Position numbers and translations under genes: made by a program. This document shows positions 1 to 64,000 of a stretch of DNA of 64,000 bases, piece after piece. Source of the DNA: Chrysaora quinquecirrha (taxonomy: Eukaryota > Cnidaria > Scyphozoa > Semaeostomeae > Pelagiidae). The stretch lies in the NCBI GenBank assembly GCA_014526335.1, contig JACTAT010000009.1, forward strand, positions 992,001 to 1,056,000, read 5' to 3'. Each line of letters opens with the position of its first letter. Positions within the stretch are counted from its first letter, which is position 1. Under the pieces are notes generated by a model. That model did not search any database. It saw only the letters and a program-made list of their open reading frames with translations, and had not been told where the DNA came from.

Positions 1-596
1 ACTTGCAGTAGAGATCAATTTGACGCCCCTTGATAATTCGTACATGACAGTAAAGTGGACTGAGTGGTACCCAGGGTAACTGAGTGGAGGCTATGGAAGG
101 TCTTCAGTAAAATGGATTGATATATAAACATGATGCTACACTGTACTGATGTTAGTCCCACCGCGCGTTGCAACTGGTTGAAATTTTAATTTCTTTATTG
201 CAAGCCTTTCTTGAACCTAATTCTACTTTTTATGAAACTTTCTTACATCGCTCTCAACGGGAAGTCAATAACTTAATTTCGCCGTTACGTACAACAAAAA
301 AGTTTCGCGTAAAACCAGTCAATTTTGTGAGAACCAGCATTATGGGTGCAGTTACAAGAAAGGTGCAGATAGATAGTTTTTACAATCTGACTGAAAAAGG
401 GTAAAGACGAGTAGATGACAGAAATGCAATGAAATGAAGAAAAGCTGGTCCGCCGAGCCGGGCAATAGCCTCACTTGCCGCATTATGAATTGGCCTCTTT
501 CTCGTTCAGAAGTTTTATTCTGATCTGAGTTCTAAAATGGCCTCCCGTTGAGAGCATTTTTGGCCTAGATGATTTCAAAAAACACTCATTTACGCA
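1..596. other. Upstream flank of the DDX51-like gene
   Basis: No convincing gene is visible. A 79-codon open stretch at 168-404 has no recognisable domain. The segment should hold the 5' flank and promoter of the helicase gene whose start codon is at 597; no clear TATA box was identified. Confidence 0.5.
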
Positions 597-3500
597 ATGG
601 ATTTGTTCCAAATAGAAAGATACTACTTTGATGACGATGAAGAAGAAAGCAAATGTTCAGCTGAAAAAGAAAAGCAAAGACTGCAAAGCCTAAACGAGAG
701 AATACGAAAAAGAAAGGTTGAAAATTCGAACATTGCTAGGCCACGTGAGAAAGAGGATAGGCCTATCTTGGTGAGTGATGTTTCGAGAAAAATGCTCAAA
801 ACGAAGAAAGGAAGAACCCAGAGCTAAAAAGAAAAAGAAGAAGAAAAGACATGAAGATGATGGTGAAGATAATTATGATAAAAATGCTAACGATAAGGAA
901 AGTTTATCTCCAGCAACTGAAAAACTTTCACCAAAAATTAAGAAGAAAGATAAAGATTATAGGCCTAGTAAAGATAGTTATGAAGATAATGATAACTGTC
1001 AGGAAAATTTAACTTCAAAAACTGAAAAACCATCACCCAACAAGAAGAAGAAGAAGGGTCATAAAAATATCATTGAGCATAATTTTGGAGTAAATGACAA
1101 CAGTACGGAAAATGAAACTTCAAAAACTGAGGAAATTTCACAAAAAGCCAAAAGAAAAAGAAGAAGAAGGAGAAGATTGATGAAGGTGATAGCAAAGATG
1201 TTTTTGAAGAAATTGATCAAAATGAAGAAAGTTCAATGTTAGTTGAAAAAGATTCCACTCCTAAAAAGAAAAAGAAAAAGAAAAAGGAAAATCATAAAGA
1301 GAAGAATAATTTAAACAGTGATTTTGAGGACTCTATGAATAATGAAATAGATAATGAAGGTTCAAAGAAAGTAAAGAGTTTAGATAAAAGTAACAAGCAC
1401 AAGAAATTGAAAACAGTTGAAAACGTTGCTGAGGATAATGATGATGATCCTAGCATAAATGGGGATTGTATTTCATATGATGATGCAAAGGACAATACAA
1501 TAAATACTGTTGATGAGATTGAGGAAAGCAAGGATTCTGAATCTTATGAAAATGGGCAATCTAATATAGAGGAAAATGCAGGAGAAATCAATCAAGATAT
1601 TCAGTACTTTCCAGTTTTGGGATCAGATAACAGAAGAAAGGAAAAACAAATCGTGAAGAGGACCTTACCAAAATGGATTTCTGAGCCAAGACTTATGATG
1701 GCTGATATATCACAGGGAAAAGTCCCTTTAGACAATGTTGAAGGCTTGTCAGCACTTATGAAAAGCAAACTTAAAGAAAATGATATAGAATACCTTTTCC
1801 CTGTCCAGGCAATTGTTATACCATATCTTTTGAGTCAGCAAAGTAAAGGGACCATATTTGGAAAAGGGGGTCTTATACCATCAGATATTTGCGTGTCTGC
1901 TCCAACTGGGAGTGGCAAGACACTTGCTTATGTTTTGCCGCTTATTCAGATATTATCACAATGTTTTGTTCGAAGACTTCAGGCAATTGTTATACTTCCA
2001 AGTAAAGACCTTGCTGTCCAGATAAAAGCTGTTATAAGCAACTATGTTACAGGGACTCCTGTTAGAGTGGGTCTGGCTGCCGGAATGAAGAGCTTTCAGC
2101 ATGAACAGGAGCAGCTAATGAAGTCAGGGTTTGTATATTATGCACTTAAGGTTATTGAGTTTTGCAGAATTTAAATGTTTTAAACATAATTGAAATTGCA
2201 TGCATGATTCAGCTTTGCTTCTCTGATTGGTGCATTTTAAATCTAGGCATGTATTCTGCATTAATCAGTTGTTTCAGGTTGTTTCGGATGTTCAGTAATA
2301 CCTATTATTCTATCATTTGCAAAATCATAGAACAAGAACATTGCTCAAGAAAGATGGGATTGTTATTTTTGTGCAACTTACTTTAAGCTATAGGTCTTCA
2401 AAACCAGTCAAGCCTGTCATTCATTAACATCAACGTAAAAGTCTATTATCTTTCGTTTTATTGTTAGATTTTCGTTTTTCGTTGAATTTCTCGCAAACTG
2501 TGAACCAGGATCTCTCTTTAACACCCTCTTAAAAAGGCTTACAAATATGTGGAAGGCAATAGAAGGTCACCTTACAAGGCATGATAGTCACCAATTATCA
2601 TGACAAGCCTTTGATATTTAGTTGGGCAACGTTTCGGGAGAGATCCGTCTCCCATCATCAGATAGAAGGTCCTTTTGTATCAATCTTTTTATTCAAATTG
2701 AGCATTTTTCCACGTAAAGCGTCCTTTAAAAATTACGCTTCAATGCGGATAAAAAGCGTTTATGTCAGGGTATCCTGTGAACGGAGTAGTGTTAAAAAAC
2801 AATCTGATTGGCTCATTTCGACCCATATTTGGACATGTATTTTCATCTTTGTCAATTTCTCTGATCTCTTGTTAACGTTTCATACACTTAAGAGTGTCAG
2901 ATGAAAAGCTTTTAAGTATGTTAAACGATGTCTCCGTTTTTCATGGCAATTGGAAGTCCTGTGAGAGTAGTAATCTAGTGTATCTCTCTTGATTCTAGGT
3001 CAAATGGCTTCGTGAATAGCGTTGATATATTGGTCTGCACTCCTGGCCGTCTCGTGGATCATATTGACCATACAGAGGGGTTTACGTTAGAACATCTTCG
3101 GTTCTTAATCATCGATGAAGCGGACAGGCTTCTTGGTCAATCATACCATAATTGGCTGGAGAAGATATTCAAAGCTGCCTATAGATCAAGGAATGACAAT
3201 TCATCACCTCAGAAGTAAGCTCTACACTACATAATATACACTGTTTTTTAAATGATTTGACTTTGTCTATGTTTTTTTCTGCGATTCGTAGATGAGTTTG
3301 GTGATGTTTTTTTGCACGCAGATGAGCCGATATTGGTGGTTTTAGTACGCAATCGCGTGTCAAAGCTTTTTGTCAACTCCACATTTCGACGGGCCTTTTT
3401 TCGAGCGGTTTTTGGACTGTTAGTTAGTAGAATTATAGAACTGTGAGTTACAGAATCGGTTCCAAAAATAGCTTATCTTAACGTTTACGATTCCTGCAAT

Positions 3501-6500
3501 CCGAGAGGCAATTCACTCCTTGGAATCTCGTGCACCTTTAGCCGGGATTTCTATTGTTTTCGTAGGAATCTTGTGAGAATCATTTTGTCGAACTCCGTAT
3601 ACTTTTTCTAGGACTGAATGCCTCCTCGGTGCAATCATTAGCTAAAAGTTGTTTTTCTTTCTATTTGGATATTTGGGCATTCTTTATTCTAAATAAATTT
3701 ATTTTTTCGCAGCAATATCGCAACGTTTCGTTCAAGGACGCCATTCTTAACCCCATCCTCATTAGAAAGAGTTGAGCTTCCCCTTCAAAAGCTACTGTTC
3801 TCTGCAACCATGACACAGAATCCGGAGAAACTCGCCCCTCTTCAACTGTTTAGGCCGGTTCTGTTTACATCGTCAGAAAAGACGGACTTCAATGAAGCTA
3901 AAGTCACCAAAGATCACCAAAAAAGTGAAGAGGGTAAGGAGATATATTATTGTCTACTTTCATTTGGTTTATTCATATTCTAAGTGTATAAGCTGCTGGA
4001 CGCCAATGGCAAGGGCAAAAACTTCAATAACTACGGTATCGAACAGGAAAAGAACTCGTCGCATGCAGATGCGCAAGAACAATTGAGTGAATATGATCAT
4101 GGAACCAAGATTTAGGCCTAAGAAAGTAAGTTAGTATGTTGTTCGATCGTAAGGGGACCGGAGGCTCCTCTTTCAAAAGCTTCTATCAGTGAATGGTAAG
4201 GATGGGCACCACTGCTGTCCTTAATTCGAAGTCCACTTTGTCTCACTTCTTCCCTTGCATGCTGAGTGCTAAACAAAGAGAAAAATCTAGGCTTGAACTG
4301 ACGATATTTTCTTTGATTTTCGCAGACGAATTCAGTAACGAGAGGTTTATTCTGCCGGAGAGTTTGACTGAAAAGATGACCATATGTAAACAAGGCGAGA
4401 AACCACTTGCTGTAATACATTTGATGAAGACGCTAGAATATACAAGAGCCTTGTGTTTCACTGGATCTATTGAAACCACCCATAGGTAAGCTTTTGATAG
4501 TCGGTCTCTGTCTCATGCTAATTTCCTTGCAAGCTCGCTTTGCCTGAAGCTTGAGATATGATGCAAGGGTTGTATAACGAATTACCGTAGCTTCACTAAT
4601 ATACTGTTGTTCTGCAGTTGAATCTCTATTAAAGGTCATCTCTGTTCAACGGGTACCTCCTAACGACGGACTAACATTTTATACCAAAGGTCTTTTCTTT
4701 TTTCGTCAATACAAAGGATACCTCACTACAGTAGACAATGATATTGGTCTCACTGAAACCTCCTTTATATGGAGGTTTCAGTGAGTAAAGCGAATCCATA
4801 TTAAGCAGAAATCTGCAGTGCTTTGACAAGAACATGCACGACTGCAAACGAATGCAAATGTTCTTGGTCCTACAAATTAGTTTCTGTCAACACGATTTTG
4901 CTCCACAGAGGATAGGGCTTATGTAAGATGTACTTAGAGCCTTTTTTCTGCAGCCGGCAATATTCGCCTCAAAATGGCAGAGTTTTTTAAAACAAAAAAT
5001 CAAATTTTCGAAACGGAGCGAAAGCTCAGAAATGGAGGACAACTAGCGAAAATTGCATGAGACTTAGGCCGTGGCAAAACGATCAAACACTGTTTGTTAA
5101 ACATTCGAAACTAGCGTTTGACCATTTGGCAATATTGCAAACATTGCCTGTCTAAAATTTCATGCTTGAAACCAACATTAGTTGTCATTGAAGTTTTAAA
5201 AAACATTGCTGAGCGAATTCTGATTGTAAAAAAAAATTGTGACATTGCCAAACGGTCAAACATCGTTTTCGCTTGATAAGCAAATCTCAAATGTTTGAAG
5301 TACAATGTTTGGTCGTTTCGTCAGGGAATTAGTAGCTATGCTTTGAGAATATAGATTCTGTAAGAATTCTGATTTTTCTTCTGTACTTTCAGGTTGTTCC
5401 TACTGGTCAAAGCATGTGACATTCGCGTTGCAGAATTCTCTTCAACATTAAATCAATCACAGCGAAAGGGAATCCTGAGAGATTTTAAAACTGGGAAAAT
5501 TGACTTGCTCATTTGCTCAGATGCCATGTCAAGAGGAATTGATATCGAGAAAGTCCACCATGTTATCAGTTATGATCCACCTGTGAACATCAAGACTTAT
5601 GTGCATAGGGTTGGCAGAACAGCTAGAGCAGGGCAACAAGGTACGTCTTGTTAGAATAGTCTCATTGGTCTCTCTGTCTCAACGTGCCAACACCAACCTC
5701 ATAGTATGAGGCTCATGCCTACCATCATGGCAACAAGTATTGAGACAACAGTCATGCCGACATACTAGCCGTTGGCCCCCTCCCTCACCTAACATTGATA
5801 TGGGAAAGGGGTGCCACTAGCAAGTTTTCTCACACGATTTTTACCGGGATTGTAGGCCCAAAACGGGTGTTCTTGATTCTTGTCCTCTTTTTGAGAAATT
5901 CTAGAAATTTCCATGTTTAGACCTTTTTGAGAAAGTTTAGAAATTTCCATGTTTAGACCTTTTGAGAAAGTTTAGAAATTTCCATGTTTAGACCTTTTGA
6001 GAGAGTTAAGAAATTTCCATGTTTAGACCATTGCAAGTCCCCGTAGGGATTTAGTAAGATGGAGGTCCTTATGAAGGAACGGCGAAGCGAGCTCTACGGG
6101 GGAAGAGAAGTCAGAGAAGTGGGAAAATGTTTGAAAACATGCCCTTTAGAACCTTGAAGAATGCATGTTGCATGTTGCATGTTGCATGTCCTCTGGTTAG
6201 TGAATGTTTATAAGATTGCCTGAGAAAGCCTTTTAGCATAGTATGGTCAAAAAGCACACAATACGAAATTTGTCGGGGCCTAAACTGCATTACGCCGCTG
6301 TGGCTACACCACTATAGTAAGCCCCGTAAGAAATGCCACTTCTCGCCTTGGTCTATTTTGCAATGCAAATTCACGCTACTTAGGCCCACGGTCTGAATCT
6401 CATGCTATATTTGAAAAATTTTCTTTCTTAGGTATGGCATTAACACTACTGTACCCAAAAGAGGTATTCCACTTCAAGAAAATCATTAGAAATGGAAAGC

Positions 6501-6640
6501 GCACGACTCTGAAGAGGCTAAACATTACGCAATCGGATTTCGAGCCGCTGATTGGTCAATACGAAGAAGCTCTTGTCGCTTTGAAAGACACTGTTGAAAA
6601 TGAGCGATCACAGGGATACAAACAAAAAAGCAAAACATAA
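597..6640 (+). CDS. DDX51: DDX51/Dbp6-type DEAD-box ATP-dependent RNA helicase, multi-exon
   Basis: Nucleolar DEAD-box RNA helicases of the DDX51 (yeast Dbp6) family act in large ribosomal subunit assembly. My exon model is 597-2128, 2999-3214, 3713-3933, 3985-4086, 4326-4485, 5393-5640 and 6432-6640, with GT/AG ends and matching phases from 1236 onward. Helicase motifs appear in order: the Q-like FPVQAIVIP, Walker A APTGSGKT (about 1899-1922), [18 protein letters not shown], the DEAD box, FSAT, ALCFTGS, SRGIDI and [10 protein letters not shown]. The C-terminal ending [17 protein letters not shown] is the DDX51 ending. The start MDLFQIERY resembles the vertebrate DDX51 start, which is why 597 was chosen. 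Odd: in the Lys/Glu-rich N-terminal part the coding frame changes near 790-830 and returns near 1150-1170, both in A-rich runs. These are assembly indels, unrecognised introns or real damage. The helicase core is intact. Harbinger-like and other repeats sit in its introns. Confidence 0.9.
2129..2998. other. First long intron of the DDX51-like gene
   Basis: The donor GTTTGT follows codon GG- at 2128 and the acceptor TTCTAG precedes 2999. Joining them restores an unbroken helicase frame (KSG to [17 protein letters not shown]). The interior is AT-rich. It contains a stretch near 2620-2660 (aacgtttcgggagagatc) that looks like an old repeat fragment. Confidence 0.6.
4749..4785. repeat. Perfect hairpin in a helicase intron
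   Basis: The arms ctcactgaaacctcc (4749-4763) and its exact reverse complement (4771-4785) flank a 7-nt loop. They give a 15-bp perfect stem inside the intron 4486-5392. It is probably a remnant of transposon ends. Confidence 0.8.
5067..5328. mobile_element. Harbinger/Tourist-type MITE, copy 1 (helicase intron)
   Basis: This is a 262-bp imperfect palindrome. Its left end ggccgtggcaaaacgatc mirrors a degenerate right end. It is flanked by TTA at 5064-5066 and TTA at 5329-5331. The interior has several copies of caaacattg and its complement. TWA target duplication plus a GGCC... terminus points to PIF/Harbinger mobilisation. Confidence 0.75.
5889..6035. repeat. Short tandem array, about 35-bp unit, 4 copies
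   Basis: The phrase gaaatttccatgtttagacc recurs four times with near-identical spacing, each copy followed by tttgaga. It lies in the last intron of the helicase gene (5641-6431). Confidence 0.85.
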
Positions 6641-7425
6641 TTTAGCTTGTTTTTAGTATATATTTTTTTATCTTTCTACAGATGTATCTTTTACTGCTTA
6701 TAGTATGGAGAAATCTTTTAATGTAAGTGTTTGATTCGTAATGATACGATCCGAAGTAATTTTGTTTCTTTATCTTTCCTTCATTTGCTGCGAAACTTCA
6801 AGAAGACCATTTTGGGGAGTCGTTGCAAAAATTCTATGACAATTTCTGGCAGTTTAGAGGTCAAAATACGGTGGAACGAAGCATTCTGGTATATAAAAGC
6901 GATCTTTATAAGAAACACGAAGCGTACAGTACTAGCTTTTTCACGTTTTATAGAATGGAGTGAAACAGTGAAACCACCTAGGGGCTTGTTGTAGAGAGCC
7001 AGAGAGGTATCCACTGTACAGAGGTTATATGTTGAAAGTGACCACTGCTCATTCAGAGGTCGTTCAAAAGTTATCAAGCCCTTCAACGTAATCGTGAATG
7101 TTACTGTTACTATGCAGTACTTATGTTAATCAATTGTAAATAGTCTTCTTGTTTTGTTATGATTTATGGATATACACGAATCCTCTATTTCGAAACTTGC
7201 CCTGCCCTTATCTCGACAACAAGAGGTGTCCGTTTTATAGAGGTGCTGCCCTTAATCGATGGTTCACCGTAAAAGATTCTGATGACCTTTTCAGTTTCGA
7301 GAGAATACACGCTTTTTTACGAGGAGCACCTTTAGAAGGAACTAGGGATTGAAAATTCCCATTAAAACTAAGGAACTTTGGAAATATCTCACAACTATCG
7401 ATGGTCGGATGAAGAACTAAGAATA

Positions 7426-7805
7426 CACTCTTTTTTTTATAAGAAACTAAGATTTTTGGTCAGTACTCAAAGTTTCTTAGTTTTGGGACAAATTTGGTAC
7501 TGAAAGTTTCTTAGCAGTTTCTTAGAATCAAAATTTTTAAGTGCCAAAACGGGCAATTGACACTTAAATTCTACAAATTGAAGAAGCAATACAATTCACG
7601 TTTACATCAGCTGTTTTTTCTGTAAAAATAGACACTTATGGTGCAACAGAAGTTTGTTTTCTCGATGCTTTATTTCTAACTCTAAAGATTCTTGAGACCT
7701 GCGAGTTTCTTATCATTTTTGGTCGAGTACTGAAAGTTTCTTAACCAATATTGATCTCAGTACTGAGTTTCTTATAAACGGGTTTCTTATAAAAAAAAAT
7801 GAGTG
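7426..7805. mobile_element. TA-flanked MITE, family B copy 1 (GTTTCTTA word)
   Basis: The element begins cactctttttttt and ends aaaaatgagtg, flanked by TA on both sides (7424-7425 and 7806-7807). Internally the word gtttcttag/aagaaac recurs at least seven times on both strands. TA target duplication and terminal inverted repeats suit a Tc1/mariner-type non-autonomous element. Confidence 0.8.
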
Positions 7806-10469
7806 TAACTTGTTTCAAGAAAATTACAGTTTCTACAACCAAACAAAAGCAACATATTTGCCATCGTAGTTCCCTTAAAGACTCCATTTATATTTTATTA
7901 CAGTTAGAAAACGTAGCACGTTTAAATGAATTTGCTATAAAAATTTGTATTAAAAAATATATCACAGCAAGGAACATTTGAAGGAACTTTTCACCTCATT
8001 GCGTTAAAAAATTTAGGAACTCCAGCCTAAGCTCAGATCAAAGGTACAAAGGTTTCTTATATAAAAAGTTTGAGCAATCGGGTCAGTAGAATTGATAACG
8101 TAACATGATCTAATTCTTTAACAGTGAAAAAGTTTCAATAAGGAAATAATATGACGTCCTCGTTTCGTCTTTCCTCAAAATGTACTTCCTGGTAGATTCT
8201 TCCATGACAACTGCCAAATATTGGATTTATACCCTCACGGCTGCCCGTCGAGCGGCTAGGAGCCGCATGTTTCGGTTTCGGCAAAGGAAGCATGCGCAGA
8301 TGATTCAACAGCATTCTAAAGCGCTTATGTCACGATGAGGAAATGTTGCGCATGCCTCATATGGAAGCATGAATAGGTATTGAGGTATTGACGTAGATAA
8401 TTGAGGGTTGATTGCATGACGTGTTTACAAGCGGAAATCTGTTTGATTACACAAATGCGTTGTTTACATCACAGCTAATTACCATTAGCAGTCAGCACTG
8501 TTTTTGACATAGAGTTAGTGATGAGCTCGCAGACTTTGGAACGCGGAAACTCAATTTTGTCTCTTTGCCCACCATAGTCCCAAGGGCCAGATTTTGCAAT
8601 TAATTTTCTTTTTATTAACCTTAAACCTTTACTTTTAATTGATTAATGTAGTTGTAGGCCATCTTTGCCTAATACCTTTGTTAAAAAAACAATTCCCTTG
8701 AAGAATTTGGCTTCGATTTTTTTACTTACAGATATACGAATTAACCCGAAATTTTCAGGTTATTTATTTGCAAGAGAAACTAGTCTGTTTAGAGACCCAC
8801 CTTAACAAATACGGAAAATTTAAGTCTGTTTAACAGATGTAAACATGCTTATAAATATTTAACGCCTTCAAAGAAGGTATTGTCATAAAAGATATGACTC
8901 AGTTTATAAAAGAACACCGGCCTAATTCATAATGGTTGAATCGACAAAGAAAAACATTTATTGAAGCTATTCTTCTAAAAGCAACAGGAGTCCATTAATT
9001 CCAATTCGTTGTTTTTCAAACGTCAACTCATCCTCCCCGTGTTATTGACTGCTTTTCTGTTTTGAGGCAAAAGTATGCGCTATGCGCGCGCATCAACAAA
9101 ATATGAACAATCAGTTCGAATCTTTCGAGTCAAGTCAACGATCATGGTGTTCATTCAAACTGTGACACGAGCATGTATAATTACGCATGCAAACATATTT
9201 TGTATGGTAACCAAAGAAAAGTTTACACGGGAGCAAAGAATTACAAAATTTTGGTCATTATTTATCTTCTCCCTTTTCGACCCCCTCTTGAAAAAACACG
9301 TGGTTTAGTGTACAGTACCCTACGTTACTAAAAAGAGATTCTGAACTTGAATACTGTAGCACAGATTGGACTGGGTTAAAAGTGCAACCATTACCTGAAG
9401 TACTTAGTTGACGAAAAACGATTCTGCTCATGCGTTTCATGAATGCTTTGCGCGCTGCCTCGCTTTGGTTAGAGCGAGTGACAAATGGGCCTAATGGCCT
9501 AATGCCTTTTGCCCACTGATGTTCCTTTGACTTGCGGGCAGTGTCACAAAGAAATGTCTACAAAACTTACAAAATGTTATAGCCCAGAGTTGTTGAGTGA
9601 TTCTACTAACCTTCCTTGCACTAATGGGCTTATTCTTGCAGTCTTTAGAAACACTTCAAAACTTCTGACTTGGAGTTCCAAGGTTTCTGAACAGCGAATA
9701 TTTCAATCTTTGCTCCAATGCGCTCAAAACCGAACAAAGTTCCAATTTGACCGCACTGCAATGTGCTATGGCAAGATTCAGTAGTGATTTATATATCAAA
9801 TCCCCTGGGACTAAAATTTGCATGTTATCCGTGCACGTCGTTGAATGAAAGATACAAAATGCATGCAAAATAGGAAAATGCGCGTTTCTTAGCTACTTTA
9901 GTTTCCAGTGCAAAGATAGGCGAGATTCGTTGGAGTAGATTTAGATAAAGCTAGGCTATGCAGAAGTTCTACGCCCAATAGGGCAACCAGACTCTGCAGG
10001 AACCGACGGAAATTTTTGATACAAATTAGAAGATCAGTACAAAGACCCGTATTACTGTGTTCAATGGCAAATTTAGCCTTTTAAATTGTGCAACAATTTT
10101 GACTAAAGACACTTGGTAGAGTTCGAGACCAAGAAATGCACATTTTCATCTTCTGTACCTTTTATAACTTTAAATACAAACTACTCGAAATAAACTCGAA
10201 CGAAGAGTAAAAATATAACAAGGAAGTAATTTAATTTCCGAAAGCTTTTAATTAACAGACTGATCTAAAAGAAGTAGCTAGAAGTTAGTAGGTTTTCTAA
10301 ACAGAACATTAGAGGAACAAAATTGCATACGGCTACGGGGGAATCACTTATTTAGGGGTGGGTCAGCTACTACCTAAAATTCCCTTGCTTTTTGGAGGAC
10401 GGACTTTCTTTATTAATTATAGGACCTAACGAACTACAACTAGTGTCCTGTACCAGAATATGGCACTAA

Positions 10470-10713
10470 GGTCCAAACCAAACAATCAAACATTGTTTGC
10501 TAAACATTTAGTTTTCAAGCATAATTTTTACTGTCTTGCCACGTCACAAATTATTGCTCTTCAGACGATTTTTTGCTAATTTTCTTTTTAAATGTTTTTT
10601 AACTTTTGAGAAACATTGCTAAGCGAAATCTGCTTGTCAAACAATGTTTCCTGAAATGTTCAAACGTTGCGACAAATGTTTCACAAACAATGTTTGATCT
10701 TTTGGCAAGGGCC
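10470..10713. mobile_element. Harbinger/Tourist-type MITE, copy 2
   Basis: Flanked by TAA (10467-10469) and TAA (10714-10716). The left end is ggtccaaaccaaacaatc and the right end tgatcttttggcaagggcc. The interior is rich in aaacattg and caatgttt, as in copy 1. Confidence 0.75.
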
Positions 10714-11046
10714 TAAGTCGGCAATAAACAACTAAAAAGTGACAGAGAAAAATTCGGTACATAAGTTGAAAAATTATTTCTGTACATTTGCAAAACCTTT
10801 TAAACAAGAAGATCGGACAAAACATTGCCACTGTCGCAAGCGAAATTCTTTGATATTAGATGCATGAAATGAAACCCAAGTTGTCTATTTACATTTAACG
10901 CACCTACGCGTACATTGACCACATTTTAGCCAATGAAATATGATTCAAGGCGCTAGGCCCATCGAAAAGCTTAGGCCTTTGAAAGCGCGTCTCTGTACCA
11001 GGTTTTGCTTTTTGAAATTTCGCTGGCAATGTTTCACACTTCATAA

Positions 11047-11232
11047 GCAACGACAGTCGAACCTCAGAATAGCAACCACTTTAGATCCAAGGTCACGCAG
11101 CCGTTATTGAGAAGTAGCCGCTAATCGGACGTTTAGCAATACTATGGGAAAGCGTTTGGGTCTGAAGATTAGAGGCCGTTATAGGGAGGTGGCCGCTTAC
11201 CTGAGGTGGCCGCTACTAGAGGTTCGACTGTA
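11047..11232. mobile_element. Short mariner-like MITE
   Basis: The left end cagtcgaacctc is matched by the right end gaggttcgactg. Between them lie repeated ggccgctta/ggccgttat phrases. A target duplication is not clear, so the assignment rests on the inverted ends only. Confidence 0.6.
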
Positions 11233-12093
11233 GTCTAAATCTAACTACACTTAGGGATACACAATCAACATCAGACTAAATATCAGCGCTAGCTTAAAGG
11301 TAAATAGTAAATATAAGCGACTAAAATATTACAATCAACATAGCAAATAGTAAACATTAACAAAATTAGCAATAAAACCAGCGAAAATTAGTGCGTCAAC
11401 TGTGTAAAAAATAGCAACGATGCTTAGGCCATAATTTAAGACACTCCAGCGGAGTTCAAATAGGTTGGCCCTTCATCAACCTTGGTTCAACCAAATGACC
11501 GGTAACCAAAGTTCGGTAACAAATGACGACTAGCATACGAATCACAATATCGACCACCCTTTAAAAATTATGATACCTACACTGAAACAAATTAAAGCGA
11601 TTCTTAACTGGGGGGTAATGTTAGGCCGTCCGTCTAACTCTACACGAGACTTTGCTACACTTGTTGAAACTTTCGCAATAAGTTACTTAAACAATGAACA
11701 ATTAAATGCGACCGAAGAAATCGGCCAATAATCTGGCCCACAACGTATTAAACTTAGCTAGAATTCTTATAATGAAATAAGCGATAAAAAATATTTTAGT
11801 ATACAGTGATTGGTTATCGATAGCGACTGTTTTAATTACTAAAATAACACGAAGAAGTTGACAATAGCACTCGAAAACTTAGCACAAAATTAAGCTAGAC
11901 ACGAGCCTAACTTTATGAAGCTAAAATATTTTTGCGTGTAAATAACTGATTTGTCCAATGCAGTTTTCCAATGTTTTTGTTGTTCGTTTGGATGTCCATT
12001 TAAGTATGAAACTACAATAAGTCTATTTTCTTGAAAAATGTGTCTGTTAGTGTACGTCTTACCATTATGGCATGCTTCGAATATCGCAGTAAA

Positions 12094-15000
12094 TTACCGC
12101 TTTCTACGTGATTTGTCGACCTGTGCATAGACCGGAGGAACTCGTCCTCCAGTCGGATAACCATCCTCATCAAGCTTTGGTTCGGTGTATGGTGGAGGTG
12201 GACGGCGGTTCTCTGGTCCAGCACGGCGCCCGCTTCCTTCGCGGCTTCGAGGTTTGTCACCGTATCCATCCGTGTATGAAGTAACCGCACCGACCGCGGG
12301 ATAGCCGTTCTCGTCTAGCATTACGTCGGCATACTCCGATGGTTCGTTTCTTGGTGGCCGGGGTCCTTTTCTACCGCCTCCTTCGCCGAGTTTGCCGTAG
12401 ATCAAAGTTGGCTTGTTTGGATCGGCATAAGTTGGTTCCGGAGCCTTCGTGTGCGGTTCATCAGCCTAGAAAAAATATCGCGTCAGAAAAATTAGTATTC
12501 AAAATTATACGCCTCCCTGCTGGTCTATAAGGTCTACTGCTACACAATACAGAAAGATTTTTTAATTGGTGTCGACCATTTTCGGCGTTGGAATTCAAGG
12601 CAAAAATCATATAGCTTACACATACTTTTCAAGCGTACCATTTATTCCCCTCCCGAACGCTAGGATCTCAGTATAGTAAGTTAACTAATCGAGACCTTCA
12701 AGACGGAGCGAAGACGGGGGTACAGGTTTTAATACATGCAGCATGATTTGGCCTAACTTTCTTCTGCATGATACACCCTTCAAACCTGATGGTTATATTA
12801 GATTTAACTGGTAAAACAGGAAAGAGCCGGGTGTTGATATGCAGAGCAATAAAATAAAAGCAATGGGATTTTACTTACGCTTGCGTAAACGTTTTCTTTT
12901 TTATTTGCCAAGGGATAACCTGGCTCTCTGCAAGAAAATTTAAACAAAAAATTAATTTCAGCGAAATCAAAGAATTTAGACATTAGTCTTCTTAAGATTG
13001 AGATTCACGCATAGTTATTGCATAAGTCCATGAAAAGAAAGAAGAACAGGCATCTACGCCTAGGTCAAGGACCATGATGCAATCGGCCTGAAATTCAAAT
13101 ATGCTTAGGCCCTGGCCAAGCGACCAAAAATTGGTAGTCAACCAGTTGATATTTGCTTTGCAAGCAATGTTTGACCGTTTGGCAAGGTTGCAAAACATTG
13201 TTGGTTAATAAAATAAGCTGAGTACGCTCCGCAATGATTTTGTATTAGTTGATAAGTATTTTTTGCTTGAGGCAAGCGAAAAATGTTTAACAAGCAATGT
13301 TTTGCGACATGGCCTAAACGTCAACATTTTGCTTGGTAAGCAATTTGAAATGTTTGACAAAAATGTTTTCTCCTTGGAGAGTTCATCCGCAGACTCATTT
13401 TAAAACTTTGAATTTCTAATTTTCACGAATAGACCGACAGGAAGCCTGAGAAGTGAGAACTGAGAATATAGCATAGAGGCTGCAGCTTTGCAAAATATTT
13501 CTTGACTGAAGTAGCTCATCTGGAAAATTTCGAGGGTCAAAGATAGAGGCTGAAATGGCATAGGGATAAAAGAAAGATTTACGAAGATTTCTAAGAGATT
13601 TCTGGCAGGACAACCGGATTTTATGCAGTTATCAAACGGGGATTCATAAAGATGTTTTAGTTCATATATCATGCACGACCTGTCGAAACAGTTATCAGAT
13701 TGCAACCGCTACAAGTTTGGTTACAGTAAGAATATAGGAAGACCTTTAATCTTATCAGTATTTTGCGTCTTAAAGCCATCTGTCTGGCTTATGGTCAGCT
13801 TAGATAAAAATTAGGTAAAGGGACATGCTGTTAATAGCAATGAAGGTTTTTATACACAGCACGACAATGAGTTTTGTACTCGTTTAAACTAAATTAAGAA
13901 TTCTATAGAAGCATCTGTTAGAACGAAGGAATATGATTAATAGCTTGTTTGCGAACCATCTCTTTTTAACGTTAAAAATTTATGGCCTATTTTGAAGTGG
14001 AATCTTACTGAAGAGATATTATCTTAATAAGAATATATGTGAAACAAAAATAACGATAAATACAAACCCCGAATCATTGTCTCTATCCCGGTCTGAAAAA
14101 GAAGCGCAAATAGCATTAAAGACATTTATTTACAGTTAAGCACACACAGAGGGGCTCTTGTTGAATAAGTACGCTTAGCCTACAATCATGGACAAGATTA
14201 TTGAGAAAAACCTAAACTTGCTCTTTCAGTTCGTCTATTTCTCCCCCTCCTCAATGTTGGAGAAACTGTTCAATTAAAATTGAAATTAGCATCTTTCTCG
14301 TGCAGACAATAATATAACACGAAGTCTGTCAATAAATAATCGACACTGCACGAGGGAGGGGTTGGCAAAGACATGGACACTCATCAGCATGTATGGTTGG
14401 GTTACCTGTCTCAATATATTTAGTCCATCATTGTAGAAAGTTTCGAGTTAATTTTGCAAAGAATGTTCCTAAAATGCCGGTATACTATAACAGTATAGCC
14501 ATGGTGGCCTACGTTCTGATTCTAGCGTCTTCCATACTGCTCTTGCTATACAGAAAGTGCTGATTTTGTTAAGAAACCTGCAGATTTTTAAGGAGGTAAC
14601 ACACCCGATTCATGCTATATAATGAAGATGCTAAATACCAAATATTCGATGTCCTAACGTTCTTACAGGCAGTTCAGGCTCACCATAATTAGACATTACG
14701 AATGGAATATCACCGAGAGAGTTTAAGTTTCTAAGGGCACTTTTAAGTTAACTAAGGACACCTTTCTCAAAACATTTGAACACTTTGGGCCAATTAATGC
14801 TTGTTTTGAAAGAATATTTTGTGCTTCTTATGGGAACAATGTATCTGATTGCAAGCTATCAAACAACATATTATGCAGAAAACAAATAATGCGAAGAAAA
14901 GCGAAAACATCTTGAAACATATTGTCGTATGTCAGAGTGACAGATTATGCAAGATGAATAAGTAGCAATTTTATAAGCAAAGAGGATAAGTCCAAGCCTA

Positions 15001-18000
15001 ATTAAAGCTTATGGCTTATTTCGAATAATGAGACAGATGTTTCGTAGGGGATTAAAAAACAGCAAAATTGTTGCCAGTTCTTCTATGTTCAGTGCAAATC
15101 GAGTAGCCTATCTGAGTATCCGTTCAAAACGCGATTCAATCCCTGCAAAAACGTTTTCTGAAAGAGTAGCGGAAACTCAGCATTCAGGCTATATTGGCCA
15201 AGAGGCCTAAGTTTCTGACCATTCCAGAGGCTGTGTTATTTTCTGCTGTTTTCAACGGAACATCGGAACATAGCTAAAACTAGGGAGGGCTTGGCCCTTC
15301 CCAAGGGTAACAGGACAAGTCGGCCAACTACCAAAGTCGAGCCGCCATGTGTTAGACAACTATGCTTGTCAGCGTACACTAAAAGGGCCCACTAAAACAT
15401 AATAAATTGTAGCTACACCTAATTGTAGAAGTAAAATTGTACATTGTTAAAGCGGGGGTTTGGGGACCGCAGTCCCAAATATCCCCACACGTAACAAAAT
15501 AACTAGTAACTATTTAACTAACGTTGTGGGCCGACATTATAACGTTGTGGGCCGACATTATGTGGGGCTGACTTGTCCATAGGGGTGGACCGACTTTGCA
15601 TTGGGTCGAATTGTCTGGAAAGCTTCCCAAGCCTCTGTTCCTAAGATTTCTAAACTACTAAAGATGTATTAAAGTTTTCAAAAAAGGAAAAACCTGATAC
15701 CCCGTTTGCCTCTCTTCATGCAGTACACAACCAATAACACAAGCAACACGAGAGCAACCAGTCCACCAACTGCTCCTCCGACAATTGCACCAACTTGTGT
15801 TCCTGGTGTTGTAGGTGGTCGTGGAGCTAAAAAAAAAACAAATTGAGAATTCAAATGCAAACATAGACAATAAAAGTCAATGACAATAAAAATTAATAAA
15901 ATATACAAACACTAGATTATTCACAAGTTAGGTACATTGTTGCAGCTCTTGGTAGACTTGAGACATCACGCAAGATCTGAGGTGTAAGGCCCTGGCCAAA
16001 CGATCAAACATTGTTTATCAAACATTTGAAATTTAAATATGTCAAGCAAAATTTTTTACCGTTTGGCCAAATTGTAAAACATTGCCCGTCAGAAGTCTTT
16101 TTGCTTACATCAAGCAAAAAAGTTTTTGAAGTTTTTCGAAAACATTGCTCAGCAATTATGCTTCCTAAATAATGTTTTTGGTGTCACCAAACGCTCAAAC
16201 ATTGCTTGATAAGCAAATTTCAAATGTTTAACAAACAATGTTGGATCGTTCCGCCAGGGCCTACTGGTAATATAGAGATCTTCAGGCTTGGCCAAGCGAA
16301 TTCCATACATTATAAGACTTTCGTGTTTAAGCTATGACTAATATGTTAAGAAAGAGGTTCATAGGGTTCATACAACATGAAATATTAGTAAAAGTGAAGC
16401 TACAGCATGACAAATAAAGAGTTTTATTTGTCTGACACATTAATTTGCGTCCTCGGCCAGATGATCAAGCATTGTTTGTCAAACATCTAAATTTGCTTAT
16501 CAAGCAATGTTTGAACGCTTGGCCAGATCACAGAACATTGAATAACAAGCAGAATATGCTGAGCAATGTTTTTGCTTGACTCAAGCGGAAAATGTTTGGC
16601 AAACACTGTTTTCCAACGTGGCAAAATGATAAAATATTGAACTTGATATACAAATTTCAAATGTTTGAAAAAGAAAGTTTGATCGTTTGGGCAAGGCCTA
16701 AGATTTTAAATTTAGAAGTAAACTACAGCAAAGAAATAAGCAAAATAAGCATAATCACCCGAAGTGATAAAAATAATAGAGGAGAACAAAACATAAAAAG
16801 AGTGCCTTTTCTTAGTTCCTTTCTTTTTAATATTTGACAGGTCTTGGAAGTGTTATTGCAAAAAGGACAACAGGTCTTAAATATAAAAATAGAGGGTACG
16901 TAGGACTGAAAATCATCTACATATGTCAGAAGTTCTCACAGGTCTGGGTTAGTCTTTAGGGGGAAGAACCTTGAGCAGCAAAGGACCTAGGACTTTCCTT
17001 GAATCTCAGCTATCAAAACTTAAGTTGGTATCGGCATCCTTCATGGCACATTTTTTAAGTCTCAGCCCATAGAATCTTTTGGTTATTAATGCGGCCTTCC
17101 CAAATCTTCTGCTATATAGACCACTTAATGAAACATTTATGTTTCCTGATTCAAAACATAATTTAGAAAATATCCTAATAACAGATGGCTTTGCTTGCTA
17201 TCAACATTTTTCTCCAGTTACAAAAGGATGTATGGGTAGGCTAATGTATGCATTGTGATAGATGAAAACATATTAGTCAATACCTGGTGTTTTTACTGTT
17301 GCTGTTGGTGCATTTGTTTTGGCATTTGTATTTGAAGTACTCTTTGTTGGTTTAGAGACAGTTCGGGTGGACGTTTCTAGAAATTTTGGGATTATTTTTA
17401 GTTTTCTAAAAATTCTTGATTTTTGATTGAAATATTGGACATTTGGAGCGTTAGTAGAGTGTTAGTGCAACAAACAGGTAAGGAACGGCGAATTGATAAC
17501 CATACATTAGTTTATGCCACATGTAAAAACTAAGTCAAATCAAACTCAAGACCATCAAGGGAATAAAAAAGCTCAGGCAAAAGTAAAGCAAAGAAAAAGA
17601 TGAGAAATAAAAGAAAATTAAGATAGGTTAAAATATAAACTTGCAACAAAATGCATGGTGAAAGCAAAGCTTATAAATTTGATTAATTTCTAAATTTACA
17701 GTTGAGAAATGCAAAGTTTGAGCAGCTTGCGGTACGGGTTTGTACAATTGAACTCTACCAATAAAAGTTATTGATCATTAGTATCAGCATACCATTAACT
17801 GAAAGCCCTTTCAATACGTGATAAAGATTTTAATCTTGCCAATCACAAAACATTTCATCCTGCCAGCTCTAACCAGTCATGGGACAAATGTATATTAGCA
17901 CTGTTGTTGAACTACTATGAATTTGTTAGAGACTTGGAGAAACAGAATAAAAACCAAGCCCCTTTGTCCGAACAACTGGCAATAGGAGTTGTTATTCCTC

Positions 18001-21000
18001 TGTTTAGGTGAGCAAAATCAACCCAGAGTAGTGTTTAACTTGCACTGGTAGTTTTTATTCACTGCGAAAGCATAATTGACCCAAAACATAAAAGTAGCAG
18101 CTCACACTGGCACTATTATAGCAAAAAGGATGTTCAGGATCTTTACCATATACAGGTCAAAGCAGAATGAAAATGATATGTAGCTAAAAATACAAAATAA
18201 AAACCTTTGGTTGTAGGAGCACTTGTTGGTGGCGGAATTGGCTTCTCTGAGACACTTGCAGTAAATGTTTCACTTCTCTTTGTAGAGCTCATTTGTAGTT
18301 CAACTTGGGTGACATTAACATTTGATGGTATGCCACATCTGGTAGTTCCTGATTTGTTAATTTCAGTGTTTGTGTATTTAACTGTCCCACTTTGGTCTTT
18401 AAACTTCACTGTATAATTTACATTGCAGAGTCCAGATTCTTTTTTCTGCCATTGAACTTCTACACAGGATTGATTTGGCTTACCAGCACGGAGATTTGGA
18501 TCACTTAAAGACACTACAGAATAAATAAAGTAATCTCACTGCTGGATAAAGAAATTGTTTGAATGAAGTTTAATTCATGGGCCCTTCAGTCAAAGGTCCA
18601 CATCTCTAAAACCATCCTTCAGCCTATCACATGTTTTAATCAAACAAATCATAAACTTTTTGGCATTTCTACTAGGGTTTACATGAACTGAACTGTTGAT
18701 CATCCATTTTACTGCACAGAGTATTAAGTATTTCTAAGCAGCCTATTATTAACATAACTTAAAGACTTCTATTGACTAAAAGGACTTAATGCTTGTGCAG
18801 TTTTTGAAATATTAAAACTATTAAATTTTACAAAATTACTAGGTTGTAAAAAACAATGGCAATTTACAGCAAATAGTAGCACAATCAGCAGGGGTTAAAA
18901 TCAAAAGAAGAATGAATGACAAATTACAACAATGGATCATTTCGTTATGACATCACACAGCATTAACATTTTTCAAAATTACATGATATCGAGTTTCTGA
19001 AAAGAAAATCTTATGAAGCAGCCAAAACTTAGTCTGGGTACAAAGTTTCACTGTCCTGGCGCTTTTGTTCTTAATTTTATGAGCATTCAAAGTTCCCGAT
19101 TTCATAAAGGCTTTGACCGCAAAAAATAAACTTGGTGAAACTTTTTACCCCACATGGTCAAAGCCCTTATAAAATCGCGAACTTTGAACGCTAGTTAAAT
19201 CGATTGCACACACGCTGAGATAGTAAAACTTTGCACCTAGACTAATTTTTGGGTGCTTTATACGATTTTCGCATCAAAAAATTGATATCTTGCAATTTCA
19301 AAAAATTTTTTTCTACCGAAATGATCTATAAGTTGAATCAAGACAAAAAACAAGCTGATTTTGCAACTATTTGCTGCAACTTACAATTGTTTTTTACCAC
19401 CTTGATCTGTAAATTCTTTGAGTAATTTTCTAAAATTTAAACTGATGATGATCACAGGATGATAGAAGCATGTCTTTGAAACTAAAAAATGTTGTTCTTT
19501 CTGTCAAATTTCTGACAAATTTGTTTATACTAAAATCAAACTATTAAGCGATGAGATAATATAATACTTACATAAAACAGTTACAGCTATGGTAATATCA
19601 GCAGGTTTCCCAAAACTATTCTGTGCAGTAAGAGTCAAGGTTTTTCCACAAAAACTGGAAGCAATTCGATTTACAGAGTATTCTGCCCGGTAAACAAATG
19701 GTTGTTCTTCGTTCAATATTAATGGTATTGTTGCACTTGCATCAGACCATTGCACTGCAGCACTTGGCTTAGGATTTCCATCCAGACGTGTTATCACTGA
19801 CATTACATTATTTTCAGAAACTTCCAGGTTTGTTGAAGGTGAGCTGAGAAATTCTGGTGCACCTGTTAAAATCAAGCAAAAAGCAACCATTGCTTTAGTA
19901 TTATTGATTCAATTTAACATGGTGTTTCATAAAATATGTCAAAGAATACAGTACATACAATAAGAAAACAAAACTATTTTACTAGAACCATGAAAATTGT
20001 GCCTTGAACCAAGAAAGACTATTGTAATAAACTTTACATAGACTATTTGCCACAACACTTACCTTCAACAGTTAGAGTTACCTCTGGCACTAATGGAAAT
20101 CGTCTTGGCAAAGGTGTACCACTTACATCTACAGAAACATCTGACTGAAACTTTCGCAAGTTATCACCATATTGCAGATCTTGTATACTGAGTGTATCAT
20201 TATTGGGAAATGCAATTATTCGACCAGCAACAGAGCTTGGCAAGTTACTTGAAACAGCCATCGAACCACTTGGTCCTTTTTTGTCTGCTATTATAGAAAT
20301 GTTATTCATGTATGTATCATTGACTATCCAATGCTGCTTTCCAAAAGTAATAACATTACTAGGTCCAGCTAATGAAAATTTCCAATGCAACCAGACTGCA
20401 GAATGTTTCAAGGCTATGATAGAGCTTGGAGATGACAAAGCTTCATTTGGAATAACTGCTTCTGATGATGCTGGAAAAGGAAATAAAAGTTAAGTCATTC
20501 ATCTTAACAGTAGCGTGACAATGGGACAAAATTTCTTTTTCACAGTTTTTTATGGGATAATCCAGCAAAATTTGTGTTTTTCTCATATTCAAAGTTTGAA
20601 ACCTTGAAATGGGCCAAAGTTTACAATAAGTGCATGAAAAATCCAAAACCACTGCCAAAAGGGGCTTGTTGAGTGAGTTCAAATCAGACCTTGCTTTAAG
20701 GGAGTTATTGAGCGATGGACTCTGAGCTCCCCCCTGCAGCTGCACAAAAGAGAAATGATACATGTTTTTTTATAAGAAAGTTTTTTTTGGGACAGTATTG
20801 AACTTTCTTTCCATGTTTTCAGTACCAAAACTTTCTTGTGACTTTCTTAGCAAACATTTTGGAATGCAGTATTTCTAAGAATGCACAGTTAAAGGCACTG
20901 TATACATCGCACAAATACCACGTTTTTCAAAGAAAATAATCATTAGACTCGTTTAATAGCAAGATGAACGAACAACTGAACAGAAGAGCGAAAATAACAT

Positions 21001-22625
21001 ACAGAACATTAGGAGTGAAAGTATGAAACAAAACTTTCTTAAGTTTTTGAGACGTTGAGCACTACTTTCTTATAAATCACTTTCTTATAAAAAAAACGTG
21101 TATATGGTTTAGGGGGCACTATGATTTTTACCAATGGATAACTTGTGAGGAGATCAACCAAATTTCCAAAGCAACATAGTCAAGAGGCCTGTATTTTGAA
21201 TGTTTTGAATTGAACAGTTTTCGTTTTTTATGCAAGTTCATCTCATCTAATAAATTTTTGACATTTTCGAGGATTCGAAGCACAAAAATGTTGCTGGATG
21301 GATTACCCCCGCAAGTAATTTGAAGAGGTCAAATTAGATGATTTGTCTTCTGCGACCCAACGCACTTATTTTTTAAACATTTTTCGCGTTTTAGCTGATT
21401 TTTTTGGGTGCATTGTCCATGCCATCGCCAAGCACACTGCCATTTGTGGTAGGAAAGTGCCCTTGAGTTTTGTCCAACAAGGCAAGGTCTGGACCACGTC
21501 AAAAAGCAGCATTAAAATGTTGTGCGTCCAAAGGGATTGGATAAACTGAACTAGATTTCAACCTACCATTCACACAGTTGAGCGTAAGTAGACAAATTTC
21601 CAAAAAAAGTATGACGCCAAATGAAAAGATTCCGTCTTTATTCAACTTTACAAATTTCAAGCAAGGAGCCATCATGACAGAGACAGACAATGGCGGGTTT
21701 GCAAGGAAACTGCTAACTGCTTAGGCCTTGACGAATGACGAGCCCAAACAAATAAATTTTCTTCAATGATACGAAAAGCCAAGCATTCAAAATGTTCTTT
21801 TAGTTGTTCATCATTACTATTCAGATTCAGATTCAACGGTATCAGACCAATTCTATCTTGTTTTGGACCCACAGATCTTTCAAAAACACTACCGATAATT
21901 GACCAAACCCATATGAAGCACAACTCCACAATACGATTGCGATTTTTAAGTTCTCTGCCCCGTCCTAACCGTAGCCGCAATCAAAGAATAGGCCGCAACG
22001 TGGTTGACCGTCATTTCCTTGTTGCCGCTGTACGGAAGAGCCGACATTAAAATTTGCCATTTGAGTTGTGAAAGTGAGTCTTTCTTTGTTTTTTTTTTTT
22101 ACCTTCTTGTGTCTTATTAGGTTTATAAATGCTTTTATGATCTTTCGTTCAAAATTCAACAAGTTAAATAATTTTTTTGCTATTCAAGAAGTGCCAAAAG
22201 AAAGAAGGTGTTCTTGGAAAATTTTCCCAAGAAAAGACATTTCCACCATTTCATTTTGTCTATGGGTATGCGGTTGAACCTTTTTTTGAAAATTCATTCA
22301 ACTCCTTCCATTTTTCCCCGACGATTTTAAAGAAGAAACTTGGAGCACGTTTTAGATCCATTTGCCTATCACAACATTTTTTTTCTTACAGTAAGGTATT
22401 AATTAAAATTGTGTAAATCTGAAAAATTGTCTACTATACTTTCCTTCAGACACAGATAACTTGTCGCATTGTATAAAATGACCTAAATCATTCAATACTC
22501 CCTAAAGTTATTTAAAACAATAAAAGAAACTTACTTCCATTAATTTTTACGCCAGCTACACAAGGCCACAACATTGCATAAATTCCAAGGAAGAAGAGAG
22601 CCGGACATAAGCTAATTTTAACCAT
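12094..22625 (-). CDS. Receptor gene A: Ig-like/Fn3-like type I membrane protein with ITIM-like tail (581 aa)
   Basis: Exons, 5' to 3' on the minus strand: 22625-22535, 20470-20063, 19862-19572, 18513-18205, 17376-17284, 15826-15694, 12927-12879 and 12465-12094. All joins keep one frame for 582 codons. Layout: signal peptide 1-30; V-like Ig domain to 166; I-set-like domain to 263 (FCGKTLTL, AQNSFGK); Fn3-like domain to 366 (CVEVQW); Thr-rich stalk to 397; transmembrane segment within 398-442 (AIVGGAVGGLVALVLLVLLV), then a KRGKRG stop-transfer; Pro-rich tail to 581. The tail carries ITIM-like LIYGKL (Tyr481) and SEYADV (Tyr503), VYAQV (Tyr571), a PPPPY motif, and two LDE-N/D-GYP repeats. It is probably a cell-surface recognition or adhesion receptor that recruits SH2 proteins. 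Ligand unknown. The layout resembles cnidarian Alr proteins. Introns are long and carry MITEs. Confidence 0.85.
12655..12702 (-). repeat. Fragment of SINE family 1
   Basis: The phrase taggatctcagta...agttaactaatcgagacc matches the 3' part of the SINE copies at 46851 and 53350. Only the 3' end remains. It lies in an intron of gene A. Confidence 0.6.
13108..13378. mobile_element. Harbinger/Tourist-type MITE, copy 3
   Basis: The left end ggccctggccaagcgacc follows TTA. The interior has the family's aaacattg and caatgttt words. The right end is degenerate, so the boundary is approximate. Located in gene A between the transmembrane and first tail exons. Confidence 0.65.
15534..15562. repeat. Direct 21-bp tandem duplication
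   Basis: aacgttgtgggccgacattat occurs twice back to back starting near 15520, in the intron of gene A just 3' of the transmembrane exon. It looks like a replication-slippage duplication. Confidence 0.75.
15988..16261. mobile_element. Harbinger/Tourist-type MITE, copy 4
   Basis: Starts ggccctggccaaacgatc after TAA and ends gatcgttccgccagggcc before TAC. At 274 bp, with clear terminal inverted repeats and internal aaacattg words, it is one of the best-preserved copies. It sits in an intron of gene A. Confidence 0.8.
16451..16698. mobile_element. Harbinger/Tourist-type MITE, copy 5
   Basis: Begins cctcggccagatgatcaag and ends gatcgtttgggcaaggcc before TAA. It lies only about 190 bp from copy 4, in the same intron of gene A. 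Confidence 0.7.
20761..21100. mobile_element. TA-flanked MITE, family B copy 2 (ACTTTCTTA word)
   Basis: Begins catgttttttttataagaaag and ends ctttcttataaaaaaaacgtg, with TA on both sides. Its middle is the reverse complement of the middle of the copy at 41377-41747, so the two are the same subfamily in opposite orientation. Located in intron 1 of gene A. Confidence 0.85.
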
Positions 22626-22879
22626 TTCTGTTTTACTATGCGTTTTTTTTCAGTTGAATACGATAAAGACAACACGTTCTTGCTCTCCACCTTGAAGTAA
22701 CAGATATCTGAATCCGCTGAATTGAAAAATACTATATACCCCTCAACAAGGAGTTTTAGCCAGTGCGTTTCCTTGTCAGTGACCGCTATGAGATGTTGTT
22801 TCCTCATCTAGATATCAGAAGCAAAAATCTTTCAATCTTTCAAACCCAAACCAGGTGTTGGAGGTGCTCAATCCTTTAA

Positions 22880-23160
22880 AGCTTGCAGGGGGGTGTAACG
22901 GGCACTCCACATGCGCACATTATACCTCCCGCACAACTGTCCGCTGGTGTCCACTCCATACTTCGCTCTACAAAGCATCGAGTTGACTGAAGTGAATGAG
23001 CTTCGAACCCTCCCCGTCTCAAGCAACAATAGCCATTGTGACGTCAAGTCATACGCAGTTCTTGTTGAGAAAGCTTTCCATTTCAATGCCTTATATGGAA
23101 TTTTCTCTGGTAATTAGTAAATTTCAATAATCTGCTTTATTTCTTTATTCTGACGTTCTA
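22880..23160. promoter_or_regulatory. Upstream block shared by genes A and B
   Basis: About 255-535 bp upstream of the gene A start codon lies a block similar to 31363-31630 upstream of gene B. Shared phrases include aagcaacaatagcc followed by ttgtgacg, tttgaatgccttatatg-like text and tctggtaatta. This is either a conserved regulatory region or simply the edge of the duplicated unit. Confidence 0.55.
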
Positions 23161-25038
23161 CTAACACGTCAGCCATGAACGTACAGTACGTACTCTAAAA
23201 ATTCCCAGACTTTGATCAAACAGTACGTATGGCTTGGGGGGCTGGGCCAGTTGTTTGACATGAAAGTGAGGCCATAGTTTTGCTGACTCAGCAGTGCTAG
23301 CTTTCGTTCATTGTAGCGCAGACTCTACTCTTTTTCAGCCACGAAGCCAAGAGAGTGCGCAGGAGGCCTTGCCCCCACCCAAAAGATAAATTTTTGCCTC
23401 TCTTTGCCCATCCAAAAATTAAAGGATGAACCAATGTTTTGTTTGAAAATATATGCTTGGATTGAACTTTGGGGACTTTCCAACTACGAAGTATGACCTA
23501 ACTCTCTTCAGAGACGCAACCAGGGTGGATCAAATAGTTGATAAGAAACAATGTGATGGTTTTCTAGTCTTTCTACCCGATATGAAATTTAAAAAAGGGC
23601 GTTTGCGTTTCCCCCATTTTCTGCCAAAGTAATGGGCGTGGTCGCTAAAACTTTTTCCAGGGGAACTGCCTTCAGTCCCCCCAGATCCTATTCCCGAACC
23701 CCAAATCTTTGGCACTGGCTTCGTGCCTGCAATTTTCAGTTTGCCTATATGAACGATATTGAAATTGGATATGGAGGTGAACAATCACATGTACTGTGAA
23801 GTCTGTCCAAGGGCGCCGTTTTAACACAGGAGTGTGCGTGTTATGTTTTTGGGTACATTTTTTTGCCAGCAAGCCATTTTCCTGGATTTGAAATTTTTAA
23901 GTATACCTCCCGCATTAAGGGTAAACAAATTTTCCGCTCTGGATTCTTTTGGGCTCGATTATTACGATATATCAAATTATTCTACTTTTGACACAAATAT
24001 GACAAAAACGACAACCCTTCTCACTAGCCCATCTCTACATGAAAATCGCCATCCATTGTTTTGGGAGAAGATAACTCGTGAACTCGTGACACTAATACTT
24101 TTGGGTGCAAAATTTTGGGTGAAGCGCACATCACTGTGTGGCAATGTGGTCACTATCCCCCGGGGACCTCACACTCTCCATTTTTGTCTAAACGACAAAT
24201 TAAATTCGATTCTTAAAAATTGTAACTCATCTGGTACGATTTCTATTGATGTTCAGTACAAATTAAATTAAATTGTTGATCCTTCATCTTCTGATTAAAA
24301 TAATTGCTATTCATTGGCGTAGGATAAACATATAGGGTAACGACTCAAAAAGAAGACTGGGTAAGCTGAATTGAAATTTAAATAAATGAACGTTTGAAAT
24401 GAATTCAATACATTTTTAAAATAAATAATGCTTTCTACATGTGAGTAGATTTAGAGTACTAGAATAGAATAGTCTGCAAAAAATTGTCTTTTTTACTGAA
24501 TAGATGGTATCGAATTGTTATAGGTGTATATAAATATTCTAAACATTGTTTTTAAAAAGTCATTAATTAAGTCTACGTCAAAGATAGTATGTTTCTGAGA
24601 GTCACATGCAGCATGCTCTATGGCTCTGAGATTTGGTCCCTTTTTGTTTCTTCTACAGTGGCTGAGTTGGCACTCTTCGCTTTCAGTTGCAGGACAGGAA
24701 TTGACTCTTTTCTTGACTTCCTATAAAACAGCAAAGAACTTTGAAGACCCAGCTTACGTATTGGAATCCCGGTGGGGGTACTTGTCCAATCTTCGCCTAA
24801 AACGTTATAAAAGGGCGTGTTTCCTTATACATACTAATTGATTTCTGGGTGAAATGTATGATTATAAGAGGTTACGATGGAAATTAAAGGGATAGCTTGA
24901 AAAAATTTGGACGGAAACCCCTTTTTGAACGAATGTTCAGAATTAGAAATAAAACCGTACCAAGTGAGTAAATAACTTAAGATACTGCTAGATACCTTCT
25001 AGCAAAAGCTAACACAATGAATGCAAATAATGAAAAAC
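23161..25038. other. Region between gene A promoter and the 3' end of gene B
   Basis: This segment should hold the cytoplasmic-tail exons of gene B, but none could be recognised on the minus strand. A minus-strand open stretch around 24500-24729 follows a possible acceptor, but has no tyrosine motif and no support. The only long plus-strand frame is 23834-24271. Confidence 0.45.
23834..24271 (+). CDS. Unrecognised 145-codon open frame
   Basis: An open frame of 145 codons, long for this AT-rich DNA, lies between genes A and B on the opposite strand. No signal peptide, membrane segment or known motif is visible. The C-terminal part (VVTIPRGPHTLHFCLNDKLN) looks more protein-like than the N-terminal part. 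It could be a fragment of a transposon or virus-like element, a small gene, or chance. No function is claimed. Confidence 0.25.
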   Translation: MRVMFLGTFFCQQAIFLDLKFLSIPPALRVNKFSALDSFGLDYYDISNYSTFDTNMTKTTTLLTSPSLHENRHPLFWEKITRELVTLILLGAKFWVKRTSLCGNVVTIPRGPHTLHFCLNDKLNSILKNCNSSGTISIDVQYKLN

Positions 25039-25169
25039 CTTGACTCCATTTGCCTCGCTTCAAGAAGTACATAACCAACGGAACAAGAAAGATAACAGCA
25101 AGTAGACCGCCAATTGTCCCCAATGATTGCCCCATGCTTGACACCTAGCGCAAAAGATATAAGTATAAT

Positions 25170-25308
25170 CATGGGTGTAGAGCTGGGGGAGCTGAGCCCC
25201 CCTAGCTATTGATAAAAAGGTGATTTTTCATGTTTTGGTATAGTTTTTGAAACAAAATTCACAGCAGAGCCCCCCCCCCCCCAGTTATCTTCTAGCTATA
25301 CACCACTG
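25170..25308. mobile_element. hAT-like MITE with 8-bp target duplication
   Basis: The ends catgggtgtagagct and agctatacaccactg are inverted repeats. They are flanked by agtataat at 25162-25169 and agtataat at 25309-25316, a perfect 8-bp duplication as made by hAT transposases. The element is 139 bp with a C homopolymer inside. It lies directly upstream of the transmembrane exon of gene B. Confidence 0.85.
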
Positions 25309-25543
25309 AGTATAATAATTATGTTTAGATGCATACAGCTCATTCCTGCATGACACAAACTGTAAGTCTTCAAAAGCCACACAAAGAAATGAAAGAGTTG
25401 TCTTTCCCATGGAGGTTAACGCCACCTGACGCCACCCCCAAATCGGTACGTTCTCCCACCATTTAATTATGACCCTCCACCCAAAAAGCCTAAGTCAATA
25501 CAAACTAGGTCTTGAAAAACAGCTCTTATTACCTTTAACTTTA

Positions 25544-25847
25544 GGGGCTGTACAATAATTACGTCACGCTAAATTTGCCTTTTTAGAACCACCCATCCCC
25601 CTCGTCATGCTCCATCATGTTTTTATATGACACTCCTTTGTGTGACGTCACGCTCGGTAGAGACACACCCCCCTATTTTGACAAATTATACGAAACAACG
25701 AAACAAACTTTATCGAGAATTTTTATACCGTGACGTTACGGATTTGAACAAAGTACTACCCAGCCCCCTTATTTACCGTCACGCTGCGTCAAGAAAAACT
25801 GGAAGAGCCACCTACCCCTTAGCGTGACGTAATTATTGAAAGACCCC
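25544..25847. mobile_element. Harbinger-like MITE, second family (GGGGCTGT ends)
   Basis: The left end ggggctgtacaataattacg and the reverse complement of the right end (ggggtctttcaataattacg) match well. Both sides are flanked by TTA (25541-25543 and 25848-25850). The 304-bp interior is repetitive with many gtcacg words. It is inserted in the intron between the Fn3-like and transmembrane exons of gene B. Confidence 0.85.
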
Positions 25848-26523
25848 TTAATTAAAATAAAAAACACAGACACAAATACAGTAAACAATTTTCCAATACA
25901 GAACAAAAAATTTGAAAATCTTATAGATTGTAAACAAAACCTTTCGATCTTGGAGCTTTTGTCGGTTTCGGTGTTGGAAGTGGTTCATCTGATATCGGTG
26001 CGAAAAAAACATCCTTCGTTGAAGACATTCTCAGCAGCATCTGGTCAATTGTGATATTTGATGGAATGCCACATTTTATTGTGCCTGATTTATTTATTTC
26101 AATCTTTGAGTAAATCGATTTCCAGGTTTTTTGATTCATGAACTCAACAAAGTACCATACTTTACAGAGTCCGGATTCTTTTTTCTGCCATCGAACTTCA
26201 ATACAAGATTTATTTGGTCTTCCAGCAATCATATTAGGATCGCCTATAGATACTATATAACAAAACAAGAAAACATACACTTTCTTTATGATAAAGAATT
26301 ATTTCACAGAGTGTTAGAAAATTTGATCGAAAATCTGAATCATTAAACAAACTTGAAATGGATTTACTGCGCGTATATATGGTTATTATGCTTGATTTCT
26401 GAATACGTAAAATATCACTAGTAATAGCCCCCCACAGTTGTGCCTATCCACCAAAGTACCACATTATATGTAAAATTCCGCCCAAACAATGAGAACAAAG
26501 TATTTATGCAATTATGTATTTTT

Positions 26524-26612
26524 CCAAGTGGCATACCGCAATTGGGATTTGAACCTAGGACTGCATGGTCCGAGAGCCAACGACGTTTCCACTAAGCTAT
26601 ACACGTGTTTTT
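26524..26612 (-). repeat. tRNA-like SINE head, family 2 (minus strand)
   Basis: On the minus strand this reads tagcttagtggaaacgtcg (box A-like), catgcagtcctaggttcaaatccc (box B-like, here split for reading) and ends ggtatgccac. The same order is found at 60725-60815. It is tRNA-derived, but the fold is too altered for a working tRNA. A family B MITE is inserted beside it. Confidence 0.6.
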
Positions 26613-27075
26613 TTTTTTTTTATAAGAAACCTGGCTCGGGTCCTATAGTTCTAAGCTATACACGTGTTTTTTTTTATTATAAGAAACCTGGCTCGGGTCC
26701 TATAGTTCTTAAAGAAACCTGGCTCGGGTCCTATAGTTCTTAAAGTTTCTTAATTTTTGCCCCAATTTTAGTTCTAAAAGTTTTTCAACAGTTTTTTAAT
26801 TAAATGGAAATAAATTGCAGTAAAAACGACAGAAAACCGTGTGGGATACAGTATTGCTGACAGGTGCGAGAAACCGCACGGAATGAGCCACACTGGTGCC
26901 AGAAATCGCACGGGAAAGCTTGAGAACTAATTACTACCTCAACATATGTGAAATCAGCATGTTGGAAATCTGACAAAAAAAATTCTAAACTTTCTTAACT
27001 CCTTCCTCGTACTGTAGTTCTAAAAATTTGTTAACTTTTTGGGTGTGTCTAGTTCTAGGTTTCTTATTAACCGTG
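26602..27075. mobile_element. TA-flanked MITE, family B copy 3 (GTTTCTTA/AAGAAACC word)
   Basis: Starts cacgtgtttttttttt and ends ggtttcttattaaccgtg, with TA on both sides. Near the left end the phrase ataagaaacctggctcgggt is present in nearly tandem copies. Inside, aagtttctt words recur. Confidence 0.75.
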
Positions 27076-27281
27076 TAGAGCACAATGAATCGCCGCGTAA
27101 CTCTCCAAGTCATACAGCCCAAGGCAAATATACAAATCATGACAAATATATGCAATTATGTATGTATTTAGCCTACATTCTTGGGTGCCCGATCGCCACC
27201 ATCCCCGCTAATTAATTTTTTGACAATTTTCCCACCCCGCCCACTCTAATCTAGGACCCCCGCTTATTAAGACTTGAATTA

Positions 27282-27664
27282 CACGCATTTTTTTTTATAA
27301 GGAAGTGCTTTATAAGGAAGGTAGTACTCGGGCTGGCAAAAACTTAAGGAATTTCTAGTACTGGACCGGAGACTACTAAGGAATCTGACTTTTTCTTTAA
27401 CTAAGCATATCGATTAAAAAAATGAAGTTTTGAATTAACAGAGCAAGCAATACTTATAGCCAATGGTTTTCAATCAGTATTCATTTCTACTCGTCTTCTG
27501 AAACCTTTATGACCTATATTTCCTTGACCATTGGTTGTTTTTAAGAATCACAAAGTAAGAAGTTAAGGAATTGCTAAGGAATATTGAGTACTCAATTTTC
27601 ACCATCAGTTAAGGAATTTTCAGTACTGACCCTGAGCCGAACTTCCTTATAAAAAAAATGCGTG
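27282..27664. mobile_element. TA-flanked MITE, family B copy 4 (CTTCCTTA/AAGGAAT word)
   Basis: Starts cacgcatttttttttataag and ends cttataaaaaaaatgcgtg, with TA on both sides. Internal words are uniformly taaggaatt or aaggaag, unlike the aagaaag of other copies. Confidence 0.85.
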
Positions 27665-28734
27665 TAATATTGGTATCGATTTGATATTTCTTATTTATTT
27701 TACTGTGACTTTCTTGGCATGAAAATTCACTATTACACCCTTGTTGTTTGTTAGAACTATGGACTATCTAAGATAACAAGTAGGCTATATGTTCGCACTG
27801 CGTATTAGCAGTTTGCAGACAAAGTTTGACAAACGAATTCCGTACCCCCGTTTATTGTGACACCTCTCCGCCAATTAGATTCCGGATACTGTTCCAAGAC
27901 AGCCCCGCTTATTCCGACCCCCCAGCAATTAGGCACCTAAAATTATGTATTTATTTGTATATACTTGTATATTCGCAACAACTCAAGATCCATTTCACGC
28001 ATCGGGTATATTTCAAAGCAAAAGGTATATTTCCTAGGCGAAACGTTTTTTCAAAAACATAAAGATTGGAATTAATGTTTTGGATTAAAACAATAGGAAG
28101 TAGTCTTGAAATAAAATGCGGTGGGGGTGTGGGTTTCGGGAGTATGAACATCTATCACAATGGTAAAGCAAGCAACTACTGTATATGAGCAATAGTTGAA
28201 GGTTTTGGGTATTGGCGCTGATCTACAACGGTTGAAAGAGATATGAAGACAATTATAAATAGGGGCCTCAAAAATAACTATGGACGCTAATGGTATAAAC
28301 AGCCCGGCATCAATGGGTACCAAGGCTAGTACGTACTTACGTTTAACATTTACAACTATTTTGACATCAGCAGATTTCCCTACACGATTTTGTGCTCGGA
28401 CGGTCAGGGTTTTACCACAAAAACTTGAAGCAACTTGGTTCATTGAGTATATTGCTCTGTAAAAATATGGCCACCTATAGTCTTTTACCATAGGTTTTAC
28501 TGTCATTGCTGTTTTTATATTTGAACCAGACCATTGGGCTTCCGCTGTTGGTTGTGGATTGCCATCAAAATATACATATATTAACAAAAAACCATTTTCA
28601 CGAACTTCTCGCTTTTGTACTGTAGAATACTCTCTATTTTCTGGTGCACCTGTTAAAAGAAGATTATCATGTTTTAGGACATATACTATACGCAACTCGC
28701 CAACAGGTAACTATTCAAAAAGCTTTACACCATA

Positions 28735-28850
28735 AACCATAAATCCTCGAATAAGCCCCCACCTCCGAATAAGCCCCCTCGAATAAGCCCCCACATCAGA
28801 ATTAATTTTAGCTAATAAGCCCACCTCGAATAAGCCCCCATAGGGAATTA
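28735..28850. repeat. Remnant with repeated cctcgaataagccccc
   Basis: The phrase tcgaataagccccc recurs four times within about 110 bp, in intron 2 of gene B. Related words occur near 48255. It is an old transposon remnant of unclear family. Confidence 0.6.
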
Positions 28851-31362
28851 TGCGAAGGCTTTATGAATTTGATTTTTCTATAATGCATCTTTCAATTAGC
28901 TGAAAACACTAAACAAGCTAGTGCTGACAAGTTGTACTATCAATTCAACCAATAATCAGCGGAGATAATTCATCATTCTTTCCACGATTTAATCTCTCTG
29001 CTACTCTGTCTGTACAAAACACACTAGAACTATTGAACTTTGAAATAGGCCTTCCCTGGAATAAATACAGAATCGTCCCTTCCCCTTGATTTTTTCTTTT
29101 TTATGTAATATGGCTTGGTTTGCAATGTACTTCCATGCTCCTTGCAGCATCATCTTGCCGCCTTCGTCTGTAGTTTGTAAATTTTATTGGAATATAAAAA
29201 AATCTCCTAATAGGGCTAGGGCCTCAATATCTCACATTTATGGAGTTCATACCTGAGAAAACTCTTAAATGTGGCGAAAAGGCTAAATATTCATTCCATA
29301 TATATCGGCTTTTTAAAGCAATGCATGTCTCAAAGTTTTTATATATTCTCTTTCCCTACTACCCATGACTAGAGGTTTTTTCGGGAGATTGTTGCTGAAA
29401 AAATTACCCATTTAGGCGGGGGTCTATTATCATGAACAATAATAAAAATCCAGTTATCGCATCTACCATCTTTAGATGTTGTTGTTGAGCTGCTCAAACT
29501 GGGACTCGTGGCTTTTGCATGCAAAAAAACGGCCACTCTCCCCCAAAAATGTCAAAAATTGTTGGAGCCAATCAGATAGCAGCACTTAATTTGCAGCATT
29601 TTCACTGGCTTATTAATGACCTCCCACTTTTATTGCGATCCGATTTTTCGTCAGATCGAACAGGTCGTCGTCAGGTCGTTGGTCTGGATTTTATGAGCGG
29701 AACATGAGACTCGTGATAGTCTACTATCAAGTCTACTATCAAATGCTACTATTCTGGTCTTCAGGTCTTTAAAGGAGTATTTAATTTAATGATTTTTTTC
29801 TTCAAGCGTACTTGCCTTCTACATTTAAATTAACAACAGGCTTCAAAGTATATGGCGCACCGTGGCCTGTACTTGTAGCCACTTTAGTATACACCACTGA
29901 TTTGAAATTCCATTTAACGTCATCGTAATATAGATCTTTTAACATTAAGGTGTCATTTCCAGAAAATGCTGTTAGCCGTCTACGCAGATAATCAGCCGCT
30001 CCCGGCCAATCAACCGATGCTTGTCTTTCCACGATTATTGGTCCTCTTAAACTAAACCTCTGTGCTATAATAGAGGATTCCTCCCATGTCCTGTTAGAAT
30101 AACTGATTGTGCGAGTGGCAATCCATTGTTGCTTTACAAAAGTTGCAGCACTTTCATCAAATTTATAATTCCAATGCAGCCAGACAGCGGAGTTTTTCAT
30201 TGCAGTGACAGAGCTTGGAGATGACAAAGCTTCATTTGCAGTCACAGGAGACTTCAATGCTGGAAATAATAAAAGACTTAAGCCATTAAACAGACTCATA
30301 AAGTTATAATTGTAACTGCAATTGTAAAAGTAATTTACTTTCCCTTTCTTTGTGAAGTGTACAAACAGGCCAATACAATATATTATATATACTTGCATAC
30401 TGTACATTCATTCCACGACCTCCACGAGAGAAATTCGTTCTTGCCAGGCAGCTGCGCCTGCGCAGCCACAACGTCGTTGACTGCCATTTCCTTGTTGCTG
30501 CTGACGAGGGGCAATTCACTCCTCAAAAAGGTGTAAGAGATTTTTATGAAAACAAAAGGATTTCCAAGGGATTTCTGTGAAGAGAATAGGTTTTCTAGCA
30601 AAGGTGTACGAGATTTCAAGGAGTGAATAGCCCCCCGGCTGCTGACTCGCTGCACAAAAGAGTCGACGTACAATTTATTTATTCAATTTCAGTTTTCAAC
30701 AGTTTTGGGATGCCATATATTAGGGACGTTGTTGCCTTTTTTTAGTCTTCCTTTTATTATACTTATTCATATAATCGTATTTTCACATAATTCATATTCA
30801 TATTCATATATTTCATTTTCGTATTTTCGTATCAGTGAAAGATAGGGGGTAGGGTAGCCAACCGAACTGGCATTGGCATACCATACCGCAGTCCCTCTCT
30901 ATCATCACACCGTACTTTACGCACCGTACCGTTCGCTACAGCTACGTAGTTGTACAGTTCGTTTGTAAAGTACGCAACCAGATAACCTCATCTATAAAAA
31001 CCATCTCAGGTTGTAACAAAAATGAAACTTACTTTTACTCGAGATTTTCCCATAAACAGGAGGCAGCAATAGTTGGCAGATTTCAAGCAAGACAATTGTC
31101 CATAAAATAAATGGTCGAAATTTATCCATTTCTTCTTTTCACTTTTCCAGTAATTAACGGCAAATCTAACAAATTCGTGTTCTCAAACTTGTATAAACAG
31201 TCTCTGAGCTGTATTTGCAAATTACAAATAAGCAATCACTCTAGAAGGTTCCCTGTGCAATTCCTTGGGTCGATCGCTACACTAATGAGGTTTCTTCCGC
31301 GTTTCGTCTTTTCTATCAGAGCCCAGAAGCGGAAATTATTTAAACCCAATCCAGTTGCACAA

Positions 31363-31630
31363 ATCCTTTCAATCTTGCCGGGGGTATAACGGATTCTTCA
31401 TGTTATAAACACTCGCTGTACTGTACCCCCCGAATATTCTACTCCATATTGCTCTACATACCACGAACGAGCTTGCTGAATGGGCGTTTAAGGAACCCTC
31501 CGTGTCAAGCAACAATAGCCCTTGTGACGAAGTCATAAGAAGTTCTCGTTGAGTATTTGAATGCCTTATATGACATTTTTTCTGGTAATTAACAAATTTC
31601 AAACGTCTGTTATATTCTGACGTTCTGCTT
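31363..31630. promoter_or_regulatory. Upstream block of gene B shared with gene A
   Basis: This lies about 234-500 bp upstream of the gene B start codon. It matches 22880-23160 upstream of gene A in several blocks, including gtcaagcaacaatagccc and ttctggtaatta. It may carry promoter elements. Confidence 0.55.
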
Positions 31631-32952
31631 AGCTCCACGACGTCAGACATGAACGTAATCGAAAAATTCCTAGACGCAGACTTTAGTTAACTGCAGAAGG
31701 AAAAAACTCCAAATCTAATCATAACTTGGCCGTTCTTATCGACAAAGGGTTGTTAAAGTGTCCTAAATTTAAATTGTTTTAGGTCTCAATATTATTATAA
31801 ACTTTATATTCCTTTTTCTTAATATTCCTATGTGTAGTTAACAAATAAAAAGAAAGCAGTACATGACTCTGGGTGAAATATCTTTTAAAAAGATTTCTAG
31901 TCTCGTTACTGATATTTTTTAGATCAGTTTCTATCTATTTGGGTAACAAACAATCAAAATAACCATCTAATCGGGTAAAAGTCTAAGCGGTTCCAGCATG
32001 GTTCGAGGCAAGGTACAAGTCCTACTTCCTTGTTGACCGCCGTACACAAGGAACAACGATTTTTTCGAATTTCCTCGTGTCATAAAAAAGTGTCATCCAT
32101 TTTGCATTGTAAAGGCGCTCATAAAGACGTCAGAACAGCAGTACTAAGCAATATTTAGCATTATGACGAAATCAAAAACAGTTCTTATTGAATTTATGTA
32201 ATTCCTGCTTTCATTCAATCATACATCTCGGACTTTTCTCTATGTCGAACTGAAGTCCCCGCCCTTTCTCCCGCGACTGTCATTCACCTAATTTCGAACA
32301 AATTTACTAGTCGTAGTCCCTTACGAGTCCGAAATAAGTTGACTATATAACAATTGTTTTTTATTTCACACAAAAACAATGTTTTTTACAACAACCTGGT
32401 TAAATGTTCGTTTTAACCCTAATCCTAACAGGGGGTGGAATTCACCTCCCCCCCCCCCATAAGTCTTTCTTGTAACTGTTGTGTTGTGTGGTGTGTGTAA
32501 GCTTCCAAACCAGGCTAACGTTAAAGCTATATGTAAAAGCTACAATGTGATACAAAACATCCCGATAAAAATAATAACAATGGGTCACGTGACATTGCCT
32601 TCTTTGGAAAGCGATCATGCCAAAAACACATATAAATGCCTATTCTTACCAGTAAAAGAAAGTTCTGGATTTTTATTGATATTAAGGAAGGTCGATTTTT
32701 GACCGACGTTCATAGCATAATTTGAATATGATGTCATAATGACGTCATAATAGAAGTGGGAGACGCCCAATTTACCAACATTACTCCTGATGCATTAGCC
32801 CATGCCTGTGCCTGGTTTCATTGCTCTAGCTCTACAGGAAAGCAAACTCTGGAGATGGGGGTGGAAAACACCCCCCGGCTATTTGAGATAAAAAAAGCCC
32901 GGTATGATTAGGGTTTATGTAAGTTAAAAAGCTTTGAGAGGACAAACATTGA
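31631..32952. other. Intergenic region between genes B and C
   Basis: No gene is recognised. The sequence is AT-rich with short C-runs (32448-32458) and contains the 3' flank of gene C. A 74-codon open stretch at 32481-32702 has no recognisable feature. Confidence 0.5.
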
Positions 32953-35900
32953 TTAAAATTTTGCTACATTGGCGTACGTAACATCTTTCGGGGTTTCATA
33001 AGGAGAATTTGATAAAGTAGCATAATTAGATTCCTTAGCTGTTTGATGACGATCGAGCTCCATGTAATGCATTTCGATTGTAGAATTCGATGCTGCTTTT
33101 GGGTTCCTATGAAAACATTAGAATATTGCACATCAATTTATTGGGCGAAGATGCAGTGTAGACTTACTACACGAGTCGTAGTTTTCGCTGCCTTCACCTC
33201 GATTCAATTCATTCAAAAACATGTAAAATCAAAAAAATAGTTGTTGCTGCTGTTAATGGTGGCAGCTCAAACTACTCGTAGTATGAGCGGGCTGTGTTGC
33301 GTGGGGACGGGGGGCTGGGAGCGAATCTACGACTTTTGTAGTGAGACTAGATGCAATGTGCCATTTTGAAGAAAAAAAGCAATGATAATGGATCTTAGGC
33401 CCTGGCTAAACGATCAAACATTGTTTATCAAACATTTTAAAATACGCTTGTAAAAAAATGTTTGACCGTTTGGCCACATCGCATACATTGCTCGTCAAAA
33501 CTTTTGCTTGTAGCCAGCAAAAGATGTTTAGAAGCTCTTCAAAAACATTTCTAAGAGAATTCTTTCTGCTTGTCAAACAATGTTTGTGACGTCACCAAAT
33601 ATTGCTTGCAAAGCAAATCTCGGATATTTGACAAACAGTGTTTGATCATCTGGCGAGGGCGTTACGATGTTCTCGGATAAGGTCTAGAGGACAGTAACAT
33701 AAGACCTACTACAGTTCCTCAGACAGTGACTACGCAGGCTGTGGAAGTGCAGCAAGAATTTATGTCTCACAGCAATTATGTCAAAACAGGGCATCTAACT
33801 AAACGAGCCTTGATGGTAATGGCACAATCGTAAATTGAAGGAGTAACTGACTAAAACACCAATTATATTCTTAATTTTGCAGTCGTATCTAATAGATATT
33901 TGTCAAGTAGTAAGTAAATCATGCAAACATATCAGAGGAAAAAGAATGAAAGGGCAAATTTGCTTGCCTTTGACAAGTAAGACTGACTGGACAGGACAGA
34001 CAGGATTGCAAGACCCAACTAATGTGCAAGAAGAGTGTAAGACAATTTTGAGTTGATACATTACAAGTATTGGTATTTAATTTGACATACCCAACAGCAC
34101 TTTTGTTTTCAATGACTTCATCTAAAATAAAAAAAAGGAATCTTATTCTATTTATAATCATTAGAAACAGTATGATCCTCGTGAAGGGACTCGAACTCGA
34201 ACCACTGGAATCCTTCATTTAGGCGTCAATACACGTTATCACAATTGTTGTCATCTCTACTCGACAGATCCAACTTTCGTATCTCCCCAAGCAAGAAAAC
34301 AAGCAAGCATTCACATGGTGGAGCACGTTGAGGGGAAGGGGGCCATAGGCAGCTTCGGTTATGCATCCAATTGACATAAATGTGAAGCCTGTTGCCGAGA
34401 CTGACACCTCGAAGGTTCAAAATTTTTGGACAACCCAGTATATAATTGAAATACCCGTCTGTTTTGCTTTGTTGAAATACCCGTATTTCGAAGTGGTCTT
34501 GCCCACGTTTGAAAGGCGTGAGCCAGAAAATTTTTGGCGTAAAGGTTAGGCACTGAGTTAAGAACTTAAAGTCGTGCGGTTTGCGCGAAATATGAAATAA
34601 CGAAATAACATCTAACAAATTTATGTCTTACTTTTTCGTTTCTTTCTTCTGAACTTCTCCGCAAGATGAAAGACGATGACTGAAGTCAGGATAATAATCA
34701 CAACACTGTATCCAACATGAAGGGCTGTATTAGAACAAACTTGTGCACCAACTTTACTGGTCTTCGGTATAAGTGGATTTTGAGTAGCTGTAGTAGTTTC
34801 TGTGAAAATATAACGTCATATTTGAATCAAGATACTTCTTAGAGAAATTGTCAGCCTGTTTCATTATGAGAAGCACGCAAGAACGGGCTAACAGTGGCAG
34901 AGAATAAAAAACATCAATACCTTATAGTATACTAAGCGTTTCTCTTGACGACCTTGGTGCGTTGTTTATTAGAATAGAGTGGGTATTTTGCAAGAAATAA
35001 TGCTATGGGAACCTCGAACAGTCGTAAAGCAGGGGAGTATCTCCTGGTCTTTCTTGGTCATTAGCAGAACGGTATTGGCCAATGGCCATAGAAAAATATC
35101 ACTTCTATGGTTTCCCTCATTTCTTCTCTAAACTATTTTACTTGTAGGCGATTGTATACATTGTGCGATGGAATACCACAAACATGTGACATTTTTCACT
35201 ATACATCTCTGTTTATGTATGTTGTACAAAAAGAACGTGCCACAACTACTAACATATTCTAGCCTTTAAGCCATACTAGCTTCTCTGCTTTCCAAACGAT
35301 TACACTGGAACCGACATTTACGGATATACACTTACACCTCCGAAAATACAATAGACAAATTTTTATCCTAAAAATCATGTAAAAAGCATGGTCCCAGAGG
35401 TGACAATTATTTGGGCCATATCTTTGATGTGACATCGAAAGGTTTACGGCCAATTAATTACTTGAGACAATCATGTATACCTGTGGTTGCTGTAGTTGTT
35501 GACGGTGATGATATCGTGCCAAGCGTTGGTGGTGGAATTGGCTTCTCTGAGACATCTGCTGTAAATGTTGCACTTTTCTTCGTGGAGCTCATTTGCATTT
35601 CAACATTGGTGATATTAAGATTTGATGGTATGCCACATATGGTCGTTCCTGATTTGTTAATTTCAGTGTTTGTGTACTGAACTGATCCACTTTGGTCTTT
35701 GAAATTCACAGTGTATGTGACATTGCAGAGACCAGATTCTCTTTTCTCCCACTGAACTTCCACACAAGATTGATTTGGTTTGCCAGCACGGAGACTTGGA
35801 TCATTCAAAGATACTAAAGAAAAAAGAAAAAATATCCTCACTTGTAGATCAAGAAAATAATATGAATAGTGCCATTCAGATAAATCTAGCATAGTGTATT

Positions 35901-37166
35901 TTATTTTTGGCATAATACTTACGAATAACAGTTACAGCTATGTCAATGTCAGTAGCTTTACCAACACTATTCTGAGCTCGAAGAGTCAGAGTTTTGCCAC
36001 AAAATTTTGAGTTTATGTGACCGGCCGAATATTCTGCTTTGTAAACAAATGGATATTCGTCTGTCACTGTCATTGCTTGTTTAGCACTTGACTCAGACCA
36101 TTGAGCTTCAGCAGTTGGTTTCGGATTGCCATCAAAGCGTGTTACAACTGACAGCAAACCATTTTCAGTGACTTCTATATTCCTTGAAGGGGATGAAAGA
36201 TATGCAGGGGCACCTGTTAGAAGATGGAAATTTGAATAAAGCATTAGCATGCATAGAAAAAGAATGTTGGTTACTATGTTCCCTATGTTCTTTTGCACCA
36301 ACACAACTTCTGTCTTATAACATTGCTTTGCTGCTTAGATTATCATTTAAGTAGCGAAGTGTTTTTGCTGGTTCGCTTCTTTTCTCAATCTAAAAACGAG
36401 GCAACTCGCTATACACCAAAAGGGCGTTCAAAAATTGAGCAATATAACTCTATGAATACAAAAGTCAGATTGATGAGATGATATCAAAAATACTCACCTA
36501 TGACGTTTAGATGTATAGTTGGTGCTAAAACAAATGGCATAGATATCATAATACTTGTAATTTCAATAAACGCAGTTGACTCAAACTTCCATTTACTGTC
36601 ATTATACTGCAAATTTCTAATACACAGTGCATTGTTTAAAGGAAATGCAATTATTCGACCAGCCAATGACCTTGGTAAACTATTTGCAACAGTAATCTGT
36701 CCATTCAATCCGAACTTTTCCGCTATAACAGTGACAGTATTGAGAGCTGTATCATTGACCATCCATTGTTGCTTTGCAATAACGAAGAAACCATCACCAT
36801 TGAAAGTGTAATTCCAGTGCAACCACACAGCAGAGTCTTTCGTTGTAATGATCGAACTTGGGGATGAAAAAGTTTCATTTGGAATGATCGGTTGAACTGC
36901 TAGAAAGAAACAGAAGCATTCTAAAAGATTCTGGTACAGAAATGTACGAAGTGAAACGAGAGCCTGAGATTCTTATAAGAAAAAAACGCATAGCCGTTAT
37001 TGGCTCTTGATGTTTAGGAACTTTGGATTACTGTGACGAAACAAATGAAGAAGTTAAAGAAGTCGTAAGCTAACGTAAACTTACGCGAAGCCAGCTCAAA
37101 ACAGCAAGCTATAAGCAAAAATATAAAAAGTCCACCACAACGTCGTCTTGGCTCACCAATATTCAT
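32953..37166 (-). CDS. Receptor gene C: Ig-like/Fn3-like type I membrane protein with ITAM tail (486 aa)
   Basis: Exons on the minus strand: 37166-37085, 36899-36498, 36213-35923, 35813-35481, 34799-34632, 34121-34091 and 33106-32953. Every boundary is GT-AG with matching phase; the lengths sum to 1461 nt, exactly 487 codons with the stop. Layout: signal peptide 1-27; V-like Ig to 161; I-set-like Ig to 258 (FCGKTLTL, AQNSVGK); Fn3-like domain with a Thr/Ser stalk in the same exon to 369; transmembrane exon to 425 (GYSVVIIILTSVIVFHL, then KFRRKKRK); a 31-nt microexon; and a 51-residue tail. The tail has YMELDRHQTAKESNYATL (Tyr450/Tyr464), an ITAM with 10-residue spacing, then VTYANV (Tyr480), which is ITIM-like and fits a Grb2-type YxN. 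It is predicted to be an activating-type surface receptor signalling through tandem-SH2 kinases. Ligand unknown. Confidence 0.88.
33398..33661. mobile_element. Harbinger/Tourist-type MITE, copy 6
   Basis: Starts ggccctggctaaacgatc and ends tgatcatctggcgagggcg, flanked by TTA on both sides (33395-33397 and 33662-33664). It lies in the last intron of gene C, between the 31-nt exon and the tail exon. Confidence 0.8.
34172..34240 (-). repeat. Possible tRNA-derived fragment
   Basis: On the minus strand a box B-like ggttcgagttcgagtccc is present, but no convincing box A lies at the right distance. It is perhaps a decayed SINE in the intron of gene C. Confidence 0.3.
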
Positions 37167-38764
37167 GCTGAAAAGTTCTGCACTTTTCTTCAAATTCTTC
37201 TCTTGCAGATAGTTAGAAGTGAAAAGTAAGGTTATAAGAACCCTTCGCTTAGGCCATATTTTTGACAAAGATGACAAATGTTTTGCAAATTTACGCTGTT
37301 TGGGTCGTCATATAGTTACTTCTTTTATGCTTTAGGTGCTTTAGGAAGTTTTGTTAATATGTTGTATATAGTGAAACGTAATTCGATCCGTAAATATTTC
37401 TGGGTTATCTCGTACAAGTCGTATTTGCGAGTTGAAATATCTGGACAACCGATGAATTGCAGAAAATAATTCTTTACAAGGAAGTGAAATATGATATAAA
37501 AGTGATTGAGGAATTGTCGTTATGCAGCTGAATGATCCCACAGTTGAAGTTCAATCAACTTTATTCAGACCGCTTAGCAACAACCTCAATTGGAACGGGT
37601 CGTGATAGAACTGTGGTTCATATAGTAAGGTAATTAATGATTTGATTAATACTTGAGAACGCTGATCTAAAGGAAAATCATGCAAACAAACTGATTTTCG
37701 AATCACAATCATGTATAGTCTATATAATTATAAATGATTGTATCCAAATTTACCAAAATTAGAAATACAATTTGACTATTAGTACTGTATATTGCACTAA
37801 TGTAAACCAGTGGATTTCTCGAAGAAAGACTGCAGAAGCCGAATAAGTTTTCTATGACGATTTTCAAGGAACAAACAGACAGTTATTTCAGTAGACTCGG
37901 TTGACAAAAATTTTTAAACCGTCGAGGGGTTTTCTTGCTAATATAAGAAGAAGAAGAAAAAAGAGCGTTGCTGAAAGTTGCTCAAACCTTATCTCAATTC
38001 AAGATATGGGGGGGGGGGCAGTGGCGTAGCGGAGGTCTGAAGGGCCCTTAGTGACGTAGTGAGACTGGGGCCCTTGTTACCATGTCTATTGAGGAAATAT
38101 GAAGCCGAAAAAGGAAATAGGCACTAGATAATAGGGACTAGGAAACTGCAAGTATATCGAAAGTTTTTTCGGCGGTTGCAGCAACCGCTTTACACAAAGG
38201 ATTTTTACATTTCAGGTAATGATTTAAAAAACTATAAGTAGTGATAAGCTAACCCTGCTCTAAAGCATCAAATTTGCAATATCAGTGACTTATTCACTAA
38301 TAATCAGTGTGTCATATAAGAAAACACGCGCATTTCATCAAGAAAGAAAATTTCATAAAGACACAATTTTATGGTTGGGGGCCCCTTGGAGCCTCCTATC
38401 AGTGGGGGCCCTTAGTTGTATGCACTAAAGGTAACCACCGTCCGCTACGCCACTGGGGGGGGGGATCGAGAGGTGTCCACATAGGTTGCAGATGGATACA
38501 TGTTAGAGTTAGCGTCATGAAGAGAGTTTAGGTTTAAGTTGCTGAGGACAAATCGAGCGACAATCCACTAAAAAGCAAAATAGATGGTGGTAGATAGTTG
38601 TTCGAGTAAATATGTATTCTATTTAACGATAAGTTCCAGTAAGGGGTCAGTGTGAATATACTATACAATTACCTCAAATTTTTCACTTTACATACACAAA
38701 AATACCTTTCTCTCGCGAGTAAGAAAATCGTGACAGTTTGAGTATCCACAGGTAGAATCACTGC
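37167..38764. other. Intergenic region between genes C and D
   Basis: This holds the 5' flank of gene C and the 3' flank of gene D, with a hAT-like MITE at 38019-38455. No other gene-like feature was seen. Confidence 0.6.
38019..38455. mobile_element. hAT-like MITE (CAGTGGCGTAGC ends)
   Basis: The ends cagtggcgtagcgga and tccgctacgccactg are perfect inverted repeats of the hAT type. Both sides are G-runs (eight or more G), consistent with an 8-bp G duplication. A truncated relative of its left end lies at about 43610-43770 in gene D. Confidence 0.85.
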
Positions 38765-39009
38765 TTACATCTCATTCTTTGTCATGTATGTTGCATTACC
38801 AAAGTTAACATAAGGTGATTTATTCTTTATTTCAGGATCTGTTACTTCATAGGCTGCAGTTGATAACTTGGCATATTGTTCTCTTGTTCTTTCTTGGGCT
38901 TGTAATGACATGTAATGCATGTTAATTTGTGCTTGTGGATGTTCCGATGAGGCCCTTTTCAAGCAAGGCAAAAATTTAATCATAATAAACAAGAAAGAAA
39001 CTATAGTAT

Positions 39010-39201
39010 AGCTAGGAGGGGTCATTGGGCATGACGGTTTTACGGTTTTTACCTTCAAAAAGTACGGTTTTGCGGTTTTTCAATTTGCGATTTCGGTGCG
39101 GTTTTACGGTTTTAAGGAATGTACCTACGCTTGTATGGTTCTTGGCTAAAAAATGTGCGGTTTTACGGTTTTTCGACCCACCCTATGACCCTCCCAGCTA
39201 G
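39010..39201. mobile_element. Small inverted-repeat element with cggttttacggttttt words
   Basis: The left end ctaggaggggtcattgggca is matched by the right end accctatgaccctcccagctag. Between them the word acggttttacggttttt is repeated. Located in the last intron of gene D. The superfamily is not clear. Confidence 0.6.
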
Positions 39202-39295
39202 GAATAACACATACTGAGTGCCCCAGAGCCAGTTTGGAATTATAAATGTTCAAAATGGCACAAACTCAAATGCAGATTGTTACGATATTCTAAAG

Positions 39296-40850
39296 TAAAT
39301 TAGGGTGAACCAAACAAGGTAAAAGGAAACTAGGGTTGGTGACTTAATAAGGTAACACTAAATCAAGATGTTCTGAATAAGGTAAAAAATAACCAGGGTG
39401 CACTAAATAAGGTAAAAAGTAAGCTACAGGGAACTAAGTAAGGCAAAAGTAGGAAAGGGTGAGCGAAGTCAGGGAAAGGTAAACAATGGCGAACTAAATA
39501 AGGTAAAAGTAAACGTAAACTACGGCGAACTAAATAAGGTAAAAGGTGAAAGACAACAATTGCGAACTAAATAAGGTAAAAGTAAACGTAAACTACGGCG
39601 AACCAAATAAGGTAAAAGGTGAAAGACAACAATTGCGAACTAAATAAGGTAAAAGTAAACGTAAACTACGGCGAACTAAATAAGGTAAAAGGTGAAAGAC
39701 AACAATTGCGAACTAAATAAGGTAAAAGTAAACGTAAACTACGGCGAACTAAATAAGGTAAAAGTAAACGTAAACTACGGCGAACCAAATAAGGTAAAAG
39801 TAAACGTAAACTACGGCGAACTAAATAAGGTAAAAGGTGAAAGACAACAATTGCGAACTAAATAAGGTAAAAGTAAACGTAAACTACGGCGAACTAAATA
39901 AGGTAAAAGTAAACGTAAACTACGGCGAACTAAATAAGGTAAAAGGTGAAAGACAACAATTGCGAACTAAATAAGGTAAAAGTAAACGTAAACTACGGCG
40001 AACTAAATAAGGTAAAAGTAAACGTAAACTACGGCGAACTAAATAAGGTAAAAGGTGAAAGACAACAATTGCGAACTAAATAAGGTAAAAGTAAACGTAA
40101 ACTACGGCGAACTAAATAAGGTAAAAGGTGAAAGACAACAATTGCGAACTAAATAAGGTAAAAGTAAACGTAAACTACGGCGAACTAAATAAGGTAAAAG
40201 GTGAAAGACAACAATTGCGAACTAAATAAGGTAAAAGTAAACGTAAACTACGGCGAACTAAATAAGGTAAAAGGTGAAAGACAACAATTGCGAACTAAAT
40301 AAGGTAAAAGTAAACGTAAACTACGGCGAACTAAATAAGGTAAAAGGTGAAAGACAACAATTGCGAACTAAATAAGGTAAAAGTAAACGTAAACTACGGC
40401 GAACTAAATAAGGTAAAAGGTGAAAGACAACAATTGCGAACTAAATAAGGTAAAAGTAAACGTAAACTACGGCGAACTAAATAAGGTAAAAGGTGAAAGA
40501 CAACAATTGCGAACTAAATAAGGTAAAAGTAAACGTAAACTACGGCGAACTAAATAAGGTAAAAGGTGAAAGACAACAATTGCGAACTAAATAAGGTAAA
40601 AGTAAACGTAAACTACGGCGAACTAAATAAGGTAAAAGGTGAAAGACAGCAATTGCGAACTAAATAAGGTAAAAGGAAACTAGGATCGGGTGGACTTAAT
40701 AAGGTAATATTAAATTAGGGTGAGTTGAATAAGGTAAAAAGTAAACTACGGTGGGCTAAATATGGTAAAAGTAAAGAATAGCGACCTAAATAAGATTAAA
40801 AGTAAACTAATGAGAACTGAATAAGGTAAAAGATAAAAACTGTAAACAAA
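39296..40850. repeat. Minisatellite with two-part higher-order unit
   Basis: The core gcgaactaaataaggtaaaa recurs more than 30 times. It alternates between two continuations, gtaaacgtaaactacg and ggtgaaagacaacaatt, so the array is built of about 73-bp two-part units, with occasional runs of the first type. Units at both edges are degenerate; the centre is nearly identical. It occupies the intron between the 31-nt exon and the tail exon of gene D. Confidence 0.95.
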
Positions 40851-41376
40851 CTAGTACTATAACATAAACTTTACAATCAGCCCTATCCATTCAAATCAGG
40901 CTCAGTCAGACAGAATATAGATGAGTAATTTTTAAGCTTAACACTTACCCTTCAGTTGTTGGATTTTGAAGGTTTATACCTGCAAAGAAAAGTATTTGAA
41001 TTGAGGTCCACATGCATGCGCAAGGTTCCTAGTAGAAGCTGAAAGAAATTTTTTGATGCAAGATAGTCTTGCAAAAAAGGACTAATGCCCTGCCAAAATG
41101 GTCAAACATTATTTGTCAAGCACTTGTCCAGGAATAAGGAAAGAGATAAAGATTTAGGTTACGGAATCATTAGATTGTTAGCTAAAAATTATTTGAATTA
41201 TACCAATAAGAAAACTGGGGTGAACTAGTCAAGGTAAATAGTTAAAAGCTTCGTAACAAAAATAAAATAATTATTATAAAAAGCTAATATCAAGTAACCA
41301 AATCCTAGAATTTATGAAAAATAAGATATAAGAATATAAGAAAATTTATAATGATGCTCTTTCAAATCAACTCATA

Positions 41377-41747
41377 CACGATTTTTATAAGAAAGTGGTT
41401 TATAAGAAAGTAGTGCTCAACATCTTAAAAGTTTAAGAAAGTTCAATACTGGATTCTTGAAACTTAAGAAAGTTCTGTTACATCCTTTCACTCCTAATGT
41501 TCTGTGTGTTACTTTCGCTCTTCTGTTCAGTCGCTCTTCTTGCTATTAAACGAGTCTAATGATTATTTTCTTTGAAAAACGTGGTGTTTGTGCAATGTAT
41601 ACAGGGTCTTAAATTGTGCATTCTTAGAAATACTGCATTCCAAAATTTTTGCTAAGAAAGTCACAAGAAAGTTTTGGTACTGAAAACATGAAATATCTAA
41701 TAAAGTTTCAATACTGGCTCCAAAAAACTTTATTATAAAAAAAGGTG
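41377..41747. mobile_element. TA-flanked MITE, family B copy 5 (ACTTTCTTA word)
   Basis: Begins cacgatttttataagaaag and ends tttattataaaaaaaggtg, TA-flanked. It is the uninterrupted relative of the copy that carries the foldback element at 48834-50653, and so shows what that site looked like before insertion. Located in the intron 40980-42423 of gene D. Confidence 0.85.
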
Positions 41748-43609
41748 TACTTAAAAAGACTTAAATTTTATTCTGTCCATCTTTACGCTTCATTTTAAAA
41801 GAATTAATCGATTTTGGCCAATAAAATTTGAAGAGCCCAGATGAGAAAACAAGCTGGTTTTGCCGACTGCTGTCTATGCATCATAATATTAACCATTACT
41901 CGACGAAAGTTATAAGCCCGAAGAGTCGTAACATCGTGCTCATCAACAAGACCAGTTTTCTGGGTTTCATCCAAACAAAGTTAACATGCCCCACAGCGAG
42001 GTAACTACATTGATATGGTAAAGAACAGACACGGTGAGTAAATTTTTGCATACATTTCCTATAAAGGCAGTGCATGTTTCTTTGAATTGCTAAAGTTATG
42101 GCTAAACTAGGAGACATGTCGCGCGGGACACTGTATTCGGCGTGTCTTTTAGGGTGGCGGCTAAACATGCAAGTGACAAGCGGGCAACATGTCCCCCGAG
42201 TCATTTGCAAGTCGCGGAGATAAGAAATGTTTCTGTTTTCTCCCAGAAACATTTGCGTGTCTCTTGCTACAATTTATGCCGCGCGCTACAAAGTTTCCGA
42301 GGTGGCTAAACTGGGAGACAGCGAGGGGACATCAATGTCACGCACAGCATGTCTCCTAGATTAGCCAGGCCTTAATAATGCACATAAGCTGTGTAGGCAT
42401 TGTTACAATAACAGATGACTAACCTTTGTTTTTCTTGTTTCTAAACTCACGAACTACAAGAAGAACGATAAGAGACGCCATTATGATGACGACAAAACCA
42501 TAGCCAAGGTGAAGTGCAAGCGAATTATTTGAAGTGGCTTCTGAAGTTTTCAAGGCTAAAAAACAGAGCATTAATCAAAAGTAACGCAAAAATTATCCCG
42601 CTTTTGCGCTCAGCCTACTTTTATAATTGGCAAGACCAAATGTAATTCATTTCGGTTTAATATTTGACAATGGATTGTTCATATTGCCATCCCCTTCTTG
42701 TATCGTACATCAGAAGTAGCAAAGCTCTTTCTCATTTTCCCGTTATTGGTTGAGGCTATTTATGCAAAGCAATTCCTTAAAGAGCGCACTGTTGCAATAG
42801 TGAGGCGGGTAAACTCGTGCGTTTGTTTTCTTCTGATAGGCTGAAGCTATTTAGTTCAAAGCAATTCCTTAAAGAGCAGTGTTCAATAAGGAACGTTTCA
42901 AAGTGCTGGTCAAACAGATTTTTGTCCCACACGCCCGCCCTACTTTGCTTGATTTTTCTTCCTTTTCTTTTCATTCCTTTCATGGTTCGGCTAGTGGCTA
43001 AGGGCTCTAATTGGGTGCATTTGACATAGTGTGCTGCTCTGCGTAACAAATTGCGTTTCTTCGTCAACCGCCCAGAAGCGAAGGGCATTTTGGTATTTGG
43101 CTGGCACACTGACCGACCCTCCATCTTGAAGTCACTATCATGGAAAAACATCACCAGATTTTGTGTGATGGATAGAGAATGGTGGCTACACAGCGCTGAG
43201 GGACTGTCGTTTTCCTATGCATAACAGATGAAAAATTATATAGACCATATTGGATACATTACATTTCGCTTCGGCATTCTTCTCTGTTTTCGTCTTTGAG
43301 CTTGACGTTGTGATACCTTTAACCGTAGTGTCTGGCTGCTTTTGTTGAGTGGTAGGTTGCTTGGTGGTCGGTGGTGGAAGACGAGACTCATCTACTGCAA
43401 CTTTGAATACTTTACTTTTGGTTTTCGAGCCCATTGTTAGTTCCACGTGTGTGATGTTGACATCATACGGTATACCTAAAAATAATGAAAATCTTTAAGA
43501 AATATGCAGTTAGGTATTTAAGAACACTTTACTTCGTTCTCATCCTACGTAGGTGTATTTTGGACCGATTTTCAATAGCTTTTTAGCCCTAAATTGGACT
43601 CTGAAAACC

Positions 43610-43965
43610 AGTGGCGTGGCAGAGGTCTGTGGGGCCCTTAGTGACGTAGTAGGACTGGGGCCCCTTGTGCTAATGTCGTATTAGGATTTAAAAACGTGAA
43701 ATAGGAAATATAGGGACTAGGAAAAAGGAACCAGGATCTAGGGAATTGAGACTACGAGATTGCAAGTAAAAGCTTTTCGGACGTTCGTATTTCTGTTGCA
43801 TTTAGTGATAAACTGGCTTCGTGTGCACATTTTCTGTTTGACGCGAGCAAAAAATGTTTGACATGCAATTTTTCGTAGCATGGTAAAACGGCCAAATCTT
43901 GTTCTGGACAAGAACACATAAAATCTTTGACAAACAATATGTGATTGTTTGTCCAGGGCTTTAGT
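43610..43965. repeat. Transposon remnants inside the extra intron of gene D
   Basis: A left-end fragment similar to the hAT-like MITE (agtggcgtggcagaggtctg and following) is next to half of a Harbinger-type MITE ending gtgattgtttgtccaggg. Both are within 43476-44045, the intron unique to gene D. Confidence 0.65.
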
Positions 43966-44177
43966 TCTTACTTTGACTGGGCTTTGACTTTAGAATTAAC
44001 ATTAGGCCTACACGCAGGGGTAGGGGTAACATTATAACAAATTACCGCACTGCATTGCTTTGTGGATATTGATGCCACCAAATGCATAAACAGTCTTCGC
44101 ATGGATATCTTTGAAATCGACAATGTAAATAATGTTGCATTCTCCTGTATCTTTCTTTCGCCATTGCACCACCACAC

Positions 44178-45747
44178 CAGGGCCGTAGCTACGGGGGGTG
44201 TGGGGTGTGACACCCCCAGGCAAGTTGTCCATCGGCAAATTTGAGAAGAACGGAATTTTTCGGCAATAATAACTAAGGGCGAGAAATGTTGCAAATCAAA
44301 AGAAACAAAATGCGTGTCGGCAAATGTCGGGAAAGCGTTCAGCACATAGCTTGCCGACGAATACTAGCATCCACTTTCCACAGCTGCCGACATTTTAGGT
44401 ATCAAAAACAGTTAGGGAGCTGCTAACTGCGAGCAAATGCCGAGAGAAAGTACTTCCTTACCAGCTAATAGTATCTGTACATGCCAGTTTGACAGCCATA
44501 ACAGATTCCTGCGCGCAGCAGCGAACAGGATGGAGATACAATGCACGGGGTCACCAAAACTGCCTATGTCTAGAATTAGAGGTTTAGTCCTATTTCAAAC
44601 TGTAAAGCGCTCTAGAGTGCATTATCAAACAAGTCTCAAATTATACAGTGTATACAAGAATCAAACTGGCAAATGATTACAATGTTGTTGTTCAACAGCT
44701 GAAAAGTTGTGTTTCACAACATTTTAGAGTTCAAATTTTCAAAATTTTCCGGGGGAGCATGCCCCCGGACCCCTCTTGCATGTGTGTCCCCAGGTGTGTC
44801 TGGCCCGGGGGGCAAAGTGGCGATCGCCAGCCGGGCCCTCTAATAGATGAACGTTACAGAAAAATTACGGGCCCTTTCCTTGAAAGTTTGAGAAGATAAT
44901 TTACATGCACCGAATTATTGCAGTCATGAGTAGGGCCCCACAATGACAGGTATCTAGAGTTTTCGAGAGCAAACTCAAAAAGCGGATGTATATTAAAATC
45001 GTTTCGTGCCGTGCGTCGTGCGACGGCTGAGACCATACGCAAAATCATTCTCCTTATCACAGTGAACAAGATGGTTGAATCTTCACCAGAGGAAAGCCGA
45101 TCATTATACATACTGTAATGTTTCTACAGTTTTATTTTGAAATTCTAAGGTTTTTCCTTCTCTTTTTTGTGGGGGTTTACTATTTCTTTCATTCCAAAGA
45201 TGAGGTGCTCAAATTGCTAAAATAGCCGTTTTAGAGGGTCTAGCAACCAAAATTTTCTTCGCCGCCCAACCATGGTGGGCGGCAGATTTAGTCTTCCCAC
45301 TTGAAGTTTATAAATGTTGAAATTCGAAAAAGCGAAAAGTGCAGAAGTATGTTTCTCAAATGGAAATGCAAGCATAAGTCCCCCTCAGCACATCTATCAA
45401 TTAATAACAAATATTGACTGAGCGTATTTAAGATGAATTCTTTATAAGTGGGTGTGGTTCAGAAACTTTATTTGTCACACCCTGAACTGGGCCCATTTGA
45501 TTTGGTAGCCACCCTGCAATTGTGGTGCCAGACCACCCCTGTGTGTCCCCCATTTCTATATGATGTTCTATGATTCAAGCATAATATTCCTGACCTGACT
45601 GTTGTGTGCAAAGCATGGGAAACAAAAACAAATTCGCCAAGGAAAGAGCAACAGCCAAGCCACACCCATATCTAAAGGCCACGCCCATTTTGTCGGCAGA
45701 AAGCTTAGCTACACCCCCCCAGTCGTTGAGTCCTAGCGACGGCCCTG
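44178..45747. mobile_element. hAT-like insertion cutting the Fn3 exon of gene D
   Basis: The left end cagggccgtagcta and right end tagcgacggccctg are inverted repeats of the hAT type. The left end abuts the Fn3 coding sequence of gene D directly (…GTGGTGGTGCAATGG on the minus strand). The 8-bp flanks (caccacac and gttgaaat) do not match, so the insertion was accompanied by deletion or is a composite of two elements. No transposase frame was seen. Confidence 0.65.
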
Positions 45748-46440
45748 GTTGAAATATCAAAGTGATTTTTAGTATGATAACGAGTTTCTCTTGGGGTATC
45801 AATTGAACATGGAACATGATGCATCATGTGTCTTTAAATGCAAAGCATAATGGTCACGAAAGAATTCGTACTTCTACATGAAATCATGAAATGCAGTTCT
45901 GTTGCAACAGACGTGCAGGCATCGATCGATTCGATTCGTTGAAATATCAATGCGAGCTTTACCATGATAATAAGTGTCACATGGGGGTATCAGTTACACT
46001 TTTTTTAATAAGCAACTTGACTTTCGTCCAGCCCTCAAAGTTGCTTAAAATTGTAGACATTTCAGCCCTCAAAGTTGCTTAAACGTTGCTTAACATTTTT
46101 TGTACCTACTAACCACCCCTGACTTCGCGGGTCAAAATCGTCATCTGTTAGGCCTACAACATTACTTTTGGGAGACAGTAAGTAGAAAAACGTTAGCTGA
46201 CGAACTTCAACATGCAAAACTTAAGAACGAAGAATTTCCTAACACAAGAAAGAGAATAAGCTTGGTTGTTTGACTTCTTAGTTGCTTACAGTAATTCAAT
46301 TGAGCCCTCAAGTTGCTTAATGTTAAGGTTAGTTCAGCCCTAGTTGATTATTGAGTGGTTGCTTATTAAAAAAAAGTGTATACCGAATGGAACATGAATA
46401 TATTGTATGACTCAAAATGCAAAGCTCAGAGGTAACCTGA
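45748..46440. repeat. Tandem duplication, second copy interrupted by a MITE
   Basis: The unit gttgaaatatcaa...gataa...tggggtatca...tggaacatgat...aatgcaaagc occurs at about 45748-45845. It occurs again at about 45938-45996, continuing at 46379-46430. The second copy is split by the family B MITE at 45997-46378, so the first copy serves as an empty site. Confidence 0.75.
45997..46378. mobile_element. TA-flanked MITE, family B copy 6 (GTTGCTTA word)
   Basis: Starts cactttttttaataagcaac and ends ggttgcttattaaaaaaaag then tg, with TA on both sides. Internal words are uniformly aagttgcttaa. The paralogous empty site at about 45805 confirms insertion at a TA. Confidence 0.85.
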
Positions 46441-46850
46441 AACTGAATAACAAATAACCCTTTGTCGTTCGCAACCCCAAAGGTAAAAATGCCGAACCGC
46501 CAAAAGTTAAGAAGATAAGGAGTTCTGCAAGAAACTTTTGCTTTGTTTAAAGTGCCAAAACCTAAGAAGACCTACTACCAAAGCAATATTGAAAAAAACA
46601 GCATAGGGCAACATTTTAGTTAAAATCCAGGGTAGGGAGCACAAATTACAAGGTGTAAAAACCTTACTCTCTTTGACTCGGATGATAAGGTAAAATGACA
46701 GGCCGTTAGAGCAACTGTGGACGTAAAATAACCCTCTGATAGTGACCACCCTTGGTGCCAGTGAAGAGGTCGGCCTGGCGTTGAAATTCCAAATTGACTG
46801 GTGCGTGAATGAGACCTCGAAATTAGCCATAACAGCCAGCAGTAGAAGAA

Positions 46851-46998
46851 GCTGTGGCGTCCTGGCATAATCCAGCTCGCTCGTTGTGTCTGTGGCTCAG
46901 CGAGGTCGGGGTTAGAGCCCCAGCTACGGTAGCGTCACAGCCAGGGTCGGGGTCTCGATTAGTTAACCTACTACTGAGATCCTAGTGACTGGTGTTAA
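46851..46998 (+). repeat. tRNA-derived SINE, family 1 (plus strand)
   Basis: The head ctgtggcgtcctggcataat is followed by a box B-like ggggttagagcccc and a body ending gattagttaacctactactg, then agatcctagtgactggtgttaaa. A second full copy is at 53350-53508 in the other orientation. It lies in the intron of gene D. Confidence 0.75.
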
Positions 46999-47439
46999 AA
47001 CATCAATTCACCTTCACCTTCTATGTTGCGTCGCGGGTACTGGAAAAAACTATATCCTATTAAAATCACATTGGATACTTACGTACAACGTCCACATACG
47101 TTGTGACATCAGCAGTTCTGCCAACGGCGTTTTTAGCTCTGATGGACAAAGTCTTGCCACAATAGCTTGAACTAACGGGGTTTAGTACATAAGTTGCATT
47201 GTACATAAACCTTTCCTGTTGCTCTTTAACGGCCATTGAATTGTTAACGTCTGATTGAGACCATTGGAGTTCTGCAGTAGGCTGTGGATTGCCATCAAAG
47301 CGAGCAGTCACCTGAAGCTGGCTATTTTCAGCAACAGATATATGATTTTGCGGAATTGACTTGAATTCAGGCGGACCTAGGTATTGTCAAAAATAAAATT
47401 TTATGAGTTCATGAGAAAATTACAAAAGAGCGAAGACTT

Positions 47440-47535
47440 ATCATCACCCCGGGCAATGTATGTGCAGTACAGTGGAGGATATATGCAGTAGAGTGGCGGA
47501 TATTCAGTATAATGGAGGGATATCATCGGTACAGC
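47440..47535. repeat. Decayed foldback-arm fragment
   Basis: The phrases catcaccccgggcaatgtat, gtgcagtacagtgg and cggatattcagtataatgg are diverged versions of the arm of the foldback element at 48834-50653. It is a solo arm remnant in gene D, between V-like and I-set-like exons. Confidence 0.65.
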
Positions 47536-48833
47536 TAAATCTGTACAGGGAGATGCGGCTTACGTGAAATACTTTAGTATTACCATGCTATAGAAATACT
47601 TTACTTGCCTCTGACAGTAACAGTACAGATGGGTTTCAAGTCATACGTGATGTAACTTGAGCTGTTGGTCTTTCTCGCTTTAACTCTTGAAGAAAACTTA
47701 AGCCGCTCTGTATCACTGTAGTATGAAGTAACTATCATGAGCACGCCATCACTCTTTGGACCGAGATAAAATCGACCAGCCAGGGAATCAGGTAATTTAC
47801 TTGCGGCTATTGCCACTCCATTTTCCCCATTCTGGCTAGCAATCATTGTTGTTGTGTTGCCTTCTGTTAAGTACCATTCCTGAATGATGTGCTGGGCGTT
47901 GATAACATTATAACTCCACAAAAAGAAATATGCTTGGCCTTTCTTGTCGACAGTTCTGACTTTTTTACAAGACTGTGATTCAAGTGGCCTTATAAGTGTT
48001 TCACCTAAATAAGAAACAGGAAATGAGGTCGTTGCGTCGATGAAGAAAATGAACATCGCATAGAAATGAAAGTGAAAATTAATATGAAAATGGACATTAC
48101 ATATCTGTCGACTTAGTACACTCATTTATAAGAAACCTTTCATAAGAAAATACACAAGCCCTTTTGGTGAAAGTCAAGAAAATCTTCTTGGATAGACTAG
48201 AAGGGCAACTAAAATCTAAGAAACGAAGCCCGTTCAGCAAATGCTCTCCGTAAATCCGTAGATCCTCGAATAAGCCACCGGGTGCTTATTTTCATAAATA
48301 AATCTTATGGTGGGGGTTTATATGGGTTCAATACTGTCTCATATAGATGCAACCAAATTTGGAACTCAATTCCCTTAGAAATAAAAAATGCCCCTACATT
48401 AGATATATTTGAGAATAGAATCAAAACTTTTACGAATTTCAAATGTACATGCGACTTATGCAAACAATACATTCAAAACGAAAGTTATGTTTAACTCTAT
48501 TCAAAGTTTTTCTTCTTTTTTACCAAATTTATGATGCTATTACTTGTTAGTTTGGCTTTGCATTGTTAATTTAAAAGTTTTAGTTAGTTGGTTTAAATTA
48601 GCTAAAAATTTGTTAATTTTAAGCTATAGTGCTACCAACTTTAAAGAAAGAAAGAAAAAAAAAGAAAAAAAAGGGGATGCTTATTTGAAACTTCAATACA
48701 CGTTTTTTTTAATGAGAAAGTGGTTTATAAGAAAGTAGTGCTCAACATGTTAAAAACTTAAGAAAGTTCAATACTGGATTCTTTAAAATTAAGAAAGTTC
48801 TGTTTCATATATTCACTCTTAATGTTCTGGTAT

Positions 48834-50653
48834 CACCCCATGTAATGTCTGTGCAGTACGGTGGGGGATGTGCAGTACGGTGGCGGATGTTCAGTACGGT
48901 GGGGGGATACCATGATTGCCGTGGGGAGGCATCTTGCAGTACGGTGGGGGATGTTCAGTACGGTGGGGGATACCATGATTGCCGTGGCGGATATTCAGTA
49001 CGGTGGGGGATACCATGATGACTATGGGGGATACCATGATTGCCGTGGGAGGCATCATGATTGCCGTGGCGGATATTCAGTACGGTGGGGGATACCATGA
49101 TGACTGTGGGGGATACCATGATTGCCGTGGGAGGCATCTTGGAGTACGGTGGCGGATGTTCAGTACGGTGGGGGATACCATGATTGCCGTGGCGGATATT
49201 CAGTACGGTGGGGGATACCATGATGCCTGTGGGGATACCATGATAGCCGTGGGGAGGCATCATGATTGCCGTGGCGGATATTCAGTACGGTGGGGGGATA
49301 TCTCTGAGTACGGTGGGGGATGTTCAGTACGGTGGGGGTAAAATATGATCTTATCAACTAAATCATCGTAAATCAGAGACGGGGGCTTCAGCAACAATCG
49401 TCGAGCCTTTTTCCATTTCAAGCGTTAATCTTAGCTTCTCGAAGCAAATTTGCCCTAGCTTGTGTTATCTATTTCGGGTTCCCAAATGGTTTTGACATAC
49501 ACGGCAACATGAACGAATAGCTATCCGCTGAATCTACGTTTTTGTAAATTATACTTCGAAAACCAGGTGCAGGACTCTTATACGAAGCCATCACTAAAAC
49601 TCGTTCGCTTATACCTTGCTCTCACTATGCTTAGAAGTTTGTTCACAGAACACCAACTAAAAAATAATTTAACAACTGCAAGTAAAAGATCACTTTCAAT
49701 TGATTCTAAAAATGGAACCTTTTGTTCAAAATATGCGTAAATTTGACGAATATATTCTAAATGGGACTCAGTCAGTTTCCTTCAATGGCATTTTGTTAAA
49801 ATCTTGTAAGACGAATTTTCCTTCAATGGCATTTTGTTAAAATCTTGTAAGACGAATATTACAAGTATTTGCAACTTTTTAATGCACCCCACAATGTAAA
49901 GCTCTTCAAAGAAAACAAATTGTGTGATTGTCATTAGAGCCACTATTGGAGAGGTTGCGTTACACAAACGTCTATGTTACCGAGGTACGCGATCTTGTTT
50001 CGTTTTGAAGTTTTCTAAAGCTTCCCAGCAAATAATCGTTAAAATTGCATTTGCCATAGCAAAATTATGCATGAAATGCTGTACTTTAATCAGTTAAAGC
50101 ATCTCTTGTGCATACTAGCCTTTTTATTTGTTGAAATTTTGATCTATTCGTCAATCTGCAAAGTAGCCCTTTAGCACTTTGGTAATAGAAAAATGAAACA
50201 AGAAAGTTTGAGTAAATTGAAGAAACGAAGTACTTGTATCCTACTTGGATCCCATCGAGCTTTAAGATTAACGCTTGAAATGGAGAAAGGCTCGACGATT
50301 GTTGCTGAAGCCCCCGTCCCTGATTTACGATGGTTTAGTTGATAAGATCATATTTTACCCCCACCGTACTGAACATCCCCACCGTACTCAGAGATATCCC
50401 CCCACCGTACTGAATATCCGCCACGGCAATCATGATGCCTCCCACGACTATCATGGTATCCCCACAGGCATCATGGTATCCCCCACCGTACTGAATATCC
50501 GCCACGGCAATCATGGTATCCCCCACCGTACTGAACATCCCCACCGTACTGCAAGATGCCTCCCACGGCAATCATGGTATCCCCCCACCGTACTGAACAT
50601 CCGCCACCGTACTGCACATCCCCCACCGTACTGCACAGACATTACATGGGGTG
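48834..50653. mobile_element. Foldback transposon with minisatellite arms and 5-bp duplication
   Basis: The ends are caccccatgtaatgtctgtg and its reverse complement cattacatggggtg. They are flanked by ggtat at 48829-48833 and ggtat at 50654-50658. Both arms consist of tandem cagtacggtgggggat-type repeats with ccatgattgccgtgg variants, followed by about 100 bp of unique sequence repeated in inverted form (up to about 49438 on the left and from about 50257 on the right). The left arm is about 600 bp and the right about 400 bp, differing in repeat number. The roughly 0.8-kb loop has no coding potential that I can recognise. Confidence 0.9.
49781..49860. repeat. 40-bp direct duplication in the foldback loop
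   Basis: ttcaatggcattttgttaaa followed by atcttgtaagacgaat occurs twice in tandem in the loop of the foldback element. Confidence 0.8.
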
Positions 50654-51122
50654 GGTATGTTATTTTCGCTCTTCTGTTCAGTCGCTCAACTTGCTATTAA
50701 CCCCTATTGAACGGGTATTATGATTATTTTCTTAAAAAACGTGGTATTCGTGCAATGTATACAGTGCCTTAAACAGTGCATTTTTAGAAATATTGCATTC
50801 TAAAATTTTTGCTAAGAAAGTCACTAGAATATTTTAGTACTGAAAACATGAAATATATAAGAAAGTTTCAATACTGGCCCAAAAAAAAACTTTCTTAAAA
50901 AATTAAAAACGTGTAGTCTAATAATGGGGGGAGGTCAAAAGAAGGCACTTTTCGTTGCATGTTGCTCTCTTCAGCTATTTAACGTTCCCATCGTGATGGG
51001 GTACAATAGCCTACAATTAGTCTAAGTAAGCTTTAATAAGAAACTTATTTTATTGTCGTGTACTCACCGGAAACAATTACAAGCAACAGAAAAAATATCG
51101 CCAAAATGAGAACGGTCTTCAT

Positions 51123-52683
51123 TACTATGCATGGGCTTCCAAGACTCTTTTTCTGCACTGAAAATGCCATTTTATTATGCCTGTAATTTGAAGCTGCTTC
51201 GGGGTTGAAAATGTAAACAAACTGTTACAGTAAGGATGAAAAGCGTTCTCTGCAAATCTCTCGACGTTCGTCTTTCTACTTATATCCTTTAATGATTCTG
51301 TTTGTAATTTTCGTTCCAGGTTTTTCGATTTTTTGTGTTTTAGCAAGGCAGCAAGCTCAAACATCGACCAGCGATGAAGGAACGAACTCGTGATATTATG
51401 GTAACATGATACCGATCGAAATGTAAAAATTACGAAATATAAAACCAAGTGTCGTTGGTGTATAGGGTATTAAATCAAACAATAAAGCATAGATCTGTGG
51501 GATTTTCAGAAGCTAAAGAAAAGACTTCGGTCACGAAATGTGGACCTTGGGGCAAGCCAAAAGAAGGTATTTCTCATGCAGTAAGAGCAAGCAAGTGGCT
51601 CTCTTCTGCTATTTTGTACTTTGTGTAAAGTGTTCAAAGAGAAGCAATGTTCCCATTTCGTCGGGGTTCTTCGTTGTTCCAAATCGGTTCCAAATACTAC
51701 ATTTGCCGCCCAAGTTTTCAAAACCCACCCATGTCAACTGTAAAATGTTGTCACTTGTTTCCCCATTAACATCAATATCCTAAATTCTTTTACCTAGTTT
51801 ATAAGCACTGTATAACACATGAGGCAACTCTAAAAATTGGAAAAAGGCTCTTTCGTTAAAAAGGCCTAAAAACGTAATCGCATTCGCATTTAACCGATTT
51901 GAACCATTTATTTGATTGACTCAAAATATAAGTGATAAGTCAGAGTTTCTAAAGCAACCAATGTCTAAAATAATTTATAGATCATACTATCCATGTGTAT
52001 GTGTATGTGTAGAGATAGTGAAATTCTTTACAAAAAACAAACCCATATGAAGGAAAATGGGGGAAATTGTCGCTTAAGAAGTAACCCAGTTTTTCCGCAT
52101 GTCTAGCAAGTATGACGATGAAACACAAAGCAACAATTGTCTTTTGTTTAAGAGCTACACCGAGCCAATTTACGCTAGATATATTGGTCGTTAACACGAA
52201 CAAAGCTTGCTTGCTAAAGATACATTTTCATTAAAATTGTTCGCTATCGACCTAAAAATGTGGTTAAATCCAAAACACTTTGGTCCTCGCCAAACGCTGA
52301 AACATTGTTTGTTACACATTACAAATTTATTTGCCAACCACAATGATTGATCGTTTAACCACGTTGCTCCTTAAACATTTTGTTTTTGAAATCATTCAAA
52401 AACATTGTCTAACGAATACGAAATACTGGTTGTCAAGCATTGTTTTGTGACGTGGTCAAACGGTCACACATTTATCAATAAGCTATTGTTTGGCAAACAT
52501 ATTTAAATTGTCTGACAAACAGTCCCCAAACAGTGCTTTGTCTTTCGACAGAAGGCCTTAAACCAATTTGTCTTGACTTCGCAGTTCAATTCAATTCTTC
52601 TGCAACCGCTACAATGTACTGAAACCATCATGTATTCAACTTAATAAATACATTAGATAATAAAATGAACTGACTTCCTTAGT
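51123..52683. other. Region between gene D start and gene E tail
   Basis: This contains the 5' flank of gene D and a Harbinger-type MITE (52283-52557). Part of it (about 51555-51670) resembles 50935-51005 inside gene D. No other gene was recognised. Confidence 0.5.
52283..52557. mobile_element. Harbinger/Tourist-type MITE, copy 7
   Basis: Starts gtcctcgccaaacgctg and ends in aaggcc before TTA. The interior carries the family's aaacattg words. The left flank reads TTG rather than TTA, so the copy is somewhat diverged. Confidence 0.65.
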
Positions 52684-52951
52684 TCATTTTGTCACGTTGA
52701 CGTTCACATACTGAGTATCAGCAACTTTAGCTTTCTTTTCTGCCGCCTTTGTTAATGTAAGTGTAGAATACATCGGTTCATAATCACATCTATGGGCACT
52801 GAGTTCCATATAGTTTGATTCCATTTCTGGAGCAGGCTCTTTCTCTAAACTCCTATGAGTGGGAATGGTTATATATTATTCAAAGTCAGTTGGATCACAT
52901 CACATGAACAAAATCAAACAATTTGCACGAACCGTATTCAGTTGAATATAA

Positions 52952-53210
52952 AGCACTGGCCAAACCAACAAACATTGATGGTCAAACATTTTCAAATTTG
53001 CTTTCAACGCATTTGTCCACGTCACAAACATTGCTTCACAAGTAGAATCTCTTATAAATGTTTTGAAAAATCAAAAACATTTTCTGCTAATACCAAGCAA
53101 AAAATTTTTGCCGAGCAATGTTTTGTGATGTGATCAAACGGTCAAACATTGTGCTTGGCAACCAAATTTCAAATGCCTGACAAACAATGTTTAATCGTCT
53201 TGCCAGGGCC
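52952..53210. mobile_element. Harbinger/Tourist-type MITE, copy 8
   Basis: Starts agcactggccaaaccaac after TAA and ends aatcgtcttgccagggcc before TAA. The interior has the family's aaacattg words. It lies in the intron between the 31-nt and tail exons of gene E, the same intron as copy 6 in gene C, at a different spot. Confidence 0.8.
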
Positions 53211-53349
53211 TAAGCCTATTTCAGTTTGCATCAGCAACAGTATGGGCAAGAATGCAACTTAGAGGTCCCTAGCTACTTATATTTGCGGCAATCAATTTGT
53301 ATTTCAAGGAGTCATCCAAACATTGCAGATTTCGCTAAGGTGAAATGGT

Positions 53350-53508
53350 TTTTAGCGCCAGTCGCTAGGATCTCAGTAGTAGGTTAACTAATCGAGACCT
53401 CGACCCGTGGCCGTGGCGCTACCGTGGCTGGGTTCGAACCCTGACCACACTGAGCTCCTGACACCACGAGTCAGCTGGATTACACCACGACGCCACAGCT
53501 ATACATTT
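53350..53508 (-). repeat. tRNA-derived SINE, family 1 (minus strand)
   Basis: Read on the minus strand it starts ctgtggcgtcgtggtgtaat, has box B-like gggttcgaaccc and ends cctagcgactggcgctaaaa. It matches the plus-strand copy at 46851-46998 over the whole length. Confidence 0.75.
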
Positions 53509-53814
53509 GCTAACTCAGACTTTTATCCACATTGAAACAATAGAATAAATTTTTGTTCAGCTTACCTTTCCAATACTGACATCTGCATAATTTCTCCTAA
53601 GAAGCAAAAGAGCAAGAATCGTATTCATCGAAGTATTGAAGTTTTTCTACAGACCGCTTCAGACAGTTGGATTATTGGGTCTCTGATAATGACCGGGCAA
53701 TTATTGTTTCTAAATTTTTGAAAGCAATACGTTTATGGCATCTTGACGTGAACAATTTTGGGTATAAGTTAAATAACCCGAGCCTACAAAAGGGAGGTGA
53801 CTGGTTGCAATTAA

Positions 53815-54061
53815 GGCCCTGGCCAAACGACCAAACACTGTTTGTCAAAGCATTTGAAATTTACTTCTCAAGCAATGTTTGACCGTTTGGCCGTGTCGCA
53901 AAAAATTGTTCGTTTTGATTTATTTCAAACACTTGCGCAACAAATTGAGTTTGGAAACATTTCTCAAGCAATCTGTTGTGAAATGGCCAAACGGTCAAAC
54001 ATCGCTTGTGAAGCAAACCTTAGATGTTTGGCCAACGATGTTTGATCCTTTGGCCAGGGCC
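53815..54061. mobile_element. Harbinger/Tourist-type MITE, copy 9
   Basis: Starts ggccctggccaaacgacc and ends gatcctttggccagggcc, flanked by TAA on both sides. This 247-bp copy has the best-preserved terminal inverted repeats of the family. Confidence 0.85.
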
Positions 54062-54486
54062 TAATGCCGAATACCGAATGTATCGACGATACATATCGAC
54101 GATACAGTATCGTAATATCCAATACCTAATAACTACAATGGCTGTCGAAAGTGTTGGAACGCCTTTGCTGATATTGTAACAGGAATAAACGTCTGTTACA
54201 TCAGAGTAATTCACGATGAGACACTACTCGAACTGAGATTAAAGATTGACTAATAATTATATTGTGAGTTACAGTATATATACAAGTGCAAACGAGGCTA
54301 AAGATTATGTGCATAATTAGAGTGCATAATTAATCCTATCACAGTCCATCCCTTCTACAGAAAAAAAAGAAAGAAAGTTCTTTTTTTACGTTAGTATAAG
54401 GTTAGCAACTAAATGGCTAAATTTAACAAAATAAACAAACAAGAAGGGTAAAAACAACATAAGGACTAATATACAATGCAATTACA

Positions 54487-55068
54487 CTAGGTAACATCTA
54501 ATCCGAGTCCAAAAGACGGAATGATAGTCAACATCGGTGATAACGATGAATTCACTTGAGGAACATCAACAGTTGAAGAGCCAATCGGAAAAGAGCTATT
54601 GTTCATCACATCGTGAGAACATTTCGGAGTATTGTTAACAACGTCCATTAGGATGTGTCTGTTGGTAGCAACAGCCAAACTTTGAGTATCCAACCCAAAC
54701 GACGAAGAGGGGGGTGCTTCAATTTCAGAAATTTTCCCTTGGACTTCTTTAACAGATTTAACTAAGTTTTCCATCATCTTTGACAATCCATTGAAAACAT
54801 CGAAAATTGGCGTCGGCAAAACATTTTCTTGATTAAAAATACCATAAATATGGTTGAAAGCTTTGCATCCTGATTTTGAACAAATAATGCAGGAATGATA
54901 TCTGCCGCGAATACATATATTTGAATCTTCTTCAAATTCGCAAGGAGAATGACCAAAGCGATTAAAGTCACGGCAAACATTGACATCGTGAAACTTTGTA
55001 ATACGTTTCAAACATGTATTCTTAAAATGTCCTTGTCCTTTGCAATAGGTACAAGAGTAAGTTGCCAT
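54487..55068 (-). CDS. Zinc-knuckle gag-like protein of the LTR element (193 aa)
   Basis: The only open frame of the LTR element. Residues 6-19 (CTYCKGQGHFKNTC) form a perfect CX2CX4HX4C zinc knuckle, as in retroelement nucleocapsids. A second Cys/His cluster follows (residues 32-71: CRDFNRFG…HSCIICSKSGCKAFNH), similar in style to the Cys/His modules of metazoan retroelement gag-like proteins. The C-terminal half is low in motifs. The probable role is binding element RNA for packaging. No protease or polymerase domain. Confidence 0.7.
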   Translation of the reverse strand: MATYSCTYCKGQGHFKNTCLKRITKFHDVNVCRDFNRFGHSPCEFEEDSNICIRGRYHSCIICSKSGCKAFNHIYGIFNQENVLPTPIFDVFNGLSKMMENLVKSVKEVQGKISEIEAPPSSSFGLDTQSLAVATNRHILMDVVNNTPKCSHDVMNNSSFPIGSSTVDVPQVNSSLSPMLTIIPSFGLGLDVT

Positions 55069-55399
55069 ATTAGATTCAAGTCCGACAATTCAAAGATAAA
55101 TTAATTTCGATAAAAAATATTCGACCAAGTCCAGTTCTGTTTAGTTCTGTTTCAGTTAAGAGGACCGAAAACAAGAAACCAACAAAAACGACCAGATTCA
55201 CCAAACGGGAACTGTCTTTATATATAAATATAGAACGTACGATTTCAATCACAAGCATCAACCACGAACGGGAGCTTTAAACAGCAGATGTCTCCAATAT
55301 TACGAGAACAATCTATATTTGAACGTATTTGAAATAACGACGAAAAACTCACGGTATATCCCGGATAAGCACTAACGCTTTGCTGCAACTTTGAAAAAA

Positions 55400-55535
55400 A
55401 GCCAGATTCTTCAACATTTATAACAGAGAAGGTATGAAGCACATCGAAACATCAGATTCTCCACCATTTGTGACAGGAAAGGTACGAATCACAAGAACGA
55501 CTCCGGATTCTCCACCATTTGTAACAGGAATAAAC
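55400..55535. repeat. Tandem repeats running into the 5' LTR
   Basis: The phrase agattctccaccatttgtgacaggaaag-like occurs three times (about 55405, 55462 and 55506, spacing about 50 bp). The last copy continues into the LTR end tgtaacagg. The primer-binding-site region has therefore been amplified. Confidence 0.7.
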
Positions 55536-55924
55536 GTCTGTTACATCAGAGTAATTCACGATGAGACACTACTCGAACTGAGATTAAAGATTGACTAATA
55601 ATTATATTGTGAGTTACAGTATATATACAAGTGCAAACGAGGCTAAAGATTATGTGCATAATTAGAGTGCATAATTAATCCTATCACATCAAATTTCCGC
55701 GTTCTTCAGTGGGTCACTAAACAGTGTGCTCTGTTCTGTGTTGTGCGCTTATGTCCTTTTTGTGTTCGAAGAATTTCGAACACATTGGTGTGGGGTGGCG
55801 TGTCACTAACTAACTAACTAACTAACCAACGCTTGAACAATGGAAAACGTGTAACAATAGGGCCTTTGTCAAGAATGCCATTAGGGCCATTGTCTCGGCC
55901 ATTGATGCGCAATTTGCAGTTGGT

Positions 55925-56367
55925 TTTTCACAATGCACTTTTGTCAATCTGGGGTCATGTGACAATTGTTCTTCCATGACTCATATTTGTTTACGCAAAA
56001 TTCGATGGCAAATTGCCACATTGGTAAAATTGAAATAAATTAATGACATTTCAAACATTCTCATCGTCGATAATAGAGTCTGGGCAAGAGCGGCAATTTC
56101 AAAACAGTTTTCAAAGCAAATCGTCATCATTATCATCATCGTCATCATTATCATCATCGTCATCATCATAATCTTCATGATCACTATCACCACCGCTACA
56201 ACCAGAATCATGATGATGATGATCGGTCATCTTCATAGCCATCATCACCATCATAATTATCATCATTGTCATCATCGTCATCGTCATCATCATCATCACC
56301 ATCACCACTATCACCAGCTCTACCACCAGTGTCATGATGATGATGATGATCAATCATCTTTTAAGGC

Positions 56368-56398
<31 letters not shown>

Positions 56399-56946
56399 TA
56401 CATTACCATCACTATCATCATAATCATCATCATCATCATCATCATCACTATCATCAGCGCTACCACCAGCGTCATTATGGTGATGATCAAGCGGCCTGCA
56501 TGCATTTTTGTCAATCTGGGGTCATGTGACAATTGTTCTTCCATGACTCATATTTTTTTACGCAAAATTCGATGGCAAATTGCCACATTGGTTCTATTAA
56601 TGATATTTCAAACATTCTCATCGTCGATAATAGAGTCTGGGCAAGAGCGGCAATTTCAAAACAGTTTTCAAAGCAAATCGTCATCATTATCATCATCGTC
56701 ATCATCATAATCTTCATGATCACTATCACCACCGCTACAACCAGAATCATGATGATGATGATCGGTCATCTTCATAGCCATCATCACCATCATAATTATC
56801 ATCATTGTCATCATCGTCATCGTCATCATCATCATCACCATCACCACTATCACCAGCTCTACCACCAGTGTCATGATGATGATGATCAATCATCTTTTAA
56901 GGCCATCATCATCATCATCATCATCATCATCTACATTACCATCACT

Positions 56947-56986
<40 letters not shown>

Positions 56987-57290
56987 CTATCATCAGCGCT
57001 ACCACCAGCGTCATTATGGTGATGATCAAGCGGCCTGCATGCATTTTTGTCAATCTGGGGTCATGTGACAATTGTTCTTCTGATACTGGCTTGCTTCCAT
57101 GACTCATATTTGTTTACGCAAAATTCGATGGCAAATTGCCACATTGGTTCAATTAATGACATTTCAAACATTCTCATCGTCGATAATTGAGTCTGGGCAA
57201 GAGCGGCAATTTCAAAACAGTTTTCAAAGCAAATCGTCATCATTATCATAATCTTCATCATCATCATGATTACCATCACCATCATTGACG
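55925..57290. repeat. Triplicated block of about 550 bp with CAT-rich arrays
   Basis: The phrase caatctggggtcatgtgaca starts copies near 55945, 56511 and 57051. Each is followed by caaaattcgatggcaaattg and then long (ATC/CAT)n and (ATG)n tracts. Open frames here are simple His/Met/Ile repeats without meaning. The block lies in the gutted part of gene E. Confidence 0.9.
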
Positions 57291-57304
57291 GTGTGGCTGC
57301 GGCA

Positions 57305-57560
57305 AAATCTAAAGGAACGACACCAGCACCACAATCGCCCCTACAACCATCACCATGACCACCCCTATCACCACCACCACAACCACTCTTACAACCATCA
57401 CCACGACCACCCCCATGACCACGACCACAACCACCCCTACAACCATCACCACGATCAGGCCTATCACAACCACCACATAATCATGACCATCTCTATCACT
57501 ACCAAGACTAGCACCACCAATAGGGCCAGGACTAACATCACCAACATTATCCACATAATC
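57305..57560. repeat. ACC/CAC-rich low-complexity tract
   Basis: Imperfect repeats of accaccaca and accaccccta type follow the CAT arrays. The encoded His/Pro or Val strings are low complexity. Confidence 0.8.
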
Positions 57561-57756
57561 ATTATCATCCTTGTGCACAGCGACAAACCTCGTTCATCAT
57601 TTCATCGAAATGGCCACCATTAACCAGAGTCGTTCTTCGAACATGCCCATAGGGCCCCTATGTTTACTTATCTACCACCATTCAAACATTGCATTAAGCT
57701 GCTTATTTCTTCAGTTTTCGTCAGTTATAAGAGAGTAAAATTCTTCATTCAACATA

Positions 57757-57860
57757 CACGTTTTTTATAAGAAAGTGATTTATAACAAAGTAGTGCTCGG
57801 CTCCTCGAAAGTTTAAAAAGTTCAGTACTGGATCTTTCAAACCTAAGGAAGTATTTAACT
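57757..57860. mobile_element. Family B MITE fragment (left end)
   Basis: Starts cacgttttttataagaaagt after TA and keeps the first aagaaag words. The right end is missing. Another right-end fragment with gaacttgcttataaaaattg lies at about 58895-58925. Confidence 0.65.
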
Positions 57861-58161
57861 TTTATTCTTCTTGGGCTAAAGATTTTCTGTATTTGACTCC
57901 ACTGAGATTGAAATCTTTGACCTGTAAGTTTGTTGATGTTTAAGTCCATTCAAGGACGCATTTTCTGTGAAATTTCTGGAAAATCGCTTAATATGAAGTT
58001 GTAGATAGTTAATTCATGAAGTAAATGCCCATGAACAACAATAAAAAAGCAGAAAATCAAAAACACTTACCTAATACGAAATTTGGTGATACGCATAAGG
58101 ATAGTAGCACAATTCTTGTAAATCGAGAAACTATGGATTTTGTTCTCTGAAAATGATGCAT

Positions 58162-59400
58162 TTGGACGAAACAAGGTCTTTGGTGATAGACTGAAGCTTT
58201 GGTAACGTTTTGGAGACCCCAAGAAGAACAACGATAGAATTGCCACGCCCAAAATAAGGTATTTCTCTCTCTTTTAAAATCGTTATCACATAAATTCTGT
58301 TTAACTAGCTTTTATTCCATGAATGTAAAACTCCAATCTCATTTGAACACAGCTTCAAGGAAGTATGCTGCCTTTAGTTACTTATGTACTGATGTTGATT
58401 CCCCAAAATAAACAAACTGTGTACAAATACAATACCAATAACCCGCAACAGGTACTATTATTTCCGCTCTAATCAAAAAGCTGTTGATCTGGACCATGGT
58501 GTTTGATATTACAAATACTGTCACAAAGACATAGTACAGTGCAGTAGTGTACGGAGCAGGGTTGTCGCAAGCGGGGGGAGCTTGAGCCCCCCAATAATCT
58601 TGAAAACAATAGCATGACGTCATAAAATCATTACATCATCAAGTACTCTTCAGTTGTTCAGCCCCCGAATCTTAGATTCCCTCCGAAGGTCTTGCGGAAG
58701 GGGAACAGGAGGGACATGTCAGATTTCCCAATTTCTTTTTGACTCAACATCCTAAGGCCCTAATATACATGGTTATATGGTCTGCAACTGCATGGTTAAT
58801 TACGAAACCAGAGAACAAAGCGCTAAGGCAGTGGCCTATCGATCAAACATTTTGGTCAAACATTGAGATTTACTGTACAAACAATGTTTGACCGTCTGAG
58901 CCGAACTTGCTTATAAAAATTGCGTTTAGCATTACCAACTTACATAACTAGCAAGACGTTTGTAGAAAATATAAAAACAAAAGAGAATTCTCTAAAAATT
59001 TCTAAGAAGATTATGTCTTCATTTGTTATTAGATAAAATATACTTGTTCTGCAGCCTGGCAGAACACTGTCCCATTCGATTTAACATGAATTTAACTTGA
59101 ACGCAAAGAACGCGAATGCCTAAAGCGGCTCAATTTGAAAAAGAATGGCTAACTTTTTGGGCTGAATGTTTTATTAAAAACGTAACGATCTGAAGGCACC
59201 CCGACCATGAATTTTGATAGAATATTTTTATATGCATGTACTCGCTTTCAAAAACAAAAAATTCACGAGAGACGACAAAAAGTAAACAGATGTACATGTA
59301 CGTACCTTCACAAGGATGAAAATAACAAACTTTACAGTCTTGACACAGACACGTGGCTGGTACCCATCCAATCAAGATCTGCATTTGCTTGCCTTTGAAA
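58162..59400. other. Intergenic repeats upstream of gene E
   Basis: No gene was recognised. It contains hAT-like debris around 58545-58740 (ggggggagcttgagcccccc) and half of a Harbinger-type MITE at about 58830-58905. Confidence 0.5.
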
Positions 59401-59618
59401 GGTCTCAAGCGTGCTTAGTTGGTTAGTTGGCTAGCTAGTTAGTTATTTAGTTAGTTAGTTAGCTAGTTAGTTAGTCATTTACTAAGTTAGTTAGTTAGTT
59501 AGTTAGTTAGTTAGCTAGTTAGTTAATTATTTAGTAAGTTAGTTAGCTAGTTAGTTAGTTATTAAGTAAGTTAGTTAGCTAGTTAGTTAGTCATTTACTT
59601 AGTTAGTTAGTTAGTTAG

Positions 59619-59652
<34 letters not shown>

Positions 59653-60090
59653 GGCTAGTTAGTTGGTTATTTAGTTGGTTAGTTAGCTAGTTAGTTGGTT
59701 CATTTACTTAGTTGGTTAGTAAGTTAGTTAGTTGGTTGGTAAGTTGGTTAGTTAGTTGGTTCATTGGTTGGTTGGTTGGTTGGTTAGTTGGTTAGTTGGT
59801 TGGTTGGTTGGTTGGTTGGTTGGTTGGTTGGTTGGTTGGTTGGTTGGTTGGTTGGTTGGGTTGGTTGGTTGGTTGGTTAGTTGGTTGGTTGGTTGGTTGG
59901 TTGGTTGGTTGGTTGGTTGGTTGGTTGGTTGGTTGGTAAGTTAATTGGTTGGTAAGTTGGTTCAGTTAGTCAGTTAGTTAGTAAGCTGGTTGGTTGTTGG
60001 TAAGTTAGTTTCTTGGTTGGTTAGTTATTCAGTAAGTACGTTAGCTAGTTGGTTGCGGAAGTTAATTTAGTTTGTTATTTTGTTAGTTGA

Positions 60091-60131
<41 letters not shown>

Positions 60132-60140
60132 AAGTAAGTA

Positions 60141-60173
<33 letters not shown>

Positions 60174-60355
60174 TTTGATTAGTTAATTAGTTAGTTATTT
60201 GATTAGTTAATTAGTTAGTTATTTGATTAGTTAGCTAGTTAGTTAATTAGTGAGTTAGTTAGTTAGTTAGTTAGTTACTTAGTTTGTTAGTTAGTTACTT
60301 ACTCTGTTAGTTATCTAGTTAGTCAATTAAAGTTAGTTAGTTGGTTAATTAATTG
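59400..60355. repeat. Tetranucleotide array (GTTA/GTTG)n
   Basis: Almost 1 kb of ttagttag and ttggttgg repeats, with the GTTG variant concentrated in 59760-59940 and GTTA on both sides. The apparent open frame (LVGWLVGW repeats) is a by-product. Confidence 0.97.
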
Positions 60356-60613
60356 TAAGAAATTGGTTTGAAAATTATCATCTAGTGGAGATCAAGATTT
60401 AGTTGAAATCTGGATGCAGTTTAACGTCGTACCCAGGACATTACTCCTGCTGTCGTGCAGCAGCTAAGAAAAAAACGCTCCAGGGCTCCCTGAAAAACCC
60501 TGATACAAGTTGAGGTTTCACTGTATTCCATGGTGCGAGCTTGGTTTAGTTTACAATTGCAACAAGGTTTATACAGCAACAATATATATCTACGCCATTC
60601 GTGAAAAATATAT

Positions 60614-60841
60614 ATGAATAGCTATGGTGCTGAAGGAGGGACCAACATAGCCGAAACACAGAAAGCCAAATGGGAGGGGAGCCTTGGGCTGTATGACTTG
60701 GAGGGTTACTCCGCGATTTCATTGAGCGTTTTAGCTCAGTGGAATCGTCATTGGCTCTCTGATCATGCAGTCCTGGCTTTGGGTTCTAATCCCAATTGTT
60801 GTATGCCACTTGTGGAAAAGTGTATTAATGAAGCTTATTGA
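60614..60841 (+). repeat. tRNA-like SINE, family 2 (plus strand)
   Basis: A box A-like tagctcagtggaatcgtc (about 60732) and box B-like gggttctaatccc (about 60780) are spaced as in a tRNA. The anticodon region and acceptor pairing are not tRNA-like. The same text appears in reverse at 26524-26612. The apparent 75-codon frame here is not supported as protein. Confidence 0.6.
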
Positions 60842-61067
60842 GTTTTGTTTTCTATGAGTATATATATATGTACGTATAAATGTTTCGCTAATATGATATT
60901 TGTTCTCGGACTAGACCAGTACTGAATGTTTCGAGACCGGCTTAAGTATGCATTATAGCCTCAATTAAACGGGAACCGCTATACACACAACGGACACTTC
61001 CTTATGGACACCGCTCTACGATTGACAACTCCAAAACAAAGCCCATAAGATCATTTCTTTGTAATAG

Positions 61068-61656
61068 CACGCTAGCGAATCTATACGCACTACTTTAGTG
61101 GTATATTTTGCGTACTGTGGTGGGGATTTTCGTTCTGTGGTGGATAAGCACTACTGTGGTGGGTTATTATGATTGGTGTGGTGGGTTATTATGCTTGATG
61201 TGGTGGTGTTTTTGCGTACTGTGGTGGATAAGCACTACTGTGGTGGGTTATTATGCTTGATGCAGTGGGTTATTATGCTTGATGTGGTGGTTTTTTGCGT
61301 ACTGTGGTTGATAAGCACTCTCTGGTGGGCTATCATGCTTGATGTGGTGGTTATTATGCTTGATGTGGTGGTTATTATGCGTACTGTGGTGGATTTTGTG
61401 GTCTTGATCGAAAGACTTTAGCTATGATTTCGTACCACCACAGAATGCAATAAATACCACCACAGCAAGCATAATAACCCACCACATTAGTGCTTATTCA
61501 CCACAGTACGCAAAAACCACCACTACATCAAGCATAATAACCCATCACATTAGTGCTTATCCACCACAGTACGCAAAAACACCACCACAGTAAGCAAAAT
61601 ATACCACCACAGAAGTGCGCATCCACTACAGTAGTGCGTATAGATTCGCTAGCGTG
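61068..61656. mobile_element. Second foldback transposon with 5-bp duplication
   Basis: The ends cacgctagcgaatctatacg and the exact reverse complement are flanked by aatag at 61063-61067 and aatag at 61657-61661. The arms consist of tandem actgtggtgg-type repeats (gcgtactgtggtggataagc, ttattatgcttgatgtggtg), inverted on the right arm. The 589-bp element has only a short loop around 61395-61440. Confidence 0.9.
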
Positions 61657-61661
61657 AATAG

Positions 61662-63040
61662 TAAACCTCAATACAGCAGGCGACTCTCTACAATGGAAAA
61701 CAGCATAGGTCCTCTGTACTTTTATTGTTATTTTGAGATCTTTCGCGATCTTGTGTTTTCTACATGACCAAGCTTTTCAACATATGTTTCAATTCTGTTT
61801 TTCTTAAGTTCAGTTACAAGAACAAATTCTTATGCAAAATATCTACGGAAAAGTCACAGTCACAGTAAAGGAAATTATCAGATTCAATTCGATTTGATAG
61901 AACGTGAAAATTAAAGAGCAGTAGGAAGATGATGTTATCCGTTATGTGAACAGTAGCTTTTTTTCTAAAAGCTCAGAAAAAGCCGTCTGGTACAGCGAAA
62001 GTGTGAGGAACATACACACGTGGACGATCGTGAAAAGACACCTGCATTTGCAGAGGTTTTGGAATCTGCGTGGAATCATTTTCTGTTAACTAGTAATCAA
62101 CACAGTCGTGATTTAGCAAGTGGCAGTACGATCTTGTCCATGACAACTAGAAGGACCTTGGTGTAACTCAGAGGTAAATTTATTGATTATTTCATATTGG
62201 AATTCATGAGGGTTTTAAGGGTAATTGCATCGCACGACAAGGCTTCATAAGAAACTCCTGATCTTTGCTCAGAAGCACGGCTATAGAAAAACTTCTCAAG
62301 ACTGGTATGCACGCATATATCTTTATGAATCTCATTTTAAAGGTTTCTAGCAAATAAATCTTTAGTAGTTCAAAATTTCAAAATTGCGGTGAACAGCGGA
62401 AACATTTTCGGGCATATTATTCGGGCTGTTCATTGCAATTTTGAAGTTTCTAGCAAAGAACTTTTTGGCACAACTCTCTTAGAAATTGATTGAAAAGGTG
62501 TAGGTGGACGAAGCGAATGAACAATCCACCACGACTTAGAAAAAACTTACTTAATTTCTTTGAGCACTTTTCTTACAATGATATGGTTTATAAAAATACA
62601 TATAAAATATACATATAAAATATTGAGGCTCAAAGCTGCTAGAATTTAAGCATAAATTAAGAATTAAGATTTATAGCCAGGCTCAAACTTTCCTAAAAGC
62701 AAAATTTTCTGATTATTTGAGTTTGTTTCCGCAATTTTCAACGTTCATGTACTGTTTTCCACGCTTTTACGCTGCAAATTCGACATACAAGAACAAGATT
62801 AGACGACTTTCATGCGAAATTGCTTAAAATGCCCGTTGTTATGCGAGTTCTGAGCAAAAGTTTCTATGAATTGAAACTTTAATTTACTGTATAAGGATAC
62901 ATATGTATCAGGTCTTTATATTTTTACTTGATATATACTAAGGAAATTCATAACCTTTGCAAGAAACGATGCTTCAGATGTTTTTGAAAAACGAACTTAG
63001 TGTAGAGCGTAGATTTTTCAAAAATAGAATGCATGTAGAA
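61662..63040. other. AT-rich region without recognised features
   Basis: No coding, RNA or repeat feature was recognised apart from short AT-rich runs. Confidence 0.4.
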
Positions 63041-63565
63041 CATGTTGGCTTTCATGTGGACATATGTAAGTTGCTTTCATGTAGACATTTGTACGTGGCT
63101 TTCATGTAGACATTTGTACGTGGCTTTCGTGTAGACATGGGTATGTGGCTTTCATGTAGACATTTGTACATGGCTTTCATGTGGACATTTGTATGTGGCT
63201 CTCATGTAGACATTTGTACATGGCTTTCATGTAGACATATGTACATGGCTTTCGTGTAGACATGTGTATGTGGCTTTCATGCAGAAATTTGTACATGGCT
63301 TTCATGTAGACATCTGTATGTGGCTTTCATTTAGACATTTGTACATGGCTTTCATGTAGACATATATAAGTTGCTTTCATGTAGACATTTGTACGTGGCT
63401 TTCATGTAGACATCTGTATGTGGCTTTCATGTAGATATTTGTAAGTTGCTTTCATGTAGACATTTGTATGTAGCTTCTTGTAGACATATGTGTGGCTTTC
63501 TTTAAGAAATTTTTATGTGGCTTTCATGTAGTCATTTGTATGTTTGGCGTAAATAAATTCCAAGT
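63040..63565. repeat. 25-bp minisatellite
   Basis: The unit gtggctttcatgtagacatttgtac, with single-base variants, recurs about 20 times. The order of variants (gtacgt, gtatgt, gtacat) is irregular. Confidence 0.95.
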
Positions 63566-64000
63566 TTGTGTAGTAATATAGACATCGTGGAAACCAAGGC
63601 CGTCGATAGTCAGTTCCGAGGTTCCTAGGAAATTCGGGGTGGGCGGGGAACTAAAGATGGGCAGATGTGATAGTCTCAGAGAGAATGTCAATTTTGCAGA
63701 CCACTTCAGAGATCAGCAAGAGCACCACGGACCTCTACCCCCTCCATCCACTTTCGAAAGTGAAAATCTACATTTCTATCCGAAAGAAAACATGAGAAAA
63801 AGCCATGATGATCGATACTTGATTTGCATATCTTTGTCTACACGTAATAATATCCAAACTTATGACTCAAGCTCAAAATAATCTCCTCAAAATTCGGCGT
63901 TATGCATGCTTTTTGAAGTTTCTTACTTCATCAAAAGTGGAAAATGCTCTACAGGTGTCGTGTAACCGAAAAAGTTTCGTGGGACTTGGAAATAACAAAA
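63566..64000. other. Window edge
   Basis: An 81-codon open stretch at 63639-63881 has no recognisable motif. Nothing else was seen. Confidence 0.3.

Follow-up and report, generated by a model that had tools for sequence, protein, structure and literature searches.

A tandem cluster of Ig-like/Fn3 receptor genes with two recurring classes of tyrosine-motif tail in a scyphozoan jellyfish

What kind of receptors are encoded by a run of related genes in the jellyfish Chrysaora quinquecirrha, and do they constitute an allorecognition complex comparable to the Alr complex of Hydractinia, as the initial annotation of this DNA proposed? Within the window (the whole stretch analysed, 64,000 nucleotides) five genes, A to E, were recognised, with an architecture of signal peptide (sp), V-like Ig domain (D1), I-set-like Ig domain (D2), Fn3 domain (D3), transmembrane segment (TM) and tyrosine-motif tail. 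The main point, absent from that annotation, is a two-class pattern of tails which, judged by their motifs, recurs in all three lineages compared (the window, Rhopilema and the JGI proteins). The features are as follows.

12094-58161, minus strand: receptor gene cluster, five genes A-E, two intact and three damaged in 46 kb, bounded by the end of the gene A stop codon (12094) and the start of the gene E signal exon (58161)
12094..21672, minus strand: gene A, intact, nine exons, 592 aa, all splice sites GT-AG, single open frame; sp 21567-21672, D1 20063-20470, D2 19572-19862, D3 18205-18513, stalk 17284-17376, TM 15701-15826, cy1 14068-14092, cy2 12879-12927, tail 12094-12465
18205..18513, minus strand: D3 of gene A, Fn3 domain, modelled alone
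12094..12465, minus strand: tail exon of gene A, with LIYGKL and SEYADV (ITIM-like), PPPPY and PPVYAQV
25039..31129, minus strand: gene B, open ectodomain exons, TM-like exon not in phase with the preceding one; sp 31033-31129, D1 29816-30259 (GC donor), D2 28341-28649, D3 25941-26252, TM-like 25039-25144
32953..37166, minus strand: gene C, intact, seven exons, 486 aa, one open frame, ITAM-like tail; sp 37085-37166, D1 36498-36899, D2 35923-36213, D3 35481-35813, TM 34632-34799, cy1 34091-34121
32953..33106, minus strand: tail exon of gene C, with YMEL-x10-YATL
38765..51122, minus strand: gene D, D3 damaged, ITAM-like tail; sp 51068-51122, D1 47609-48004 (GC donor), D2 47083-47376, D3 remnants at about 44044-44175 and 43317-43475, TM 42424-42555, cy1 40949-40979, tail 38765-38954
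52684..58161, minus strand: gene E remnant; signal 58071-58161, cy1 53566-53596, tail 52684-52852, with YMEL-x10-YSTL and YVNV

The tandem arrangement on one strand, the common exon order and phase and the mixture of intact and damaged members, all proposed in the initial annotation, were borne out: every recognised exon of A-E lies on the minus strand, the leader, D1, D2, D3 and TM exons are joined in phase 1, and A and C are open throughout. Gene A has a stalk exon inserted between D3 and TM, and no counterpart of this exon or of cy2 was found in C or D. The short cytoplasmic exon (cy1) of A, C, D and E exits in phase 2. Splice sites of these four genes are GT-AG except for the GC-AG of D1 in D, and the ectodomain exons of B are likewise GT-AG, with a GC donor at D1. 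Chance similarity is ruled out by conservation at the exon level (tblastn with the A exons as queries, E 9e-6 to 1e-79 for the copies found in B, C and D) and by an external full-length relative, the 611-aa protein P0001, which matches gene A from one end to the other (41% over 97%, E 3e-114) and backs its exon order across 97% of A; the source contigs of P0001 are at most 3044 bases, so that it apparently derives from spliced RNA. A viral or bacterial source is unsupported given the spliced animal-type genes and the Rhopilema matches, and a viral contig scan gave no relative. Scans for tRNA and Rfam families were empty.

The damaged members differ in kind. The TM-like exon of gene B has an open frame whose start is mismatched to the incoming phase, and a frameshift considered there was dropped; no tyrosine-motif tail was found for B, a candidate cytoplasmic exon and tail being rejected because the exon end had no following GT and the joined frame failed. 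In gene D, a search of 44.0-47.1 kb did not find the beginning (5') of the Fn3 exon, repeat-like sequence occupying that place, and an additional GT-AG interval interrupts the rest of the exon. Of the five, gene E has the weakest support: its tail matches the C tail with only E 0.02 and is assigned by the shared motif together with exon phase and position, while a relaxed search of 53.6-58.07 kb for D1-D3 or TM remnants gave only weak or low-complexity matches.

The named relatives in the databases are uncharacterized proteins of Rhopilema esculentum, and most of the others are JGI proteins. Rhopilema LOC135684468 and LOC135682951, 952, 953, 954, 957 and 958 belong to the same family, with D1-D2-Fn3-TM and both tail classes; six named Rhopilema loci are assigned to one 128-kb contig, and the ITIM-tail gene is placed on a contig other than that of the ITAM cluster. 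In the pairs compared, Rhopilema and JGI ectodomains are 29-56% identical to those of window A and C. Among the matches listed for a profile search built on a 12-row alignment there was only one member, already known, and no earlier title on this scyphozoan receptor family appeared among the literature matches listed.

A single-pass receptor plan, with a putative signal peptide and a TM, is indicated for A and C by hydrophobicity and exon order. The structure models agree with the Ig-like and Fn3-like folds envisaged earlier: D3 took the Fn3 fold in the fold test, whereas the Ig fold of D1 is evidenced solely through the three-domain model of P0001, its V-set character being putative. D2 gave weak matches to Ig_3 in 11 of 18 rows and to I-set in 10 of 18. 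The Ig domains are non-canonical, as envisaged, and do not show the usual B-F strand cysteine pair: of 25 rows, 18 have a cysteine-free D1, six a single D1 cysteine and one row two, and in 24 the D2 carries exactly one. A PDB sequence search with gene A alone gave matches confined to TM segments, while a PDB profile search hit Ig domains of several proteins, titin and MDGA1 among them, chiefly in D2 (best E 7e-4), as well as a single antibody light chain where D1 ends (E 0.06).

The tyrosine-motif tails, also anticipated, are present at the motif level and fall into two classes, each represented in the window by just one intact gene (A and C). The long class, a tail of about 156 aa with two ITIM-like motifs, comprises 4 of 31 rows (A, P0001, P0002, P0008), and the counterparts of the A tail in P0001, P0002 and Rhopilema P0008 are 48-54% identical across lineages. 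The short class carries a single ITAM-like YxxL-x9/10-YxxL (10 of 31 rows, including C, D and E), although eight of these ten tails (C, E, P0004, P0007, P0017, P0018, P0020 and P0022) match the ITIM pattern as well, in which position -2 may be S, I, V, L or T. Neither tail class is present in the remaining 17 rows. Several of these are truncated; P0012, P0014 and some more nevertheless possess a TM, followed by a different tail. P0016 has an ITAM-like motif by eye and was left out of the count because no TM was called. When tails were shuffled (all four long tails and six of the ten ITAM-like ones), two ITIM matches arose in 1.1-3.4% of shuffled long tails and the ITAM-like motif of gene C in 0.25% of shuffled tails.

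By sequence comparison the ectodomains group by lineage, not by tail class. Across classes, identities for D1/D2/D3 are 78/86/88% for Rhopilema P0008 and P0018, 90/81/76% for JGI P0001 and P0004 and 44/63/81% for window A and C, whereas the ectodomain of A is 30-56% identical to those of the other ITIM-tail genes. An ectodomain tree of 25 rows was built from 21 of the 27 database proteins and window A-D (gene D as D1-D2 only), leaving out P0005, P0009, P0011, P0019, P0024 and P0027 as fused, truncated or domain-shuffled; the Rhopilema group comprised seven NCBI rows and P0022, a EukProt row placed by likeness. Every lineage forms one side of a branch in this tree (99/98 to 100/99). In AU tests on the 12 rows whose tail class is clear, a set that omits window B and D but keeps the long-branched P0025, a single clade of the four ITIM-tail ectodomains was rejected for all domains (p 1.9e-7) and for each one (D1 1.5e-4, D2 4.6e-6, D3 3.3e-4), and it was also rejected with 25 rows, long branches included.

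The leader exons bear on the same question. Alignment A1 held 18 of the 27 database proteins, and leaders were compared in 8 of 18 JGI proteins. They form two classes, with z of 16-35 inside a class and of -1.4 to 4.6 across classes, and the closest D1 belongs to the other leader class for all three first-class leaders among the eight rows, leader and tail both being readable in just four of the eight. Between A and C, dS falls from 1.13 in D1 (bootstrap 0.74-2.08) to 0.48 in D3 (0.30-0.73), which is consistent with a later exchange of D3, though D1 is near saturation. There is also evidence to the contrary. P0001 and P0008 are equally diverged in tail (51%) and ectodomain (53/53/55%), and trees of single domains give poor resolution of the lineages: every one of them joins window A to C (100/100), yet the D3 tree sets this pair next to Rhopilema P0008 (72/61), the D2 tree pairs the two JGI ITIM genes (90/85), and the D3 closest to that of P0001 is from P0002, also an ITIM gene.

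We consider that the cluster probably works as a paired-receptor family, in which ectodomains of a shared type are borne on ITIM-like and ITAM-like tails (probability about 0.6); as part of the same reading, the genes are probably type I membrane receptors produced by birth-and-death evolution. Both classes would stay directed at one kind of ligand through gene conversion or unequal exchange confined to the exons of the ectodomain. Binding of the ligand would lead to phosphorylation of the tails, whereupon the long tail, from its motifs, may recruit SH2 phosphatases or adaptors and damp the response, and the short tail may recruit SH2 kinases and drive it, so that the balance of long and short receptors would set a surface recognition response, whether to self/non-self, a pathogen or a neighbouring cell.

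Paired activating and inhibitory receptors whose ectodomains are held alike by conversion are familiar from vertebrate immunity, and the pattern described here resembles vertebrate pairs such as CEACAM1/CEACAM3; KIR and SIRP are further vertebrate paired receptors. CEACAM1 and its ITAM relatives are reported to show a like pattern, with ectodomains similar within species and the similarity attributed to gene conversion (PMC2832619), and Siglec-11/16 are reported likewise to combine related ectodomains with either an ITIM or an ITAM-like tail (PMC5701461). The present cluster differs in being cnidarian, in combining non-canonical Ig domains with Fn3, and in that the sign of its signalling is predicted from motifs alone. 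The fester co-receptors (FcoR) of Botryllus, likewise IgSF proteins, are reported to map to a histocompatibility locus and to carry an ITIM or hemITAM tail, but are chordate and have a V-sushi-C2-C2 architecture (PMC12065747).

The paired ITIM-like/ITAM-like interpretation is better supported than the Alr-type one, in which polymorphic homophilic receptors, orthologous to the Hydractinia ARC, would control fusion and rejection, and which we regard as unlikely. No protein named Alr appeared among the homology matches listed, in word-based searches of limited sensitivity, and to our knowledge scyphozoan polyps mostly do not form fusing colonies. The structure matches listed likewise contained no Alr entry, which carries no weight either way. 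Among the domains, D1 shows the lowest similarity in three of three window pairs and 23 of 28 Rhopilema-group pairs, yet in only 18 of 78 JGI pairs (60 of 78 fall otherwise), and dN/dS was below 1 in every comparison of window paralogues with a defined dS, giving no indication of positive selection; the simple hypervariable-allodeterminant reading is disfavoured on these two grounds, and hypervariability of D1 as a general feature was not upheld. Alr V-set residues are reported to be under positive selection, there among alleles and here among paralogues (PMC3276163). What stands of the original proposal is the anatomy: Ig/Fn3 folds, non-canonical Ig domains, tyrosine tails and tandem whole and broken copies are of the same kind as in the Hydractinia Alr genes, for which a cluster of IgSF receptor genes including pseudogenes, V-set and I-set domains in the products, and ITAM/ITIM motifs are reported (PMC11067881, PMC11876637, PMC11999971, PMC12065747). 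A preprint also mentions homology of Alr-type genes across cnidarians, with a manuscript in preparation (PMC13119343). The conserved long two-ITIM tail and the cross-class likeness of ectodomains are features of our cluster that the Alr passages at hand do not mention.

A bolder proposal, which we hold only tentatively and think improbable, is an NK-type system in a non-bilaterian. A scyphozoan counterpart of the ARC would here combine one or two conserved receptors that inhibit through a two-ITIM tail with a growing set that activates through ITAM-like tails; both kinds would see the same self ligand, their ectodomain exons kept in register by conversion. If true, paired stop/go self-recognition would be older than bilaterians. 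A paired-receptor signature on Alr-like Ig receptors of a jellyfish would make the origin of the ITIM/ITAM balance testable without adaptive immunity, and candidate recognition loci would reach beyond colonial hydroids.

It is rather improbable that the genes encode ordinary receptors of the IgLON, nectin or DIP/Dpr type, which would serve adhesion or guidance and use their tails to tune adhesion. Structure matches to IgLON, DIP and nectin ectodomains were obtained, but at 10-17% identity, which speaks of fold, not kinship, and the third domain differs, being Fn3 in the cluster receptors; lineage-wise expansion, broken copies and cross-class ectodomain likeness would also be unexpected of conserved adhesion genes.

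We likewise give little weight to the view that exon shuffling, by reattaching tails, or else faulty assembly or gene prediction, accounts for the likeness within lineages in place of conversion. Tail-exon exchange could produce ectodomain likeness across classes, and JGI rows may be chimeric assemblies: P0003 and P0004 are identical in leader and D1 and diverge later, as a chimera might, and P0005 and P0011 resemble fused models. Against this, the window genes were read straight from genomic DNA, the NCBI Rhopilema rows bear gene identifiers from an annotated genome, and P0001 and P0004 are 90-91% identical in D1, not 100%.

The receptor cluster is real and informative, and the pairing of tail classes in it is its most interesting and testable feature. 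Five genes were rebuilt from exons in the window DNA, and this exon reconstruction bears out the description in the initial annotation of a five-gene minus-strand array in which A and C are intact and B, D and E damaged.

Receptor array and its genes (D1, V-like Ig; D2, I-set-like Ig; D3, Fn3)
12094..58161, minus strand: five-gene array
Gene A, minus strand: nine exons, 592 aa, open from ATG to stop
Gene B, minus strand: leader and ectodomain exons open; GC donor at D1
Gene C, minus strand: seven exons, 486 aa, open from ATG to stop
Gene D, minus strand: leader, D1 (GC donor), D2, TM, cytoplasmic and tail exons kept
Gene E, minus strand: leader, short cytoplasmic exon and tail kept

In genes A and C the sites are GT-AG, and the leader, D1, D2, D3 and TM exons are joined in phase 1. 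The TM-like exon of gene B is mismatched with the incoming phase, and no tyrosine tail was found for this gene; a tyrosine-free short open stretch preceded by an acceptor-like AG (24618-24720, minus strand) was rejected as its tail when the joined frame failed. In gene D the 5' part of D3 could not be located, and its place is taken by repeat-like sequence; the remaining D3 (one exon in genes A, B and C) is split by a GT-AG interval (43476-44043, minus strand) that holds repeat pieces 43609-43736 and 43827-43959 and may be an intron that arose when repeats inserted into the decaying gene. The tail of gene E matched that of C weakly (E 0.02), and a search for ectodomain and TM remnants of gene E found none. 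The D1 exons of genes B (29816-30259, minus strand) and D (47609-48004, minus strand) have GC donors (GCAAGT), those of A and C GT.

Homology searches with gene A and with its database relative P0001 each scored about 8000 candidates. P0001 (611 aa, E 3e-114, 41% over 97%) was the one relative among the matches listed for gene A, while the P0001 query returned at least 27 proteins including itself: 7 from the scyphozoan Rhopilema esculentum (NCBI), 2 from EukProt and 18 from JGI. These matches point to a medusozoan, probably scyphozoan, source for the window. The 611 codons of P0001 fit on contigs no longer than 3044 bases, against a 9.6 kb span for gene A, which suggests a spliced transcript product; the relatives are therefore probably expressed.

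Tails were surveyed in 31 rows (27 database proteins and genes A, C, D and E). In four the tail was 156-162 aa long and contained two ITIM-like hexamers, ten (C, D, E, P0004, P0007, P0017, P0018, P0020, P0022, P0025) had a single ITAM-like YxxL-x9/10-YxxL in a shorter tail, and 17, some of them truncated proteins, had neither.

Hexamers of the two-ITIM tails
Gene A: LIYGKL, SEYADV
P0001: LIYGKL, SDYADV
P0002: LIYGRL, SDYADV
P0008: VVYGKL, SNYADV

Shuffled tails yielded the ITAM-like motif at 0.1-2.3% (6 tails) and two ITIM-like hexamers at 1.1-3.4% (4 long tails), so that one tail alone is weak evidence, and recurrence in three lineages (window, Rhopilema group, JGI group) is the stronger point. 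Because the ITIM pattern, with T allowed at -2, also matches 8/10 ITAM-class tails, the class names describe sequence and the signalling sign is putative.

Ectodomains do not follow tails: the two tail classes are closer in ectodomain within one lineage. D1/D2/D3 identity between opposite tail classes was 78/86/88% for Rhopilema P0008 and P0018, 44/63/81% for window A and C, and 90/81/76% for P0001 and P0004 from JGI, which is a data source rather than a species and some rows of which may be chimeric assemblies. Long tails across lineages shared 48-54% identity, and the ectodomain of gene A shared 30-56% with other ITIM-tail genes; for P0001 and P0008, ectodomain (53/53/55%) and tail (51%) were about equal. 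In a tree of 25 ectodomains a single branch separated each lineage from the rest (supports 100/98, 99/98, 100/99), and forcing the four ITIM-tail ectodomains together cost 630 log-likelihood units, with long branches present. An ITIM-tail clade was rejected separately in D1 (p 1.5e-4), D2 (4.6e-6) and D3 (3.3e-4) of a 12-row set. The single-domain trees paired A and C at 100/100 in each domain but were less tidy elsewhere, Rhopilema not forming one group in D3 and the two JGI ITIM genes pairing in D2.

Leaders of eight JGI rows fell into two classes, one of P0001, P0002 and P0009 (61-74%) and one of P0003, P0004, P0006, P0007 and P0011 (56-100%), with z of 16-35 within classes and -1.4 to 4.6 between them. 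Leader class matched tail class in all four rows with both clear (P0001, P0002; P0004, P0007), but the closest D1 of each class-1 leader sits in class 2 (P0001-P0004 91%, P0009-P0007 80%, P0002-P0006 76%); gene identity thus seems to lie with leader and tail, the intervening exons being shared across genes. JGI P0019 and P0024 have the same D2-D3 preceded by different Ig-like sequence, perhaps because domains have been shuffled within the family or because the assemblies are chimeric.

The simplest account would be conversion or unequal exchange limited to ectodomain exons, retained because both tail classes need to see the same ligand. One report (PMC2832619) gives the same account for CEACAM1 and its ITAM-bearing relatives, which would resemble the array in this respect. 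Tail phosphorylation, SH2 recruitment and opposing outputs are predicted from the motifs. According to a review (PMC12065747), Hydractinia candidate allorecognition genes bear ITAM and ITIM motifs, and the genome encodes associated signalling molecules.

The cluster appears to match the Hydractinia allorecognition genes (Alr) in anatomy. Paralogue dN/dS in the window was below 1 in all pairs with defined dS (undefined in three pairs with gene D), and D1 was the least similar domain in 3/3 window, 23/28 Rhopilema-group and 18/78 JGI pairs. Part of these findings may soon be in print, since a 2026 preprint (PMC13119343) mentions Alr homology across cnidarians, with a manuscript in preparation. 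D2 has one cysteine in 24/25 rows and D3 three or more in 24/24; odd cysteines could thereby be free for an interdomain or intermolecular bond.

Neighbouring gene and repeats
1131-5654, plus strand: DEAD-box helicase exons (DEAD 9.5e-15, Helicase_C 7.4e-24), next to the array and convergent with gene A
54174-55688: identical 170-bp direct repeats inside gene E, flanking a reading frame (54487-55089, minus strand)
5063-5326, 13103-13368, 15987-16262, 16455-16699, 33394-33664, 52949-53214, 53812-54066: repeat family of about 250-280 bp, in introns and intergenic
39482-40680, 48850-49338, 50358-50633, 59415-60351, 61116-61633, 63046-63540: large tandem arrays, units 73, ~40, ~40, 4, 84/63 and 25 bp

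The helicase resembles DDX51/Dbp6. The frame inside gene E has zinc-knuckle-like spacing and no Pfam match, and the element, for which no target duplication was seen by eye, looks like a young non-autonomous LTR element. At least two copies of the 250-280 bp family are self-complementary (MITE-like), and the tandem arrays at 48.9 and 50.5 kb carry one motif in inverted versions.
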